This document shows positions 1 to 64,000 of a stretch of 64,000 nt of DNA, in pieces. Each line of letters starts with the position of its first letter. The stretch's first letter is position 1. Source of the DNA: Bradyrhizobium sp. AZCC 1610 (GTDB lineage Bacteria; Pseudomonadota; Alphaproteobacteria; Rhizobiales; Xanthobacteraceae); the NCBI RefSeq assembly GCF_036924515.1, contig NZ_JAZHRR010000001.1, forward strand, positions 5,427,001 through 5,491,000, given 5' to 3'. Both the position numbers and the translations under genes were made by a program. Below the pieces are notes generated by a model. That model was given only the letters and a program-made list of their open reading frames with translations, did no database searches and was not told the DNA's origin.

Positions 1-1170
1 CGAATAACCCAGGACGTACAAAATGGCCATCACGCCGACCAATGACACCGGAATGGTCAACGTCGGGATCAGCGTTGCTCGCCAGTCCTGAAGGAAGAGA
101 TAGACGACGGCGACGACGAGCGCGAACGTGATCGCAAGCGTGTGCAGGATTTCTTCGATCGTAGCTGACACGAAATCGGTCGTGTCAAAGATGATGCTGT
201 GAACGACGTCAGGCGGAAACCGCTGCGACAGGCGATCGAGCTCTGCGCGCACCGCCTTTGCGACTTGCAACGCGTTGGCGCCCGGCGCCTGGTATATGAC
301 CACAAATGCCGTGGGCTTCCCGCCGAGTTTCGACTGAACATCGTAGCTATCGGCTCCCAGCTCGACGCGGGCGATGTCCTTTATGCGCACGACCGCCCCC
401 TGAGGGTTGGTGCGCACAATGATATTCTCGAATTCAGCCGGTGTTTGCAGGCGGCCTTTGGCGACAATGGTCAACTGCTGCTGCTGGTCCGTGCCCACGG
501 GAGCGCTGCCGATCTGGCCGGCGGCCGCCTGCAGATTCTGCTGGCTTATCGCGGTGGTGACGTCCGTGCTCGTGATACCAAGCGCGTTCATCCGGACCGG
601 ATCCATCCACATCCGCATGCTGTAGTCGAGGGCGCCGAGAACCGTGGCCTCGCCGACGCCGTTCACGCGCGCCAGAGCATCGCGGATATTGATCGTGGCA
701 TAGTTGCTGAGAAAGATGGCATCGTGTGTCCCGTTCGGGGAATAGATATTCACGCCGAGCAGGATGTTTGACGATCTCTTCTTGCTCGAGATGCCGAGCT
801 GTGTGACCTCGCTAGGCACCCGGGGCAGCGCGAGAGAGACGCGGTTCTGAACGTTCACTGCCGCAATATCGGGATTGGTACCGACAGCAAAACTCACCGA
901 TAACGAATAGATGCCATTATTCGAGCTGGTCGATTCCATATAGAGCATGTTGTCGACGCCATTGACTTCAGCCTCGACCGGCGCCGCCACTGAATTGGCG
1001 ACATCCTGTGCGTTGGCGCCGGAATAGGTGGCGGACACCTGAACCTGTGGAGGGGTAATATCCGGGTATTGAGCGACCGGAATCATGGTCATCGCCAGCA
1101 GCCCGGCCAGCACCATCACGATCGAAATGACGATGGCGAAGTTCGGTCTGTCGATGAAGAAGTGGGACAT
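1..1170 (-). CDS. RND efflux pump inner-membrane protein (HAE1/AcrB family), N-terminal part only
   Basis: This gene runs off the left edge; 390 N-terminal codons are visible. The translation begins MSHFFIDRPNFAIVISIVM, the usual start of AcrB/MexB-type pumps: a first membrane helix, then the PVAQYPDI and APVEAEVNGVDNMLYM segments of the porter domain. Near the window edge a second hydrophobic helix ends in LFLQDWRATLIP, the standard entry to the membrane domain. Such pumps export drugs or solvents by proton exchange as trimers with an adaptor and an outer-membrane channel. The start lies 4 bases after the stop of the adaptor gene, so the two form one operon. Full-length members have about 1,050 residues, so roughly two thirds is missing. 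The substrate cannot be read from this part. Confidence 0.93.
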   Translation of the reverse strand, partial: MSHFFIDRPNFAIVISIVMVLAGLLAMTMIPVAQYPDITPPQVQVSATYSGANAQDVANSVAAPVEAEVNGVDNMLYMESTSSNNGIYSLSVSFAVGTNPDIAAVNVQNRVSLALPRVPSEVTQLGISSKKRSSNILLGVNIYSPNGTHDAIFLSNYATINIRDALARVNGVGEATVLGALDYSMRMWMDPVRMNALGITSTDVTTAISQQNLQAAAGQIGSAPVGTDQQQQLTIVAKGRLQTPAEFENIIVRTNPQGAVVRIKDIARVELGADSYDVQSKLGGKPTAFVVIYQAPGANALQVAKAVRAELDRLSQRFPPDVVHSIIFDTTDFVSATIEEILHTLAITFALVVAVVYLFLQDWRATLIPTLTIPVSLVGVMAILYVLGYS

Positions 1171-1174
1171 GGCG

Positions 1175-2377
1175 TCATTGAGCGTTGGCGGAAGCGGCAG
1201 GCACGGCCTGAACCTGTGCCCCTGGGCGTACCTTTTGCAGGCCTTCCACGATCACGCTTTCTCCAGCTTTCAGGCCGTCATCGACGGCCCAGTTCTGGCC
1301 GACTTGCTGGGTAGCCTTGACTGGACGCTGCTCGACGCGGTTGTCAGCACCCACGACCAGAACAAACTTGCCCTGTCGATTTTCCTGAACCGCCTGCACG
1401 GGCACCAGCGGCATGCGCTTGGCTTCCGCTGGCCGAACCCTCACCGAGACCGTTCCGCCGGGCAATAACAAACCGGCCGGATTCGCAAATGCTGCGCGAA
1501 CCGGCAACGTGCCGGTCGCCTGGTCGATCTCGTTGCCGACGAAATCAATCCTGCCCTGGTCGGCGTAAACCGTGCCGTTGGGCAGCCGGAGTGTAGGAAC
1601 GAAACTCGCATTGATCTGCTCGAGCGCTGCTCCGCGGTCTTGCTGGACCACGCTGATGAAGTCTCGCTCGCTGATCGAAAACAGGACCCGTATCGGATCA
1701 AGCTGAACCACCCGTGCGAGCGTACCAGACTCGGGACCGACGACATTGCCTCTTGTGAGGCTCGGCTTTCCGATTCTGCCGGCGATTGGCGAGACGATGC
1801 GTGTGTAGCCCAGATTGAGTTCGGCCGTGCGTACTGCCGCCTTGGCAGACTCGACAGAGGCAGCCGCTGTGTCGCGATTGGCAATAGCCAGATCGAGGTC
1901 AGCGCGGGTTCCCGACTCTCGCTCGTAGAGCTGCTGACGTCGTTCCAGAGTCAGTTGCGCATTTCGCAGGTTCGCTTCTGCGCTGGCTTGCTGTGAGTTG
2001 GCCTGCAGGAGCGCGGCCTCGTATTGATCCCGCTCGATCGTGAAAAGCAGATCGTCCGCCTTGACGTCCTGCCCTTCCGTGAATGCTACTTTCTCCAGGA
2101 ATCCTTGCACGCGCGCTCGCACGTCGACCTGCTGTATGGCTTCGACGCGGCCGATGAACTCGACGCTCTGTGCGACGTCTTCCATGCTGACCGCAACGAC
2201 GGATACGGCCGGTGGGGGGCTCGCCGGCGTCTGAGCAAATGCGGCAATATCGAAGAGCAGGAATGACGATCCAGTCAAAGCGATATGGATCAGGCAGCGC
2301 GCCCGTATCAGACCAACGGCCCGCATGCACAGCCCGCTGGTTCCGTTGCCGTCAGAGAGCCGCGATAACGTCATCAT
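1175..2377 (-). CDS. RND efflux periplasmic adaptor (membrane fusion protein)
   Basis: This is the periplasmic adaptor that couples the downstream RND pump to an outer-membrane channel. The sequence shows a hydrophobic leader ending near FDIAAFAQ, a split lipoyl domain (RVEAIQQVDVRARVQGFLEK and later VSPIAGRIGKPSLTRGN), an intervening coiled-coil hairpin rich in Ala, Glu and Gln, and a beta-barrel and membrane-proximal region ending in KVRPGAQVQAV. The length of about 400 residues is normal. The reading frame is open to a TTG at 2437. I chose the ATG at 2377; ATGs at 2374 and 2326 are also possible, and the last gives the cleanest signal peptide. No regulator gene is adjacent. Confidence 0.88.
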   Translation of the reverse strand: MMTLSRLSDGNGTSGLCMRAVGLIRARCLIHIALTGSSFLLFDIAAFAQTPASPPPAVSVVAVSMEDVAQSVEFIGRVEAIQQVDVRARVQGFLEKVAFTEGQDVKADDLLFTIERDQYEAALLQANSQQASAEANLRNAQLTLERRQQLYERESGTRADLDLAIANRDTAAASVESAKAAVRTAELNLGYTRIVSPIAGRIGKPSLTRGNVVGPESGTLARVVQLDPIRVLFSISERDFISVVQQDRGAALEQINASFVPTLRLPNGTVYADQGRIDFVGNEIDQATGTLPVRAAFANPAGLLLPGGTVSVRVRPAEAKRMPLVPVQAVQENRQGKFVLVVGADNRVEQRPVKATQQVGQNWAVDDGLKAGESVIVEGLQKVRPGAQVQAVPAASANAQ

Positions 2378-2671
2378 GATCGTCTCGGAGCCACTGCGAG
2401 ACCGACCATCCGAGATTACCGGATTTCGGCCCCTCAAGCATTAGCTTGGAAGTGTCGTGCTCGAGATTCTTCTCAAGAGAGTAGAAACATTCTGCATCGT
2501 TTCGTTTATCAGTTCAACAGGAAAAGAACGCCTAAATTTTTCCGCAACTGCGCATCAACTACAGGTTGGCGCCGTAGCCACCTCTGGCGATTGCATATCG
2601 AAAGTGCCGACCTGCGAGGCGGCCCTTTCGATTTGGCAGCCCATTTGTGGGCTGGAACACGCGAATAACGT

Positions 2672-2695
2672 AAGCGGAAGCGATCCCTGCCGCTT
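2672..2695 (-). terminator. possible hairpin after the aspartokinase gene
   Basis: AAGCGG (2672-2677) and CCGCTT (2690-2695) can pair 8 bases beyond the stop of the minus-strand aspartokinase gene. The stem is only 6 bp and no T-run follows, so termination is a weak inference. Confidence 0.25.
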
Positions 2696-2702
2696 CTCGA
2701 AC

Positions 2703-3905
2703 CTATGTTTGCTGGACAAGCGAATGCAACGCCTTAACCGCGGCCTCCCGGTTCTCCACAGCGACAAACAGACTGACCGAATGCGGCGACAACACGTACA
2801 TGTCGGGGACAATCCCGTGATGTCCGAGGACCTGCAACGCCCTGAACGGCAATTCCGACGAAACGCCGCCGAAGCAGGTGAGACTGACCGAGCTTGAAGC
2901 CGCGCGCTGCCTGCGCAGATCCTTGCTTTGCTCCAGCGTGCGCAACAGGGCGTCGAGCCACTCTGAATCACAGGCCACGGTCATGCTGGTTTTTCCCACG
3001 GTGAAGTGTGATGCAAGGAGCTGCGGCCAGGACAGGCTGTTTTGCTTGAGATGCTGCGCGAATTTCTCGAAACCGTGATTGAGATCCTTGGAATCGATTT
3101 CCACATGCTCAATGCGAGCCATCGAGTTGACGGCCAGAATCTTTCCGTTTTCCATGCCTGCAACCTCTTTCATCACTTGCGTGCTGTGTTCAACGCCATC
3201 CCACTGCTTGAGAACCAGAGGCACATCCTGACTTTGCGCCAGCTCTACGCTGCGAAAATGCAGGATCTTTGCACCCCAGAAGCACATTTCGGACAGGGAT
3301 GCGAAGTCCACTCGCCGCAGGGGCTTTGCATCCGGCACGATGCGCGGATCGGCCGAACAAATTCCATCGACCTCCTTGATGATTTCACAGCGTTCGGCCT
3401 TCAGCGCCGCGGCCATCGCAACGGCCGTGGTGTCGCTGCCGCCCCGGCCGAGCGTGGTGATTTCCCTGGTCACCGGGTTCACGCCCTGAAATCCTGCCAG
3501 CACCACAACGCGCCCACGATCAAGCTCCTCACGCACGCGAATGGGCCGTACATCCAGAATGCGTGCGGAGGAATGGGAGTCGTCGGTCATCACGCCGGCC
3601 TGGCTGCCGGTGAAGCTGATCGCGGGCACGCCGAGATCGGAAAGCGCCATGCTCATCAGGGACATGCTGATGCGTTCACCGGTCGTTAGCAGCATGTCGA
3701 GTTCACGGCGATTGGGAGCAGGACTTACCTGATAGGCCATCTGGATCAATTGGTCGGTGGTCGTGCCCATGGCGGAGACGATCGCCACGACACGATGACC
3801 ACGGCCATGCAGGTCGGCGAGACTGCGCGCAACCGCGCGAATTTTCGCCGGTGTTTCAAGGCAGACACCGCCGTATTTTTGCACGATGATGGGATGGTTG
3901 GGCAT
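2703..3905 (-). CDS. aspartokinase family protein (divergent, linked to nagA)
   Basis: Aspartokinase phosphorylates aspartate at the head of the Lys/Thr/Met/diaminopimelate pathway. The 400-residue product has the amino-acid-kinase fold: [13 protein letters not shown] near residue 10, [14 protein letters not shown] near 150, and [15 protein letters not shown] near 185, followed by an ACT-like regulatory half ([10 protein letters not shown] and later [11 protein letters not shown]). It departs from housekeeping LysC at the first motif, where KFGGTSV is usual. The start codon touches the stop of nagA (3906), so the two genes are almost certainly cotranscribed. The pairing with amino-sugar genes suggests a role tied to cell-wall turnover rather than general lysine synthesis, which is inference. 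An amino acid kinase of altered specificity is the alternative. Confidence 0.82.
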
Positions 3906-5114
3906 CTAACCTCGGTGAAAAGCCTCGCTCGCCTCGCCCATCGCACCGACACCGCCTATCCATGTGCCGACGACTTTAAAGTTCGGATTGAAGGCGACAA
4001 GATCCGCGCGGTATCCGGGCGCGATCCGTCCAAGCTCGGACTCAAGGCCCAGAAATGCCGCTGATGTCCGAGAGGCCATGATGAGGGCATCGACAAGGGA
4101 GATTCCGAGCAGCGCAACAGCGTTGCGCACCGCCTCGATCATGGTCAGGTGAGCGCCCGCGAGTGTGCCATCGGGACCAGTCAGGCGATTTTCGTGCAAC
4201 GTGATCTGCCTTCCTTGCAGCATGAATTGCCGGCCGTTCGTGCCCGCCAATGGCATGGCATCGGTGACCAGCATCAATCGATCGCGTCCCTTGCAGCGGA
4301 AGGCAATACGCAAACCGGCGCGGTCAACGTGGATGCCGTCGCAGATTATCCCTGCAAACAGCCGGTCATCCCCCAGCGCGGCGCCCACCAAGCCCGGCTC
4401 CCGTGCGTTCAACTGCGACATGGCATTGAATAGATGGGTCACCCCCGAGACACCGCGATCGACCGCCTGCCCGATTTCGGCTGCGGTGGCGTCGCTGTGG
4501 CCGGCCGCGATACGCAATCCGGCGCCGATCAGTTCATCGATCATGGACGCGGGCACGCATTCCGGGGCCAAGGTCACAATGGAGCGGCCGCGGTCCCCAA
4601 AACTTTTGATCGCGGCGAGATCGCGCCGATCGGGCACGCGGATCTCGGCTTCCGGATGAATGCCCTTGCGCGACCTGTTAAGGGCCGGTCCTTCCAGATG
4701 AAAGCCGAGAACGCCGGGAATCTTCAGGCAAGCCTGGGCGACTGCAGCCAATCGCTCGATGACCTCGCTGCGATCGGTGATGAGGGTCGGCAAGCAGCCC
4801 GTGGTTCCCTCCTTGCGGTGCGCCTCAACGATACGTCGAACGCCAGCCTCCGTTGGCTGGTCGTTGAGAAGAACGCCCCCGCCTCCGTTCACCTGGATGT
4901 CGATGAATCCGGGTGCAAGGATCGCGTCTGCGGGAAGTTGGATTGAACCGCGCGCCTCCGCCTCGCCGAAGGTGACGCTTTCAATCCGCCCCAGCGAGAT
5001 CCTGACTGACCCCGGCCCGCGCATGTCGGCACCATCAAAGATGTGCTGCGCGGCAATCGTAAGAGAGGAAGAACCAGCGTGGCCCATCTGTATTGATCCG
5101 AGAATGGCGGTCAC
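3906..5114 (-). CDS. nagA: N-acetylglucosamine-6-phosphate deacetylase
   Basis: NagA removes acetate from GlcNAc-6-phosphate, giving glucosamine-6-phosphate in the cytoplasm. Family motifs are in order: APGFIDIQVNGGGGV near residue 65, HLEGPALNRSRKG near 140, AAGHSDATAAEIG and THLFNAMSQLNAREPG in the middle, and the catalytic-Asp segment LVTDAMPLAGT near 290. The length of about 400 residues is typical. The start is uncertain: a GTG at 5114 opens the frame, while an ATG at 5087 gives an N-terminus closer to known NagA; neither has a strong ribosome site. It is divergent from nagK and directly precedes the aspartokinase gene. Confidence 0.92.
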   Translation of the reverse strand: MTAILGSIQMGHAGSSSLTIAAQHIFDGADMRGPGSVRISLGRIESVTFGEAEARGSIQLPADAILAPGFIDIQVNGGGGVLLNDQPTEAGVRRIVEAHRKEGTTGCLPTLITDRSEVIERLAAVAQACLKIPGVLGFHLEGPALNRSRKGIHPEAEIRVPDRRDLAAIKSFGDRGRSIVTLAPECVPASMIDELIGAGLRIAAGHSDATAAEIGQAVDRGVSGVTHLFNAMSQLNAREPGLVGAALGDDRLFAGIICDGIHVDRAGLRIAFRCKGRDRLMLVTDAMPLAGTNGRQFMLQGRQITLHENRLTGPDGTLAGAHLTMIEAVRNAVALLGISLVDALIMASRTSAAFLGLESELGRIAPGYRADLVAFNPNFKVVGTWIGGVGAMGEASEAFHRG

Positions 5115-5133
5115 GGACTCGTGAGGCGAGTCC
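5115..5133. promoter_or_regulatory. inverted repeat between nagA and nagK
   Basis: GGACTCG and CGAGTCC are perfect 7-base arms around a 5-base spacer, lying directly upstream of the GTG start of nagA in the 90-base divergent promoter region. The position fits an operator or a 5' leader hairpin for nagA. No regulator gene lies in the cluster to name as its partner. Confidence 0.35.
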
Positions 5134-5204
5134 CCCTGCAGACTTCATATGTACACCATGGAGCTTTGGGAGGACCCGGAGCGAAACCTTCGCGTTAACT
5201 TTCC

Positions 5205-6143
5205 ATGGCAACAAAAGGTACCACGTATCTCGGCATTGATGGCGGCGGAACCCGTTGCCGCGCCCGGATCGAGGACGAAAACGGCAGGGTACTCGGTGCA
5301 GCGAGCTCGGGGCCTGCCACGACGCGGATTGGCTTCGAGAAGGCCTGGCGGTCCATCATGGAGGCCACCGAAGCGGCCGCCGCACAGGCCGGCCTGACGC
5401 GCGAGGATTTCGCGCAGATGCACGCCGGAATTGGCCTTGCCGGTCTTGGTCGCCGGGGCGCGGAAGCGGCGCTCAACAAGATCGCGCATCCCTTTGCGTC
5501 CGTCATCTTCATCAGCGACGGCCTGGCGGCCTGTCTCGGCGCCCATAGCGGCGCGGACGGGGCCATCGTGGTCGCCGGCACAGGCTCGGTGGGTGTCGGC
5601 CTGATCGACGGCTGCGAAATCCGTCTCGCCGGTTACGGCTTTCCCGTGTCGGACGAAGGCAGCGGTGCCGACATCGGCCTGCAGGTTGTTCGACTGGCGC
5701 TGCGGGCCGCGGATCGCCGCGGCGAGCTGACCCCATTGCTCTCAGAGGTGCTGGGCGCATTCGATCACGATCCTTATCAGGCGGTGGCTTGGTCTGAAGA
5801 AGCCAGGGCCACAGACTACGCTGCGTTCGCACCGATCGTGATGCGGCACGCCAATCAGGGCGATCCGGTCGGCCGTCGCATTGTCGAACGCGCGGCCGAT
5901 GCCATTGGCGATCTGCTCGATCTGTTCCTGGCGAGAGGAATTGACCGGCTCTCGCTGGTGGGCGGTCTCGCGGATGCCATCACGCCCTGGCTGACGCCTG
6001 ACCTGCGCGCCCGGCTGAGGTGTCCTGACGCCGATGCGGCGGCCGGCGCGTTACTGGTGGCGCGAGGGCGGCTTGAGCTGCCCAGGAAAGAACTGCCCAA
6101 GAGAGAAACTGACCGTGAACAGGCTTCAAAGTTCCGCGTTTGA
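5205..6143 (+). CDS. nagK: N-acetylglucosamine kinase (BadF/BcrA ATPase family)
   Basis: The product (312 residues) belongs to the BadF/BadG/BcrA/BcrD ATPase family, which in amino-sugar clusters contains GlcNAc/glucosamine kinases. Visible are the phosphate-1 loop YLGIDGGGTRCRA at the N-terminus, VVAGTGSVGVGL near 125 for nucleotide binding, and SDEGSGADIG near 150. It would phosphorylate cytoplasmic GlcNAc so that MurQ and NagA products feed one route. The last 29 bases overlap the likely GTG start of murQ, so translation is probably coupled. The C-terminal tail is charged and Lys-rich. Specificity for GlcNAc rests on context. Confidence 0.82.
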   Translation: MATKGTTYLGIDGGGTRCRARIEDENGRVLGAASSGPATTRIGFEKAWRSIMEATEAAAAQAGLTREDFAQMHAGIGLAGLGRRGAEAALNKIAHPFASVIFISDGLAACLGAHSGADGAIVVAGTGSVGVGLIDGCEIRLAGYGFPVSDEGSGADIGLQVVRLALRAADRRGELTPLLSEVLGAFDHDPYQAVAWSEEARATDYAAFAPIVMRHANQGDPVGRRIVERAADAIGDLLDLFLARGIDRLSLVGGLADAITPWLTPDLRARLRCPDADAAAGALLVARGRLELPRKELPKRETDREQASKFRV

Positions 6144-7101
6144 TGGGATCAACTATATGGCCACCGAAGAAGTCGATCCCCGCTTTGCCGATCTTGATGC
6201 ATGGCCGCTGACGTCAGCGATGGAAGCGATGTGGGAGGGCCAGCTTGCGGCAGTCGCGGCGATCGGCCGTGCCCTACCCGCGATCACTGCGGCGACCGAA
6301 GCGGCCAAGGCGGCGCTGGGCGATCGCGGACGCATTGTGTATGTCGGCGCCGGCACCTCGGGCCGCGTGGCGGTCCAGGACGGCGCCGAGCTGATGCCGA
6401 CCTTCGCCTGGCCCAGCGAGCGCGTCCGCTTCATCGTCGCCGGCGGAGACAGCGCGTTCGTCACCAGCATCGAGGGTGCGGAGGATGATGTCGACGATGC
6501 GATCACGCAGATCAATGCCGCGCAGCTCACGCCGCACGACGTGGTGATCGCCGTTGCCGCCAGCGGGACAACGCCATTCACGGTCGCGGCGCTGCAGCAG
6601 GCAGGCGCTTTCAGTGCAGTGACGATCGGTGTCGCCAACAATCCCGGCACCGCACTGCTGGCATCGGCAAAGTTTCCGATCTTGATCGAGACCGGCCGCG
6701 AGCTGATCGCCGGCTCCACGCGGATGAAGGCGGGCACCGCGCAGAAGGTTGTGCTCAACCTGATCTCCTCAGGGATCATGCTGCGCCTCGGCCGGGTGTA
6801 CCGCGGCATGATGGTGAACATGCAGCCGACCAATGCCAAGCTGAAGCGGCGCGCCGAGGCCATGGTAGCGCAAATCGCGCACTGTGATCCGTCGCACGCG
6901 GCACGCTGGCTTGAGCAGGCCGATGGAGACATCAAGACGGCAGGCCTTCTGGCGTTGGGTGTCGACAGGGTTGATGCCGAGACCATTCTAAAAAGCTGTG
7001 ACGGCAACCTTCGGCGCGTGTTTGCCGAGCTCGCCGGGGATCGTGACCGGCATCCCAAGGGAGCGGCGGCGCGCACGCAAGGTGGAGCGGTTGAGCCGTG
7101 A
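6115..7101 (+). CDS. murQ: N-acetylmuramic acid 6-phosphate etherase
   Basis: MurQ cleaves the lactyl ether of MurNAc-6-phosphate to give GlcNAc-6-phosphate during peptidoglycan recycling. The SIS-domain protein shows IVYVGAGTSGRVAVQDGAE near residue 80, the long signature ELIAGSTRMKAGTAQK near 210, and MMVNMQPTNAKLKRR near 250. I chose the GTG at 6115 because its product aligns with the usual MurQ N-terminus (FDGIN matching the TEGxN region); the ATG at 6157 is the alternative. It overlaps nagK upstream and shares a GTGA overlap with the next SIS gene. No MurNAc transporter or MurNAc kinase lies nearby. Confidence 0.92.
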   Translation: MNRLQSSAFDGINYMATEEVDPRFADLDAWPLTSAMEAMWEGQLAAVAAIGRALPAITAATEAAKAALGDRGRIVYVGAGTSGRVAVQDGAELMPTFAWPSERVRFIVAGGDSAFVTSIEGAEDDVDDAITQINAAQLTPHDVVIAVAASGTTPFTVAALQQAGAFSAVTIGVANNPGTALLASAKFPILIETGRELIAGSTRMKAGTAQKVVLNLISSGIMLRLGRVYRGMMVNMQPTNAKLKRRAEAMVAQIAHCDPSHAARWLEQADGDIKTAGLLALGVDRVDAETILKSCDGNLRRVFAELAGDRDRHPKGAAARTQGGAVEP

Positions 7102-8111
7102 CGACATCCGCGATGGCGAGCGAAATCGGGGAAAGCGCGGATGTTGTCGCCAAAATCGTTCGTAGCCGCCCCGCCACGCGCGACATCGCACAGCGAATTG
7201 GGCTTGGCTCCGCTCCCCTGTGCGTCGTGTGCGGCCGGGGGAGCTCTGGGCATGCCGGAGTTTTCTTGAGATACCTTGTCGAGACGCGGCTTCGCCTTCC
7301 CGTTTCAGCCAGCGCTCCTTCGGTGATCACGGCATTTCGTACGCCGTTGATGCTGCGCCATGCGCTGTTCATCGTGATCTCGCAATCCGGGCGCAGCCCG
7401 GATCTTATCGCGGCGACCAGGTCGGCGCGCGCCGTGGGCGCCCGCACCATCGCCATCGTCAATGCGACGTCGTCGCCGGTGGCTGACGAAGCGGAGTTCG
7501 TCGTTCCGATCGAAGCCGGCAGAGAGCACTCCGTAGCGGCGACCAAGACCGTGATCGGCTCGATGGCCGCTGGCGCCGGACTTGTTGCCGAGCTGGCGGA
7601 AGATCGTGCGCTGCGGTCAGCCCTCGACAGGCTGCCCGAGCGCCTGCACCGCGCGCTGGCGCTCGACTGGTCCGAGATTGCCGATGATCTCGCCAAGGCG
7701 TCAGCTGTGTTTGTGGCGGCGCGGGGCCTGGGCCTGGGCTCGGCGCGGGAGATCGCGCTCAAACTTTCGGAAATCCTGCGCCTGCCTTCCATTGGTCTGA
7801 GCGCCGCCGAACTTCAGCATGGGCCGCGCGCCGCGTTGTCATCGCGCACGCCGGTTGTCATGATGCGCCTCATGGATGAAACGGCGGCCACGGTGGACGC
7901 CCTGGCAGTAGAATTGCGCGAGCAAAAGATCGCGCTGCATCTATGCGGCGGACCGCATGGCTCGCTGCCCTGGTTGGCCGAGGATGATCCCGCCACCGAC
8001 CCGATCACCATGCTCGTTCCGGCCTATCGGATGATCGAGCAGACGGCGCGCGCCTGCGGATTTGACCCGGATCACCCCCCTCGCCTGAGCAAGATTACCG
8101 AGACTTTTTGA
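7098..8111 (+). CDS. SIS-domain sugar isomerase, glucosamine-6-phosphate deaminase type (NagB-II/AgaS-like)
   Basis: Two SIS domains fill the 337 residues, as in the isomerase half of GlmS and in NagB-II. Motifs are VCGRGSSGHAG (about 45), VISQSGRSPDLI (about 95), REHSVAATKT (about 140) and the C-terminal GLSAAELQHGP (about 235). In this family the reaction is conversion of glucosamine-6-phosphate to fructose-6-phosphate plus ammonia, the step after NagA. The GTG start overlaps the murQ stop, so this is the third gene of the nagK-murQ operon. Together with nagA the cluster makes a complete route from MurNAc-6-P and GlcNAc to fructose-6-P. A GlmS-like regulatory role is less likely because there is no glutaminase domain. 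Confidence 0.85.
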   Translation: MTTSAMASEIGESADVVAKIVRSRPATRDIAQRIGLGSAPLCVVCGRGSSGHAGVFLRYLVETRLRLPVSASAPSVITAFRTPLMLRHALFIVISQSGRSPDLIAATRSARAVGARTIAIVNATSSPVADEAEFVVPIEAGREHSVAATKTVIGSMAAGAGLVAELAEDRALRSALDRLPERLHRALALDWSEIADDLAKASAVFVAARGLGLGSAREIALKLSEILRLPSIGLSAAELQHGPRAALSSRTPVVMMRLMDETAATVDALAVELREQKIALHLCGGPHGSLPWLAEDDPATDPITMLVPAYRMIEQTARACGFDPDHPPRLSKITETF

Positions 8112-8183
8112 CAGCTGACTAATCGCTGGCTGACGGCCGAAAGCTGGAGCACCACCGCACCAGTTTCGCATCAATGCTGTCGG

Positions 8184-9092
8184 TTAAAGCCGAAGCCTGC
8201 TTCCTCCCGCTGACGGCGGCCTGGTTACAAGATTGCCATTGCCCGACAAAACCTGGGCTGCGCCGCCGATGCCGCGCCGGAAGGCTTCATCGAAGGTGAC
8301 GCCGCGAATTTGCCAACGGTGCGTCCGGCCGCCCCAGTCCATCTGCCACTGCGTGGCCCAGCCGAGTTCCCGGTCGTTCCAGACCAATCGCCCGACCAAA
8401 ACGACTTCGCCAGCCAGCTCGGCCGCAACCGGCGCCAGCGCCGGGAACGGCGGCGTCCCGAATGCCGCGCCGGTGATGTTCGATTTCGCCAACGCCGCCG
8501 CGCTCGGCAGCACAATGCCCATCCCTCGCCTGTCGGCTGCAGCGAGTAAGGAGTCACGCTGCAGGTCGGACTGGGTTCCATCTGATGTCACGATATAGTT
8601 CCGCGGGCCTTGCTCCATCTCGACAAAGACTGCGAGGAGCGGACGTTGGGAAAGCCAGGGCTTGAGGCCAAGCGTCTTGAGGATGTCGTCGATCTTCCTT
8701 TCTTCAAAATCGACGGTCAGGTCGTAGGGCCGGTCGCGGGTGCCCTGCTCGTCCCGAATGGGCTTGCCCGAAAACTGGTCGCGATAGCTGAATGCCGTGA
8801 CGAAACTTTTTGCCTTCGATTTGTAGGCCGCCAACCGCCGGTCGCCTGAGAGTTTCTGTGCACCGGATACCTTGATGAGGACGTCCTCCAGACTGGCGGC
8901 AAAGCCAATGATGCGGTTCGCCTCGCCCTGGCCCGTCACGGTGACCTTCGTACGATAGAGATCAGCTCCCGTGGCGGCCATGGTACCGGCGCACCAGGTC
9001 AGGGCGGCTGCCAAGAATATCTTCACCATCGCGCGGCCCGCACCAAGGCCGGTCAGGATAAACCGGCGTCTCGTCGTGTGCAGATCGGCCAT
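8184..9092 (-). CDS. DUF2066 exported protein
   Basis: The product matches the DUF2066 family, whose function is unknown. The ATG at 9092 follows a GGGGGAGG ribosome site, giving about 302 residues; the frame stays open upstream but that is unlikely to be translated. The N-terminus has TTRRRFILTG and then a hydrophobic stretch (IFLAAALTWCAGTMAATGA), consistent with export and possibly by the Tat route. The mature part begins DLYRTKVTVTGQGEANR and carries the family's LEDVLIKVSGAQKLSGD segment. It is convergent with the sugar cluster. A decayed second copy of its C-terminal coding part sits at 34333-34453. Confidence 0.8.
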   Translation of the reverse strand: MADLHTTRRRFILTGLGAGRAMVKIFLAAALTWCAGTMAATGADLYRTKVTVTGQGEANRIIGFAASLEDVLIKVSGAQKLSGDRRLAAYKSKAKSFVTAFSYRDQFSGKPIRDEQGTRDRPYDLTVDFEERKIDDILKTLGLKPWLSQRPLLAVFVEMEQGPRNYIVTSDGTQSDLQRDSLLAAADRRGMGIVLPSAAALAKSNITGAAFGTPPFPALAPVAAELAGEVVLVGRLVWNDRELGWATQWQMDWGGRTHRWQIRGVTFDEAFRRGIGGAAQVLSGNGNLVTRPPSAGGSRLRL

Positions 9093-9475
9093 GATGATGC
9101 CTCCCCCGGTTCCGCTCGCGCTTCTCGCGAGGATTTTAAACTGAAGCCTCAACCGGCGCTCCGGTTGCAGGTCCGAGTCCTGTGGCACCCGTCTGTGAAA
9201 TCAGGGACTTATTGCTTCGTCCCTGGAGCGCATAATCTTGAATCATCGATCCCAAATCACCGCAAATCTCGTCGCGGCGCAGCATGCAAAATGAGACTAC
9301 CGGTCAAGCTGCGGCAGGTGAAGTTGCGCGCATCGGCCCAGTCATCAGCTAGGTTTTCGCCCGGCGATCCCGAATGCATTCCGGCTCACGATGGGCAACC
9401 GGCCATCAACGGCTCCATCAACGGCATGGCGATTTTGGAACGACCTAAAAACTGGCGATACAAGGGAGGGGTTCG
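9093..9475. other. 383-base divergent intergenic region
   Basis: This gap separates the DUF2066 gene from the large plus-strand cluster and must hold the promoter for the binding-protein gene at 9476. A GGGAGGGG ribosome site precedes that gene. I see no convincing operator, RNA gene or additional protein gene. Confidence 0.5.
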
Positions 9476-10726
9476 ATGTTTAAAAGCTGTGCGGGACTGG
9501 TCGCGCTGAGCAGCCTGTTGCTTTCCGGCGCCGCCTTAGCTCAAGAGAAGATCAAGGTCGGCGTCACCGCGACACTCGAAGGCACCTATACGGTGCTCGG
9601 CGAGGACGGAATACGCGGCCATCAAACGGCGATCAATACGCTCGGCAAGAAGATCGGCGACAAGGAACTCGAATTCATCATCGCGTCGACGGATGCCACG
9701 CCCGACTCCGCCATTCGCGCCGTGCGCAAACTGATCGAGCAGGACAAGGTCCAGATCCTGCTCTCGCCGCTGTCCGGCGACGAAGGCATCGCGGTGAAGA
9801 ACTTCGCCAAGACGCGCCCCGAGCTGACCTTCGTCAACGCCGCCTCGGGTGCACAGGAAACCACTTACGTCGACCCGGCGCCGAACTTCTTCCGCTTCAA
9901 TATGGACGGCGCGCAGTGGCAGGTCGGCCTCGGCAAATACGCCTATGAGACCAAGGGATATCGAAAGATCGCAACCGTCGGCGAAGACTATTCATTCATC
10001 TACACGCAGGTGTTCGGGCTCGTGCTCGAATTCTGCGGCGCCGGCGGGCAGGTCACGAACCGGCAATGGGTGCCGCTCGGCACCAAGGACTTTGCTTCCG
10101 TCATTGCCGCGCTGCCCGACGACGTCGACGCGATCTATCTCGGCCTTGGCGGCGCGGACGCCGTCAATTTCCTGAACCAGTACCAGCAGGCCGGCGGCAA
10201 GGCGCATCTGATGGGCGGCTCGATCATGGTCGACCAGACCATCCTCTCCGCCAAGGGCAACGCCAAGAATGCGCTGCTCGGCACCATTGCCGCCAGCGGC
10301 CAGGCCGACACTTGGGAGGATCCAGGCTGGCAGAAGTTCGTGAAGGCCTATCAGGACGCCTTCCCGCCGAACAAGCGGTTCCCGAGCCCGTCGCTGCTCG
10401 CCACCAACTACTACGGCTCGACGATGGCGCTCATCCTCGCGCTGCGTCAGGTCAACGGCGATCTCAGCAACAATCAGGCGAAACTCAAGGAAGCCCTCGC
10501 CAAGATCGAGCTCGACGCGCCCAACGGCAAGATCAAGCTCGACTCCAACCGCCAGGCCATCGGCACCAACTTCGTCACCGAAGTGGTGGATGACGGCAAG
10601 GGCGCCTTGTTCAGCAAGGTCGTGAAGGTCATTCCGAACGTGAACCAGACGCTGGGCTACGACCCGGCGGTATTCTCCAAGATCGGCCTGCCGGGCCGAA
10701 CGGTTCCGGAGTGCAAGAAGTACTGA
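9476..10726 (+). CDS. branched-chain amino acid-type ABC transporter substrate-binding protein
   Basis: The product (416 residues) is a periplasmic binding protein of the LivJ/HAAT type. A signal peptide ends at SGAALAQ (about residue 23) and the mature protein begins EKIKVGVTATLEGTYTVLGED. The type-I fold signatures follow: DATPDSAIRAVRKLIEQDKVQ, LSPLSGDEGIAVKN and FRFNMDGAQWQVGLGKYAY. A strong ribosome site (GGGAGGGG) precedes the ATG. It captures the substrate for the importer encoded just downstream. Liv-like proteins bind amino acids, amides, urea or aromatic acids, so the ligand is open; the neighbouring catabolic genes argue for a carbon compound to be oxidised and hydrolysed. A strong hairpin follows the gene. 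Confidence 0.92.
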   Translation: MFKSCAGLVALSSLLLSGAALAQEKIKVGVTATLEGTYTVLGEDGIRGHQTAINTLGKKIGDKELEFIIASTDATPDSAIRAVRKLIEQDKVQILLSPLSGDEGIAVKNFAKTRPELTFVNAASGAQETTYVDPAPNFFRFNMDGAQWQVGLGKYAYETKGYRKIATVGEDYSFIYTQVFGLVLEFCGAGGQVTNRQWVPLGTKDFASVIAALPDDVDAIYLGLGGADAVNFLNQYQQAGGKAHLMGGSIMVDQTILSAKGNAKNALLGTIAASGQADTWEDPGWQKFVKAYQDAFPPNKRFPSPSLLATNYYGSTMALILALRQVNGDLSNNQAKLKEALAKIELDAPNGKIKLDSNRQAIGTNFVTEVVDDGKGALFSKVVKVIPNVNQTLGYDPAVFSKIGLPGRTVPECKKY

Positions 10727-10744
10727 GTTCTTCGCATTTGCGAA

Positions 10745-10769
10745 CGGGCCCCGGTCATGCCGGGGCCCG
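10745..10769 (+). terminator. strong GC hairpin after the binding-protein gene
   Basis: CGGGCCCCGG (10745-10754) and CCGGGGCCCG (10760-10769) form a perfect 10-bp stem with a 5-base loop, 18 bases after the stop. No T-run follows. It probably acts as a partial terminator or mRNA-stabilising hairpin, letting the binding protein be made in excess over the genes that follow. Confidence 0.6.
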
Positions 10770-10856
10770 GACGGAATGTGATCTTCCCTTGCATTCTCGC
10801 GGCGGATGTTGAACGCTGGTTGAAAAAGACAAGAACATCCCCGCGGGAGGGAAGGC

Positions 10857-11684
10857 ATGAGCAAGGCTCTCGCCGTCTTCCACGGCCGGTTCGGTCGCGC
10901 GACGGTCTATCAGTTGAACCGCCCCTTCAACATGCACGCGCATCGCGAAGGGCATCTGATTTTTCATGTCGGTGGAACGCCAGCCCGCATTGATGTGTGC
11001 GATGAGCGATGGCTTCTCACAGAAGACTCCATTGTTGCCATCAACCCTTGGGAACCACACAATTTTGTTCCGACGGATATGGAGAATGGAGCGATCTTCT
11101 TCGTCCTCTACGTCAACGCCGAATGGTTCGCTCCCGATGCGGCGCGAGCCCACAGCCTGCGGTTCGGCCGCACCTGTTTCAAGCGTACGGTTCCCCTCGA
11201 CAGACATATTCGGCGAACCGCAGCGCTGGTCTGCGGCGCGCCGTCGTTAAGCAGCCTCGATTGCGAACTCAGGCAGCTGATCGACGGTTGCCATGAGGAG
11301 AGCTGGCAGAAGTCCGAGCCGGTGCAGGAGACGCGCACCGCCGCCGCCGTCACCGACTTTCGCGTCCGCAAATCCATCAAGCTGATGTCCGAAAGTCCGG
11401 GCGCCGAGATCGAACTGGATTCGATCGCACGGGAGGCCGGGCTGTCGCGTCCGCACTTCTACCGGCTGTTCCGCACCCAGACCGGCGTCACTCCGAACCT
11501 CTATCTCAATACACTCATCATGGAACAGGCTTTGGACGCGCTCGTCGCGACCGAAGTGCCGATCGCCGATATCGGCTTCGATCTCGGCTTCTCCTCCCAG
11601 AGCGGTTTCACGCGTTTCTTCGCCGCCAATGTCGGGATGGCGCCGACCGAATACCGCCGCGCCGCCAAAGTCTTGCGCCCCTGA
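10857..11684 (+). CDS. AraC family transcriptional regulator
   Basis: The product (275 residues) has an N-terminal cupin-like sensor (HAHREGHLIFHVGGTPARID) and a C-terminal AraC double helix-turn-helix: IELDSIAREAGLSRPHFYRL and VPIADIGFDLGFSSQSGFTR followed by the usual FF..NVGMAPTEYRR. The start is set by GGGAGGGAAGGC just before the ATG. Lying inside the transporter operon, between the binding protein and the permeases, it is the best candidate for the local activator responding to the imported compound. No second regulator occurs in the following 20 kb of same-strand genes. Confidence 0.9.
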   Translation: MSKALAVFHGRFGRATVYQLNRPFNMHAHREGHLIFHVGGTPARIDVCDERWLLTEDSIVAINPWEPHNFVPTDMENGAIFFVLYVNAEWFAPDAARAHSLRFGRTCFKRTVPLDRHIRRTAALVCGAPSLSSLDCELRQLIDGCHEESWQKSEPVQETRTAAAVTDFRVRKSIKLMSESPGAEIELDSIAREAGLSRPHFYRLFRTQTGVTPNLYLNTLIMEQALDALVATEVPIADIGFDLGFSSQSGFTRFFAANVGMAPTEYRRAAKVLRP

Positions 11685-11742
11685 GCGTATCAGGCGCGAA
11701 AAGATACTGACAATCAAGTGCAAGGTCCGCGGCGCCATTAGT

Positions 11743-12825
11743 ATGGCCCGAAAACGCGAGCCGAAACGGCCGCGGCGTCTGGGAGGACGGTATGGCGACG
11801 GCCGGGCTGCTACCGTGACAGGATTCATCGAACGCCATCCGGCATGGGCGCTGATCCTGCTGATCGCGGTCGCGGTGATGCTGTGGCTGATCCTTGCCGT
11901 GTGGCCACCCGGCCTCGAAGAAGCGATCGGCAGGAAGCGGGTCTTTCTCAACGCCGTCTTCAACGGCATCACGCTCGGCAGCCTCTACTTCCTGGTGGCA
12001 AGCGGCTTCACCCTGATTTTCGGCCTGATGCGCAACGTCAATCTGGCACATGGCTCGCTCTATCTGTTCGGCGGCTATATTGGCTACGCCATCAGTACCT
12101 GGACCGGCTCCTGGGTACTCGGCTTCATCATCGCGTTCATCGGCGTGGCGCTGGTCGGCGTCGTCCTGCAAATCGTCGTTTTCCGCCGCATGGAGGGGCA
12201 GGATTTGCGCCAGACCATGGTCACGATCGGGCTCTCGATCGTGTTTGCGGATCTGATGCTGTGGGTATTCGGCGGCGATTTCTATCAGATCCAGACCCCG
12301 AACTGGCTGGTTGGCCCGATCGAATTGCCGCTGGTCACCGCGGTCAGATCGTCGGGCGAGGCGGTCTATCTGCGGTACCCAATGGTGCGGCTCGTGATCT
12401 TCGCAGCCGCGGTCGTGATCGGCATCGCGATGTGGCTGGCGCTCAACCGAACCCGCGTCGGGATGATGGTGCGCGCCGGCGTCGATGACCGCGACATGCT
12501 CGCCGCGACCGGCGTGCCGATCCAGCTCGTCTTCGTCGTCGTGTTCGCGCTCGGCGCAGGCCTTGCCGGCATCGCGGGCGTCGTCGGCGGAACCTTTCAG
12601 TCGATTTCGCCCGGCGAAGATACCCGCTTTCTGCTGGCTTCCCTCGTAGTCGTCATTGTCGGAGGCATGGGATCGATCCCCGGTGCGGCGCTGGGCGCCG
12701 TCATCATCGGCCTCGCCGAGCAGCTTGGCTCCGTCTACATCCCGACCTACGCGATCGTGGTGACCTTCCTCATCATGGTGCTGGTGCTGGCGCTGCGGCC
12801 GCAGGGCCTGTTGGCGAGGCGCTGA
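11743..12825 (+). CDS. branched-chain amino acid-type ABC permease, LivH family
   Basis: This is an inner-membrane permease with about eight hydrophobic helices, including FNGITLGSLYFLVASGFTLIFGLMR and NLAHGSLYLFGGYIGY, the conserved LivH signature, and GIAGVVGGTF.SISPG near the C-terminus. The ATG at 11743 gives a short basic N-terminal tail (ARKREPKRPRR); an in-frame extension to 11629 would overlap the AraC gene and is unlikely. The gene is followed by livM with one base between. It forms half of the membrane channel. Confidence 0.92.
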   Translation: MARKREPKRPRRLGGRYGDGRAATVTGFIERHPAWALILLIAVAVMLWLILAVWPPGLEEAIGRKRVFLNAVFNGITLGSLYFLVASGFTLIFGLMRNVNLAHGSLYLFGGYIGYAISTWTGSWVLGFIIAFIGVALVGVVLQIVVFRRMEGQDLRQTMVTIGLSIVFADLMLWVFGGDFYQIQTPNWLVGPIELPLVTAVRSSGEAVYLRYPMVRLVIFAAAVVIGIAMWLALNRTRVGMMVRAGVDDRDMLAATGVPIQLVFVVVFALGAGLAGIAGVVGGTFQSISPGEDTRFLLASLVVVIVGGMGSIPGAALGAVIIGLAEQLGSVYIPTYAIVVTFLIMVLVLALRPQGLLARR

Positions 12826-12826
12826 C

Positions 12827-13912
12827 ATGTCGTTGGTCCAGAGCGCGCATCAGGAGACCAGTCAGCCGGCAGAAGCGGCGCGCGCGACGTTGCTGGCATG
12901 GCCGGAATTCAACAAGCCCGCTGTCTGGCTGGTGGCGGCGATCCTCTTGGTCATGCCGTTCATCGCCAGCGGTTTCTTCCTGATCGAGATCTTCGCCACA
13001 ACGCTGATCCTCGGAACCATCGCCCTCAGCCTGATGTTCCTGGCGGGCTATGGCGGCATGGTCAGCCTGATGCAGCTCACCATCGCCGGCTTTGCCGCCT
13101 ACATGGTTGCGGTGTTCGGCATGAGCGCCAACACCAATATCAGCCTCGGCTGGCCGTGGTGGCTCGCCACGCCGATGGCGCTGGTGCTCGCGACCATCTT
13201 CGGCACGCTCGGCGGCACACTCGCGGTGCGCACCGAGGGCATCTACACCATCATGATCACGCTCGCGATCGGTGCGGCCTTCTACTATTTCACCAACCAG
13301 AACTGGCCGATCTTCGGCGGCCACACCGGCATCAACACCATCGCCACGCCGAAATTCTGGGGCGTCGACTGGCGCTCCGACGTCCCCTACTATTACGTCA
13401 CGCTGGGCGTCGCAGCGTTTTGCTATTTCGCCGTTCAATATGTCTCGCGCGCGCCGTTCGGCCTCGCGCTGCAGGGCGTGCGTGACAATCCCCGCCGCAT
13501 GGCGGCGCTCGGCTTCAATGTCAACGCGCACCGCGTGGCGGCCTACGCCTTCGCATCCTTTATCGCCGCGCTCGGCGGCGTCCTGCAGGTCTGGAACTAC
13601 CGGCAGATCTCGCCCGGCTCGGTCAGCGTCGGCGCCTGCATCGATATCCTGATTATTGCCGTGGTCGGCGGCATCACCCGCCCCATTGGCCCCTTCATCG
13701 GCGCCTTCATCTTTGTCATCCTGCGCACCTTCGCGCTCGATCTGCTGGTCAAGTTCGGGCTCGACGGCAATCGCTTCCGGTTGCTGATCGGCCTTGGCTT
13801 CCTCGCCATCGTGTTCTGGTCGTCAGATGGCGTGATCGGACTCTGGGAGCGGTGGCGCCGCCGCGCAACCGCTACCGACAAACGCCCGGGCGGAGGTCAC
13901 CGTCATGGATAG
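12827..13912 (+). CDS. branched-chain amino acid-type ABC permease, LivM family
   Basis: The second permease (361 residues) has many hydrophobic helices and the LivM signatures LMFLAGYGGMVSLMQLTIAGFAAYMVA, VRTEGIYTIMITLAIGAAFYY and the cytoplasmic coupling loop ALQGVRDNPRRMAALGFNV. It pairs with the preceding LivH-type protein. It ends inside the first codons of the livG-type gene (13905), so translation is coupled. The C-terminal tail is Arg-rich. Confidence 0.92.
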   Translation: MSLVQSAHQETSQPAEAARATLLAWPEFNKPAVWLVAAILLVMPFIASGFFLIEIFATTLILGTIALSLMFLAGYGGMVSLMQLTIAGFAAYMVAVFGMSANTNISLGWPWWLATPMALVLATIFGTLGGTLAVRTEGIYTIMITLAIGAAFYYFTNQNWPIFGGHTGINTIATPKFWGVDWRSDVPYYYVTLGVAAFCYFAVQYVSRAPFGLALQGVRDNPRRMAALGFNVNAHRVAAYAFASFIAALGGVLQVWNYRQISPGSVSVGACIDILIIAVVGGITRPIGPFIGAFIFVILRTFALDLLVKFGLDGNRFRLLIGLGFLAIVFWSSDGVIGLWERWRRRATATDKRPGGGHRHG

Positions 13913-14687
13913 CGCCGCGCAACGCTTCTCGGCCGTCGGTTCCGGCGCTGCGCTAGAGCTGCGCGGCGTGACCCGGCTGTTCGGCGCGCTCGCGGCGCTG
14001 ACCGACGTCACCATCACGGTTCGCCCGGGAGAACGCCGCGCCGTGCTCGGCTCCAACGGCGCCGGCAAGACCACACTATTCAACTGCGTGACCGGCGACT
14101 TTCCGCCGTCGTCCGGCACCATCCGCTTCTTCGGCGAGGACATCACTCACTTCCCACCCTATGAGCGTATCAGGCGCGGCCTGCGCCGCACCTACCAGAT
14201 ATCAGCGCTGTTTCCCGGCCTCACCGTGAGGGACAACGTCTATCTCGCCTGCCGCGGCGTTTCCCGCGGGCGCTTCTCTCCGCTGCGTCCGGGCGCGAAC
14301 GACGCACTGATGCATGCAGCCGAAGCGCTGATCCAGGCGGTGCATCTGACGCCGGTCAGGGAACAGTTGGTCGCGGAACTTGCGCATGGTCAGCAGCGAC
14401 AGCTCGAGATCGCGCTCGCACTCGCCGGCGCCCCGCGCTTCATCCTGTTCGACGAGCCGGCAGCAGGGCTATCCCCTACCGAGCGGCGCGAACTGGTCGA
14501 AATCCTGACGTCCCTGCCCGCCCATATCGGTTACATCATCATCGAGCACGACATGGATGTCGCGCTGCGCGTCGTCGAAAGTGTCACGATGATGCACAAC
14601 GGCCGTATCTTCAAGGAAGGCCTGCCACACGAGATCGAGGCCGATCCCGAGGTCCAGGAACTGTATCTGGGGGCCGGGCATGAGTGA
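13905..14687 (+). CDS. ABC importer ATPase, LivG family
   Basis: This cytoplasmic ATPase (260 residues) powers the importer. Walker A is [12 protein letters not shown] (about residue 50), the signature segment is [14 protein letters not shown], Walker B is [13 protein letters not shown], and the switch histidine lies in [11 protein letters not shown]. The signature is LAHGQ rather than LSGGQ, as is usual for LivG. The gene overlaps livM upstream and the next gene (14680) downstream by a few bases. Confidence 0.93.
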
Positions 14688-16917
14688 GATCCGCCGTTCC
14701 CCACCTGCCCTCGAAGTCAGGGGCCTCGACGTCTATTACGGTCACTCCCATGCCCTGCAGGGCGTCGATCTGACGCTGGATTCAGGCGTGTTCTCGGTGG
14801 TCGGCCGCAACGGCATGGGCAAAACCACCCTGTGCAAGACCATCATGGGTCTGTTGCGGGCGAGCGGCGGCTCGGTTCGCGTTCGCGGCGAGGATGTCAC
14901 CCGCCTCAGCCCGGCGCGGATCGCGCAGGCAGGTGTCGGCTATGTCCCGCAAGGCAGACGGCTGTGGCGCTCGCTCAGCGTTGCCGAGCATTTGAGCCTC
15001 GCCGCCGGGATGCGCCGCGGCGCCTGGACCATCGATCGCATCTACGAGACATTTCCCCGTCTTGCCGAACGCAAGGACCATGGCGGCGCTCAGCTCTCGG
15101 GCGGCGAGCAGCAGATGCTGGCGATCTCCCGCGCACTTCTCACCAATCCGCATCTGCTCATCATGGACGAGCCGACCGAAGGCCTTGCGCCTGTCATCGT
15201 CGCGCAGGTCGAGGAAATGCTGGTGCGCCTCGGCGAAGACGGTGACATGTCGGTGCTCGTGATCGAGCAGAATATCGGCGTCGCCACCGCGATCTCCAAG
15301 AACGTCGCGATCATGGTCAACGGCCGCATCAATCGCATCATCGACTCCGCGCGCCTCGCGGCGGATCGGGAACTGCAACAGCGTCTGCTCGGTGTTGGAG
15401 TCGTTGGCGTCCATGCCGAGCCGGGAATGGATCTCGAAGCCGCCGATGCGAGCGCAGGCGCCGAGGCGCGTCCCGCGCCGCCACGCGCCCCGAGCACGGC
15501 GCCGATCCGGATCTACATTTCCAACCCCACGCTGCCGACGCGCTGGTCGCAGCCGGCCCCCATTGCGCGCATCGAGGCCGCAGCGCGTACGCTGTCGACG
15601 GGCGTTATGCGGATCGAAGACGCTGCCCGGCAAAAGCGTCAGGCCGGCGCCGTCGTACAAAGCGCGTCCGGACCACCCGTCGTGCTTGTCGCCGGCACGC
15701 TCGATACCAAAGGCGAGGAACTGCGCTTCATTCGCGACGTGATCGCCGGACAGGGCTTGCGGACGCGGCTGGTCGACGTATCAACCAGCGGCAAGCTCTC
15801 CACCTGCGACGTCTCCGCGCAGGAAATCGCGCTGAACCACGGCCGTGGCGGGTCGAGCGTGTTCGGATCCGACCGCGGCGCGTCCGTGACGGCGATGGCG
15901 GACGCCTTCGCCAATTGGCTGCGCCGTCAGGGCAATGTCGCAGGCATCATTTCGGCGGGCGGTTCCGGAGGCGCCTCGCTGGTCGCGCCCGCCATGCGCA
16001 CCCTCCCCGTCGGCGTGCCGAAGCTCATCATCTCCTCCGTCGCGTCGGGAGATGTCGGCCCCTACGTAGGCCCTGCCGATATCACGATGATGTATTCGGT
16101 CACCGACGTGCAGGGCCTCAACTCGATCTCGCGTGCCGTGCTTGCGAACGGCGCCAACGCCATCGCCGGGATGGTGAAGGCGCGTCTGGACCGTCAGGCC
16201 AGGCCCGAACGCAACGCGCCCGCCGAGTTGCCGGCGGTCGGCATCACCATGTTCGGCGTGACGACACCGGCCGTGCAGAAGATCGCGGCCGAGCTGCGCA
16301 ACGATTTCGAGTGTCTCGTCTTCCATGCCACCGGCGTTGGCGGCCGCTCGATGGAAAAGCTGGTCGATTCCGGCATGCTCGCCGCCGTCATTGATCTCAC
16401 GACGACGGAAGTCTGCGATCTGCTGATGGGCGGGGTGTTCCCTGCCACCGACGACCGCTTTGGCGCGATCATCCGCAGCCGCCTGCCCTTCATCGGATCT
16501 GCCGGCGCCCTCGACATGGTCAATTTCGGCGCACCCGACACGATCCCCGAGCGCTATCGCCAGCGCAAGTTCCACGTTCACAATCCGCAGGTGACCTTGA
16601 TGCGCACCACGCCGGAGGAAAACGACCGTATCGGGCGCTGGATCGGCGACAAGCTCAACCGGATGGATGGGCCGGTGCGCTTCTTCCTGCCCGAAGGCGG
16701 CGTCTCCGCGCTCGACGCGCCTGGCCAGCCGTTCTGGGATCCGGAAGCGGATGCGGCGCTGTTTACTGCACTGGAGCGCAGCGTGCGCCAGACCAGCAAT
16801 CGCCAGCTTGTCCGCGTCAAGCGCCACATCAACGAACCCGAATTTGCATCCGCCATCGTCAACGCGCTCCGTCCTCTGGTCGGACGCCCGGGGACCCGTC
16901 GGAAAGTCGCGAGGTGA
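14680..16917 (+). CDS. fusion of LivF-type ABC ATPase with a Tm-1-like (UPF0261) ATP-binding domain
   Basis: The first about 240 of 745 residues are a complete LivF ATPase: Walker [10 protein letters not shown] at 42-50, signature LSGGEQQML, Walker [14 protein letters not shown] and switch segment [10 protein letters not shown] Pro/Ala-rich linker (about 241-330) leads to a full Tm-1-like domain (about 331-740) starting [20 protein letters not shown], with [32 protein letters not shown] and [17 protein letters not shown]. LivF alone is about 235 residues, so this is a true fusion in one uninterrupted frame. The next gene encodes the TIM-barrel family found joined to this domain in plant Tm-1. 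A role in sensing or chemically trapping the imported substrate is inference. Confidence 0.93.
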
Positions 16918-16919
16918 CC

Positions 16920-17753
16920 ATGGCGAAGTTCGAACGTTCAGCCATCCTGAAGAAGTTTCGCAACATGGCCGCCAGGGGCGAGCCGATCGTCGGCGGCGGC
17001 GCCGGCACCGGCCTGTCCGCCAAATGCGAGGAAGCCGGCGGCGTCGACCTGATTGTCATCTATAATTCCGGCCGTTACCGAATGGCTGGCCGCGGCTCGC
17101 TCGCCGGAATGATGCCCTATGGCGATGCCAACGCGATCGTGGTGGAGATGGCCGGAGAAGTGCTCCCGGTCGTCACGAAGACGCCGGTGCTGGCCGGCGT
17201 CAACGGCACCGACCCGTTCCGCGACATGGACCTTTTCCTGGATCAGTTGAAGGCGTTGGGTTTTGCCGGCGTGCAGAACTTTCCGACGGTCGGGCTGATC
17301 GACGGAGTCTTCCGCGCCAATCTCGAGGAAACCGGAATGTCCTACGCGCTGGAGATCGACATGATCGCCAAAGCGCGCGACAAGGACATGCTGACGACGC
17401 CCTATGTGTTCAGCGAGAGCCAGGCGACCGCGATGGCGATCGCCGGCGCCGACATCATCGTCTGCCATCTCGGCCTGACCACCGGCGGCGCGATCGGTGC
17501 CCACACCGCGCAGAAGCTCGAAGACTGTCCGGAACGGATCGACACCTGGGCAGCAGCAGCGCTGTGCGTCAATCCGGACATACTGGTTCTGGCCCATGGC
17601 GGTCCCATCGCCGAACCTGATGATGCCGACTTCATCATGAAACACACGCGCAAGTGCCACGGCTTCTACGGCGCCTCCTCGATGGAGCGCCTGCCGGTGG
17701 AGCGGGCACTGACGGAACAGGTTCGTAAATTCAAGGCGATCGGCGCGCGGTAA
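16920..17753 (+). CDS. TIM-barrel protein, phosphoenolpyruvate hydrolase family
   Basis: The product (about 277 residues) belongs to the PEP-hydrolase-like TIM-barrel family. Seen are [19 protein letters not shown] near the N-terminus, [33 protein letters not shown], and [13 protein letters not shown] near 185. In tomato Tm-1 and many microbial operons this domain accompanies UPF0261; here the two are adjacent genes. GAGG lies 5 bases before the ATG at 16920; a GTG at 16914 that overlaps the previous stop is the alternative. The enzymatic reaction is unproven for most of the family. Its place inside an import and catabolism operon suggests a carbon-carbon lyase or hydrolase acting on an intermediate. 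Confidence 0.85.
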
Positions 17754-17778
17754 ACGCCGAGACCAAAGGGAGGAAGAG

Positions 17779-20679
17779 ATGTCGGGGACTCTGGTTGGCG
17801 AATTGATTCTCTGGCTGATCGTCGCGATCGTCGTGATCGCCATCGTCGTCTACATCGTGAACTGGCTCTACCACCGTTCGTCGAAAGAAGTGTCTTTCGT
17901 CCGCACCGGTCTGCTCGGCGAACGCGTCGTAATCAACGGTGGCGCCTTCGTGCTGCCGTTCATTCACGACTTTACGCCGGTCAACATGAACGTGCTGCCG
18001 ATGGGGGTCGTGCGGGCCAAGCACGATGCGGTGATCACCCGCGACCGCATGCGTGTCGACATCGAGGCTGACTTTTACGTCCGCGTGCGGGCGACGCGCG
18101 AGGCGGTCGCGATCGCCGCCGCCACGCTCGGACGGCGCACGCTCGAACCCGAGCAGTTGCACGCCCTGCTCTCCGGCAAGTTCATCTCTGCGATCCGTTC
18201 GGTCGCCGCCGAGATGACCATGGAGCAGATGCACGAGCAGCGCGGCGAGTATGTCATGCGGCTCAAGGCCGCCGCCGCCGAGGCGCTCGCCCAGAACGGG
18301 CTTGAGCTGGAGTCGGTCGCCATCACCGATCTCGATCAGACCGACCTGGAATATTTCAATCCGTCAAACCGGTTCGACGCCGAGGGCCTGACCCGCCTGA
18401 TGGAGGACATCGAGGCCAAGCGCAAGCTGCGCAACGACATCGAACAGGATTCGATGATCAAGATCCGCACCCGCAACCTTGACGCCGAACGCCAGGCGCT
18501 CGATATCGAGCGCGAGAGCGAGACCGCCCGCCTCGAACAGGAACGCGACATCGAGATGCGCCGCGCCCTGCAGCGCACCGAAGTGGCGCGCGAGCGCGCA
18601 TTGCGCGAGACCGAGGCCGAGCAGGCGCAAATTTCCGCCCGAGAAACGATCGAGAAGGCGCGCATCGCCAACGAGCAGGCGATCGCCGAAGCCCGCATCT
18701 CCTCCGAACGCGAAACAAGGCACCGCGAGATCGAGCGCACGCGCGCAGTCGAGGAAAGGGAATTGCTGGCGCGCGAGGAAATCGAAAAAGCGAAGATCGC
18801 CAATCAGCGTGCGGTCGATACCGCCCGCATCGCCTCTGAGCGTGAAGTGCGGCAGCGCGACATCGAGCGCACGCGGACGATCGAGGAAGCCGAGATCACG
18901 GCACGCGAGGCGGTCGAGAAGGCGCGCATTCAGCAGGATCGCTCCGTCACCGATGCGCGGATCTCCAACGAGGAGGAAACCCGAAGGCGGGAGATCGAAC
19001 GCAACCGCGCGGTCGAGGAAGCCGAAATAGCGGCGCGCGAGGCGACCGAAAAGGCCCGCATCGCCCAGACCACGATCGTCAACGTCGAACGTATCGCCTC
19101 CGACGAGCGCACCCGCGCGTTGGAGATTGCGCAGGTTCGCACCATTCAGGAAGCGGAGATCGAGGCGCAGAAGGCGGTGGAAGCGGCGCGGATCGCGCGG
19201 GAGCGGATGCTCGCAGCCGAGCGGATCGGCGCCGAGCACGCCACGCGCAAGCTGGAAATCGAGCGCAACCAGGCGCTCGAAGTCGCAGGGATCACCGCGC
19301 GCGAGGCGACGGAATCTTCCCGCATCGCCCAGGAAGAGCGCGTTCGCTCGCTCGAAATTGCGCGCAACCGCGCCATCGAGGAGGCCGACATCGCCTCGCG
19401 CGAAGCCATCGAGGCCGCGCGCATCGCCCAGGAGAAGGTGATCGCCGCCCAGCGCATCCGGGCCGAGAAGGAAACCAGGGGGCTCGAGATCGACCGCACC
19501 GAATCGATCGAGGCCGCCGAACTCAAGCGGCGCGATGCGATCGAGCGGCGGCGCGTCGAGGTCGAGCTGGCGCTCGAAGCCGAACGCATCGCTTCGTCGA
19601 AGACCCGCGAGGTGCTCAATATCGACCAGAAGAAGGCGGTCGAGATCGCCGACGAGGAGCGCGTGATTGCGCTTGCCGCCAAGCGTTCTGAGCGGATCGA
19701 CGCCGACCGGCAGGTCAAGCAGGCCGAGATCAACGCGCGCAAGGAAGTCGAAACCACCGATGTCTCCCGCGAGCAGGCGCTCGAAGCCGCGCGGCTCGCC
19801 CGCCGGCGCGCGATCGAGCAACTCGAAGTCGCCCGCGTCCAGGCGCTGCAGGAGGCCGAGATCGCCTCCCGCGAGGAAGTCGAGCGGGCCCGTATCGCCT
19901 CCGACCGCGGCCTCGACGAAGCGCGTATCGGCCGCGAGCGCGATCTGCGCAAGCTGGAGGTCAATCGCGAGAAGGACGTCGAGACGGCGCTGATGGAAAA
20001 GGCCATCGCCCTTTACCAGAAGTCTCTCGAGGAATCGGCCGCCAAGGTGGCCGCCGAGGATGCGCGCGCGGGGGCGACCGAGGCGGCCGAGCGCGTGGTC
20101 ACCGCCCGCGACAGCGAGATCGCCAGGCGCCAGAAGACCATCGAGGTGCTGCTGGCGGAGAAGCGGGCCGAGGAAACCCGTATCGGGGCCGACGCCGAGC
20201 GCGTCCGCGCCGCCGTCGAGGCCGAGGCGCAGCGGCTGCTCAACGAAGCCGAAAACGTGCTCACCGACCAGGCGCGCTACTCGCTGTTCCGCCGCAAGCT
20301 GCTCGACCGCATCGAAGGCATCGTGCGCGAGAGCGTCAAGCCGATGGAGAAGATCGAAGGCATCCGCATCCTTCAGGTGGACGGGCTCAACGGCGGTGGC
20401 GGCGGGGGCAATGGCGGCCGCAGCGCCACCGACGAGGTGATCGACTCGGCGCTGCGTTACCGGGTGCAGGCGCCGCTGATCGACTCGCTCCTCGCCGATA
20501 TCGGCGTCGAGGGCGGGAGCCTTGCCAGGATGCCCGGCCTGATCCGCGAAGCGCGCGACATGCAGGGCATCAAGGAGTCAACGTCACGCAGGAGCAGTCC
20601 GGGCAAGCCCGACGCGGCTCCTTCTACCCCGGCCACAGGCGAGCCGCCTGCCGAACGTGGACCGCGCAAGAAAGGCTAA
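17779..20679 (+). CDS. flotillin-like SPFH protein with very long hendecad coiled coil
   Basis: The 966-residue product starts with one membrane helix (about 8-30, LILWLIVAIVVIAIVVYIVN), then an SPFH domain (about 36-210, with VSFVRTGLLGERVVINGGAFVLP and DFYVRVRATREAV). From about 215 to 800 it is a continuous charged coiled coil built from ERxRAIEEAEIAAREA-VEKARIA units. Between residues 315 and 567 the unit is 44 residues (four elevens), with one 33-residue unit. A C-terminal region has a Gly run, then a helical part and a Lys/Pro-rich tail. Flotillins usually have about 500-700 residues and organise membrane microdomains. GGGAGG precedes the ATG. Its place between transport genes and the molybdoenzyme suggests a scaffold for the pathway, which is inference. 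Confidence 0.88.
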   Translation: MSGTLVGELILWLIVAIVVIAIVVYIVNWLYHRSSKEVSFVRTGLLGERVVINGGAFVLPFIHDFTPVNMNVLPMGVVRAKHDAVITRDRMRVDIEADFYVRVRATREAVAIAAATLGRRTLEPEQLHALLSGKFISAIRSVAAEMTMEQMHEQRGEYVMRLKAAAAEALAQNGLELESVAITDLDQTDLEYFNPSNRFDAEGLTRLMEDIEAKRKLRNDIEQDSMIKIRTRNLDAERQALDIERESETARLEQERDIEMRRALQRTEVARERALRETEAEQAQISARETIEKARIANEQAIAEARISSERETRHREIERTRAVEERELLAREEIEKAKIANQRAVDTARIASEREVRQRDIERTRTIEEAEITAREAVEKARIQQDRSVTDARISNEEETRRREIERNRAVEEAEIAAREATEKARIAQTTIVNVERIASDERTRALEIAQVRTIQEAEIEAQKAVEAARIARERMLAAERIGAEHATRKLEIERNQALEVAGITAREATESSRIAQEERVRSLEIARNRAIEEADIASREAIEAARIAQEKVIAAQRIRAEKETRGLEIDRTESIEAAELKRRDAIERRRVEVELALEAERIASSKTREVLNIDQKKAVEIADEERVIALAAKRSERIDADRQVKQAEINARKEVETTDVSREQALEAARLARRRAIEQLEVARVQALQEAEIASREEVERARIASDRGLDEARIGRERDLRKLEVNREKDVETALMEKAIALYQKSLEESAAKVAAEDARAGATEAAERVVTARDSEIARRQKTIEVLLAEKRAEETRIGADAERVRAAVEAEAQRLLNEAENVLTDQARYSLFRRKLLDRIEGIVRESVKPMEKIEGIRILQVDGLNGGGGGGNGGRSATDEVIDSALRYRVQAPLIDSLLADIGVEGGSLARMPGLIREARDMQGIKESTSRRSSPGKPDAAPSTPATGEPPAERGPRKKG
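18721..19479 (+). repeat. in-frame 132-base tandem repeats in the flotillin-like gene
   Basis: Successive units begin at 18721, 18853, 18985, 19117 and 19249 (132 bases each), followed by a short 99-base unit to 19347 and a last 132-base unit from 19348. Each codes for 44 (or 33) residues, a multiple of the 11-residue hendecad. The units are diverged at the DNA level, so they reflect old duplication under protein-level selection, not recent slippage. Confidence 0.85.
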
Positions 20680-20688
20680 GAGCACACC

Positions 20689-21126
20689 ATGGCCCGGGTC
20701 TACATCTCCACCGTCGTCAACGCCCGCAACGACCGCGTCTGGGCGCGGGTGCGCGACTTCAACGGCCTGCCCAACTGGCATCCTGCGATTGCGGAGAGCC
20801 GCATCGAGGGCGGCGAGCCCGCCGACAAGATCGGATGCGTGCGCGATTTTCGCCTGCGCAACGGCGACCGCATCCGCGAGAAACTGCTCGGCCTCTCCGA
20901 CTACGACATGTTCTGCACCTACTCGATCCTGGAGTCGCCGATGGGGGTGGAGAACTACGTAGCGACCCTGCGGCTCACGCCGGTAACCGACGGCGACCAG
21001 ACCTTTCTCGAATGGACCGCCGAGTTCGATTGCGCGCCCGAGCGCGAGATCGAACTCGTCAACAATATCGGGACCGGCGTGTTTCAGGGCGGCTTTGATG
21101 CGCTCAAGCGCGCCTTCGGAGGCTAG
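20689..21126 (+). CDS. SRPBCC family protein, CoxG-like (copy 1)
   Basis: This 145-residue protein has the START/SRPBCC fold typical of polyketide-cyclase and CoxG families: NARNDRVWARVRDFNGLPNWHP near the start, then EGGEPADKIGCVRDFRLRNGDRIRE and TFLEWTAEFDCAPE. Such proteins hold hydrophobic ligands in a deep cavity. CoxG-type members accompany molybdenum hydroxylases and have been linked to membrane attachment or quinone handling. It is the first of two adjacent paralogues and lies directly before the hydroxylase subunits. No membrane tail is visible here, unlike classical CoxG. Confidence 0.82.
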   Translation: MARVYISTVVNARNDRVWARVRDFNGLPNWHPAIAESRIEGGEPADKIGCVRDFRLRNGDRIREKLLGLSDYDMFCTYSILESPMGVENYVATLRLTPVTDGDQTFLEWTAEFDCAPEREIELVNNIGTGVFQGGFDALKRAFGG

Positions 21127-21127
21127 C

Positions 21128-21571
21128 GTGCCGCATATCGTCAAAAGCACCATCCTCGACGCGCCGACCGGCGCGGTTTGGAATGTGCTGCGCGATTTCA
21201 ACGGCCACGACCGCTGGCACCCCGCGGTGGCCACCAGCACCATCGAGCGTGCGCAGGCGTCGGACAAGATCGGCTGTATCAGACGCTTCAAGCTGCAGGA
21301 CGGCTCGGAGCTGCGCGAGCAACTGCTGGCGCTGTCGGACCTCGAACAGACCTTCAGCTACTGCCTGCTCGATACGCCGATCCCGATGTTCAACTATGTG
21401 GCCCATGTCCGCCTGCTGCCGGTCACCGACGGCGACCGCACCTTCTGGCACTGGGAATCCAGGTTCACCACGCGACCCGCGGATGCCGAGCGGCTGACGC
21501 AGATGGTCGCGGAACAGATCTATCAAGCCGGCTTCGATTCCATTCGCCGGCACCTGAGGGAGGCCGCATGA
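21128..21571 (+). CDS. SRPBCC family protein, CoxG-like (copy 2)
   Basis: This 147-residue paralogue of the preceding gene shares the layout GAVWNVLRDFNGHDRWHPAV, QASDKIGCIRRFKLQDGSELREQLL and LLPVTDGDRTFWHWES. The GTG at 21128, one base after the preceding stop, matches the N-terminus of copy 1 and is preferred over the longer in-frame opening at 21095. The two copies are alike along their whole length but clearly diverged, so this is an old tandem duplication. They may form a heterodimer or bind successive intermediates, which is inference. Confidence 0.82.
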   Translation: MPHIVKSTILDAPTGAVWNVLRDFNGHDRWHPAVATSTIERAQASDKIGCIRRFKLQDGSELREQLLALSDLEQTFSYCLLDTPIPMFNYVAHVRLLPVTDGDRTFWHWESRFTTRPADAERLTQMVAEQIYQAGFDSIRRHLREAA

Positions 21572-21587
21572 ACGCGGAGGCAAAGCC

Positions 21588-22406
21588 ATGCCCGTCACGG
21601 TGAAGACATTCGCGAGTTTTGGCGAGGCGGCATCGGCATTGTCGTCCGACCGCAGCGCGCGCTATCTCGGCGGCGGCACGCTGGTGATGCGCGCTCTCAA
21701 CGAAGGCGACGTCTCGATCTCGACCGTGGTGCGCGCGACCGACCAGGCGCTGGCACGCGTCGATGTGGCGAGTTCGCGGATCACGATCGGGGCCGGCGTC
21801 ACCTTCTCCAGGATCTTGGCCGAACGCGATCTTGCGTTTCTGCACGCGCCCGCGCGCTCGATCGGCGGGCCGGCGGTGCGCAACATGGGCACGGTGGGCG
21901 GCAACCTGTTCGCGCCCAGCCCCTACGGCGACTTCGCCGTGGCGCTGCTGGCGCTCGACGCGACTGTCTCCGTCCAGGGCGGGCTGGGTGCCCGCGACAT
22001 GGCAATCGAGGAATTCCTGCAATCCCGCGAACGGCAGAGCGGCGCATTGGTGCTGGCCGTCTCCTGTCAGCGCCCCGCGAGCGCCGACGCCTTCCGCTAT
22101 CGCAAGATCGCCCGTATCAAGCCAAAAGGCGGTTCGGTGATCACGATTGCCGCGCATCTGCCTGTCAGCGGTGGTCGCGTATCCGGTGCCCGCATCGCGC
22201 TCGGCTCGATGGCCGCCACGCAAATTCGCGCAAGGGCCGCCGAGCGCGCGCTGGAGGGACGCCCGCTGGACGATGCGGCGATCAGCGCCGCCACCGCAGC
22301 CGCCACGGAGGGCGTATCGCCCACAGACAACGCCCTTGGCAGCGCCTGGTATCGCCGCGAGATCGTCGGCGTCCATCTGCGCCGCCTGCTGTCCGGCCTG
22401 GAGTAA
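21588..22406 (+). CDS. molybdenum hydroxylase FAD-binding subunit (CoxM/NdhF type)
   Basis: The product (272 residues) is the medium, FAD-carrying subunit of an aerobic molybdenum hydroxylase. The two FAD loops are seen: ARYLGGGTLVMRAL near residue 25 and VRNMGTVGGNLFAPSPYGDFA near 105. A C-terminal CO_deh_flav-type domain follows (AFRYRKIARIKPKGGSVITIAA). It passes electrons from the iron-sulfur subunit to an acceptor. The gene lies 16 bases after the SRPBCC pair and 5 bases before the iron-sulfur subunit, in the same order as coxM-S-L. Confidence 0.9.
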   Translation: MPVTVKTFASFGEAASALSSDRSARYLGGGTLVMRALNEGDVSISTVVRATDQALARVDVASSRITIGAGVTFSRILAERDLAFLHAPARSIGGPAVRNMGTVGGNLFAPSPYGDFAVALLALDATVSVQGGLGARDMAIEEFLQSRERQSGALVLAVSCQRPASADAFRYRKIARIKPKGGSVITIAAHLPVSGGRVSGARIALGSMAATQIRARAAERALEGRPLDDAAISAATAAATEGVSPTDNALGSAWYRREIVGVHLRRLLSGLE

Positions 22407-22411
22407 GCATC

Positions 22412-22891
22412 ATGACCAAGACCCCGCTCCAGTTTCGTCACAATGGCCGCGATGTCGCTGTGTTCGTCGACGGCGGCGTCAATCTCCTGGTCGCGCTTCG
22501 CGAATTGATCGGCGACATGACGCCGAAATTCGGCTGCGGCCAGGGCGGCTGCGGCGCCTGCAGCGTGCTGATCGACGGCGAACTCCATCTCTCCTGCCTG
22601 ACGCTGGCGGAAACCGTGAACGGCCGCTCGATCGAAACGCTCGACGGGCTGAAGGACGGGCCCAATCTGCATCCGCTGCAGCGCGCCTTCATGGAGCAAT
22701 TCGCGGCGCAGTGCGGATACTGCACGCCGGGCATGCTGATGGCGGCGAAGGCGCTGCTCGATCGCAATCCGTCGCCGACCCGCGCCGAAGTCGTAGAGGC
22801 GATTTCGGGCAATATCTGCCGCTGCACCGGCTACGAGCCGATCATCAACGCCGTCCTCGCCGCCGCCACGAGCGGACGCGCCCGCGCCTAA
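22412..22891 (+). CDS. molybdenum hydroxylase [2Fe-2S] subunit (CoxS type)
   Basis: The product (159 residues) has both iron-sulfur clusters of the family. The plant-ferredoxin-type cluster uses Cys42, Cys47, Cys50 and Cys62 (CGQGGCGACSV and SCL), and the second uses Cys101, Cys104, Cys136 and Cys138 (CGYCTPGM and CRCTGYEP). Length and spacing are standard. It links the molybdopterin subunit to the FAD subunit. All cluster ligands are present, so the subunit should be functional. Confidence 0.95.
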   Translation: MTKTPLQFRHNGRDVAVFVDGGVNLLVALRELIGDMTPKFGCGQGGCGACSVLIDGELHLSCLTLAETVNGRSIETLDGLKDGPNLHPLQRAFMEQFAAQCGYCTPGMLMAAKALLDRNPSPTRAEVVEAISGNICRCTGYEPIINAVLAAATSGRARA

Positions 22892-22902
22892 AGGGAACGA
22901 CC

Positions 22903-24489
22903 ATGCTGGAATTGCGCAAGGACATCTTCGCCGACGAGCGCGACGACAATCTGAAGGAGATCGGAAAGGGCACGCAGCGCCAGGACATGCTCGGCCATGT
23001 CACGGGCACCTCGACCTATTTCGACGACCACAAGCTGCAGGGCATGCTCCATCTTAAAGTACTACGCAGCCCGCACGCCCATGCTCGCCTGCGCCGCATC
23101 GACACGATGGAAGCGGAACGTTCGCCCGGCGTGCGCCGCATCATTCGCGGGGCCGACGTTCCAATCAATCTCAACACGCTCCTCAGCCTGATCAATTTCG
23201 GCAAGGACGACGAGCCGTCGCTCGCCGTCGACAAGGTGCGCTACAAGGGCGAGCCGATCGTGGCTATCGTCGCCGACAGTCCGCGGGAGGCGTATGAGGC
23301 GCTCGCCAAAGTGCGGGTCGATTACGAGCCGCTGCCCGCGGTGTTCGACGTCGAGGAAGCGCTAAAGCCGGGCGCGCCCGTCGTCAACGAGGTCTATCCC
23401 AAGAACACCTTCATCTATCACGATATCTACGATCATCAGAAGCTGCGGTTCGGCGACGTCGAGCGCGGCCTCGCCGAGGCCGATCATGTGCTCGAACAGG
23501 GTTACCAGATGTCGCCGATCGAGCATGCGCCGACCGAGACCAATGGCTCGATTGCGGCGCCCGATACCAACGGTCGCTACGTCGTCTACACCTCGACGCA
23601 GGCTTTGTTCTTCTCGCTCGATACCTGCGCAAAAATCCTCGACGTACCCTCCAACACCTTCCACTTCATTGGCGGAACCGTAGGCGGCGGTTTCGGCGGC
23701 AAGGTGGACACGCTCACCGAACCGCTCGCCATTCTCGGCGCGATGCTGACCGGGCGTCCGGTGCGCTATCAGCTCGGCCGCGAGGAGGAGATGCAGTTCG
23801 GCTCGCCGCGCGGCGCCGAACGCATCTACATCAAGGACGGCGTGATGCGCGACGGACGCATCGTCGCGCGCAAGATTCGCGCCTATTTCGACAGCGGCGC
23901 CTATACCCGGCTCTCAAGCTACGCCGTGGTCAAATGCGCGGCGCACCTGCCCGGGCCCTATACGATCCCCAACGTCCATGGCGATATCTACTGCGTGTTC
24001 ACCAACCGGACGCCCGCGACCGCCATGCGCGGCTTCGGCGTCACGGCGATGGACTTTGCGCTCGAATGCCAGATGGACAAGCTCGCCCATCTCGTCGGCA
24101 TCGACCCGATGGAGTTTCGGATTCTCAACGCCTATCGCGACGGCGACATGAAGGCGCACCGGCGCGAGGCGAAGAACACCGCGCTGATCGAATGCGTCCA
24201 GGTCGCCGCGGAAAAGGCCAAGTGGCCGCTTCGCGAAGAGGTCAAGCGCATGTCCTCGCGCAAGGACGGCGGCGGCAGCCGGGCGACGATATCGCCGACG
24301 CCGCTCGAACCTGTCCCCCAACGCGCTGCGGCTGTGCAGCAGCGAACCACTTACGATCGCGCGCCCGCTGCAACGACCCAGCAACCGCCGCCCGCGCCGA
24401 CACCGCCCCCTCCCCCGCGACCGCAGGCTCCATCGCCCTCGCATGGCGCCACCCGCTTCTCTTCCGTCTTCGGCACCAGGAGACGCTGA
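22903..24489 (+). CDS. molybdenum hydroxylase large subunit, N-terminal part (separate gene)
   Basis: This 528-residue protein covers the first half of a CoxL/XdhB-type large subunit: the hammerhead domain (GTSTYFDDHKLQGMLHLKVLRSPHAHARL) and first molybdopterin-binding domain (FIGGTVGGGFGGKVDTLTEP and TPATAMRGFGVTAMDFALECQMD). It then stops where other large subunits continue; residues about 440-528 are a Ser/Pro-rich tail with a run of prolines. The rest is encoded by the next gene. The CO dehydrogenase loop AYRCSFR is absent, with TAMRGFG in its place, so CO is not the substrate. The ATG at 22903 follows AAGGGAACGACC; an in-frame opening back to 22147 only overlaps coxM and coxS. Confidence 0.9.
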   Translation: MLELRKDIFADERDDNLKEIGKGTQRQDMLGHVTGTSTYFDDHKLQGMLHLKVLRSPHAHARLRRIDTMEAERSPGVRRIIRGADVPINLNTLLSLINFGKDDEPSLAVDKVRYKGEPIVAIVADSPREAYEALAKVRVDYEPLPAVFDVEEALKPGAPVVNEVYPKNTFIYHDIYDHQKLRFGDVERGLAEADHVLEQGYQMSPIEHAPTETNGSIAAPDTNGRYVVYTSTQALFFSLDTCAKILDVPSNTFHFIGGTVGGGFGGKVDTLTEPLAILGAMLTGRPVRYQLGREEEMQFGSPRGAERIYIKDGVMRDGRIVARKIRAYFDSGAYTRLSSYAVVKCAAHLPGPYTIPNVHGDIYCVFTNRTPATAMRGFGVTAMDFALECQMDKLAHLVGIDPMEFRILNAYRDGDMKAHRREAKNTALIECVQVAAEKAKWPLREEVKRMSSRKDGGGSRATISPTPLEPVPQRAAAVQQRTTYDRAPAATTQQPPPAPTPPPPPRPQAPSPSHGATRFSSVFGTRRR

Positions 24490-24491
24490 CC

Positions 24492-25514
24492 ATGGCAAAG
24501 CATCGTGGACGCGGCATCGCCTCGATCAACTATCCCATCGGCATGAATCTCGGCGGCGACCCCAGCCAGGCGCTGGTTCATTCCAACCCCAGCGGCAAGT
24601 TCACGGTATCGTTGTCGTCGATCGATCTCGGCCAGGGCATGAAATCGGTGACGCGGCAGATCTGTGCGGAGACGCTAGGCGTGCCGGTCGAAGACGTCTA
24701 TGTCGATACTGCGGATTCCGACACCGGGCCGCACTGCATGGGCTCGTTCGCGTCGCGCGGCACGCATCGCGTCGGCAATGCTGTCATGGCGGCGGCCAAA
24801 GAGGCGCGCGGTGTGATGATGGAAGCGGCCGCCGAGGAGCTGGAGGTCAACGCCGCCGATCTCGATACCGACGGGCGCGGCAACATCCACGTCAAGGGCG
24901 CGCCGCACCGCTCGATCTCCACCAAGGACGTCGCGATCGCCGCGCAATTCAAGCAAGGCAAGACGATATCGGGACGCGGCATCTTTCTGGTGCCGCTTTC
25001 CGAGGTCAATCCCGAAACCGGCGAGATGTCACCCGCCACCTGCTACGCGCATGCATGCCTGGTCGCCGAGGTCGAGGTGGACGATGAGACCGGTGAAGTC
25101 GCGATGGTGCGCATGGACAGTGCGTATGAACTCGGCCGCGCGCTCAATCCGCGGTTGGTGGAGCAGCAACTCGTCGGCGGCGCGTGGATGGGGATCAGCC
25201 ACGCGCTGTTTGAAACGCCCGAGCCTTATTATCCCGACCCCGCTCACGGCCCGCGCGACTTCGTCGAATATCTGATGCCCGGCCCCGGCGACGTCTGCCC
25301 GCACGATATCGCGGTGCTGGAACGCCCCGCCGCCGACGGGCCGTTCGGAGCCAAAGGACCCGGGGAGATGTGCGCAAATCCGGTGCTGCCCGCGGTCGCC
25401 AATGCCATCTTCAATGCCGTCGGCGTACGGATGGATGAACTGCCGATCACGCCGGAAAAAGTCTTGCGGGCGATCAAGGCGCAGGGCGGCGCGCGGCCGC
25501 AGGCGAAGCGCTGA
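24492..25514 (+). CDS. molybdenum hydroxylase large subunit, C-terminal part (separate gene)
   Basis: The 340-residue product supplies the second molybdopterin-binding domain missing from the preceding gene. It starts MAKHRGRGIASINYPIGMNLGGDPSQ, carries SSIDLGQGMKSVTRQICAETLGV, and ends with the active-site segment GPFGAKGPGEMCANPVLPAVANAI, where the conserved Glu is the usual catalytic base. Only two bases separate it from the first half and it is in another frame. Because both halves keep their motifs and this one has its own start, a natural two-chain subunit is more likely than a recent frameshift. Confidence 0.88.
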   Translation: MAKHRGRGIASINYPIGMNLGGDPSQALVHSNPSGKFTVSLSSIDLGQGMKSVTRQICAETLGVPVEDVYVDTADSDTGPHCMGSFASRGTHRVGNAVMAAAKEARGVMMEAAAEELEVNAADLDTDGRGNIHVKGAPHRSISTKDVAIAAQFKQGKTISGRGIFLVPLSEVNPETGEMSPATCYAHACLVAEVEVDDETGEVAMVRMDSAYELGRALNPRLVEQQLVGGAWMGISHALFETPEPYYPDPAHGPRDFVEYLMPGPGDVCPHDIAVLERPAADGPFGAKGPGEMCANPVLPAVANAIFNAVGVRMDELPITPEKVLRAIKAQGGARPQAKR

Positions 25515-25523
25515 GGTCTTTCC

Positions 25524-26405
25524 ATGGTGGTACGCGGCAACATCGTCGGCATCGACAGCCCGGAGGCGCTCGAACGGGCGTTGCGGACGGCATATTATTT
25601 GGCAGACGAAGGCCTCGCGACGGCTGCGTATCTCGGGCTTGCGCTCGGCAAGCCACTGCTGCTGGAAGGCGCGCCGGGCGTCGGCAAGACCGAAGCCGCA
25701 AAAGCCATCGCCGCCGTGCTCGGCCGCCGCCTGATCCGCCTGCAATGCTATGAGGGCATCGACGCATCAGCCGCGCTCTACGAGTGGAACTATCCGCGCC
25801 AGATGCTCGCGATTCGCCAGGCCGGCGAGGAAACGATCGACATCTATGGCGAGACTTTTCTGATCGAGCGGCCGATGCTTGCTTCCTTGCGCGCGCCTGA
25901 TTCCACCGTCCTGCTGATCGATGAAATCGACCGTGCCGACCAGGAGTTCGAGGCGTTCCTGCTCGAATTCCTCTCCGACTTCCAGATCTCCATTCCTGAG
26001 CGCGGCACGGTCCGCGCCACCGAGCGCCCCGTCGTCGTGCTGACCTCGAACCGCACCCGCGACCTGCACGAAGCGCTGCGCCGCCGCTGCGTCTATCATT
26101 GGATCGAATACCCCACCGCCGAGCGCGAGGCGCGCATCGTGATGATGCGGGCATCGAGCGTCGCCGAAGCAACCGCACGCGCCGTCGTCGCCGCTGTCGG
26201 GCGGCTGCGGCGCGAGCCGCTGAGCAAGGCGCCGGGCATTGCGGAAGCCGTGGACTGGGCCGAAGCGGCCACGCTGCTGCACGAGCGCGGCGCGCGTTGG
26301 CCCGACGCGTTCAAGCGCTCGATCGGCGTTGCGCTGAAGGATGAGGAGGACCTCACCTTCATCTCCGGCCGGCTCGACGCCCTCATTGCGGAGGCTGCCG
26401 CGTGA
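25524..26405 (+). CDS. MoxR family AAA ATPase (CoxD-like)
   Basis: The product (293 residues) is a MoxR/CoxD-type AAA+ ATPase: Walker A EGAPGVGKTEAAKAIA near residue 52, Walker B VLLIDEIDRADQEFEAFLLE near 130, sensor 1 VVLTSNRTRDLHEALRRRC. CoxD-type ATPases act with a VWA partner to mature the metal centre of molybdenum hydroxylases. Here the stop overlaps the GTG start of the VWA gene, so they are coupled. The coxL-D-E order is kept. Confidence 0.92.
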   Translation: MVVRGNIVGIDSPEALERALRTAYYLADEGLATAAYLGLALGKPLLLEGAPGVGKTEAAKAIAAVLGRRLIRLQCYEGIDASAALYEWNYPRQMLAIRQAGEETIDIYGETFLIERPMLASLRAPDSTVLLIDEIDRADQEFEAFLLEFLSDFQISIPERGTVRATERPVVVLTSNRTRDLHEALRRRCVYHWIEYPTAEREARIVMMRASSVAEATARAVVAAVGRLRREPLSKAPGIAEAVDWAEAATLLHERGARWPDAFKRSIGVALKDEEDLTFISGRLDALIAEAAA

Positions 26406-27520
26406 GCGATGAACTTCAGCTACCGCGCGCTATCCGCGTGTTCGTGTCCTTTGTTGCGCTGCTGCGCGCCAACGGCTTTGCCGTGGCGCCGGAACAAACG
26501 ACGGCGTATCTCGCCGCCATCGAGCTACTGGGGCCGCGCAGCATGGAGGCCATCCGCCTCGCGGGATTGGCGACGCTCGCCCCGCCGCCCGAGCGGCGCG
26601 CCACCTACGACCGGCTGTTCGACATCCATTTCCTCGGCAGCGAAGCGGTGGATCGCGCGGGCGCGGAAGATGAGGAAGTGGTTCGCCTGCAGGAGGAAGG
26701 TCGCGGGGAAGACGAAACGCTGCTGGCGGATGAGGCCAACGAATCAGGACTTGCCGCGGCCCGCGCCGAGGCACTGGTCGAGCGCCGCTTCGCGGCAAGC
26801 GCGACTGGCGATGCGTTGCGAAAGCTTTCGCGCGAGGCACCCGCGCGCCTGCCACGGCGACGAGGCCACCGGCGCATGCGCGCCCGCCGTGGGCCGTGGG
26901 CGGATCTTCGCCGTACCTTGCGCGAGAGCGTGCGCAACGACGGCGAGGTGCTGCGGCTCGGACGGCTGAGACGGCGCACCCGCCCGCGTAAGGTTTTGTT
27001 GCTGATCGACGTCTCCGGTTCGATGAAGGGCCGCACCGACGACAATATGAAGCTGGCGCATGCGCTGTCGCACGCAGCTCCCAATGTCGAGGTGTTCACC
27101 TTCGGCACCCGTCTCACCCGCGTCACTCGCGCGCTCCGTCTCAAGCGCCGCGAGCAGGCGCTGTCTGCCGCCGCCCATCTGGTCAGCGATTGGGACGGCG
27201 GCACCCGGATCGGCGATGCGTTGCAGGCCTTCCTGGCGGTGCCCCGGTTCGGCAGCTATGCGCGAGGCGCCGCGGTCGTCATCGTCTCCGACGGACTGGA
27301 ACGCGGCGATCCCTCTGCCTTGCGTGATGCCGTTGCAAAATTATCTCGACGCGCCTGGCGCCTGAGCTGGCTGACGCCGCTCGCCGCCGGTCCCAGCTTT
27401 CAGCCGCAGACCGAAGCGCTGATCGCGATCCGCCGCTTCGTGGATGATCTGGTCGACGGCGGATCCACCGCCGCGATCGTTTCGCATGTGCTCTCGCTCG
27501 GACAAAGGAAGGCCGCGTGA
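26402..27520 (+). CDS. VWA domain protein (CoxE-like)
   Basis: This 372-residue protein is the partner of the MoxR ATPase. The MIDAS metal site is intact: LLIDVSGSMKGRTDD near residue 200, with TFGTRLTRVTRAL and the later DWDGGTRIGDALQAFL and VVIVSDGLERGDP. The N-terminal half is helical and highly charged. CoxE-type proteins recruit the ATPase to the immature hydroxylase. Both ends overlap neighbouring genes by four bases (GTGA), placing the amidohydrolase in the same transcript. Confidence 0.92.
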   Translation: MSDELQLPRAIRVFVSFVALLRANGFAVAPEQTTAYLAAIELLGPRSMEAIRLAGLATLAPPPERRATYDRLFDIHFLGSEAVDRAGAEDEEVVRLQEEGRGEDETLLADEANESGLAAARAEALVERRFAASATGDALRKLSREAPARLPRRRGHRRMRARRGPWADLRRTLRESVRNDGEVLRLGRLRRRTRPRKVLLLIDVSGSMKGRTDDNMKLAHALSHAAPNVEVFTFGTRLTRVTRALRLKRREQALSAAAHLVSDWDGGTRIGDALQAFLAVPRFGSYARGAAVVIVSDGLERGDPSALRDAVAKLSRRAWRLSWLTPLAAGPSFQPQTEALIAIRRFVDDLVDGGSTAAIVSHVLSLGQRKAA

Positions 27521-28407
27521 CCGAAATCGTCGATGCCCATCATCATATCTGGCGTCAGGCCGACCTGCCCTGGTTGAGCGGCCCGATGCAGCCGCGGATC
27601 TTTGGCCCCTACGAGCCGATCCGGCGCGACTATCCGATCCAGGAATATCTCGATGATCTCGCAGGCTCCGACGTAGCGCGCTCGGTCTATGTGCAGACCA
27701 ACTGGACCAATGACCGCTTCGAGGACGAGACCGCCTGGGTGCAGGAAACCGCTGATAACCACGGCTGGCCGCACGCCATCGTCTCCTATGCCGACTTCAA
27801 CGTCGATGACGTTCGCCCGCAACTGGATCGTCTCGCGCGCTATCCGCTGGTGCGCGGCGTGCGCATGCAACTGCACTGGCACGAAAACCCGCTCTATCGC
27901 TTTGCGGCGCAGCCTGACCTCTGCGCCGATCCAACTATCCGCCGCAACGTCGCCCGGCTCGCCGAGTATGACTTCAGCTTCGACCTCCAGGTGTTCGCGC
28001 CGCAGATGGTCGACGCCGCAGGCCTCGCCGAAGCCTGCCCCGATGTGACCTTCATCCTGCAGCACGCCGGCATGCTGGAAGACCTTTCGCCGCAGGGCCG
28101 AGCCGCCTGGCGCGCCGGCATGAGCCGGCTTGCGGCCTGCCCGAATGTCGTTTCAAAACTTTCCGGCCTCGGCACCTTCATTCACCGCAACGACCCCGCG
28201 CATGTAGCCGGTGTTCTCACCGACACGGTCGCGATCTTCGGCGCCGAGCGCTGCCTGTTCGGCTCGAACTTCCCGATCGAAAAGCTTTGGACGACCTATC
28301 GCGAACTGGTCGATGCCTATCTCGCCGCGACTACCTCGCTTCGAGCGGACCAACGCGATGCCGTTCTGCGAACGACAGCCTCGCGCGTCTACCGGCTTGA
28401 CCGATGA
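27517..28407 (+). CDS. amidohydrolase-2 family hydrolase (COG3618 lactonase type)
   Basis: The product (296 residues) is a TIM-barrel metal hydrolase of the amidohydrolase-2 superfamily related to fuconolactonase and 2-pyrone-4,6-dicarboxylate lactonase. The metal motif DAHHHIW is at residues 6-12; LVRGVRMQLHW, FILQHAGM and LFGSNFPIEKLW supply the other conserved strands and the final Asp/Asn region. Family members open lactones or cleave amide rings. The GTG start overlaps the VWA gene, so it belongs to the molybdenum hydroxylase operon and most likely acts on the hydroxylated product. The substrate is unknown. Confidence 0.87.
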   Translation: MTEIVDAHHHIWRQADLPWLSGPMQPRIFGPYEPIRRDYPIQEYLDDLAGSDVARSVYVQTNWTNDRFEDETAWVQETADNHGWPHAIVSYADFNVDDVRPQLDRLARYPLVRGVRMQLHWHENPLYRFAAQPDLCADPTIRRNVARLAEYDFSFDLQVFAPQMVDAAGLAEACPDVTFILQHAGMLEDLSPQGRAAWRAGMSRLAACPNVVSKLSGLGTFIHRNDPAHVAGVLTDTVAIFGAERCLFGSNFPIEKLWTTYRELVDAYLAATTSLRADQRDAVLRTTASRVYRLDR

Positions 28408-28452
28408 CGGCGCACGCGGATCCGCCGATGAAAAGAATGTGGGAGGGAGCAT

Positions 28453-29301
28453 ATGCCGCTTGAAATCAAGATCCTGGACTATGGGGATATCGAACTGGAA
28501 TCGAGCTTTCTGGTGCTCGGCCGCGATTGCGGCCGGACCCGCCGTGTCCTGACGCTGGGTTTTCTGATCGTCGGCGGTCCCTATCCTGTCGTGGTCGATA
28601 CCGGCTATCGCTCCAACCAGATCATGGAAACGCTGGGCATGCGCGGGCTTCAATTCCACGAGAACATGATCGAGAACCAGCTCGCGCGCCACGGCGTGCG
28701 CATGGGCGACGTCCGCTACGTCTGCCACACCCACCTGCATATCGACCACGCCGGCAAGGACGACCTGTTTCCCATGAACACCACGGTCGTGCTCAACCGC
28801 AAGGAACTGGAATATTCCGTCTCCGGCCTGATGCATCCGCAATATCCGGCGCCCGACATCAAGCACCTGATCGACCGCCTGCACACCAAGAGCGCGCTGC
28901 GCTTCCTCGATCTCGAGCTCACCGGCCCTGTCGAATTGATGCCGGGCGTCTATTGCGACGCCGCCAACGCCCATACCGAAGGCTCGATGAACATCCACGT
29001 TCATACCGCCGACGGCATCGCCACCATCTGCGGCGACGTGATCTACGACATCAACGACCAGATCGTCACGCCCTTCAACGAGATCCACGACGCCGAACCG
29101 CGCACGACGGGCAATCACGGCACCAGCAAGCGGGCGGAGAAGGCCGCGATCAAAAAACTCCTGAGCAATTCGCGCTATTTGCTCCCGGTCCACGACCGGC
29201 CGGCCAAGGTCGAAGGCGGCATGGTGGTCGGCCGGCTGCACGATCAGGTACCCGGCCCTGTGGTTCAGAGCCTGCCGCAGCGCAACTGGTTCCCGGCCTG
29301 A
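28453..29301 (+). CDS. MBL-fold hydrolase, AHL-lactonase-like family
   Basis: The 282-residue product is a metallo-beta-lactamase-fold enzyme with the zinc motif His94-x-His96-x-Asp98-His99 (THLHIDHAG), a later metal histidine in ANAHTEGSMNI, and the aspartate in GDVIYD. The closest family is the N-acyl homoserine lactonase/AttM group, which opens lactone rings. A GGGAGGGAG ribosome site precedes the ATG. In this operon a second ring-opening or thioester hydrolysis step is more plausible than quorum quenching, since no LuxI/LuxR genes are near, but that is inference. Confidence 0.87.
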   Translation: MPLEIKILDYGDIELESSFLVLGRDCGRTRRVLTLGFLIVGGPYPVVVDTGYRSNQIMETLGMRGLQFHENMIENQLARHGVRMGDVRYVCHTHLHIDHAGKDDLFPMNTTVVLNRKELEYSVSGLMHPQYPAPDIKHLIDRLHTKSALRFLDLELTGPVELMPGVYCDAANAHTEGSMNIHVHTADGIATICGDVIYDINDQIVTPFNEIHDAEPRTTGNHGTSKRAEKAAIKKLLSNSRYLLPVHDRPAKVEGGMVVGRLHDQVPGPVVQSLPQRNWFPA

Positions 29302-29320
29302 GCGCTGAAAGGACGGACCG

Positions 29321-30898
29321 ATGACGCACGTCACGCTGCGCCCGGAATTCGAAACCCTGATCGACCCCTACGCACCGGTCGGCCAGGTAGGTACGGGTTT
29401 TGATTTCACGGAGGGGCCGATCTGGCATCCGGTCCATCACTATCTGCTGTTTTCGGATATGCCCGCCGACGTGCGCCGGCGATGGGATGCCAAGCGCGGC
29501 GTCGTCGAGGTCAAGCGCCCTTCGAACAAATGCAACGGCATGACCTATGACGCAGAGCTCAACCTGATCGTCTGCGAGCATGCCACCTCGTCGTTGATCC
29601 GCGAACGCCCCGACGGAAGGCGCGAGGTGATTGCCTCGCATTTCGAGAATCAGGAGCTCAACAGCCCGAACGATGTCTGTGTGCATTCCAGCGGCGCGAT
29701 CTACTTCAGCGACCCCTGGTACGGCCGCATGCCGGTCTACGGCGTCGAGCGGCCACGTCAGCTCGGCTTCCAGGGCGTTTACCGCGTCCCGCCGGGCGGC
29801 CGTCCGCCGAAACTCGTGGTCGACCGCCATCTCTTCGACCAGCCCAACGGCCTCTGCTTCTCGCCCGATGAACGTCTGCTCTACGTCAACGATACCACGC
29901 AGGCGCTGATCCGCGCCTTCGACGTCGAGGCCGATGGTTCGCTTTCCAATGCGCGAATCTTCGCCAGCGGCATCCGCTCCGAGCTCGAGCCCGGCCTGCC
30001 CGACGGCATGAAGTGCGACCAGCGCGGCAATATCTGGGTCACCGCGCCCGGCGGCGTCTGGGTCTATTCCCCCGCCGGCGAATTGCTCGGCAAGGTGCGC
30101 GTTCCCGAGCTCGTCGCCAATCTCACCTGGGGCAGCGCTGATTTCCGCACGCTCTATCTGACCGCCACCCACTCGGTCTATGCGATCCCGGTCAAAGCCG
30201 GGCCGCACCACGAACCCTATATGAGCGGCCGCGCTTCGACCGGCCCCGATACCTCATCCGCGCAGCCCGCCTCGCCTCAACTTACCGGCGGCGACATGCA
30301 GCTTGATCCGCGGCGCTGCGCGATGATCATTCAGGATCTGCAGAACGATGTGATCATGGAGGGCGGCGCGTTCGCCGATTCCGGCTCGCCCGGCCATGCA
30401 CGCCAGCAGCGGGTGGTCGACAACGTCCGCCGCCTCTCAGAAGCCGCGCGGGCGCGCGGCGTCGTCATCATCCATGTCTGGTTCATCGTCGAACCCGGCG
30501 CGCCCGGCGTCACGCTCAACGCACCGTTGTTCGAAGGCCTGGTCGACAGCGGCGCAATGGTGCGCGGAAGTTGGGGTGCGGCGCCGGTCTCGGGACTGGA
30601 GCCCCGCGCCGGCGACTTCATCGTCGAGAAGATGCGCATGAGCGCCTGGGAAGGCACAAGGCTGGAGACCATCCTGAAGGCGACCGGCCGCGACATGATC
30701 ATCAATACCGGCGCCTGGACCAACATGTCGATCGAGCACACCGCCCGCACCGGTGCCGACAAGGGCTACTTCATGATCGTCCCTGAAGACTGTTGCTCGA
30801 CGATGAACGCGGACTGGCACAACGCCTCCATCAACTTTGCGATGCAGAACGTCGCCGTCGTCACCAACGCCGATGCGGTCATCAGGGGATTGGGATGA
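29321..30898 (+). CDS. fusion of SMP-30/gluconolactonase domain and isochorismatase-like domain
   Basis: Residues 1-300 form a six-bladed SMP-30/gluconolactonase propeller (FDFTEGPIWHP, NSPNDVCVHSSGAIYFSDP, PNGLCFSPDERLLYVND, GLPDGMKCDQRGNIWVTAPGG). A short Ser/Pro linker (about 300-325) leads to an isochorismatase-like domain (about 326-525) with the usual Asp in MIIQDLQNDV and Lys in IVEKMRMSAW. The position of the nucleophilic Cys holds Ser470 (TNMSIEHTAR). The domain is therefore unlikely to be a standard cysteine amidohydrolase; it may be non-hydrolytic or use another mechanism. The gene lies in the same operon as two other lactonase-type enzymes. Confidence 0.9.
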   Translation: MTHVTLRPEFETLIDPYAPVGQVGTGFDFTEGPIWHPVHHYLLFSDMPADVRRRWDAKRGVVEVKRPSNKCNGMTYDAELNLIVCEHATSSLIRERPDGRREVIASHFENQELNSPNDVCVHSSGAIYFSDPWYGRMPVYGVERPRQLGFQGVYRVPPGGRPPKLVVDRHLFDQPNGLCFSPDERLLYVNDTTQALIRAFDVEADGSLSNARIFASGIRSELEPGLPDGMKCDQRGNIWVTAPGGVWVYSPAGELLGKVRVPELVANLTWGSADFRTLYLTATHSVYAIPVKAGPHHEPYMSGRASTGPDTSSAQPASPQLTGGDMQLDPRRCAMIIQDLQNDVIMEGGAFADSGSPGHARQQRVVDNVRRLSEAARARGVVIIHVWFIVEPGAPGVTLNAPLFEGLVDSGAMVRGSWGAAPVSGLEPRAGDFIVEKMRMSAWEGTRLETILKATGRDMIINTGAWTNMSIEHTARTGADKGYFMIVPEDCCSTMNADWHNASINFAMQNVAVVTNADAVIRGLG

Positions 30899-30911
30899 AC
30901 AGAGTGCGGCC

Positions 30912-31538
30912 ATGCCAAAACTCTTTCACCTGAGCTGCTCGCCGCGGGCGGACTCGGAATCCTCCGCCGGGGCGCGGGCCTTTGTCGACCGCTTCCGAGA
31001 AGCGCGGCCGGACTGGGACATCGACGTGATGAACCTGTGGCGGGATCACCTGCCGGAATTCGAGGGTTATGTACTGGAGGCCAAATACGCCCGCATCAAT
31101 GGACGGGCCTTCACCGATTCACAGCGCGATGCCTTTGCGGTCACCGAGCGCATCGCGCTCCGGTTCGCGCTCGCCGACCGCGTGTTGATTTCGACGCCGA
31201 TGTGGAATTTCGGTATTCCCTACAAGCTGAAGCAATGGATCGACGTCATCACGCAGCCCGGGCTGGCGTTTCGCTACGATCCGGCGCAAGGCTATCTGCC
31301 GCTGTTCAAGGACCGGCCGACAATCGTGATCCTGGCGAGCGGCAGCGATTTCATCACCGGCATGAATCGCGGCCGCATCGACATGGCGACACCCTATCTG
31401 CGCGAGGCGCTGCGCTTCATCGGCGTCAGCGACGTGCGTTTCGTGCCGATCGGACCAACCACCGGGCCGCTCGAACCGATCCACACCGCACGCGAAGGCG
31501 CGCATCGGCGGCTGGCCGAGATGGCCGCGCGATTCTGA
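30912..31538 (+). CDS. FMN-dependent NADH:quinone oxidoreductase / azoreductase (AzoR family)
   Basis: The product (208 residues) has the flavodoxin-like fold of AzoR: LFHLSCSPRADSESSAGARAF at the N-terminus, LISTPMWNFGIPYKLKQWIDVITQPGLAFRY near 95, and ILASGSDF near 140. AzoR enzymes reduce quinones and azo dyes with NAD(P)H in the cytoplasm. The ATG at 30912 lies 13 bases after the previous stop. At the end of the hydroxylase operon it may re-reduce a quinone intermediate or quench oxidative by-products, which is inference. Confidence 0.88.
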   Translation: MPKLFHLSCSPRADSESSAGARAFVDRFREARPDWDIDVMNLWRDHLPEFEGYVLEAKYARINGRAFTDSQRDAFAVTERIALRFALADRVLISTPMWNFGIPYKLKQWIDVITQPGLAFRYDPAQGYLPLFKDRPTIVILASGSDFITGMNRGRIDMATPYLREALRFIGVSDVRFVPIGPTTGPLEPIHTAREGAHRRLAEMAARF

Positions 31539-31611
31539 TCCACAGGCGTGGCCAAACCGGAGCATTTGCGGCAATATGGCGCTTACCCGGCTGCGCCGAA
31601 GGAGACCCCCG

Positions 31612-32625
31612 TTGAAGTGCTATGAGCTACAGGGACCGGACGGAATCGATGGACTTGCCCTCGTCGACAAGCCCATGCCGGAGCCCGGTGACGGCCAGGT
31701 GCTGGTTCGGCTCACGGCGGCGACGCTGAACTATCGCGATCTTCTCACCGTCAAGGGCGGTTACGGCTCGCGTCAGAAGTTTCCGCTTGTGCCGGTTTCG
31801 GACGGTGCAGGTGTGATCGAGCGGGTCGGCCCGAGTGTGCGGGAATTCGCAGCCGGCGACCGCGTCATCGGCAGTTTCTTCGAAAGCTGGATCGGCGGCG
31901 AGCCCAGCGAAGCAAAGATGCGCGCAGCCCTCGGCGGCGCGGTGGACGGCGTCCTTAGCGAGTATCGGATCTTTCCGAAGCACGCGCTGGTCAGAACGCC
32001 GGAGCACCTCAGCGACATCGAAGCCGCAGCACTTCCCTGCGCCGGGCTCACGGCCTGGAGCGCGATCGTCAAGCTCGGCGGCGTGAAACCCGGCCAGACC
32101 GTTCTGACGCAGGGCACCGGCGGAGTATCCCTGCTCGCACTTCAGTTTGCCAAAATGTGCGGCGCGCGCGTCATCGCGACCTCGTCCAGCGACGCCAAGA
32201 TCGAACGTCTCAAGACGCTCGGCGCCGACTTTACCTTGAACTACAGGGCGACGCCCGATTGGGGAAAGAAAGCCCGCGAGTGGAGCGGCCACGGCGTCGA
32301 CCTGGTCGTCGAGGTGGGCGGGGTCGGCACGCTGAACGAATCGATCAGGGCGACCAGGATCGGCGGCACCATCGCCTTTATCGGCGTGCTCGCCGGGCCG
32401 CCGCCGTCCGACCTGCGGCTGCCGTTGATGGTCATGCAGCAGCAGCGGCTGCAGGGTGTCACAGTCGGATCGATCGAGGATCTCCAGGCGATGGTGGATG
32501 CCATCGCGGCAAGTCGCATGAAGCCGGTGATCGACAGGACGTTCCGTTTCGATCAAGCCAGGGACGCGTTTGCACACATGGAGAGCGGCGCGCATTTCGG
32601 GAAGGTGGCGATTGAGATCGACTGA
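31612..32625 (+). CDS. NADPH:quinone oxidoreductase-like, medium-chain dehydrogenase family
   Basis: The 337-residue product is a zinc-independent medium-chain dehydrogenase of the QOR type: MPEPGDGQVLVRLTAATLNYRDLLTVKGGY, PLVPVSDGAGVIERVG, the cofactor loop TQGTGGVSLLALQFAK and the C-terminal MKPVIDRTFRFDQARDAFAHM. I prefer the TTG at 31612 because an AAGGAG lies 7 bases before it and the product then starts KCYELQGPDG; an ATG at 31576 is in frame but poorly placed. The gap to azoR is 73 bases, so it could be the last gene of the cluster. The C-terminal coding part recurs in a decayed copy at 34454-34578. Confidence 0.85.
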   Translation: MKCYELQGPDGIDGLALVDKPMPEPGDGQVLVRLTAATLNYRDLLTVKGGYGSRQKFPLVPVSDGAGVIERVGPSVREFAAGDRVIGSFFESWIGGEPSEAKMRAALGGAVDGVLSEYRIFPKHALVRTPEHLSDIEAAALPCAGLTAWSAIVKLGGVKPGQTVLTQGTGGVSLLALQFAKMCGARVIATSSSDAKIERLKTLGADFTLNYRATPDWGKKAREWSGHGVDLVVEVGGVGTLNESIRATRIGGTIAFIGVLAGPPPSDLRLPLMVMQQQRLQGVTVGSIEDLQAMVDAIAASRMKPVIDRTFRFDQARDAFAHMESGAHFGKVAIEID

Positions 32626-32851
32626 AGTGCGATTAGCGTCCAATCCGAAGGGCCCGTGAAGACGGCGCGTTGCCCAAGTAGGGCATCAGTAGACCGCACA
32701 AAAGTGTCCCGTGCAGAATTTCCCGGGAGGTGACGAATCAATCCTGCGACTACGCGCCGTTCGTTTTCACGTTTTGTTCATGCTTCCCCAGTAGGAAGGT
32801 TGATCGGCGAAGCCGTCACACCAATTTTTCTTGGTACCAGGAAAGACTGAA

Positions 32852-33826
32852 ATGATGAGCGAGGAGCAGCACGATTTTTACAAAGTCAATTCTCTAACCA
32901 ATCTGGACACGGCGTCGCCTGTCGAGGGCACGGTTGTTTGGGATGCACCGCGCTCTTTGTGGAATGGCGCAATGCTGCTTGGGGCCATCGTCCTCGGTCC
33001 GCTTACATTCTCGTGGAGCGCCTTGGCCGTCTTTCTGATCACGGCCGGTATCACGCTTTGCACCGGCCACTCCGTCGGCTTCCACCGGCGCCTCATTCAC
33101 CGCAGCTTCGAGTGTCCCAAATGGCTGGAGCGGACGCTGGTCTGGCTCGGTACGGCGGTAGGCATGGGTGGGCCGTTGTGGACCATTCGCGTGCACGACA
33201 GCCGGGATTGGGCACAGCGGCAAGCCGATTGTCATCCATTCCTCGCGCACCGGGCAGGCTTCTGGCTGGATGGCCTGCTCTATCTCCATGGCCGCCTGGT
33301 TCTGAAGCGCCCTCCAGGTTTCGATCCCGGCCCGGGAATTGGCGACGATCCCTTCTATCGGTTCCTCGATCGCACCTGGATGTTGCAGCAGATTCCGATC
33401 GCTCTCGCTTTGTATTGGCTGGGCGGGTGGCCGTTTGTGGTGTGGGGCGTCTTTGTACGCGTCGCAGCCTGCACGACGATGCATTGGGGAATATCCCATT
33501 TCGCGCACACGCAGGGAGAGCAAGACTGGACAGTCGACGGCGCGGTGGTGCAAGCCCATAACGTGTCGTTGATGGCCATTCCGACGATGGGAGAGAGCTG
33601 GCACAATAACCACCACGCCTTTCCGGGCTCTGCGCGGCACGGTCTCTATCCCGGCCAGATCGATCTCGGCTGGGAGTTCGTGAGGCTGCTGCGCGCCCTT
33701 GGCTTGGCGTGGAATGTTCAGGTGCCTGCAGAGCTGCCGCCGCGCCCTGGAATAAGCCCGGTACACGCCCGCTCGCTTTCAATCTGCGCGCCCGGCCAGG
33801 CGGAAATTTCTGGAATCCGATCGTGA
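32852..33826 (+). CDS. membrane fatty-acid/acyl desaturase family protein with altered second histidine box
   Basis: This is a membrane di-iron desaturase of the acyl-CoA/acyl-lipid type with four hydrophobic segments. The first histidine box HRRLIH and the third HNNHHAF are intact. The second, normally HRxHH, reads HDSRDWAQRQADCH, so two of its usual histidines are replaced. Either this subfamily uses other ligands or catalysis differs from classical delta-9 desaturation. An AGGAAAG site precedes the ATG at 32852. The gene ends in a GTGA overlap with the Coq4-like gene. The C-terminal 40 residues look unstructured. Confidence 0.82.
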   Translation: MMSEEQHDFYKVNSLTNLDTASPVEGTVVWDAPRSLWNGAMLLGAIVLGPLTFSWSALAVFLITAGITLCTGHSVGFHRRLIHRSFECPKWLERTLVWLGTAVGMGGPLWTIRVHDSRDWAQRQADCHPFLAHRAGFWLDGLLYLHGRLVLKRPPGFDPGPGIGDDPFYRFLDRTWMLQQIPIALALYWLGGWPFVVWGVFVRVAACTTMHWGISHFAHTQGEQDWTVDGAVVQAHNVSLMAIPTMGESWHNNHHAFPGSARHGLYPGQIDLGWEFVRLLRALGLAWNVQVPAELPPRPGISPVHARSLSICAPGQAEISGIRS

Positions 33827-34254
33827 CCACGGCCGCTGAAGCCCTCGCCGCTTATTATACGGCGAATGGCATAGAGGCTGACCCGGCACGCGCTGCGACA
33901 TGGATTTGCAGGATAGGCCCGGCGTCGATTGAATTTCCAAACTGGAAGTGGCGGCGAGACGCCGTCACGCGGCACGATCTTCACCACATTCTCACCGGCT
34001 ATCCCTGCACGATGACGGGAGAGATGCAGATGGCGGCCTGGGAGTTTGCCGCCGGGCGCTACCGCCACTGGGCTGCGACGCTGTTCTGCCTGCCCCTGGC
34101 GCTGATGGGTTTTATATGTGCCCCACGGCGAACCACGCTGGCGTTCAGGGCGGGTCTCACCTCGACAAGTCTCTATGGCTCCGAACTCGACCTCGACAAG
34201 CCGCTCGCAGCGTTGCGAGCGAAAGTCGTCACACCTCCTGCAGAAACCCCGTGA
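33823..34254 (+). CDS. Coq4-like protein (ubiquinone biosynthesis family)
   Basis: The 143-residue product contains the Coq4 metal-site pattern as RHDLHHILTGYPCTMTGEMQMAAWEFAAGRYRH; HDxxH plus the downstream Glu is the family hallmark. Coq4 proteins take part in ubiquinone ring modification. The GTG at 33823 overlaps the desaturase stop, so translation is coupled; a longer in-frame opening at 33709 lies inside the desaturase gene and is less likely. The pairing with a desaturase suggests lipid or isoprenoid-quinone modification. It is shorter than full Coq4 (about 220-330 residues) and lies just before a gene-fragment scar. Confidence 0.7.
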   Translation: MTTAAEALAAYYTANGIEADPARAATWICRIGPASIEFPNWKWRRDAVTRHDLHHILTGYPCTMTGEMQMAAWEFAAGRYRHWAATLFCLPLALMGFICAPRRTTLAFRAGLTSTSLYGSELDLDKPLAALRAKVVTPPAETP

Positions 34255-34332
34255 TCGAACGCGCTCCATCCTGACCAGCGACTCGTGCACGCGTTGCGGC
34301 AGCCCACGGCGAATTCCGTCAGCGCTGTGCGC

Positions 34333-34453
34333 GGTCGCCTGGATCCCGTTGCCTGACAAAATCTGAGCCGCGCCGCCCGTACCGGGTCGGAAGGCCTCGT
34401 CAAATGTCACGCCGCGAACTTGCCACCGGTGCGTCTGACCGTGCCAGTCCATC
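34333..34453 (-). pseudogene. fragment of a DUF2066 gene (C-terminal coding part)
   Basis: On the minus strand this stretch reads THRWQVRGVTFDEAF and GGAAQILSGNG, matching THRWQIRGVTFDEAF and GGAAQVLSGNG of the intact DUF2066 protein at 8184-9092. Nucleotide identity is about 80% by eye. It has no start and is fused at about 34453 to a plus-strand quinone oxidoreductase fragment. It is a decayed remnant, not an expressed gene. Confidence 0.85.
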
Positions 34454-34578
34454 CCATCGCGGTTCGTCGCATGAAGCCGGTGATCGACAAAACCTTTTCG
34501 TTCGACCAGGCGAAAGCGGCGTTTGCCCATATGGAAAGCGGCGCGCATTTCGGCAAAGTGGCGATTGCGATTGGATGA
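34454..34578 (+). pseudogene. fragment of a quinone oxidoreductase gene (C-terminal coding part)
   Basis: This encodes MKPVIDKTFSFDQAKAAF and HMESGAHFGKVAIAIG before a stop, matching the last 35 residues of the oxidoreductase at 31612-32625 (about 79% nucleotide identity by eye). No upstream coding part exists. It abuts the DUF2066 fragment, with a shared CCAT at the junction. The 303 bases after it, up to the adaptor gene at 34882, hold nothing I can identify. Confidence 0.87.
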
Positions 34579-34881
34579 ACCACGGCATTACCCAAAATGG
34601 CGGCATCTGGTCACATGCAACTCTTGCTGGTTCCAGCAATTGCTTCCGCCGCTATTAAGCTTTAAATTCCCGCTATTCGCCTCGTCGAAAAACGGGCGCC
34701 GCCTGGCGCTCGCGAGAGCTGAACGGGATTTGCAACCGAGCTGGGGTCGCCGCCTCACCGAAAGCTGAGGGCCCGCCCCTGCTATGGCTAGAGATGTAGA
34801 CCGGCTGTGAGCGAGACCACCAGCGCGAGAATAATGCCGCCCGCGCGGAAGTTGCAGCAAGCAGCCGGATGGAAATGAACA

Positions 34882-35937
34882 ATGACCAAAGACAAGAGCG
34901 AATTACTGAGATCGCTCACCATTGATCGCGGCGCCAATAAGGCGGAACGGTCTAATCGCCGCTGGCTGCCGATCTCGGCGGCCATCGTCGCCTGCGTCGT
35001 CGGATTCGCCTTTGCCGCTTTCGAGTTCCGCAGGCAGGACCCGCCCAAAGAGACCGCATCGCAGACCACACCGCAGCCCGCCGCGCAGCCGCAGCCTCAG
35101 CAGCCTGCAACGAATAACAAGGCGGCCGGCAATCTGGCGGCTTCCGGCTACGTGGTGGCGCGCCGCAAGGCAACCGTTGCGGCCGAGATCACCGGAAAAG
35201 TGGTCGAGGTCTTCATCGACGAAGGCATGACAGTGACCGAGGGTCAGATCGTGGCGCGGCTCGATAGCGTGCTTGCCGAAAAGGATTATGAGCTGGCCCG
35301 CTCGCGCGCCGAGACGGCCGATGCCGCGGTCGCCGCGATCACGGCCGATCTGGAGGACGCGACGCGGATCATGTCGCGTGTGCAAACGCTATCGCAAAAG
35401 AATTTTGCCACCGAGGCCGATCTGACCAAGGCGCAGGCCCGGGTCGGCGTGCTCAGCGCGCAATTGCGCCAGGCGCAGTCGCAATTCGAGACCGCAAAGA
35501 TCGACGCCAAGCGCAGCGCCTCGATGCTCGACAAGCATCAAATCCGGGCGCCGTTCGCCGGTGTCGTCATCGACCGCAGCGCCCAGCCGGGCGAGATGAT
35601 TTCACCGATGTCGGTCGGCGGCTACACGCGCACCGGTATCTGCACCATCGTCGACATGGATTCGATCGAAATCGAAGTCGACGTCAACGAAGCCTTCATT
35701 GGCCGGGTCAGTCCCGGAGGCGCCGTGAACGCGATGCTGGATGCCTATCCGGACTGGACCATTCCCGCTTCGGTGATTGCCATCGTTCCGACGGCGAACC
35801 GCGAGAAGGCCACGGTGAAGGTTCGGATCCGCTTCACCAAGAAGGACCCGCGCATTCTGCCCGACATGGCGGTGAAGGTGAACTTTCTGCGCGACGCCAA
35901 AGCAAATGGCGCCGCTGAAGCCACCGCCGCGAAATAG
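34882..35937 (+). CDS. periplasmic adaptor of a MacAB/DevBCA-type exporter
   Basis: The product (351 residues) is a membrane-anchored HlyD/MacA-type adaptor: one N-terminal helix (about 32-49, ISAAIVACVVGFAFAAFEF), a Pro/Gln-rich linker, a split lipoyl domain (ASGYVVARRKATVAAEITGKVVE and IRAPFAGVVIDRSAQPGEMI) around a coiled-coil hairpin, and a beta-barrel domain. It connects the downstream FtsX-type permeases to an outer-membrane channel that is not encoded here. It is the first gene of a four-gene operon. Confidence 0.9.
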   Translation: MTKDKSELLRSLTIDRGANKAERSNRRWLPISAAIVACVVGFAFAAFEFRRQDPPKETASQTTPQPAAQPQPQQPATNNKAAGNLAASGYVVARRKATVAAEITGKVVEVFIDEGMTVTEGQIVARLDSVLAEKDYELARSRAETADAAVAAITADLEDATRIMSRVQTLSQKNFATEADLTKAQARVGVLSAQLRQAQSQFETAKIDAKRSASMLDKHQIRAPFAGVVIDRSAQPGEMISPMSVGGYTRTGICTIVDMDSIEIEVDVNEAFIGRVSPGGAVNAMLDAYPDWTIPASVIAIVPTANREKATVKVRIRFTKKDPRILPDMAVKVNFLRDAKANGAAEATAAK

Positions 35938-35970
35938 CCTCCAGCCGGATTCCTTGAGAAGGAGACAAGT

Positions 35971-36669
35971 GTGACAGCCGAACATCCGATGGTTCGCCTT
36001 ACCGGCGTAGCTAAGCGTTTCACCAAGGGAAAGGAGACGATCTCGATTTTCGATCATCTCGATCTGGCGATCCCCCGCGGCGATTTCATTGCCGTCATGG
36101 GGCCGTCCGGTTCGGGCAAGACGACGCTGCTCAATCTGCTCGGGGGCATCGATCGCGCCGACGCAGGTGAGATCGCGGTCGCGGATCAGCGCATCGACGG
36201 CCTCTCCGAGGGCGAACTTGCCGCCTGGCGGGCCGCCAATATCGGCTTCATCTTCCAGTTCTACAATCTGATGCCGATGCTGACCGCGGCGCAGAACGTC
36301 GAACTGCCGCTGTTGCTCACCAAATTGCGGAGCAAGGAGCGCGCGGCGCGCGTTCACACCGCGCTTTCCGTGGTCGGGCTCGCCGACCGTATCAAGCACC
36401 GTCCGCGCGAAATGTCGGGCGGCCAGCAGCAGCGCGTGGCGATTGCGCGCGCCATCGTCTCCGATCCGAACCTGCTGCTGTGCGACGAACCGACCGGCGA
36501 TCTCGATCGGCAATCCGCCGACGAGATCCTTTCGATCCTGCAACTGCTCAATGGCGAACTTGGCAAGACCATCGTGATGGTGACGCATGACCCTGCGGCG
36601 GCAAACTATGCCAAGCGCGTCCTGCATCTCGACAAGGGCCGGTTCGTCGAACGGGAGCTTGCCGCGTGA
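35971..36669 (+). CDS. ABC exporter ATPase, MacB/LolD type
   Basis: This 232-residue ATPase has Walker [17 protein letters not shown], the Q-loop [23 protein letters not shown] typical of LolD/MacB, signature [15 protein letters not shown] and Walker [13 protein letters not shown]. An AAGGAG site precedes the GTG start. It overlaps the first permease gene by four bases. It powers mechanotransmission-type export or lipoprotein-like extrusion rather than a classical channel. Confidence 0.93.
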
Positions 36670-37826
36670 ACGACTTCGACCTGGTACGGAAAAACCTGTT
36701 CCGCCGCAAATTGCGCGCCAGCCTGATGATCGTGTCGATCCTGATCGCCTTCATGATCTTCGGCGTGCTCGCCGGATTCTACCGCGCCTTCACCGCCGGC
36801 GAGGATGCCGCCGCCGCTGATAGGATGATCACCGTCAACAAGATCAACTTCACCCAGCCGATGCCGATCGCCTACTTCACTCGCGTGCGCGCGGTGGAAG
36901 GGGTACGGCAGGTGACCTTCGCCAACTGGTTCGGCGGCTATTATCAGGACCCGAAGAACTTCATCATGGCGCTCGCGATCGAGCCGAACACCTATTTCGA
37001 CGTGTATCGCAGCGAATTCGAAGTCCCGCCCGAACAGCTTCAGGCCTTCATGCGTGACCGCGGCAGCGCGGTGGTCGGCGAAAGCCTGGCGCAGAAGTGG
37101 GGCTGGAAGATCGGCGATCGCATCCCTCTTAACAGCAACATCTTCAGCCAGAAGAGCGGCGGCCACACCTGGGATCTCACCATTGCCGGCATCGTCAAGG
37201 GCAAGGCCGAGCACGTCGACACCAACTTTCTCCTGTTCCAGTACCCCTATTTCGACGAAACCCGCAGTTTCGGCAAGGACACCATCGGCTGGATGATCCT
37301 GCAGACCACCTCGCCCGAAAACAATGATCGCGTGGCAAAGGCGATCGACGCGATGTTTGCCAATTCCACCGCCGAGACTTCGACCGATACCGAAAAGGCG
37401 TTCGGGAAGGCCTTCGCGGCGCAGTTCGGCAATATCGCGCTGATCGTGCTGCTGGTCGTCGGCGCCGCGTTCATCACCATCCTGATGATCGTCGGCAATA
37501 CGATGGCGCTGTCGATCCGGGAGCGGACGCGTGAGATCGGCGTGCTGAAGACGCTCGGCTTCTCAGGTCCGCGGATCCTGAAGATGGTGCTCGGCGAATC
37601 CGTGTTGCTTGCGCTGCTCGGCGGCATTCCCGGACTGGCGATCGCGGCGCTGATTGCCATGGCGCTCCGCACCAGCCTCTCCAACATCGCGCCCGCTTTT
37701 GCGGTATCGCCGACCATCGCGCTGCAGGGATTGGCGCTGATGATTGCGCTTGGGCTGATCACGGGGATCATTCCGGCGCTCAACGCCATGCGGCTCAAAA
37801 TCGCAACCGCACTCGGACGGGGATAA
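36666..37826 (+). CDS. FtsX-family ABC permease (first of two)
   Basis: The product (386 residues) has an N-terminal membrane helix (ASLMIVSILIAFMIFGVLAGF), a large periplasmic domain (about 45-255) and three C-terminal helices with the FtsX signature REIGVLKTLGFSGPRILKMVLGES. The GTG start overlaps the ATPase stop. With the next gene it forms a heterodimeric permease, as in DevC-type and some MacB-like exporters. The substrate is unknown. Confidence 0.9.
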   Translation: MNDFDLVRKNLFRRKLRASLMIVSILIAFMIFGVLAGFYRAFTAGEDAAAADRMITVNKINFTQPMPIAYFTRVRAVEGVRQVTFANWFGGYYQDPKNFIMALAIEPNTYFDVYRSEFEVPPEQLQAFMRDRGSAVVGESLAQKWGWKIGDRIPLNSNIFSQKSGGHTWDLTIAGIVKGKAEHVDTNFLLFQYPYFDETRSFGKDTIGWMILQTTSPENNDRVAKAIDAMFANSTAETSTDTEKAFGKAFAAQFGNIALIVLLVVGAAFITILMIVGNTMALSIRERTREIGVLKTLGFSGPRILKMVLGESVLLALLGGIPGLAIAALIAMALRTSLSNIAPAFAVSPTIALQGLALMIALGLITGIIPALNAMRLKIATALGRG

Positions 37827-37828
37827 GC

Positions 37829-39019
37829 ATGCGCTCGCTTTGGCTTCAGGTGGCGGCCGTCACCGCCATCAATCTCAAAAGCATTGGACAGCGGCGCTGG
37901 CTCTCGCTCTCGACGGTGATTGCGATCGCGCTGGTGGTGATCGTGCTGCTCGCCTTCCTGGCGATGGCCAACGGATTCCAGCGCACCATCGCGGGATCCG
38001 GAGCCGACGACATCGCGATCGTGCTGCGGGCCGGCTCGCAGGCCGAAATCAACAGCACGGTGAGCCGCGATCAAGTGCGGCTGATCGAGGACGGGCCTGG
38101 CATCGCACGCGGCAGCGACGGCAAGCCCCTGATCTCGCCGGAACTTTATCTTGTGGTCGACGGCATAAAGCGTTCGACCAAAACCAAGGCCAATCTGCCG
38201 CTGCGCGGGATCGGCGAACAGGGCAGCGAGTTGCGCAAGGGCATTACCATCACCGCCGGCCGCATGTTCAACCGCGGCAGTAATGAGGTGGTGGTCGGCA
38301 AGGCATTGCTGCAGGAATTCGAGGGATTCGACATCGGCTCTACCGTGTCGTTCGGCGCCACGCGCTGGAACGTCGTCGGCGTATTCGAGGCCGGCGGCAG
38401 CGTGTTCGAATCCGAGATCTGGGCCGATCTCAACGTGGTGCAGAGCCTGTTCAACCGCAACAACATCGTCCAGACCGTGCGCGCACGCCTCACCGGGCCG
38501 GCCGCACTGGATGGGCTCAAAAGCTATAGCGACAACGATCCGCGGCTGAAGCTCGATGTCAAATCCGAAGCAGCCTACTTTGCCGAACAGGCGTCGCAGA
38601 CCTCTGATCTGATTCAGAAGCTCGGCTGGCCGCTCGCGATCGCAATGGCGCTGGGGGCGGTCGCCGGCGCGCTCAACACCATGTATTCGTCGGTCGCAGC
38701 CCGCGCGACGGAAATCGCAACGCTGCGCGCCATCGGCTTCGGCGGCTTCCCCGCTTTTGTCGGGACGCTGGCCGAATCGCTGTTGCTCGCCGTCATCGGC
38801 GGCCTGTTAGGTGCCGCCGCCACCTACCTGATTTTCGACGGCGTCACGGCTTCGACCCTTGGCGGCAACTTCACGCAGGTGGTGTTCGACTTCAAGCTCA
38901 GTCCCTGGCTGATCGCCGAGGGTGTTGCGCTTGCGCTGATCGTAGGCCTGATCGGCGGACTGTTTCCGGCACTGCGCGCCGCGCGATTGCCGATCGTCGA
39001 AGGCCTGTATGCGAACTGA
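37829..39019 (+). CDS. FtsX-family ABC permease (second of two)
   Basis: This 396-residue permease has the same layout: N-terminal helix (TVIAIALVVIVLLAFLAMANGF), periplasmic domain and C-terminal helices with ATEIATLRAIGFGGFPAFVGTLAESLLLAVIGG and PALRAARLPIVEGL. It begins two bases after the first permease. The two share the fold but little sequence, pointing to an obligate heterodimer. A strong hairpin follows, shared with the convergent tenA-type gene. Confidence 0.9.
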   Translation: MRSLWLQVAAVTAINLKSIGQRRWLSLSTVIAIALVVIVLLAFLAMANGFQRTIAGSGADDIAIVLRAGSQAEINSTVSRDQVRLIEDGPGIARGSDGKPLISPELYLVVDGIKRSTKTKANLPLRGIGEQGSELRKGITITAGRMFNRGSNEVVVGKALLQEFEGFDIGSTVSFGATRWNVVGVFEAGGSVFESEIWADLNVVQSLFNRNNIVQTVRARLTGPAALDGLKSYSDNDPRLKLDVKSEAAYFAEQASQTSDLIQKLGWPLAIAMALGAVAGALNTMYSSVAARATEIATLRAIGFGGFPAFVGTLAESLLLAVIGGLLGAAATYLIFDGVTASTLGGNFTQVVFDFKLSPWLIAEGVALALIVGLIGGLFPALRAARLPIVEGLYAN

Positions 39020-39044
39020 GCTTGCTGTTCCCTGCACGCGAGGT

Positions 39045-39075
39045 GCCGGCAAACGTGTTCGCGGGGTTTGCCGGC
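39045..39075. terminator. bidirectional hairpin between convergent genes
   Basis: GCCGGCAAAC (39045-39054) and GTTTGCCGGC (39066-39075) are perfect 10-base arms with an 11-base loop, centred in the 74-base gap between the permease and TenA stops. The position suits a terminator for both transcripts, although no T-run is present. Confidence 0.6.
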
Positions 39076-39093
39076 CCGGTACGCCGTCGATGA

Positions 39094-39768
39094 CTATTCA
39101 ACGGGCTGGCCCGCGCGCCAGCCCATTTCCCAGAAATCTGCCTCGAGCCGGGTGGCTTCCTTGAAGATTGCGATCAGCTCGGCCTCGCGGGCCGGTGTGA
39201 CGTAGCGATCGGCGAGACCATCCAGGTGCGCCCGCGCATTCGCCGCGACCTCCTGGTATGGCGCACCGGCATACTCGGCGATCCAGACACGATAGGGATT
39301 CGTCGCAGCGACCGCATTGGGCCTTGAGGCGAGCCGCGTCGCGATCTCCGCGTAGCCGATCACGCAGGGGGCCAGCGCCACCTTGAGCGCCAGCAGATCG
39401 CCGCGCATCCCCGCGTCGAGCACGTAGCGTGTATAGGCCAGCATCTCGACCGCCGGAGGCGCTCGTTCGAGATCGCCCGGCGACAGGCCCCAGCCGGCGC
39501 AGAGCTTCACATGCAGGTTCATCTCGACGTCGAGGATCGCCGAGAGGCCTGCCGCCGCTTCACGCATGTCGGCGAGCTTGAGCGACTTGTAGACGGCGAG
39601 CGCGTAGGCGCGGGCAAATTCGATCAGGAACAGGTAGTCCTGGACGAGGTAGTGACGAAACGCCGCTTCGGCGAGCGAGCCGTCCGCCAACCCGTCCGTG
39701 AAGGGATGTTCGGTGTAGGCCCGCCACTCCGCGGACGCTTCTGTCTTTAGACGCTCGAAGAAACTCAC
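39094..39768 (-). CDS. tenA: TenA family thiaminase II / aminopyrimidine hydrolase
   Basis: TenA hydrolyses aminopyrimidine breakdown products of thiamine for salvage. Conserved features are YLVQDYLFLIEFARAYALA near residue 45 (active-site Asp), ALAPCVIGYAEI near 135 (nucleophile Cys) and EATRLEADFWEMGW near the C-terminus (Glu). The GTG at 39768 gives about 224 residues, the family norm, and follows GGCGAGAG; the frame is open to 39858. No thiamine biosynthesis genes are adjacent. Confidence 0.88.
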   Translation of the reverse strand: MSFFERLKTEASAEWRAYTEHPFTDGLADGSLAEAAFRHYLVQDYLFLIEFARAYALAVYKSLKLADMREAAAGLSAILDVEMNLHVKLCAGWGLSPGDLERAPPAVEMLAYTRYVLDAGMRGDLLALKVALAPCVIGYAEIATRLASRPNAVAATNPYRVWIAEYAGAPYQEVAANARAHLDGLADRYVTPAREAELIAIFKEATRLEADFWEMGWRAGQPVE

Positions 39769-39953
39769 GATCTCTCGCCGGGCCCGATTCCAGAGTGCTA
39801 CCCCGTTACTACCAATAGTGGCTCGATATCGGCTTGGCCACTGCCGTTTCTGTGACAATTCAAAGATAGCTGCTCCGGCCCTTACTTCGCCATTGCGGAC
39901 AGGATCTGGATCGCCCTAAAGTTGCATTAAGCTTCAACTTGGGGTATCAGCCA

Positions 39954-41654
39954 ATGTCTGAATTTCAGGTCACGGGAAGCAACGCCGACGCGCTCTTTAC
40001 CCTCAAGGTTCATCGCGGCGATGGCATGGCTCTGCTCGCCATGGATTGGAAGGACGATGAGCCGCCGCTCGATTTCGTCGGTTTTGCCATCGAATACAAG
40101 GAGCCGCTCGGCAACAGGTTCTTTGCCTTGAAGAACCGGATCGCGTTTCCCGGCGCTGGCGGAAAGACCAATCCAAATCGGCTGACCACGATGCAGTCGC
40201 CCATACAGAAATTTCGCTGGGTGCATTTTCCTCGAAACGCCGAATTGGCGGGAGAATTCGTTTACCGGGTTACCCCGGTTTTCATGAACAAGCTGGACGA
40301 ACTGAGTTTTGGCGAGCCGCAGGAGGCGGCCATTGAACTGCGCCGGGAAACCTATCCGGATCAACTCAATGTCACTTACACACGCGGCTTCGTATTGTCG
40401 CAGGCGTTCGTCGACAGATACGAGACGATTTCCAAGCTCCTGCCCGCAAAAGCCAAAGACGGCCTCAAGTTCAAACCCACCCACCCCAAGAAGGATGAGG
40501 CGCTCGCCTGGATGGGCTTTGAAGCCCGCCATGCAATTCTCGAGGTTCTGGATCAGGCGATTGAGGATGAAGACGCAGCGGTTCGGGTTGTTGCATACGA
40601 TCTAAGCGAAATTGAAGTGGTGTCCCGATTGGAGAAGCTGGGCTCTCGCCTGAAAATCATCATCGACAATGCGGGGGAACACGGACCTGCAGAATCGGGA
40701 GAGTCGCAGGCCGCAAGGCGATTGAAGGAAACAGCCGGAGAAGACAACGTGAAGCGCCAGAAGATGGGCGCGCTTCAGCACAACAAGACCATCGTCGTCG
40801 ATGGACCAAATCTGAAGAAAGCCGTCTGCGGCTCGACGAATTTCTCGTGGCGAGGGTTCTATGTTCAGTCCAACAACGCCGTTGTCCTGACCGGCGAATC
40901 CGCCATCAAGCCCTTTCTTGATGCGTTTGAGAGCTACTGGGAGAACGACGCGGCCGCGGACTTCGGCGCCACGAGACCAGCCGAGTGGACCAGTCTCGGG
41001 CTGGACAATATCAACGCAGAAGTTTCCTTCTCACCACACGTCAGCAGCAACGCGCTGCTCGACGGCATTGCGGAAGACATGAAGTCGGCGGAATCGAGCG
41101 TGCTGTTTTCCCTGGCATTTCTGTTTCAGACCGAAGGACCTGTTCGCGAGGCGGTCAAGAAACTGGCCAAGGCCAAAGGCATCTTTCTCTATGGCATCTC
41201 TGACAAAAAAGTCGGAGGCCTGGATTTTCAAAAGCCGGACGGGAAGGTCGAGCCGGTCTTTCCAGCGGCGCTTTCGAAAAACGTGCCGGAGCCCTTCAAG
41301 TCCGAACCAAAAGGAGGCGGAGGAAATCGAATGCACCACAAGTTCGTGGTGATTGATTTCGACAAGCCCACCGCGAGAGTTTACTTCGGCTCCTACAATT
41401 TTTCTTCTGCGGCCGACACATCGAATGGCGAAAATCTCCTTTTGATAAAGGACCGGCGTATTGCCGTGTCCTATATGATCGAAGCGCTCAGAATCTTCGA
41501 TCACTATCATTTCCGTGTTGCGCAAGCCAACGCCAGGAAGGCCAGGAAAAAACTGCAATTGGCCAGGCCGCCGCGAAAGCGTGGCGAGAAGGCGTGGTGG
41601 AGCGAGTACTATACCGACGAACGAAAGATTCGTGACCGCAAGTTATTCTCCTGA
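39954..41654 (+). CDS. phospholipase D-like protein with two HKD motifs
   Basis: The product (about 566 residues) has both catalytic HxKx4D motifs of the PLD superfamily: QHNKTIVVDG (His276) followed by GSTNFSWRGF, and MHHKFVVIDFD followed by FGSYNFSSAAD near residue 465. The N-terminal 180 residues form a separate beta-rich domain of no family I recognise. There is no signal peptide, so it is probably cytoplasmic. PLD-fold enzymes include phospholipases, nucleases and transferases, and the substrate cannot be told. The ATG at 39954 is preferred over an in-frame TTG at 39939. It stands alone between convergent neighbours. Confidence 0.85.
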   Translation: MSEFQVTGSNADALFTLKVHRGDGMALLAMDWKDDEPPLDFVGFAIEYKEPLGNRFFALKNRIAFPGAGGKTNPNRLTTMQSPIQKFRWVHFPRNAELAGEFVYRVTPVFMNKLDELSFGEPQEAAIELRRETYPDQLNVTYTRGFVLSQAFVDRYETISKLLPAKAKDGLKFKPTHPKKDEALAWMGFEARHAILEVLDQAIEDEDAAVRVVAYDLSEIEVVSRLEKLGSRLKIIIDNAGEHGPAESGESQAARRLKETAGEDNVKRQKMGALQHNKTIVVDGPNLKKAVCGSTNFSWRGFYVQSNNAVVLTGESAIKPFLDAFESYWENDAAADFGATRPAEWTSLGLDNINAEVSFSPHVSSNALLDGIAEDMKSAESSVLFSLAFLFQTEGPVREAVKKLAKAKGIFLYGISDKKVGGLDFQKPDGKVEPVFPAALSKNVPEPFKSEPKGGGGNRMHHKFVVIDFDKPTARVYFGSYNFSSAADTSNGENLLLIKDRRIAVSYMIEALRIFDHYHFRVAQANARKARKKLQLARPPRKRGEKAWWSEYYTDERKIRDRKLFS

Positions 41655-41697
41655 CATTCGCCATGCTGCGAGCATCGTCCCTCATGGCATAACTTGC

Positions 41698-42675
41698 CTA
41701 TTCTCCCTTGAGGCCTGCCGCGCGGATCACCTCGCCCCATTTGCGCGTCTCGTCGTCGATGAACTTGCCGAACTCGGCGGCCGTGCGGCTGTGTGCTTCG
41801 AGCCCCTGGGCGAGCAGCTTCTGCTTCACCTCGGGATCGGCCAGCGCGCGAGTGATCTCCTGCTGCATCCGCTCGACGATCGGCCGCGGCGTGGCTGACG
41901 GCGCCATGAAGCCGAACCATCCCGAAGCGACGACGTTGGGAAAGCCCTGCTCGCGCAAGGTCGGCGCCGCGGGGTAGATGGCGCTGCGATCGGCGGAAGC
42001 CACGCCGAGCACGCGGAAATCGCCACTCTGGATATGCGGCAACGCCGTGCTGATCGCGGTCAACGTGGCATCGACGCGGCCGGCGAGCAGTTCGGTGTAG
42101 GCCATCGCATCGCCGCGGTACTGGACGTTGAGGCCCTTGATGCCCGCATCCCTCAACAACAACTCGGCCGCCAGATGCGGCTGAGAACCCGCGCCCGGAG
42201 AAGCGAAGGTGAGGCCGTCGGGCTGCGCTTTGCCGTACCCGATCATCTCCTGCAGATTCTTGAAGCTCGCCTTCGCGTTGACGATCAGGAAGAGCGGCGC
42301 CATGACGGTCATCGCCACCGGCTGCAGATCCTTGCGCTCGTATTTCAGTCTTCCATACAACGCTTCGGCGGTGGCATAGGGCGCGGCCGCGTAGAGGAAG
42401 GTGTATCCGTCCGGCGCCGCGCGCGCGACCAGTTCGTTGGCGATGCGGGTGCCCGCCCCCGGCTTGTTCTCGACAATGAATTGTTGATTGAAGTTGCGCC
42501 CGAACTGTTCGGCCAGGATACGCAACGAGATGTCGTTTGCGCCGCCGGCCCCATAGGGCGACACCAGCCGCACAAGCCGGGACGGCCAATCGCCCTCGGC
42601 GAACGCGGGAAGGTGCGGACCTGCGGCGAAACCGGCGGCGATGGTCCCCAGCAGAGTTCGGCGTGTGACTTTCAT
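41698..42675 (-). CDS. tripartite tricarboxylate transporter (Bug family) substrate-binding protein
   Basis: This 325-residue periplasmic protein is of the Bug/TctC family. It starts MKVTRRTLLGTIAAGFAAGP, a Tat-like signal, then WPSRLVRLVSPYGAGGANDISLR and NKPGAGTRIANELVARAAPDGYT, the family signatures, and later FASPGAGSQPHLAAELL. An AAGAGG site precedes the ATG at 42675. No TctA/TctB membrane genes are present, as is common for orphan Bug proteins in this group. It is divergent from a LysR gene, which probably controls it. Confidence 0.9.
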   Translation of the reverse strand: MKVTRRTLLGTIAAGFAAGPHLPAFAEGDWPSRLVRLVSPYGAGGANDISLRILAEQFGRNFNQQFIVENKPGAGTRIANELVARAAPDGYTFLYAAAPYATAEALYGRLKYERKDLQPVAMTVMAPLFLIVNAKASFKNLQEMIGYGKAQPDGLTFASPGAGSQPHLAAELLLRDAGIKGLNVQYRGDAMAYTELLAGRVDATLTAISTALPHIQSGDFRVLGVASADRSAIYPAAPTLREQGFPNVVASGWFGFMAPSATPRPIVERMQQEITRALADPEVKQKLLAQGLEAHSRTAAEFGKFIDDETRKWGEVIRAAGLKGE

Positions 42676-42806
42676 AGATGCCTCTTGGGAATAAAGGGCC
42701 GCGTGAAAAGCGCTGCAGCCCGGCGCGTCCGTCCCATTTTTATCGAGCCGCGTTGGCGCGATCGCATTGCTGGATCGCTTGGCCCTTCGTCTTGTCGATA
42801 CCGCAA

Positions 42807-42829
42807 CGATAGAGACGCGCCTTCTATCG
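42807..42829. promoter_or_regulatory. inverted repeat in the Bug/LysR divergent promoter
   Basis: CGATAGA and TCTATCG are perfect 7-base arms around a 9-base spacer, 77 bases upstream of the lysR-type start and 132 upstream of the Bug start. Size and place fit a LysR-type recognition site. Binding is inferred. Confidence 0.5.
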
Positions 42830-42905
42830 AACAATGTGTATTTTTTGACCGATTGATAAGCGTAGCCTATGAATACGGAAAGCGGTGAAAGCTCGGAGGC
42901 GCGGC

Positions 42906-43850
42906 ATGGGGATGGATGTGACACTGCGGCAGTTGCGCGCCTATGTGGCCGTGCTGGAGGCCGCGAGCTTCTCGGAAGCCGCCAAGGCCATGCACCTGTC
43001 GCAGGCCGCGCTCTCAGGATTGATCAAGGAACTGGAGAGCCGCGTCGGCGTCCGCCTGCTGGACCGCACGACCCGAAAAGTTTCCGCGTCTGCGGTCGGC
43101 GAGACCTTTGCGCCGATGGCACGGCGCGTGCTTTCGAGCCTGGACGAGGCGCTCGACAATTTGACCAATCTCAAGGAGTTGCGCCGCGGGCTGGTGCGCG
43201 TCGCGGCGCCCGAAACGCTATCCTGCACGCTGCTTCCGGAACTGATCGCCGGGTACAACAACAGCCATCCCGGCGTGGACGTCCGCTTCGACGACGTGCC
43301 GATCCAGGAGGTGCTGGCGGGCCTGCAGAACGGCTCTACCGACATCGGGTTCGGGCCTGCGGGCGTCGTCCCGGATCAGTCGGTGGAAGTACACGTGATT
43401 TGCGCCGACCCGCTTTGGGTGGCCTTGCGCAGCGATGACCCGCTGGCAAAAGGCAAGTCGGTCAGTTGGAAGGATCTGCGCGAGCGGCCGCTGCTCAACT
43501 ACATGCCCAACGTCGCCATCAATGTGTTGAGCAACGTGCCGCCCCGGCATCACCCCAGGGAGTTAGTGCCGGTGCACCGGGTGAACACGGCGCTGTCGAT
43601 GCTGCGGGTGAGACAGGGCGCCGTGATCTGCCCCTCGATGGCCGAGCCGCTGGTGCGCGGCTTCGGATTGACGTTCCTGCCGCTGCTGCAGCCGGCTGTC
43701 AAATGGAAGATCGCGATGTTCGTGCGACATAGCGCATCGCTCTCGCCCGCCGTGGAGAGCTTTCGCGACTTCACGCTCAATTTCAGCCCGAACTGGGCGG
43801 CCATCGGCAACGAGCGCCGCCGCGCGAGCGAACGGCGCAAGCGCGCGTAG
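42906..43850 (+). CDS. LysR family transcriptional regulator
   Basis: The product (about 314 residues) has the LysR winged helix-turn-helix at 1-65 (TLRQLRAYVAVLEAASFSEAAKAMHLSQAALSGLIKELE) and an effector domain (GLVRVAAPETLSCTLLPELI and later GFGPAGVVPDQSVE). GGAGG lies 6 bases before the ATG at 42906; a GTG at 42885 and an ATG at 42912 are alternatives. It is divergent from the Bug binding protein gene and likely regulates it together with itself. The C-terminus is Arg-rich. Confidence 0.9.
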   Translation: MGMDVTLRQLRAYVAVLEAASFSEAAKAMHLSQAALSGLIKELESRVGVRLLDRTTRKVSASAVGETFAPMARRVLSSLDEALDNLTNLKELRRGLVRVAAPETLSCTLLPELIAGYNNSHPGVDVRFDDVPIQEVLAGLQNGSTDIGFGPAGVVPDQSVEVHVICADPLWVALRSDDPLAKGKSVSWKDLRERPLLNYMPNVAINVLSNVPPRHHPRELVPVHRVNTALSMLRVRQGAVICPSMAEPLVRGFGLTFLPLLQPAVKWKIAMFVRHSASLSPAVESFRDFTLNFSPNWAAIGNERRRASERRKRA

Positions 43851-43875
43851 CGAACGAGCGCGCGGCACACTCAGT

Positions 43876-44011
43876 GTCGTCCCTGCGAACGCAGGGACCC
43901 ATAACCACCGGCGGAAGTTTTGCGAAAGGCGTCTGCCACACTGCCTTATCGAGAGATCACGCGGTATGGGTCCCTGCGCCCGTGTGCAATTGCGCACTAG
44001 GCAGGGACGAC
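43876..44011. repeat. REP/BIME-like nested inverted repeat
   Basis: Two nested perfect inverted pairs are present: GTCGTCCCTGC (43876-43886) with GCAGGGACGAC (44001-44011), and GCAGGGACCCATA (43891-43903) with TATGGGTCCCTGC (43965-43977). The 346-base gap between the LysR gene and the fusion monooxygenase gene is otherwise empty except for the operator-like dyads near 44114-44142. The layout is that of extragenic palindromic elements. Confidence 0.8.
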
Positions 44012-44113
44012 GTCGAGAGAGCGCAGAGCCTCTGCGGGTAAGTCGCTGCTTCGCACGGCGAAATTCGTGAAACCGCCGATCAGGCGCGTCGGCAGCGCGT
44101 TTGGAGCAAACAC

Positions 44114-44142
44114 TCAATGATTGAATTTGTCCTGATGACAAA
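44114..44142. promoter_or_regulatory. two adjacent dyads upstream of the fusion monooxygenase gene
   Basis: TCAAT-G-ATTGA (44114-44124) is followed directly by TTTGTC-CTGAT-GACAAA (44126-44142), both perfect, 55-83 bases before the ATG at 44197. They look like operator half-site pairs of a TetR- or GntR-type regulator, but no such regulator gene is nearby. Confidence 0.45.
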
Positions 44143-44196
44143 CCGAACACGCGGCAGTAGCCTACCCAAAATTATAAAACGCACGGGAGGAGTGGC

Positions 44197-46875
44197 ATGC
44201 CAGACGCAGCGGTCGCAGCACGTTCTTCTGAAACGACAAACAGCGGTACGACGCAACAGGTCGATGTTGCCGTCGTCGGCGCCGGATTTGCCGGCCTCTA
44301 TCTCCTGCATCGCCTGCGCAAGGCCGGCTTCACTGCTGTCGTGATCGAGGAGGCCGGCGATGTCGGCGGCACCTGGTACTGGAATCGCTATCCCGGCGCG
44401 CGCTGCGACATCCAGACCATCGACTACAGCTACACGTTCGATTCCGAACTGGAGAGCGCGTGGCAATGGTCGGAGAAATACGCAACGCAACCCGAAATCC
44501 TGCGCTATCTCGGCTTCGTCGCCGACCGATACGAGCTGCGGCGCGACATCCGCTTTCGCACCAAAGTCACGGCGGCGAACTGGGATCAGAGCGCGGAACG
44601 CTGGCTGCTCACCACAGACAATGGCGCTGATGTTTCCTGCCGCCACTACATCATGGCTACCGGCTGCCTCTCCGCGCCCAAGCCGCCGGAGATCGATGGC
44701 GTCAAGGACTTCAAGGGCGAGGTCTATTTCACCGGCCGCTGGCCGCATGAAGAGGTCAAGCTCGCCGGCAAGCGCATCGCCGTCATCGGCACCGGATCAT
44801 CGGGCATCCAGTCGATCCCGTTGCTCGCGGAGCAGGCAGCGCATCTCACCGTATTCCAGCGCACTCCGAACTTCGCTTTGCCTGCCCATAACGGTGCTGC
44901 GCCGGCGGACCGCCGCGCGATGCTGGAAGGCGACCGCGCCGGCTATCGCGAGCAGGCGCGCTGGTCGCTCGCAGGCGTCCCGTATCCGCAACAGATGGCG
45001 GTGAGCTGGCAATTGAGCGATGCCGAACGCCGCGAGCGCTTCGAGCAGGCCTGGGCCACCGGCGATCTCGTCTACATCCTGACCCAGCTTTGGGCCGACC
45101 AGGGCGTCGATGTCGACGGCAATACGCTGCTCGCCGATCTGGTCCGCGAGAAAATCCGCGACGTCGTCAAGGACCCGGAGATAGCCGAAGCGTTGACCCC
45201 GCACGACCATCCGTTCGGCGCCAAGCGTCCCTGCCTCGATACCAACTACTACGCCACCTACAACCGTCCCAACGTCACGCTGGTAAACCTGCGGCAGGAG
45301 CCGATCACAGAGATCACGGCTTCCGGCATCACGACCGACAAGCGCACCTTCGACGTCGATATGATCGTGTTCGCGACCGGCTTTGACGCCATGACCGGCG
45401 CCATCAAGGCGGTGCATCCGATCACAGGTCGCGACGGCAAATCGCTGTCCGACGTCTGGGCCAACGGCCCGCAGACCTATCTCGGGCTCACGGTCTCAGG
45501 CTTTCCCAACCTGTTCCTGATCACGGGCCCGGGCAGCCCGTCGGTGCTGTCGAACATGGCGGTCTCGATCGAGCAGCATGTCGACTGGGTGGTCGACCGA
45601 CTGGCGGCAATGCGCGAGGCCGGCTTCACGACCATCGACGCAACCGAGACGGCGCAGGCCGGCTGGGCGCAGCACATGGCCGACTGCTCGATGATCACTC
45701 TGCATCGGCTCGCCAACACCTGGTACACGGGCGCCAACGTTCCCGGCAAGGCGCAGGGCGTGATGCCTTATACCGGCGGCGTCGGCCCCTATCGCAGCAT
45801 CTGCAACGAGGTCGTCGGCCGCGGCATGCTTGGCTTCAAACTATCGGGCCCGAACGTTGCAGAGCAATGCAACGATGGCGAGGTGGTTCGCCTGCAGCCG
45901 GACGTGCGGCTGGTGCTGGGCATGCTGGCGGAGATGAACCTGCCGCAAATCGAACAGCTTGGCGCGCAGGGCGCGCGCGACTTCGTCACCGAATTCAATA
46001 AGGGACGTCCCGCCGGCCGCCCGGTCGGCGATGTCGGCGACGGCGTGCTGCACGGCGCCGATGGTCTATTGTCCTACCGTCTCTATCGGCCGGAAACATC
46101 AGGGCCGCATCCGATCGTGGTCTATTTCCACGGCGGCGGCTGGGTATTCGGTGACGAGCAATCCGACGATCCGTTCTGCCGCGACATCTGCCGCCGGAGC
46201 GGAATGATCGTCGTCAGCGTCGGCTACCGTCACGCGCCCGAGCATCGCTTCCCGGCGGCGGCCGAGGATGGCTATGCGGCGACGCGCTGGATCGCCGAAC
46301 ATGCGGCCGAACTTGGCGGCAAATCGGGACCGGTGCTGGTCGCGGGCTGGAGCGCCGGCGCCAACATCGCCGCCGTCACCTGTCAGTTGGCGCGCGACCG
46401 CGGCGGCCCGCAGATCGCGGGCCAGCTCCTGGTGTGCCCGGTCACCGATTGCAGGTTCGACCGCCCGTCCTACACCGACAATGCGGTCGGTTATTTCCTG
46501 ACGCGATCGCTGATGTTCTGGTTCTGGGACATCTATTGTTCGCCCGCCGACCGCACCGATCCGCGCGCCTCGCCACTGCGCGGCAATCTGGCGGGCCTGC
46601 CCCCGGCGTTCGTGGCGACCTGCGAGTTCGATCCGCTGCGTGACGAGGGCACCGAATATGCTGAGGCGCTTTCAGCCGCCGGTGTCCCGGTCGAACAATT
46701 GCAGGCGCGGGGCCACATCCACACGTCCCTGATGATGGTGGATGTGGTGATCACCGGCGTCAGCGGACGTGCGAAGATGGCCGAAGCGCTGCGCGGTTTT
46801 GCGGGATTGCCCCGGAAGTTGGAAGCGAGTGGCCAGGATGCCTCGCCGATCGCGGTCAACGCTGCCGCGGGGTAG
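44197..46875 (+). CDS. fusion of Baeyer-Villiger-type flavin monooxygenase and alpha/beta-hydrolase esterase
   Basis: Residues 1-545 form a class B flavin monooxygenase: FAD loop [28 protein letters not shown] and NADP loop [16 protein letters not shown]. The Baeyer-Villiger fingerprint FxGxxxHxxxWP reads Phe172-x-Gly174-x3-Phe178-x3-Trp182-Pro, so its His is replaced. Residues about 590-890 are an HSL-type alpha/beta hydrolase with HGGGWVFGD, nucleophile loop GWSAGA, acid EFDPLRDEG and histidine GHIHTS. Single members are about 540 and 310 residues. A ketone-to-ester step followed by ester hydrolysis in one chain is the natural reading. GGGAGGAG precedes the ATG. Confidence 0.92.
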
Positions 46876-46905
46876 CGGGCAAGGCAAGCAATAGTTGGGC
46901 GACTT

Positions 46906-46924
46906 GACCTGAGTATTTCAGGTC
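46906..46924. terminator. hairpin between convergent genes
   Basis: GACCTGA (46906-46912) and TCAGGTC (46918-46924) pair perfectly over a 5-base loop in the 56-base gap between the fusion monooxygenase stop and the TfoX-like stop. It is probably a shared terminator; T-rich flanks are short. Confidence 0.5.
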
Positions 46925-46931
46925 CGGTTGC

Positions 46932-47318
46932 TCACGAGCGCTTGCGTTGCCGTGACGCTTTGGGCTGTTTTGGCGCCGGCCTCTTCTCCGCAACCCGGTG
47001 TGCCGCCGCCAGCGCTGCGCGCGCCCACACGATGAGTTCATCGGGTTCGTCGAACAACCGCTCCGGCACGCGCCAGAATGCGAGGTCTATGGTCTGGCCC
47101 TTCTTAGCGTAGTTGAGCGGCGGAAACGCCTCCGCTTCCCTGAACGCCTCCCGGTTCTCATCATCCACCCGGAAATAAAGCGTGTTCTCCGTCACCACCC
47201 CCAACATCACCCCGTCGCAGAACACGCCGGTCTTGCCGAACATGCCCCGCAGGGTGATACGCCCGAGCGGCGCGAGCTGCTCGCGCAGGAACTCGGCATA
47301 GGTTTCGCTGGCAACCAT
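46932..47318 (-). CDS. TfoX N-terminal domain protein
   Basis: The product (about 128 residues) matches the TfoX N-terminal domain: YAEFLREQLAPLGRITLRGMFGKTGVFCDGVMLGVV and then LYFRVDDENREAF, LNYAKKGQTIDLAFWRVPE. The C-terminal tail is Lys/Arg/Pro-rich. It lacks the TfoX C-terminal domain, so it is not a full competence regulator; such short proteins are of unknown function. The ATG at 47318 is preferred to a TTG two codons earlier. Confidence 0.85.
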   Translation of the reverse strand: MVASETYAEFLREQLAPLGRITLRGMFGKTGVFCDGVMLGVVTENTLYFRVDDENREAFREAEAFPPLNYAKKGQTIDLAFWRVPERLFDEPDELIVWARAALAAAHRVAEKRPAPKQPKASRQRKRS

Positions 47319-47601
47319 CCTCAATCCCGATGGAGTTTCATTCGCCGCCGCCGATGACGATCACGCCACCTCCTTGCAGCCGCCTGAGCAGCCGGCGATG
47401 TTCGCCGCATCCGGCAAGCCCAGGATGCGTCAACAGCACGGCGGGCGTTTTGCAAGGGACCCGGCAGACTGTCATGCAATAGATTTTCTACGTCAACTGC
47501 TCAATGAATTTCGCTTATTGTCGCCGTGTTGAAGATCGATGGCCGCTGGCAGATCGCGCAAAAGGTCTTCATGACTGAGCTGCGCGACTGATTCCTCCAC
47601 T

Positions 47602-47732
47602 CCCTCTCCCCGCTCTTGCGAGGAGAGGGTCGGGGTGAGGGGCTCTATCCGCGAGTCCTGAACGACGTGAGACCTGTATCCCCTCACCCGGATTGCTCCG
47701 CAATCCGACCTCTTCCCGCAAGCGGGGCGAGG
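47602..47732. repeat. REP-like element with inverted arms
   Basis: The left arm starts CCCTCTCCCCGCTCTTGCG and runs through GGTCGGGGTGAGGGG; the right arm begins CCCCTCACCC at 47680 and ends in CGCAAGCGGGGCGAGG, an imperfect reverse complement. It lies in a 454-base gap (47319-47772) that otherwise shows only the GGGAGGAACC ribosome site of the next gene. Confidence 0.75.
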
Positions 47733-47772
47733 TTGAAGAGGCCCGCGCGTCGCAACATGGGAGGAACCGGCG

Positions 47773-48273
47773 ATGAACGTACTCGACGAGTATATGGTCG
47801 ATCCCCGCCTGTCGCTTTTGGACAAGACGCGGATCCAGGCCCAAGTGCTGGTCCCGATGCTGCGGGCGCTGCGCGCGGAACTGGGCCAGCAAAAGGCTGA
47901 CGCGATAGCGAGGCAGGCCCTGCGCGACTGGTCGAAGCAATTGTTCGCCGCCATAGGCGAAAGTGTCGAAGGCAGCGCGCGGCGCAAATGGGCGGCGATG
48001 CAGACCGCGCTGATCGAAGTCACCGAACGAGAAGTGACGGTGGAGATGCAACGACACGACAAGGAGGCGCTGGAATTCGACGTCACGCACTGCCGCTTTG
48101 CGGAATTCTTTCGTGCGCTCGGTGAGCCCGAGCTCGGCGCGCTGCTGGTCTGCGCCACCGATTTCGATATCGTTGCAGCCGGTGGCAGCGAGGTCAGCCT
48201 CACGCGCGACCAGACCCTGATGCAGGGCGCGCCGAGCTGCACGTTCCGCTACAGGTTTGCGCCGCGAGCTTAA
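47773..48273 (+). CDS. L-2-amino-thiazoline-4-carboxylate hydrolase-like protein
   Basis: The 166-residue product resembles the ATC hydrolase family, whose founding member opens the thiazoline ring in bacterial L-cysteine production. The helical N-terminal half (LDKTRIQAQVLVPMLRALRAELG) leads to FDVTHCRFAEFFRALGEPELGALLVCATDFDIV and ends in LTRDQTLMQGAPSCTFRYRF, the family's conserved ends with two Cys residues. Most members are untested and act on unknown substrates. It is followed 82 bases later by a dioxygenase gene on the same strand. Confidence 0.75.
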   Translation: MNVLDEYMVDPRLSLLDKTRIQAQVLVPMLRALRAELGQQKADAIARQALRDWSKQLFAAIGESVEGSARRKWAAMQTALIEVTEREVTVEMQRHDKEALEFDVTHCRFAEFFRALGEPELGALLVCATDFDIVAAGGSEVSLTRDQTLMQGAPSCTFRYRFAPRA

Positions 48274-48355
48274 ATACCTCGTGAAAAATGCTCTCAATTA
48301 CGTATGATGTGGCGCAACAACCCCGGCTTAACCGGGTTCGCAAGGGAGTGCGCCG

Positions 48356-49207
48356 ATGGCAACGACAGCGGAGCAAGCATCACCCTGGCTGAAGGGGCGA
48401 TCATTCGCCGCCTTGAAGGAAGAGTTCGACCGCAGCGGTTACCTGATCTTCGAACGCGTTCTTCCGCCCGATCGCGTCGCTGAAATCCGCGCGGCGCTGG
48501 CGCCGCATCTGGCGCGCGATCTGTTCGGCCGCAACGATTTTGAAGGCACCAAAACCAACCGCGTGTATGCCCTGCTGGCGAAATCGCCTGTTTTCGCGGA
48601 GCTCGCGATCCATCCGCTCGCCATGGCCTTTGCCGAAGATGAACTCGGCGAGAGCTGCCTGTTGTCCGCCATGCTCGCGATCAATCTGCATCCCGGCGAG
48701 ACCGTGCAGCCCTGGCACTTCGACGATAGCGGCGCCAGGATTCCGCGGCCCCGCCCTGCCCTCGGCATCTCTACGTTCTGGGCGATCGACGATACGACCG
48801 AACAAAATGGCGCCACCGAGATCATTCCAGGAAGCCATCTGTGGGATGGACAGTATATCGAAGGCGCGGTGCAGCCCGCGCATTTCATCAACGAGGCCGA
48901 TCACGAAGAGGGCGACAGGCCGGACGCCGTCAAGCTGATCATGCCGTCGGGATCGCTGGCCATCACCAAGGGAACGCTGTGGCACCGCGGCGGCGCCAAC
49001 CGGTCAGACCGGCCGCGCCTGATCGTCACGCCGCAATATTGCGTGGGCTGGGTGCGGCAACTCGAGAACATGGCGCTCGCCGTCCCCGCCGAAGTGGCGT
49101 GCCAATTGCCGGAGCGCGCCCGCGAGCTGATCGGTTATTCGATCCATCCGCCGTTCATGGGATATGTCGACGGTGTTCATCCCAGGCGCCTGCTGCGGGC
49201 GCATTGA
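48356..49207 (+). CDS. phytanoyl-CoA dioxygenase (PhyH) family protein
   Basis: This 283-residue protein is a non-haem iron, 2-oxoglutarate-dependent oxygenase of the PhyH family. The iron ligands are visible as HFDD (PWHFDDSGAR, about residue 122) and the distal His in GTLWHRGGANRSDRPRLIVTPQY with its 2-oxoglutarate-binding Arg. The substrate is unknown. With the ATC-hydrolase-like gene before it and two flavin monooxygenase genes around, it lies in an oxidative-catabolism neighbourhood. Confidence 0.88.
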   Translation: MATTAEQASPWLKGRSFAALKEEFDRSGYLIFERVLPPDRVAEIRAALAPHLARDLFGRNDFEGTKTNRVYALLAKSPVFAELAIHPLAMAFAEDELGESCLLSAMLAINLHPGETVQPWHFDDSGARIPRPRPALGISTFWAIDDTTEQNGATEIIPGSHLWDGQYIEGAVQPAHFINEADHEEGDRPDAVKLIMPSGSLAITKGTLWHRGGANRSDRPRLIVTPQYCVGWVRQLENMALAVPAEVACQLPERARELIGYSIHPPFMGYVDGVHPRRLLRAH

Positions 49208-49240
49208 TCGGTGCAAGGCGCCGCCGCCTCTCCGCGCGCC

Positions 49241-50905
49241 TTATTCTGCCGCGGTCGCGGACCTCGCCGAAACCCGCGCGTCCGCCTCGAACACGATGCC
49301 CTCATAGCCCTTCGCGGCGACGTCGGTGATAGCGGCGACGTATTTCGGCGTGCCGCCATTATAGACGAGGTAGCGGGTCTTGCCGTGTTCGTGGCCGGGG
49401 ACGTTGGAATTGTAGCCGGTGAACCATGACTTGGCTTTGCGCATCAGCATGATGGCGTACATCTTCGTCACATGCGCGGTCCAGCGCGCCTGCGCTTCGG
49501 CGGTTGGCTCCGCCCGCGTGTAGCCGCGGCGCCAGATGTACTCGAGCAGGCCCATGCACCAGCCGACGCCGTTCTCGATGCCGCGCGGAAAATTCGTCGA
49601 GGCCGAACCGCTCTGCGGCCCGGTCGGCATCAACAGGTTCGGAAAACCGTGCGCCATCATGCCGAGAAAGGTCGAGGGGCCGTCGCGCCACTGGTCGGCC
49701 AGCTTCATTCCGCCAACGCCGGTGATGTCGATCGCATCGAATGAGCCGGTGATGGCATCGAAGCCGGTGGAATAGACGATGATATCGAGATCGTAGTCGC
49801 GCGCGCTGGTGCGCAGGCCGGTCTCGGTCACCCGCTCGATCGGCGTCTCGCTGATGTCGACGAGATGCACATTGTCGCGGTTATAGGCCTCGTAGTAATT
49901 GGTCTCCAGCGGCACCCGCTGCACGCCAAAGCCATGATCCCTAGGGATCAGCTTCTCCGCCGTCACCGGGTCCTTGACGCGCCGGCGGATGCGGTCGGCG
50001 ACGTAGGCGGAAAACTCGGCGTTGGCCGCCTCATCGGTAAAGATCTCGCGAAAGTTGCTCAGCCAGATTCCGAAGCCGGGCTCGTCGTAGAGCTTGTCCC
50101 ACAGCGCGATCCGTTCCTCAGCCGTGACCTCGTAGAAGCCGCGCCGGTCCGGCTCATGCTCGAAGCCGCCGGGCGTGCGCCTGCAGGCGGCAAAAATATC
50201 GTCGTAGCGCGCGCGAATGTCGGCCATGTCCGCTTCAGAAATCGGGCTGTTGTTGAGCGGCGCGCTCCAGTTCGGACGGCGCTGAAACACCGTGAGTTCG
50301 CCGACCTTGTCGGCGATCTCGCCGATCACCTGGATGGCGGTCGCACCGGTGCCGATGATGCCGACCTTCTTGCCGGCCAGTTCGACCGGTTCGTGCGGCC
50401 AATAGAGCGTGTGGAACGAGCGGCCCTTGAACGACTCGATGCCTTCCAGCCGCGGCAGCGTCGGCCTCGACAGCAACCCGATCGCGAGAATGACGAATCG
50501 GCAGGTCAGCTCAAAGCCGTCGTCGAGCCTGAGCCGCCACAGATGACCGGCCTCGTCGAAAGCCGCCGCCTCCACCTTGCGGTTGAACCGCATGTATTTG
50601 CGCAAGCCGAACTTGTCCGCGACGTAGTTCAGATAGCGCAGGTTCTCCGGCTGCGCCGAGAAGCGTTCCTTCCAGTGCCACTCGTTGAGAAGCTCCTTGG
50701 AGAAAGAATAGCCGTAGGTATAGCTCTCGGAATCAAAACGCGCGCCCGGGTACCGGTTCCAGTACCATGTTCCGCCGAGATCGGGGGCGGCATCCAGCAC
50801 AAGGGCATCCACCCCGAGATCGGCCAGCCGCTTGATCTGGTAGATGCCTGACACGCCCGCGCCAACGACGACGACCTCGTAGTGCGACTTGATGCCGTCG
50901 GTCAT
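49241..50905 (-). CDS. flavin-containing Baeyer-Villiger monooxygenase
   Basis: The 554-residue product has a canonical set: FAD loop [32 protein letters not shown], the full Baeyer-Villiger fingerprint FKGRSFHTLYWP with its His present, and NADP loop GTGATAIQVIGEIADK. It resembles cyclohexanone/cyclopentadecanone-type enzymes that convert ketones to esters or lactones. GGGGAGG precedes the ATG at 50905; the frame is open 25 codons further. It is convergent with the PhyH gene and lies 5 kb from the fused monooxygenase-esterase, to which it is related. Confidence 0.92.
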   Translation of the reverse strand: MTDGIKSHYEVVVVGAGVSGIYQIKRLADLGVDALVLDAAPDLGGTWYWNRYPGARFDSESYTYGYSFSKELLNEWHWKERFSAQPENLRYLNYVADKFGLRKYMRFNRKVEAAAFDEAGHLWRLRLDDGFELTCRFVILAIGLLSRPTLPRLEGIESFKGRSFHTLYWPHEPVELAGKKVGIIGTGATAIQVIGEIADKVGELTVFQRRPNWSAPLNNSPISEADMADIRARYDDIFAACRRTPGGFEHEPDRRGFYEVTAEERIALWDKLYDEPGFGIWLSNFREIFTDEAANAEFSAYVADRIRRRVKDPVTAEKLIPRDHGFGVQRVPLETNYYEAYNRDNVHLVDISETPIERVTETGLRTSARDYDLDIIVYSTGFDAITGSFDAIDITGVGGMKLADQWRDGPSTFLGMMAHGFPNLLMPTGPQSGSASTNFPRGIENGVGWCMGLLEYIWRRGYTRAEPTAEAQARWTAHVTKMYAIMLMRKAKSWFTGYNSNVPGHEHGKTRYLVYNGGTPKYVAAITDVAAKGYEGIVFEADARVSARSATAAE

Positions 50906-51073
50906 GCGCGGCCTCCCCGTTGTTGTTTCTTGGACGACATTGGCGCGGGCGGGTCGACTATACCGAATTATTCCCGCCATGCACTTGCGTCAGGATGCCG
51001 GGTTGGCTGTGGAAACGGGCGCTCAAACATTGTTTGAAAGCGGCCACGTCGACGCGTCCGCGGGTTGACCGCA

Positions 51074-51844
51074 TCACATATCCGGCGTGGCGCCGATCTC
51101 GGCGTGGAGCTGCGCGACGTAGGGATCCTCGATCCCCAACGCCTCGAGTTGCGTCGCCAATTGCACGAGGTATTCCCTGTTGGTGCCGAGGATGCCCTTC
51201 CCGCTTGCGATCATCGCTGCGGTCTCGGCAAGCGGCAGTTCGCCGACATAGCTCGGATGCGAAGGGTTCGAGACGAAGGCAAGCGCCTCGATCGGCCCCT
51301 GCGGCGTGAGCATCGGCACCACCGCCGGCGCATAGCCGCCGCGCAGCATCTCGCGGCGCCACAGGATCGCGGTCTCAGTATGGACGGAGGAGGCGGCGAT
51401 GCGGAACGCCAGCCCGCGGCAACATCCTTCCTGCGGCTCCAGCGAAAGCATCAGCGCCGGATGATCACGCGAGCCCCGGCCGAGATTGATCTTCAGCGTG
51501 AAGCGGCGCTGATAGCCCTCGACGTCGGCGAGCCGGACCTCAGTGAAATGAAATCCGGGGTCCCACATCAGCGAGCCGTAGGAGTAGATCCAGAGGTCGC
51601 GGCCGACCTTGTGATCGCCGAGCACCGCAAGCCGTGACGCCTCGATCACCTCATCCGACAGCCGCCAGCCCGCCGGCCATCCCGCGGCCCGCGCACGCTG
51701 CTCCCACATCGAAAACATCTCCGGTGTCAGGCGCAGCAGCGATTTTTCGGGATGCGTTACCCGGGTCCGAAGCTCGGGCAAATGAATGAATGCGTCCGCG
51801 GTCAAGCCGGCATGCCCCTTTGGTGATGCGACAATCCTCCGCAA
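51074..51844 (-). CDS. gamma-glutamylcyclotransferase, ChaC family
   Basis: ChaC-type enzymes cleave glutathione to 5-oxoproline and Cys-Gly in the cytoplasm. The family N-terminal motif is DLWIYSYGSLMWDPGFHFTEVR, then GYQRRFTLKINLGRGS and GLAFRIAASSV; the catalytic Glu lies in the PIEALAFVSN region. About 85 residues precede the domain. The start is unclear: the frame opens with a TTG at 51844 and no in-frame ATG has a good ribosome site. It is divergent from a gamma-glutamyltransferase gene, so two glutathione-degrading activities share one promoter region. Confidence 0.85.
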   Translation of the reverse strand: MRRIVASPKGHAGLTADAFIHLPELRTRVTHPEKSLLRLTPEMFSMWEQRARAAGWPAGWRLSDEVIEASRLAVLGDHKVGRDLWIYSYGSLMWDPGFHFTEVRLADVEGYQRRFTLKINLGRGSRDHPALMLSLEPQEGCCRGLAFRIAASSVHTETAILWRREMLRGGYAPAVVPMLTPQGPIEALAFVSNPSHPSYVGELPLAETAAMIASGKGILGTNREYLVQLATQLEALGIEDPYVAQLHAEIGATPDM

Positions 51845-51881
51845 TGTGCCATTGTCGGCCGTCCGGCGCCAACCTTGAAGA

Positions 51882-51897
51882 CGAGCAGATGTGCTCG
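51882..51897. promoter_or_regulatory. inverted repeat in the chaC/ggt divergent promoter
   Basis: CGAGCA and TGCTCG pair perfectly around GATG, midway in the 100-base region between the two divergent starts. It is a possible shared operator; the arms are short, so this is tentative. Confidence 0.3.
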
Positions 51898-51944
51898 CCT
51901 TGCATGTTATTCTGTCATGGCTCGCCCAGGTTTTTTAGGGTGTA

Positions 51945-53600
51945 ATGAAGCTCACCCCGACCACGCCCGCCACCCGCAAACTTCCACCCGATATCGAAGG
52001 CCATCCGATGCACGACCAGTTCTCCAACACACAAGCGATCCGCAAACCCGCGGTCACCTCCAAGGGCGGTATCGTCGCGGCACAATCCAGCAAGGCTGCA
52101 CAAGTCGGCGCCGAGGTGCTGGCCGCGGGCGGCGACTGCGTCGACGCTGTCATCGCGACGACGTTTGCGCTGGGCGTGCTGGAGCCCTGGATGAGCGGGC
52201 TCGGCGGCGGTGGCGCGATGGTGCTCTACCGGGCGCGCGACGACCGCTATGAGGTGATCGACTACGGCATGCGCGCGCCGGCAAGCCTCAACCCTGCGGA
52301 TTATCCGCTGACCGGCGGCGGCGCGGCATCGGATATTTTTCCCTGGCCGCGCGTCAAGAACGACCGCAACCTTCACGGTCCTGGCTCGATTGCCGTGCCC
52401 GGCGTGGTGGCCGGCATGGAGGAAGCGCATCGCCGCCACGCCAAATTGCCGTGGAAGGAATTGCTGGCGCCGAGCGTCAAACTCGCCGGCGAAGGCCTCT
52501 TGGTCGACTGGTGGACCACGCTGATGATTTCGAGTGTGGCTGCGGATCTGCGGCGTTACCCCGCGAGCGCCGCCGCTTATCTGCTGGATGGCCTGCCGCC
52601 GAATCCGCAATGGGGCATCAGGTCCAAAGTCCGCATGCCGCAGGACCAGCTCAAGGCCACGATGGCGCAGCTCGCCAGCGCCGGCCCGCGCGATTTTTAC
52701 GAGGGCGATCTGGCGAACAGCCTCGCTGCCGACATCCAGGCCGCCGGCGGCGCGCTGTCGGTTGCGGACCTCAAGCCGTTCCGCGCGCATCTGCGTGAGC
52801 CGCTGGCAATTCCCTATCGCGGCGGCAAGGTGTTCGCGACGCCAGAACTCACCGCAGGTCCAACGCTTTCGCGCACGCTTGGTCTGCTGCAGGAGAATCT
52901 CAAGCCGGCGCGCGGCGGACCGGATGCGGCAGCCTACGTCGCCTATGCCTCGGCGCTGCAGTCGGCGTATCGCGAGCGGCTGAAGGACATGGGCGATGAA
53001 GACGGCAGGCGCGCGCTCGGCGCGGAAGCGCTGGCGCCGGCCTGCACCACGCATTTCTCGGCGGTCGACCGCGACGGTAACATGGCCGCGGTGACGCAGA
53101 CCCTGCTGTCCACGTTCGGCTCCAAGTTCGTCTCGGGCCAGACCGGCATCACCATGAACAACGGCATCATGTGGTTCGACCCGACGCCGGGCACGCCGAA
53201 CTCGCTGGCGCCGGGCAAGCGCTGCCTGACCAATTACACGCCGGTGCTGGCGCAGGCGAACGATGGCCGCCGCGCTGCAATTGGCGCTTCCGGCGGGCGG
53301 CGCATCCTGCCGGCGGTGAGCCAGCTGCTGTCGTTCGTGATGGATTACGAGATGGACCTCGACGCCGCGATCCATCAGCCGCGCATCGACGCGAGTGAAG
53401 GCGCCGTTGTGATCGGCGACAAGCGCTTGCCCCAAGCCGCGCGCGAGGCGTTGAGCTCACGTTTCGACTATGAAGAAGCGCGCATCCAGACCCTGCCGAT
53501 GAAATTCGCTTGCCCCAGCATCGTGCTGCGCGACGGCGACACCAACAGCGGCGCCACCGAGGTATTCCAACCGTGGAGCGAGGCGGTCGCGGAGGCGTGA
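51945..53600 (+). CDS. ggt: gamma-glutamyltransferase
   Basis: GGT transfers or hydrolyses the gamma-glutamyl group of glutathione and related peptides. The proenzyme self-cleaves before a Thr, which here is Thr368 in TTHFSAVDRDGNMAAVTQT; upstream are GGDCVDAVIATTFALGVLEPWMSGLGGGG and HGPGSIAVPGVVAGMEEAH. No clear signal peptide is visible, so it may be cytoplasmic, unlike E. coli GGT. The protein has 551 residues, a normal length. A truncated second copy of its last 39 codons lies at 54286-54402, beyond a toxin-antitoxin module. Confidence 0.92.
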   Translation: MKLTPTTPATRKLPPDIEGHPMHDQFSNTQAIRKPAVTSKGGIVAAQSSKAAQVGAEVLAAGGDCVDAVIATTFALGVLEPWMSGLGGGGAMVLYRARDDRYEVIDYGMRAPASLNPADYPLTGGGAASDIFPWPRVKNDRNLHGPGSIAVPGVVAGMEEAHRRHAKLPWKELLAPSVKLAGEGLLVDWWTTLMISSVAADLRRYPASAAAYLLDGLPPNPQWGIRSKVRMPQDQLKATMAQLASAGPRDFYEGDLANSLAADIQAAGGALSVADLKPFRAHLREPLAIPYRGGKVFATPELTAGPTLSRTLGLLQENLKPARGGPDAAAYVAYASALQSAYRERLKDMGDEDGRRALGAEALAPACTTHFSAVDRDGNMAAVTQTLLSTFGSKFVSGQTGITMNNGIMWFDPTPGTPNSLAPGKRCLTNYTPVLAQANDGRRAAIGASGGRRILPAVSQLLSFVMDYEMDLDAAIHQPRIDASEGAVVIGDKRLPQAAREALSSRFDYEEARIQTLPMKFACPSIVLRDGDTNSGATEVFQPWSEAVAEA

Positions 53601-53674
53601 GGCCCAAAACACGCAGATTCGCGCTAACGCGGCCCCCTCTTTAATTGGACGAACAGCATGCTATATTTGCTGAC

Positions 53675-53911
53675 ATGACAACCAAGGTTCTTCAGGACGC
53701 GTTGCGCCGTGTCGAGGCTTGGCCTGAGGCAGCTCAGGTCGAACTCGCAGAGATCGCGTTGGAGATTGAAGCGGGCCTGGCCACGGGCACGTATCACGCA
53801 ACACCGAAGGAACTTGAGGGAATCGACAGGGGCTTGAAAGCAGCGGACGAAGGCCGCTTCGCTACCGACGACCAGGTCAAACAGGTTTTTCAGAAACTCC
53901 GCCCTGCATGA
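53675..53911 (+). CDS. antitoxin of a ParE-type toxin-antitoxin pair
   Basis: This short protein (78 residues) has a helical N-terminus (LQDALRRVEAWPEAAQVELAEIALEIEAGL) and a C-terminal segment (GIDRGLKAADEGRFATDDQVKQVFQKLRP) of the kind that wraps a RelE/ParE toxin. The ATG at 53675 is chosen from an open frame starting at 53645. It overlaps the toxin gene by four bases, the typical arrangement. It should neutralise the toxin and repress the operon. Confidence 0.85.
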   Translation: MTTKVLQDALRRVEAWPEAAQVELAEIALEIEAGLATGTYHATPKELEGIDRGLKAADEGRFATDDQVKQVFQKLRPA

Positions 53912-54180
53912 GAGTGGTGTATACCACCGAGGCACTTGCTGACCTCGATGGCATCTTCGATTACATTGTCAACCATTACCCCGCTATTTCGGATGCGTTC
54001 CAAAATCGGCTTCACGCGGTCATTGCGCGCGTCGCCCGATGGCCAGAGAGCGCACAAGAAGTTTCCGAGCGGCCGGGAGTTCGTGTGGCACCGCTGATCC
54101 GATATCCATACAAAGTCTTCTATCGGGTATCGGGTGACACGGTAGAAATTCTCCACGTTCACCACGCCGCTCGCGAGTAG
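53908..54180 (+). CDS. ParE/RelE-type toxin
   Basis: The 90-residue product fits the ParE/RelE fold: VVYTTEALADLDGIFDYIVNHYP at the start, RVARWPESAQEVSERPGVRVAPLIRYPYKVFYRV, and the C-terminal strand VEILHVHHAARE. ParE toxins act on gyrase, RelE toxins on ribosome-bound mRNA; the VFYRV..DTVEILHVHH ending favours ParE. The pair lies between the intact ggt gene and a scar of ggt and oxidoreductase fragments, a sign of insertion. Confidence 0.9.
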   Translation: MRVVYTTEALADLDGIFDYIVNHYPAISDAFQNRLHAVIARVARWPESAQEVSERPGVRVAPLIRYPYKVFYRVSGDTVEILHVHHAARE

Positions 54181-54189
54181 AGGCGGCGA

Positions 54190-54282
54190 GATCAGAAGGT
54201 TGTCCGCCGGCTCGTAGACATGCGGATAATGATCCGACTTGATCGCGAGCGAGCTGTTCTAGCCGTGCGTCCAGGTGGCACC
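54190..54282 (-). pseudogene. fragment of the FAD oxidoreductase gene
   Basis: The minus strand reads ATWTHG, a stop, then NSSLAIKSDHYPHVYEPADN, matching ASWTHGWNSRLAI and the following part of the intact protein at 55872-57164. A Trp codon has become a stop. Nucleotide identity is about 83% by eye. It is fused to a ggt fragment, and no further coding part exists. Confidence 0.87.
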
Positions 54283-54285
54283 ATT

Positions 54286-54402
54286 ATCCAGACCCTGCCG
54301 ATGAAATTCGCTTGCCCCAGCATCGTGCTGCGCGACGGCGACACCAACAGCGGCGCCACCGAGCCCTTCCACGCCTGGAGCGAGGCGGTCGCGGAAGGCT
54401 GA
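54286..54402 (+). pseudogene. fragment of the gamma-glutamyltransferase gene (3' end)
   Basis: The first 78 bases are identical to 53487-53564 of the intact gene; the following codons differ (EPFHAWSEAVAEG instead of EVFQPWSEAVAEA) before a stop at the same place. It has no start region. The contrast between a perfect 78-base match and a diverged end suggests that this may be the original 3' end of the gene or a gene-conversion tract. Confidence 0.9.
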
Positions 54403-54433
54403 ATCGAGCAGCACCACGTCGCACGAAACACAA

Positions 54434-54463
54434 AGAAAGTGCGGCAGTGATGCCGCACTTTCT
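54434..54463 (-). terminator. rho-independent terminator of the DUF1236 gene
   Basis: AGAAAGTGCGGCA and TGCCGCACTTTCT form a perfect 13-bp stem with a 4-base loop, 28 bases beyond the minus-strand stop at 54492. Read on the minus strand it is followed by a T-rich stretch (TTGTGTTTCG). Confidence 0.8.
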
Positions 54464-54491
54464 CTTGCTCAACGTCAGCGCGTCCGCTTGC

Positions 54492-55769
54492 CTACCGAGG
54501 CTGCGGCTCGATCGTCACCATGCAATCGGCGCCGCTCTGACCTGACACCACGATCTGTCCGTCCCCCGCACCCAGCGCAATCGGCGCGGTCGAGGCGCCA
54601 CCGGGGACACGGACCGTGACGCTGATGGCTTCCTGCTGTGCCGTCGAACCGACGGTCTGCGGCGTCAGTTCGGTGACATTGCCGGCGGTGTCGCGCCGCA
54701 TGATGCGGCACGGCGAGGCACCACCGGCGGCGGCCGTCGAGCTGGTGTATCCGGCTCCGGCTGTACCGCTCGTGCTGCCAGTGCTGCTCTCGCCGCCGGC
54801 GGCACGAATACGGGAGGCGTCACGCGGGACCTGGCTGACGATCCGCTTGGTGCGCGGCTCGACGATGACGATGTCGTCATCGGTCGTGAAGTACTCGTAA
54901 TCACGGTACTCAGGTTCGATCGCGACGATCTCCCGAGGCAGCCGATGGAACCGCACATGGCGCGGCACGGGTTCGCCGATCCGGATCGCGATGTTGAGGT
55001 TGCGCTGCGGCGGCGCCAGACGTTCGCGGGTCAGGGTCTGGGAAATCCGTACCTGCTTTTCGGTCGAGATATTCGACTGCTGGCCGGCCTGCGTCTGGCC
55101 GGTCTGGCTCTGCGTGGTCTGGCCAGAAGGCGGTGTGCGCGTGGTATCCGTCGCGGTAGATGGCCGGCCCGCATCCTTATCCCGCTCCGCAGCATCCTTC
55201 GAGCTGTCGCGCTGATCGCGGCCCTGCTCCTTCTGCGTCGTGGTCGTGCCCTCGCGCTCCTTCTGAGCGGACGGGGTTCCATCCTTCGACTTTTCCTGCT
55301 CCGCCGTGGACTTGCCGCGCGCTTTATCGCGATCCATCTCGGCGCTGCCCTTGCCGCTGTCCTTGGCGTCCTTGCCCTCACGGGCTGTTTGTGCGTCGCG
55401 GCCGCCCTGGCGGGAATCCTGTGCGCGCTCACGGGATTTTGCATCCTCGCCGCGTCCGCGCTTGTCATCGCTTGCGGTTGCCGGACGCTCGCTCGATGGC
55501 GCGGCCTTGCCACGTTCCTCGGTCTGTCGGGAACCGGCTCCCCTTTCTTCGCGGCCGGCCGCCCCTTGGGTCCTTTGTTCCGCGCCTCGCCCACGCTCCT
55601 GCGCCCGCTCCGCACCGCGTTCCTGCGATGCAGCACCACCCTTGCCGGTATCGCTTGGGCGCATCTGTTTCTGCTCTTCGCCTCTTGCTCCCGGCGCCTG
55701 GCCGTAGGAAACAGCCGGGGCCAGCATCAGGCAGATAATTCCAGTCGATAATAATAGCTGCTTGCGCAT
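54492..55769 (-). CDS. DUF1236 protein with long charged low-complexity region
   Basis: The 425-residue product starts with a signal peptide (MRKQLLLSTGIICLMLAPAV, cleaved near SYGQA), so it is exported. Residues about 30-230 are a low-complexity stretch rich in Glu, Lys, Arg, Gln and Gly with repeated REERG- and KDGxx-like runs, expected to be disordered. A DUF1236 domain follows at about 240-310 (GEPVPRHVRFHRLPREIVAIEP and YFTTDDDIVIVEPRTKRIVSQVPRD), then a Ser/Gly/Thr-rich tail of about 110 residues. DUF1236 proteins are common in Bradyrhizobium and of unknown function. GGAGG precedes the ATG. Confidence 0.85.
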   Translation of the reverse strand: MRKQLLLSTGIICLMLAPAVSYGQAPGARGEEQKQMRPSDTGKGGAASQERGAERAQERGRGAEQRTQGAAGREERGAGSRQTEERGKAAPSSERPATASDDKRGRGEDAKSRERAQDSRQGGRDAQTAREGKDAKDSGKGSAEMDRDKARGKSTAEQEKSKDGTPSAQKEREGTTTTQKEQGRDQRDSSKDAAERDKDAGRPSTATDTTRTPPSGQTTQSQTGQTQAGQQSNISTEKQVRISQTLTRERLAPPQRNLNIAIRIGEPVPRHVRFHRLPREIVAIEPEYRDYEYFTTDDDIVIVEPRTKRIVSQVPRDASRIRAAGGESSTGSTSGTAGAGYTSSTAAAGGASPCRIMRRDTAGNVTELTPQTVGSTAQQEAISVTVRVPGGASTAPIALGAGDGQIVVSGQSGADCMVTIEPQPR

Positions 55770-55871
55770 GTTGACCTCCTACATATCGGCGTTACGCAAG
55801 CGAACGTGCACCGGTGATGGATGTTCCCCACCCCGACCGACTGTGATGTCGCTATTTCGGGCGACGAAACG

Positions 55872-57164
55872 CTAGATCCCGAGGCGGTCCCGCACCCGCC
55901 CCGCCACGACGGCGGCGGTGACGCCGAGCGGCCAGAACGCATGCAGCACCATCGGCTTGATGCCGGTGATGGGCATGTCGATCTCGGCATTCTTCCCGCC
56001 GACGAGACGCCGCGCGAGCTGCCCGCCCATCGCGGTCGACAGTGCTACACCGCGGCCGTTGCAGCCGAGCGCGATCAAAAGATTCTCCGCCGGCTCATGC
56101 ACATGCGGATAATGATCCGGCGTGATCGCGAGCCTGCTGTTCCAGCCGTGCGTCCAGCTCGCGCCCTTCATCTGCGGCCACAGCCGCTCCGCATAGCGGA
56201 TGAGATAGGCGACGTCGGACGGCTTGCTGATCCAGCGCATCGGGCCGCGGCCGCCCATCAGTAGACGGTTATGCTGATCGATGCGGTAATAGACGGTGAT
56301 GTGGCTGCTCTCGTACAGCACCGAGCGCGTCGGCATGATCGTGCGCGCGATCTCCTCGGGCAACGGCGCGGTGGCGGCGATCGAGGAGAACACCGGCACG
56401 ATGGTGCGGCGCAGGCCCGGCCACAGATCGTCCGTAAAGCCATTGGTCGCCAGCAGCACTTTTTCGGCGCGCACGGTTCCGCGCGGCGTCTCGATCCGCC
56501 AATGCGCGCCGTCGCGGGACAGGGAGAGCGCGGGCGTCTCGCCATGGACGGCAGCGCCGGCCGCGATCGCGGCGCGCGCCAACCCGCGTGCGTAGCTCAG
56601 CGGATGCAGGTCGCCACCGCGATTGTCGAGCATGGCGCAGAGATAGCGGTCGGTGCCGGTCATCTCCCGCATCTGTTCGCGGTTCAGCAGCGTCACCGGC
56701 ATGCCGCGTCGGATGCACTGCTTCGCCGTGTTTTCGATCGCCGCCGCGCTTGCTTCATTATATGCCGCGCGCAGCGTGCCGTTCTGCCGCGCCTCGCACG
56801 GAATCTGGTAGCGCCGGATCAGGTCGAACGTGTAGTTCGTGGTGCCATAGGCGAAGGCGATCATGCGGCCGCCGAGGTCGGCGCCAAAATCGGCTTCGAT
56901 CTTATCAGGGTCGTGCTTGAGGCCCGGATTGACCTGGCCGCCATTGTTGCCCGATGCGCCCCAGCCCGGCTGTTGCGCCTCCAGCACGGTCACGTCAACG
57001 CCCTGCTCGGCCAGATGCAGCGCGGTAGACAGTCCCGTAAAGCCGCCGCCGATGATCGCGACCGAAACTTTTCTGTCCGCATCGAGTGGCGGCGCCGGTG
57101 TCGGCGCCACGGCCGTATCGGCATAGAGGCTTGGCGGCAACGGCAGCGAGGCAGGCGCATTCAT
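55872..57164 (-). CDS. FAD-dependent oxidoreductase, PuuB/OrdL (gamma-glutamylputrescine oxidase-like) family
   Basis: This 430-residue DAO-type flavoenzyme has the FAD loop AIIGGGFTGLSTALHLAEQGVDVTVLE and GWGASGNNGGQVNPGLKHDP, as in PuuB/OrdL, and a C-terminal FAD segment GCNGRGVALSTAMGGQLARRL. Family members oxidise amines or N-substituted amino acids to aldehydes or imines with release of H2O2. The ATG at 57164 starts MNAPASLP; the frame is open a further 21 codons. It lies 16 bases after the ABC importer operon on the same strand, and with a PuuR-like regulator nearby, an amine or amino-acid substrate is likely. Confidence 0.88.
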   Translation of the reverse strand: MNAPASLPLPPSLYADTAVAPTPAPPLDADRKVSVAIIGGGFTGLSTALHLAEQGVDVTVLEAQQPGWGASGNNGGQVNPGLKHDPDKIEADFGADLGGRMIAFAYGTTNYTFDLIRRYQIPCEARQNGTLRAAYNEASAAAIENTAKQCIRRGMPVTLLNREQMREMTGTDRYLCAMLDNRGGDLHPLSYARGLARAAIAAGAAVHGETPALSLSRDGAHWRIETPRGTVRAEKVLLATNGFTDDLWPGLRRTIVPVFSSIAATAPLPEEIARTIMPTRSVLYESSHITVYYRIDQHNRLLMGGRGPMRWISKPSDVAYLIRYAERLWPQMKGASWTHGWNSRLAITPDHYPHVHEPAENLLIALGCNGRGVALSTAMGGQLARRLVGGKNAEIDMPITGIKPMVLHAFWPLGVTAAVVAGRVRDRLGI

Positions 57165-57180
57165 GGACAACGACCGAAGT

Positions 57181-57912
57181 TTAGAGCGGATGCAGCACGC
57201 GCCGCAAAAAGTCCTGCGTGCGCGCATGCTGCGGCTGGTTGAGGACGGCTTTCGCCGGCCCCTGCTCGACGATCACGCCACCGTCGATGAACAGCACACG
57301 ATCGGCGACGTCCTTCGCAAAGGCCATTTCATGGGTGACGACGACCATGGTCATGCCGTCATCGGCGAGCTTGCGCATGACGGAAAGCACATCGCCGACC
57401 AGTTCGGGATCGAGCGCCGAGGTCGGCTCGTCGAACAAGATAGCCTTCGGCTGCATGGCGAGCGCACGTGCTATCGCAACGCGCTGCTGCTGTCCGCCGG
57501 ACAGTTGCGGCGGATGGACATCGGCCTTCTCCGCCAGCCCCACCCGCGCCAGCAGGTCGCGGCCGCGCTCCAGCGCCTCGGCGCGCGGCTCCTGCTTCAC
57601 ATAGAGTGGCCCCTCGATGACGTTCTCGAGCGCGGTCCGGTGCGGGAACAGGTTGAAGCGCTGGAACACCATCGAGACCTGCGTCCGGATCGAAACGATC
57701 GAGGGCGCGTTGCGATCGACGCGCGCCCCCTCGACGCTGATATCGCCGCTGTCATAGCTTTCGAGCCCGTTGATACAGCGCAGGATGGTGGATTTGCCCG
57801 AGCCCGATGGGCCGACGATGCAGACCACCTCGCCTTTCTCGACCGACGCCGTGATGCCCTTCAGCACCTCGACCTTGCCAAAACTCTTGTGAACGTTGGA
57901 AAGCTCGATCAT
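57181..57912 (-). CDS. polar amino acid ABC importer ATPase (GlnQ/HisP type)
   Basis: The 243-residue ATPase begins [19 protein letters not shown] and has Walker [19 protein letters not shown], signature [17 protein letters not shown], Walker [21 protein letters not shown] and the switch [16 protein letters not shown]. These are the PAAT-family hallmarks. Its start overlaps the permease stop by four bases. The start of a longer open frame reaching 58569 is only a shadow of the permease gene. Confidence 0.93.
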
Positions 57913-58562
57913 TTCTGGCCCGCCCGTTTTTCGAAGTGACGGACCAGCAGGATGAGCGGGATGCTCATGGTGAGATACATCAGCGCGACCAGCGTGAACA
58001 CGCTGGTGTTCTTGAACGTCGACGACGCGATCAGCTTGCCTTGAAGGGCGAGTTCGGCGACCGTGATGGTCGAGGCCTGCGACGAATCCTTCAGCATCAT
58101 GATCATGACGTTGCCGTAGGGCGGCAGCACGATTTTCACCGCCTGCGGCAGCACCACGCGGCGCATGGTCTGCCACCAGCCCATGCCGATCGCCTGCGCC
58201 GCCTCGATCTGCCCCTTGTCGATGGCCTCGATGCCGGCGCGGAAATTCTCGGCCTGATAGGCCGAATAGGCGATGCCGAGCCCGAGAACCGCGGCCTGCA
58301 GCGCCGTCAGCGTGACGCCGAGTTCCGGCATCACGAAGTAGAGGTAGAACAGCAGCACGATGATCGGAATGCCGCGGATTACGTTGATCAACCCGGCGCT
58401 GAACCCCGTGAGGACGCCGATGCCGGATACCCGCATCAAGGCCCAGATCAGGCCGAGCACGGTTGACAGCAACAGCGAACCGATCGTGACGATGATCGTC
58501 AGCGCCACGCCGCTCATCAGGATCGGCAGGAACTCGACCGTATCGCGCCAGAACGCCTGCAT
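57909..58562 (-). CDS. polar amino acid ABC importer permease
   Basis: This 217-residue permease has the His/Glu/Gln/Arg-type TM layout and the EAA loop [38 protein letters not shown]. Only one permease gene is present, so it presumably works as a homodimer. ATG at 58562 overlaps the binding-protein stop by one base, a tightly coupled operon. Confidence 0.92.
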
Positions 58563-59329
58563 CAGGCACCCTGTGCCTTCAGGCCCCATTTATCGAGAAT
58601 TTTTTCGACGGTGCCGTTCGCCTTCAGCTTCGCCAGCGAAGCATTGATCTTGGCGAGCAGTTCGGTATCGCCCTTGCGCACGCCGATGCCGACCGAGCCG
58701 ATAGTGGTGGGCTTGTAGCTCTCGACGATGCGCGCCTCGGGGAAGCCGCCCTGCTTCAAATTGTAGGCAAGGATCGGATAATCGGCGAAGCCGGCCTTGA
58801 GACGCCCGGCATTCACGTCACGCAAAATGTCCGGAATGGTGTCGTAGGCCTTGACCTCGCTGAACAGGCCCGACTTCTTCAGCGCGTCGACGAAAGCCGT
58901 CCCGACCTGCGCGCCGACCACCTCGCCCTTCAGATCATCCTGCTTGGTGTACGTCTTGCTGTCGCTCTTCGGCACCAGCAGCCCCTCGCCGTAGCTGTAG
59001 AACGGTTCGGAGAAATCGATCACTTCCTTCCGCGTCGGCGTAACGAACATCGCCGCCGAGATGACGTCGATCTTGTTCGACGTCAGCGAGGCGATCAGCG
59101 TCGAGAACTGCATCGGCTCGATCTGGACCTGGAAGCCGGCGTCCTTGCCGATCTCGGTGATGAGATCGACCATGATACCCTGAATGCTGTTGGTCTTGGT
59201 GTCGAGGAAGGTGAAGGGCACGCCGGTCGGCGTCGAGCCCACTTTCAGCACCTTTTGCGCGGATGCCGGCATCGCGGCGGTGAGAACTACGGCCGCCATC
59301 GCAGCCTGAACGAGACGTTTGAGAGCCAT
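58562..59329 (-). CDS. polar amino acid ABC importer substrate-binding protein
   Basis: The product (255 residues) is a family-3 solute-binding protein. A signal peptide ends at AAMPASA and the mature domain begins [33 protein letters not shown], with [38 protein letters not shown] precedes the ATG at 59329. It opens the importer operon and is divergent from the PuuR-like regulator. The ligand is likely an amino acid or related amine; it cannot be fixed from sequence. Confidence 0.93.
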
Positions 59330-59454
59330 GGCACCACCTCCTGGATCGAACACCGCCGCCCGCGTTAGACCAAAGAGTTGCGGGAAACGCCGTTCCGGCC
59401 TATTTTCACCATTATGAAATTGTGGTCACACTTGCCGCGGCATTGCAAGCGATT

Positions 59455-59468
59455 TTCATGCACATGAA
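59455..59468. promoter_or_regulatory. palindrome before the PuuR-like regulator gene
   Basis: TTCATG and CATGAA are perfect arms around CA, 15 bases before the GTG at 59483, in the 153-base divergent region. The place suits an autoregulatory operator. A second, weaker dyad, TTTCA-N6-TGAAA, lies at 59404-59419. Confidence 0.5.
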
Positions 59469-59482
59469 GGAAGCAGGCTGAC

Positions 59483-60166
59483 GTGAGCGGTGGCAAGAGA
59501 ATTAAGAAGCCGGCGCCCAAAGCCAAGGCAAGGGCCACGGGAAAGGTGGCACGCAAGCCGAAGGCGAAGGCCGTCGCAAGGCCGGCCGAGCCCGCGATGG
59601 ATCTCGCCGTCGGCCGGCGCATTCGCGAGCTGCGCCGGGAACACAAGCTGTCGCTGGAGACGATTGCAGCGCGCACCGATCTGTCGATCGGCTTCCTCAG
59701 CCAGATCGAGCGCGGGCTGTCGTCGCCTTCGCTTCGCGTGCTCGCGACGCTGGCGGACGTGCTCGGCGTCGGCATCGCCGCGCTGTTCGGCTCCCGGCCA
59801 AGCGATGATCCCGCTTCCGGCGGCGTGGTGACGCGCCAGTTGCACCGCGCCGAACTGAAACTGTGGCGCACCGGCATTTCCAAACAATTGCTGAGCCCGG
59901 CGGGAACGGAAAACCGCCTGAATCTGTTTCTCGTGCACATGGAGCCCGGCGGCAACACCGGCGACGAACTCTACACCCATGACGGCGAAGAGGCTGGCCT
60001 GGTGCTGGAAGGCGAGATGACGCTCACGGTGGATGCCGAGACCTGGTCGCTCAAGACGGGCGACAGTTTTCGCTTCGCCAGCCGCCGCCCGCACCGCTTC
60101 TCAAATCCCGCGGAAGATGCGAAAGCAGTGGTGCTGTGGGTGAACTGCGTGACGGCGGCGTCATGA
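59483..60166 (+). CDS. XRE-cupin transcriptional regulator (PuuR-like)
   Basis: The 227-residue product has an unusual Lys/Ala-rich N-terminal tail (about 1-38, GKRIKKPAPKAKARATGKVA), an XRE helix-turn-helix (about 45-100, RIRELRREHKLSLETIAARTDLSIGFLSQIERG) and a C-terminal cupin (about 155-225, GEEAGLVLEGEMTLTVDAETWSLKTGDSFRFASRRPHRF). PuuR-type proteins repress amine or amino-acid use genes. It is divergent from the ABC importer and overlaps the molybdoenzyme gene by four bases (ATGA), so it probably controls both. The basic tail may add non-specific DNA contact, which is inference. Confidence 0.9.
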   Translation: MSGGKRIKKPAPKAKARATGKVARKPKAKAVARPAEPAMDLAVGRRIRELRREHKLSLETIAARTDLSIGFLSQIERGLSSPSLRVLATLADVLGVGIAALFGSRPSDDPASGGVVTRQLHRAELKLWRTGISKQLLSPAGTENRLNLFLVHMEPGGNTGDELYTHDGEEAGLVLEGEMTLTVDAETWSLKTGDSFRFASRRPHRFSNPAEDAKAVVLWVNCVTAAS

Positions 60167-62484
60167 ACGACGGTGTGGGACAAGAAATGGATCAAGCCCG
60201 AGAGGATTGGAGCCCGCACAGCGCGCATTGGGGCGCCTTCTCGGCCCGATGGAACGGCGCGACGCTGGATATCAAGCCTTACGCGGAGGATCCAGCGCCC
60301 TCCCCGATGTTGCAAAACTTCACCACGGCGATGCGTCACAAGGCGCGTATCCTGCGGCCGATGGTGCGCAAGGCATGGCTGGACCGGCGCGCACCCGGCG
60401 CGCGCAGCTTCGACCAGAAATTCGTCGCGTGCCCCTGGGACGAAGTGCTCGATCTTCTTGCCGGCGAATTGTCGCGGATCCGAACCGAGCATGGCGCGGC
60501 CGCGGTCTACGGCGGCTCCTATGGCTGGTCCAGCGCCGGACGTTTCCACCACGCGCAGAGCCAGGTTCATCGCTTCCTGAACACAGCGTTTGGCGGCTAT
60601 GTGCGTTCGGTGAACAGCTACAGCGCCGGCGCTTCGGCCGTGATCCTGCCGCATGTCCTCGGAGGCTACGAAAGCATCTCGCGCCACAACGTGACCTGGG
60701 ATCAGGTCGCCGAACATACCGATACGGTGCTGGCCTTCGGCGGCATGGCGCTGAAGAACTCGGACGTCGCAAGCGGCGGCATCAGCCGGCACATCGAGCG
60801 CGACGCGATGGAGAAGGCCGCGCGCCGCGGCGCCGTCTTCTACGGCATCGCGCCCTTGCGCGACGACATGCCGGAAGCGGCCGGCGCCCGCTGGCTGCCG
60901 ATCAGGGTCGGCACCGACGTGGCTCTGATGCTGGCGCTCGCGCACACGCTCCTCGTCGAAAATCTGTGTGACAGCGCCTTTGTCGCGCGCTATTGCACCG
61001 GCTTCGAAATCTTCGAACGCTACCTGCTCGGCCGCGACGACAATACGACAAAGGACGCGGCATGGGCCGCCGAGATCACCGGCATTCCCGCTGCCACGAT
61101 CGTCGACCTCGCCCGCCGACTGCCGCGCGGGCGCACCTTGATCACGGTCTCGCACTCATTGCAGCGGGCGCAATATGGCGAGCAGCCGGTGTGGATGGGC
61201 GCGGTGCTCGCGGCCATGCTTGGCCAGATCGGTCTGCCCGGCGGCGGATACAATTACGCGCTTGGTGCGCTCGGCCACACCGGCCGCCGGCTCAATGCCG
61301 TTCCGATTCCGACGCTATCGCAAGGCAAGAACGGCACCGCCGACTTCATCCCGGTCGCACGCGTCGCCGACATGCTCCTCCGTCCAGGCGAGACGTTCGA
61401 ATACAACGGCCGGTCGATGCGGTATCCCGACATCAAGCTGGTCTATTGGGCGGGCGGCAACCCCTTCCACCATCATCAGGACATCAATCGGCTGCGGCGG
61501 GCCTTCAATGTCCCGCAAACCATCGTCGTGCACGAAAGCGCCTGGACGCCGATGGCGAAGTTCGCCGACATCGTGCTGCCGGCGACGATGACGCTGGAGC
61601 GCGACGATATCGGCGCCGCGGGCACCGATCCCAGGCTGATCGCGATGCGCAAGGCCATGGACCCGGTCGGCGAAGCGCGCGACGATTTCGATATTTTTGC
61701 CGCGCTGTCGCGGCGATTGGGCGTCGAACAGGCCTTCACGGAAGGACGCGACGTCAGGCAATGGCTGGCCCATCTTTACGAGCCGACGCGGCGGGCGCTT
61801 GCCGATACCGGTTGGGATGCACCTGACTTCGATGAGTTCTGGCGGCGCGGCGAACTCGCGCTGCCGTCAGCCCCCGATGACGGTGGCTTTCTGCGCGCCT
61901 TCCGCAACGATCCCCTCAACAACAAACTGCCGACACCAAGCGGCAAGATCGAGATCTATTCGAAGACCATCGCAAGCTTCGGTTACGACGATTGCCCGCC
62001 CCACCCTGCATGGCTGCCGTCGACCGAACCGCCGGATTCGCGCCATCCGTTGACGCTGATCGCGAACCAGCCGTCGACCCGGCTGCACAGCCAGCTCGAC
62101 TTCGGTGCCTACAGCCAATCCAAGAAAATTGCCGGCCGCGAAGCCGTCCGCCTCAACCCCGTTGATGCTGATCGCCGCGGCATCGCCAATGCCGACATCG
62201 TCCGCCTGTTCAATGACCGGGGCGCGTGCCTGGCCGCCGCCGCTGTTTCGGACGATGTCATGCCCGGCGTGCTGCAATTGTCCACCGGCGCCTGGTACGA
62301 TCCGGCGCCCGGCGCGGCGGAGCATCCGCTCTGCGTCCATGGCAATCCGAACGTGCTCACCCGCGACATCGGCACATCGCGGCTGGCACAAGGCTGCTGC
62401 GGTCAGGTGACGGTGGTCGAGTGCGAGAAGTATAAGGGAGCGCTGCCGCCCATCCGCGCCTTTGATCCTCCCGATCAGGATTGA
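60163..62484 (+). CDS. molybdopterin oxidoreductase, BisC/TorA (biotin sulfoxide/TMAO reductase) family
   Basis: The 773-residue product is a DMSO-reductase-family enzyme of the BisC type: HSAHWGAFSARWNG at the start, YGGSYGWSSAGRFHHAQSQVHRFLN, VRSVNSYSAGASAVILPHVLGGYE (Ser ligand region), YWAGGNPFHHHQDINRLRRAF and the C-terminal cofactor domain with NQPSTRLHSQLDFGAYSQ. There is no twin-arginine signal and no N-terminal iron-sulfur motif, so it is cytoplasmic like BisC. It would reduce an S- or N-oxide. The ATG at 60163 overlaps the regulator stop; an ATG at 60187 is the alternative. Confidence 0.9.
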   Translation: MNDGVGQEMDQAREDWSPHSAHWGAFSARWNGATLDIKPYAEDPAPSPMLQNFTTAMRHKARILRPMVRKAWLDRRAPGARSFDQKFVACPWDEVLDLLAGELSRIRTEHGAAAVYGGSYGWSSAGRFHHAQSQVHRFLNTAFGGYVRSVNSYSAGASAVILPHVLGGYESISRHNVTWDQVAEHTDTVLAFGGMALKNSDVASGGISRHIERDAMEKAARRGAVFYGIAPLRDDMPEAAGARWLPIRVGTDVALMLALAHTLLVENLCDSAFVARYCTGFEIFERYLLGRDDNTTKDAAWAAEITGIPAATIVDLARRLPRGRTLITVSHSLQRAQYGEQPVWMGAVLAAMLGQIGLPGGGYNYALGALGHTGRRLNAVPIPTLSQGKNGTADFIPVARVADMLLRPGETFEYNGRSMRYPDIKLVYWAGGNPFHHHQDINRLRRAFNVPQTIVVHESAWTPMAKFADIVLPATMTLERDDIGAAGTDPRLIAMRKAMDPVGEARDDFDIFAALSRRLGVEQAFTEGRDVRQWLAHLYEPTRRALADTGWDAPDFDEFWRRGELALPSAPDDGGFLRAFRNDPLNNKLPTPSGKIEIYSKTIASFGYDDCPPHPAWLPSTEPPDSRHPLTLIANQPSTRLHSQLDFGAYSQSKKIAGREAVRLNPVDADRRGIANADIVRLFNDRGACLAAAAVSDDVMPGVLQLSTGAWYDPAPGAAEHPLCVHGNPNVLTRDIGTSRLAQGCCGQVTVVECEKYKGALPPIRAFDPPDQD

Positions 62485-62665
62485 TGCAGAGGCAACGACG
62501 ACACCCCGCATACCGGCTGTCCCACGTACCGGGGGAACATCGTGAAAGAATTTAGACATACCCGAATGAAATCGAAAATCCGAACTTAGGATTGTCGATT
62601 CAGACGCCGTCAATCCCTGCGGCCTAAGCTTCCCTGAGTTCGTATGGGTACATCAGGAGCCGAGC

Positions 62666-63010
62666 ATGCCGAACCGAGGGAAACACGGAAAAGCACGAGC
62701 CGCTGCCGCCGAGGCCCGAGAAGATATCATGAGCTCGGCTGCCTTAAGCGCCATGAGCGCGGGGGCTGTAAATGCCATGGCGGCAGTAGGCGCCGCCGTC
62801 ATCAAGCTGCACAAGGAGTTGATGGACAAAAAGCCGGAATGGTTCTGGCACCTGTTCGCGAAGTGCGAGGCCAAGGCCGCACGTCTCGCCGCGCAGGCCG
62901 CGCGCACGCCTCGCTCCAATGGTGATGCCACTTTCATTGAGGTCTACGCCAGGACCTTGCCGGAGCTGGTGAAGAAGGCGCTAAGCGCCCGCGAGCAGGC
63001 GCTGCACTGA
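62666..63010 (+). CDS. hypothetical small protein
   Basis: This 114-residue frame has a GGAG before the ATG and codon use like its neighbours. The product is Ala-rich and helical: a basic N-terminus (NRGKHGKARAAAAEAREDIM), a hydrophobic segment (about 22-48, rich in Ala, Met and Val, possibly one membrane-associated helix) and a charged C-terminal half (LFAKCEAKAARLAAQAARTP). I do not recognise a family. The flanking gaps (62485-62665 and 63011-63116) show nothing else. Confidence 0.55.
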   Translation: MPNRGKHGKARAAAAEAREDIMSSAALSAMSAGAVNAMAAVGAAVIKLHKELMDKKPEWFWHLFAKCEAKAARLAAQAARTPRSNGDATFIEVYARTLPELVKKALSAREQALH

Positions 63011-63116
63011 GTGAAACTCAGCGCGTCTCGCGCCTCTGGCCAAGAGTGGTCGACTTGCAGTGGGTCGAACGGCGATTCCAGCGGTCGCCATGACGAATGC
63101 GGACGCCATCTGGCCG

Positions 63117-64000
63117 TCACCCGAACCGGTGATCGTACCGGCTCACGCTGAGTTCGCTTACGTCGATGTCCGGCTTCCGCCCCGACATCATGTCCGCCAG
63201 CACTCTCCCCGAGCCGCAGGCCATGGTCCAGCCGAGCGTGCCGTGGCCGGTGTTGAGATGAAGATTGCTGTAGCGCGTAGTGCCAATGACCGGCGGCCCG
63301 TCCGGCGTCATCGGGCGCAGGCCGCTCCAGAACGTGGCCTTGCCGAGGTCGCCGCCGCACGGAAACATGTCGGTCAGGGAGTGATCCAGCGTCGCGCGCC
63401 GCGCCGCATCGAGCCGGTCCGAATAGCCTGAGATTTCCGCGGTGCCGCCGACGCGGATGCGATTCCCCAGCCGCGTGATCGCGACCTTGTAGCTCTCGTC
63501 CATCACGGTGGAAACCGGCGCGCCATCGGGATCGATGATGGGGACCGTGATCGAATAGCCCTTTACGGGATAGACCGGAATTGAAACGCCGATCGGCTTG
63601 AGCAGTCGCGGCGACCAGCTTCCCAGCGCCGCGACATAGGTATCGGCCTGCAACAGCCCCGCGCTGGTCACGACACCGGTGATCTTGTCGCCATCCGCGA
63701 CCAGGCGCTCAATGATCGTGTTGAATTTGAACTGCACGCCGAGCTTTGCTGCTTCCTTGGCGAGCGCCTGCGTGAACATGTGGCAATCGCCGGTCTCGTC
63801 CTGCGGCAACCGCAGTCCGCCGACGAACTTGTCCTTCACGCCGGCGAGTGCCGGCTCGGCGCCAATGCAGCCGGTGCGATCGAGCACTTCGTAGGGCACG
63901 CCATATTGCTTGAGCACCGCGATATCGTCGCCGATGCCGTCAAGCTGCTTCTGCTTACGAAACAGCTGCAGCGTGCCTTGACTGCGCTCGTCATACTTGA
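63117..64000 (-). CDS. D-amino acid dehydrogenase (DadA family), C-terminal part only
   Basis: The gene runs off the right edge; about 293 C-terminal residues are visible up to the stop at 63117. The sequence has [45 protein letters not shown], then [35 protein letters not shown] and the FAD segment [28 protein letters not shown], all typical of DadA. It deaminates D-amino acids at the membrane, passing electrons to quinone. An alanine racemase gene often accompanies dadA but would lie outside the window. Confidence 0.92.

What the first reader, a model, noticed from the sequence alone, without database searches (positions are those of the whole stretch)
9476..31538. Uncharacterised 22-kb uptake, hydroxylation and hydrolysis cluster
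About 20 plus-strand genes with mostly overlapping or very short junctions combine parts rarely seen together: a Liv-type importer with AraC regulator, an ATPase fused to a Tm-1-like domain plus its TIM-barrel partner, a giant flotillin-like protein, two CoxG-like SRPBCC proteins, a split molybdenum hydroxylase with CoxD/CoxE-type maturation factors, and then three lactonase/amidase-type hydrolases and an azoreductase. The coherent reading is import of a ring compound, hydroxylation at the membrane and stepwise ring opening. This is inference; the parts are seen.
Basis: partly seen in the sequence, partly recalled or inferred. Interest (0 to 1): 0.85.

Follow-up and report, generated by a model that had tools for sequence, protein, structure and literature searches.

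The report
Importer-linked kinase and hydroxylase operon
A conserved block of 20 genes in Bradyrhizobium appears to import a still unknown compound with a transporter whose motor is fused to a probable small-molecule kinase, and then to oxidise and hydrolyse it.

Summary
In detail: 20 plus-strand genes at 9476-31538, tightly packed. It is a real unit. 93 of 117 sampled Bradyrhizobium genomes carry UPF0261 in a fusion-size frame; the same 93 carry the SGL-isochorismatase gene; in the 80 with both on one contig they lie 12.2-14.5 kb apart. The unit is composite. A core (Liv importer, LivF-UPF0261, TIM-barrel protein, giant flotillin, SRPBCC proteins) occurs across Alphaproteobacteria with two alternative tails: this molybdenum hydroxylase plus hydrolases, or a SRPBCC-dehydrogenase fusion plus other hydrolases. 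Flotillin and SRPBCC therefore belong to the core, not to the hydroxylase as 'CoxG'. The best functional lead: a solved bacterial UPF0261 relative (9MPY, Saro_1862, Novosphingobium aromaticivorans) binds acetovanillone, and that species starts acetovanillone breakdown with the kinase MarK (identity with Saro_1862 inferred). I read the core as an importer with a kinase fused to its ATPase, trapping substrate by phosphorylation. The hydroxylase is complete, split like nicotinate dehydrogenase, and its N-terminal half carries a proline-rich tail ending in a conserved RFSSVFGTRRR peptide. Substrate and reaction order remain unknown.

The parts
9476..10726 (+). Periplasmic binding protein of a Liv/Urt-type importer
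   Evidence: PF13458 167 bits; UrtA similarity far below cut-off
10740..10775 (+). Strong RNA hairpin between PBP and AraC genes (approximate limits)
   Evidence: z -6.35 for 10727-10856; not among the terminator-like sites
10857..11684 (+). AraC-type regulator
   Evidence: PF12833, PF02311
11815..12828 (+). LivH-type permease (ORF opens at 11629; GTG 11815 preferred because the longer form overlaps AraC)
   Evidence: PF02653 from residue 110 of the long form; sequence; in L119 the match to LivH begins about 155 bp after AraC
12827..13912 (+). LivM-type permease
   Evidence: PF02653
13905..14687 (+). LivG-type ATPase
   Evidence: PF00005; nearest NCBIfam UrtD, below cut-off
14680..16917 (+). 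LivF-type ATPase fused to full-length UPF0261 (Tm-1 / Saro_1862 family), probable kinase
   Evidence: PF00005 96.7, PF06792 203.5, PF23189 306.3 bits; Tm-1 and 9MPY aligned over the UPF0261 part
16914..17753 (+). PF09370 TIM-barrel partner
   Evidence: 434.9 bits; 2p10 E 4.5e-118
17779..20679 (+). 966-aa flotillin-like protein with N-terminal hydrophobic stretch
   Evidence: Band_7 and Flot; sequence; flotillin near UPF0261 in 18 of 19 fusion loci and 0 of 24 unfused loci
20689..21126 (+). SRPBCC protein 1
   Evidence: PF10604
21128..21571 (+). SRPBCC protein 2 (GTG start preferred)
   Evidence: PF10604; start
21588..22406 (+). FAD subunit of Mo hydroxylase
   Evidence: PF00941, PF03450; one Cys only
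22412..22891 (+). 2Fe-2S subunit with 8 Cys
   Evidence: sequence; TIGR03193 169.3 bits, below cut-off
22903..24489 (+). N-terminal half of the Mo subunit, with a 98-residue proline-rich tail
   Evidence: PF01315, PF02738; 3hrd_A best solved relative; tail
24454..24486 (+). C-terminal peptide RFSSVFGTRRR of that tail
   Evidence: RF[ST][ST][VI]FG in 74 of 80 named loci, the other 6 ending before it; same or variant motif in 6 of 6 further core-linked loci; once in the genome as DNA pattern
24492..25514 (+). C-terminal half of the Mo subunit, with a GPGE motif
   Evidence: PF20256; 3hrd_B best solved relative
25524..26405 (+). CoxD-like AAA maturation ATPase
   Evidence: PF00004, PF07728
26402..27520 (+). 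CoxE-like VWA maturation protein
   Evidence: PF05762 163.7 bits
27517..28407 (+). Amidohydro_2, fuconolactonase-like hydrolase
   Evidence: PF04909; NF052480 104.7 bits, below cut-off 400; 4dlf
28453..29301 (+). Metallo-beta-lactamase-fold hydrolase, lactonase-like
   Evidence: PF00753; weak AHL- and pyridoxolactonase similarity
29321..30898 (+). SMP-30/gluconolactonase domain fused to an isochorismatase-type hydrolase
   Evidence: PF08450, PF00857
30912..31538 (+). Flavodoxin-fold NAD(P)H oxidoreductase, azoreductase-like; right edge of the unit (ATG 30912 preferred)
   Evidence: PF02525; sequence; 7 of 7 Bradyrhizobium-like and 0 of 5 other downstream stretches

Best explanation
This is a regulated uptake and catabolic operon built on an importer-kinase core. 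The periplasmic protein captures a solute and LivHMGF import it. The LivF ATPase carries at its C-terminus a full UPF0261 domain, which I take to be an ATP-dependent small-molecule kinase that phosphorylates a hydroxyl (probably phenolic or enolic) of the incoming compound at the inner face of the importer, so that it cannot leak out. The TIM-barrel partner then acts on the phosphorylated compound. The membrane-anchored flotillin scaffolds the site and the SRPBCC proteins bind the poorly soluble substrate or product. In this variant a split xanthine-oxidase-family hydroxylase, matured by CoxD/CoxE-like proteins and perhaps docked by its C-terminal peptide, adds a hydroxyl or oxidises an aldehyde, and lactonase- and amidase-type hydrolases open the product. 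Shown: gene content, order, conservation, core-and-tail structure, fold families. Inferred: kinase chemistry, its coupling to import, every substrate, and the order of steps.
Against: No kinase assay exists for this protein; 9MPY is a more distant relative (202.8 bits) than plant Tm-1 (329.6 bits). That Saro_1862 is MarK is my inference; the MarK paper is not held. Tm-1's native function was unknown in the paper I could read (PMC5028733, passages and section 9). No carboxylase, CoA ligase or ring-cleaving dioxygenase was matched in the unit, so the substrate is probably not acetovanillone itself. One unfused row (L155) falls inside the fusion clade. Two UPF0261-TIM loci (L142, L145) sit among sugar-type genes, so the family's substrates need not be aromatic; 17 of 24 unfused loci show no LivH/LivM match on the fetched stretch. 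AlphaFold models were weak (mean pLDDT 59.1 and 53.1).
Confidence: 0.55

Rival explanations
1. The UPF0261 domain on LivF is a regulatory, ligand-sensing domain that gates the importer, like the C-terminal regulatory domains of some ABC ATPases, and does no chemistry.
For: It is fused to an ABC ATPase whose Walker A (GRNGMGKTT) and LSGGEQQ motifs can be read (motifs recalled); a family member binds a small aromatic (9MPY title); six of 24 unfused loci also have Liv importer genes beside UPF0261.
Against: The domain is full length and strongly conserved, 91 columns at 95% or more over 41 of 44 rows, and pairs with TIM in 21 of 24 unfused loci, while 17 of those 24 loci show no LivH/LivM match on the fetched stretch; a transporter-only regulator would not need that.
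Confidence: 0.2
2. One reading: import of a ring compound, hydroxylation by the Mo enzyme at the membrane with CoxG-like helpers, then ring opening; the UPF0261/TIM pair is accessory.
For: A complete hydroxylase and three lactonase/amidase-type hydrolases are tightly linked to the importer; split subunits closest to nicotinate dehydrogenase.
Against: 11 of the 17 fusion loci that show a tail have the other tail, without this hydroxylase (one of them, L111, has a distant Mo hydroxylase, 32% identity, on the opposite strand); the SRPBCC proteins are not CoxG by Pfam and follow the core.
Confidence: 0.2
3. The block is an accretion of independent operons that merely stay adjacent.
For: 130-bp gap and hairpin after the PBP gene and perhaps a second 130-bp gap after AraC; core and tail separate between families.
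Against: Same order in 74 of 80 named loci, the rest cut by contig ends; start and end genes share an identical presence set in 117 genomes.
Confidence: 0.05

Closest known systems
Saro_1862 (PDB 9MPY), UPF0261 protein of Novosphingobium aromaticivorans, probably the kinase MarK
   Same: UPF0261 architecture aligned over residues 2-403, E 1.1e-58
   Different: Here fused to an ABC ATPase, beside a TIM partner, flotillin and Mo hydroxylase. MarK is called a single-component kinase (PMC13101465, passage).
Tomato Tm-1 and plant Tm-1-like proteins
   Same: UPF0261 closer in sequence than 9MPY (329.6 bits); UPF0261 and TIM proteins were inferred to interact (PMC5028733, section 9)
   Different: Plants fuse UPF0261 to TIM; here UPF0261 is fused to LivF and TIM is a separate adjacent gene.
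Nicotinate dehydrogenase large and medium Mo subunits (3HRD; Eubacterium barkeri, recalled)
   Same: Best solved relative of both Mo halves, each half matching one chain
   Different: Long proline-rich tail with RFSSVFGTRRR end; substrate unknown.
Aerobic CO dehydrogenase cox clusters
   Same: CoxD- and CoxE-like maturation genes follow the structural genes
   Different: No AYRCSFR active-site motif (recalled) in the Mo subunit; SRPBCC proteins match PF10604, not CoxG.
HpeHI / AcvAB hydroxyphenylethanone kinases
   Same: Phosphorylation as first step of aromatic catabolism (PMC12167813, abstract and passages; PMC9618137, passages)
   Different: HpeHI is related to rifampin phosphotransferase, not to UPF0261; no carboxylase gene was matched here.

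Membership tests
UPF0261 / Tm-1-like family | PF06792 and PF23189 over cut-off, full length | tested here: met
   203.5 and 306.3 bits against 27; aligned to Tm-1 over residues 2-399 and 9MPY over 2-403
MarK-type aromatic kinase | ATP-dependent phosphorylation of a phenolic hydroxyl | not testable with these tools
   Homology only
MarK-type aromatic kinase | Conserved ligand-pocket residues of 9MPY | not tested
   No coordinates were examined; shared motifs can be read but were not mapped to the pocket
Liv/HAAT ABC importer | Binding protein, two permeases, two ATPases | tested here: met
   PF13458, two PF02653, two PF00005
Urea transporter UrtABCDE | NCBIfam cut-offs | tested here: not met
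   UrtA 65.9, UrtB 176.1, UrtC 91.6, UrtD 201 bits against 492.75, 250.3, 296.2 and 304.1
Xanthine oxidase family Mo hydroxylase | FAD, two 2Fe-2S and Mo-cofactor domains | tested here: met
   PF00941, PF03450, PF01315, PF02738, PF20256; 8 Cys in the 2Fe-2S subunit
Nicotinate dehydrogenase NdhFSLM | Mo subunit split into two genes at the same border | tested here: met
   3hrd_A and 3hrd_B best hits, each to one half
Nicotinate dehydrogenase NdhFSLM | Nicotinate as substrate | not testable with these tools
   none
Aerobic CO dehydrogenase (form I) | AYRCSFR motif in large subunit (recalled) | tested here: not met
   Sequence has TPATAMRGFG; TIGR02416 164.1 bits against 991.15 for the N half, which as a half could not reach a whole-subunit cut-off
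4-hydroxybenzoyl-CoA reductase | Extra 4Fe-4S insert in FAD subunit (recalled) | tested here: not met
   FAD subunit has one Cys; TIGR03195 72.6 bits against 404.55
CoxG family | CoxG Pfam match | tested here: not met
   Only PF10604 listed at E 0.001 for both SRPBCC proteins
Flotillin | SPFH and Flot domains | tested here: met
   PF01145 63.3 and PF15975 130.6 bits

The most novel reading that the evidence does not exclude
An ABC importer that works by group translocation: the importer ATPase and a substrate kinase are one polypeptide, so ATP drives both entry and phosphorylation at the same mouth, inside a flotillin-organised membrane site where a docked Mo hydroxylase receives the product through its C-terminal RFSSVFGTRRR peptide.
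Probability: 0.27. Interest if true: 0.87.

Novelty: new variant of a known kind. Interest (0 to 1): 0.66.

Why it matters
UPF0261 and TIM proteins occur in plants (tomato virus-resistance protein Tm-1), fungi, archaea and bacteria, with a native role unknown in the paper I read in passages (PMC5028733). A bacterial operon where UPF0261 is fused to a transporter ATPase, and whose partners are constant while the catabolic tail changes, makes that role testable. If import and phosphorylation are coupled, it would be a PTS-like strategy on an ABC importer. It also gives flotillin a defined genetic partner: in the 43 loci compared the flotillin occurs near UPF0261 only with the fusion (18 of 19 against 0 of 24).

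Tried and rejected
Rejected: CoxG reading of the SRPBCC proteins (and the core association). Rejected: CO dehydrogenase, 4-hydroxybenzoyl-CoA reductase and urea transporter as names. Rejected: HpeHI as a relative of UPF0261.

Sampling: of the 63 match rows I fetched the 35 best other than the window's own and left out 27 weaker ones, none with a fusion-size frame; 8 loci came from the 38 rows. Both samples lean to strong matches. In one search at most 5 candidates per genome were scored and the list was cut.

Corrections to my own scripts: in the tree row L127 is labelled unfused although scores it as fused (814-aa frame on a 3.4-kb contig). The TIM count of 17 of 19 misses L113, where TIM lies further away, and L127, which is cut short. 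The LivH count (2 of 24 unfused) needs 35% identity; four more unfused loci (L130, L136, L143, L144) have Liv genes at 26-43%. The gap table uses the long LivH ORF and a placeholder AzoR start.
Full report
What is there. The window is G000:C1:5427001-5491000 of a 7.75-Mb single-contig genome; its closest named relatives are Bradyrhizobium. Between 9476 and 31538 there are 20 plus-strand genes. Junctions run from short overlaps to 45 bp except after the periplasmic binding protein gene, where 130 bp form a strong hairpin, and perhaps after araC, where the gap is also 130 bp if livH starts at GTG 11815.

Is it a unit? A scan of named genomes gave 80 loci, 78 of them titled Bradyrhizobium (L048 is titled Frankia sp. 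RB7 and L052 Alphaproteobacteria bacterium). In 74 of 80 the order PBP, AraC, LivH, LivM, LivG, LivF-UPF0261, TIM, flotillin, SRPBCC1, SRPBCC2, FAD, 2Fe-2S, MoN, MoC, CoxD is kept; the other 6 are cut by contig ends. These loci were chosen by similarity to LivF-UPF0261, so they are not an unbiased sample. The genus sample: 96 of 117 Bradyrhizobium genomes have a UPF0261 C-domain; 93 have a match in a fusion-size frame (738-782 aa; one, G859, in a shorter frame of 275 aa). The same 93, and no others, have the SGL-isochorismatase gene at E 1e-150 or better. In 80 both lie on one contig, 12,247-14,500 bp apart; in 13 they are on different contigs. In 21 of 21 genomes behind named loci the SGL-isochorismatase gene was found (22 asked, 1 not held); from the coordinates it lies about 2.3-2.7 kb beyond the fetched locus. 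Outside the genus the same hydroxylase variant occurs in four more families (L118, L124, L125, L126, L150). Amidohydro_2 follows in all 5, SGL and isochorismatase in 4 of 5 downstream stretches and the metallo-beta-lactamase-fold gene in 3 of 5; the fifth stretch (L157) stops at its contig end. The azoreductase gene was found in 7 of 7 Bradyrhizobium-like stretches and 0 of 5 others, and the next gene, ADH, in 1 of 7.

Core and tails. I compared 43 loci with UPF0261: the 35 best matches other than the window's own (27 weaker rows left out, none with a fusion-size frame) and 8 (fetched; compared). In 19 UPF0261 is fused to LivF. Of these 19, flotillin is near in 18, SRPBCC in 18, TIM in 17, this split hydroxylase in 6, and an alternative tail in 11; the two without a tail are on short contigs. 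Of the 24 unfused loci, flotillin is near in 0, SRPBCC in 9 and TIM in 21. The alternative tail has a SRPBCC protein fused to a zinc alcohol dehydrogenase, an alpha/beta hydrolase nearest to 3-oxoadipate enol-lactonase (below cut-off), an amidohydrolase, and in 8 of 11 an FAA hydrolase. One of the 11, L111, also has a distant Mo hydroxylase (about 32% identity) on the opposite strand. Loci L131 and L138 show LivF and UPF0261 as neighbouring separate genes with TIM and SRPBCC; L130, L136, L143 and L144 have a more distant Liv importer beside TIM, SRPBCC and UPF0261. In a tree of 44 UPF0261 domains the hydroxylase-bearing loci form one clade (100/97) and the fusions group together at 99/97, with one unfused row, L155, placed inside; row L127 is mislabelled there as unfused. 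Relatives of the C-terminal Mo half at 73% identity or more were found in 6 of 385 class genomes (the window's own included) and all 6 lie at the fusion cluster; three more at 56-58% in two genomes lie on stretches of 4.6-19 kb without core genes. At most five candidates per genome were scored.

What the core probably does. The UPF0261 domain aligns over residues 2-399 with tomato Tm-1 and 2-403 with 9MPY. The 9MPY title is 'Structure of Saro_1862, a UPF0261 domain protein from Novosphingobium aromaticivorans with bound acetovanillone'. A 2026 paper states, in passages I read, that acetovanillone catabolism in N. [quoted passage not shown] That Saro_1862 is MarK is my inference; the MarK paper is not held. 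On this basis I read the fusion as an importer ATPase carrying its own substrate kinase. An earlier paper inferred from co-occurrence and co-evolution that UPF0261 and TIM proteins interact (PMC5028733, section 9). The TIM relative 2P10 is titled a putative phosphonopyruvate hydrolase, in keeping with, but no proof of, action on a phosphorylated compound.

The hydroxylase tail. The enzyme has all domains and 8 cysteines in its 2Fe-2S subunit. Its Mo subunit is split at the border where nicotinate dehydrogenase (3HRD) is split, and each half has the matching 3HRD chain as best solved relative. It is not a frameshift peculiar to this genome: MoN and MoC are separate frames in the core-linked relatives read. 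The N-terminal half ends in a 94-138-residue, usually proline-rich tail in the 19 core-linked sequences examined (proline fraction 0.11-0.22), against 28 residues in the 3 unlinked relatives. The tail ends in RFSSVFGTRRR in the window; RF[ST][ST][VI]FG is present in 74 of 80 named loci (the 6 others end before it) and RFS[ST][VIL][FS]G.RRR fits 6 of 6 further core-linked loci. A DNA pattern for the motif occurs once in the whole genome, with no match for its reversed control. I propose a docking peptide; its partner is unknown.

Limits. No substrate, expression or activity data were available. The acetovanillone lead concerns a distant relative; the known acetovanillone route uses a carboxylase (PMC9618137, passages) that was not matched in this unit. 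UPF0261-TIM pairs also occur among sugar-type genes (L142 scanned; L145 has the same gene clusters). The kinase reading is therefore a hypothesis with a strong homology lead, and the coupling to import rests on the gene fusion.

Noticed in passing
window 24193-24486: Proline-rich tail with conserved C-terminal RFSSVFGTRRR on the N-terminal Mo-subunit half, absent from the three unlinked split relatives read.
   Followed up: partly
window 10727-10856: Very stable RNA hairpin between the PBP gene and araC (z -6.35), possibly a processing or attenuation site giving more PBP.
   Followed up: no
window 11782-11818: GGAGG followed by an 8-codon ATG...TGA reading frame that overlaps the likely GTG start of livH (sequence); possible leader peptide.
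   Followed up: no
L142, L145: Distant UPF0261-TIM pair inside an operon with class II aldolases, FGGY sugar kinase, HAD hydrolase and an alpha/beta hydrolase (L142 scanned; L145 by gene clusters): a second, sugar-type setting for the family.
   Followed up: partly
L146, L147, L148: Split Mo hydroxylases at 56-58% identity with FAD and 2Fe-2S genes but without importer, UPF0261 or flotillin on the fetched stretches.
   Followed up: partly
L112, L116: Alternative-tail clusters begin with a divergent GntR/FCD gene (L112) or a 376-aa protein with a sub-cut-off PF09370 match (L116) instead of AraC.
   Followed up: no
L111: Distant Mo hydroxylase genes (about 32% identity in the Mo halves) on the opposite strand beside an alternative-tail cluster.
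   Followed up: no
L155: Unfused UPF0261-TIM pair beside an AMP-binding enzyme and a GRDB-like protein, yet placed inside the fusion clade.
   Followed up: no
window 34882-39019: HlyD, ABC ATPase and two MacB/FtsX permeases: an efflux-type system next to the unit, close homologues of all four beside it only in L163 among 7 Bradyrhizobium-like stretches.
   Followed up: partly
window 6034-9188: Two SIS-domain proteins and a minus-strand DUF2066 protein upstream; outside the conserved unit.
   Followed up: no
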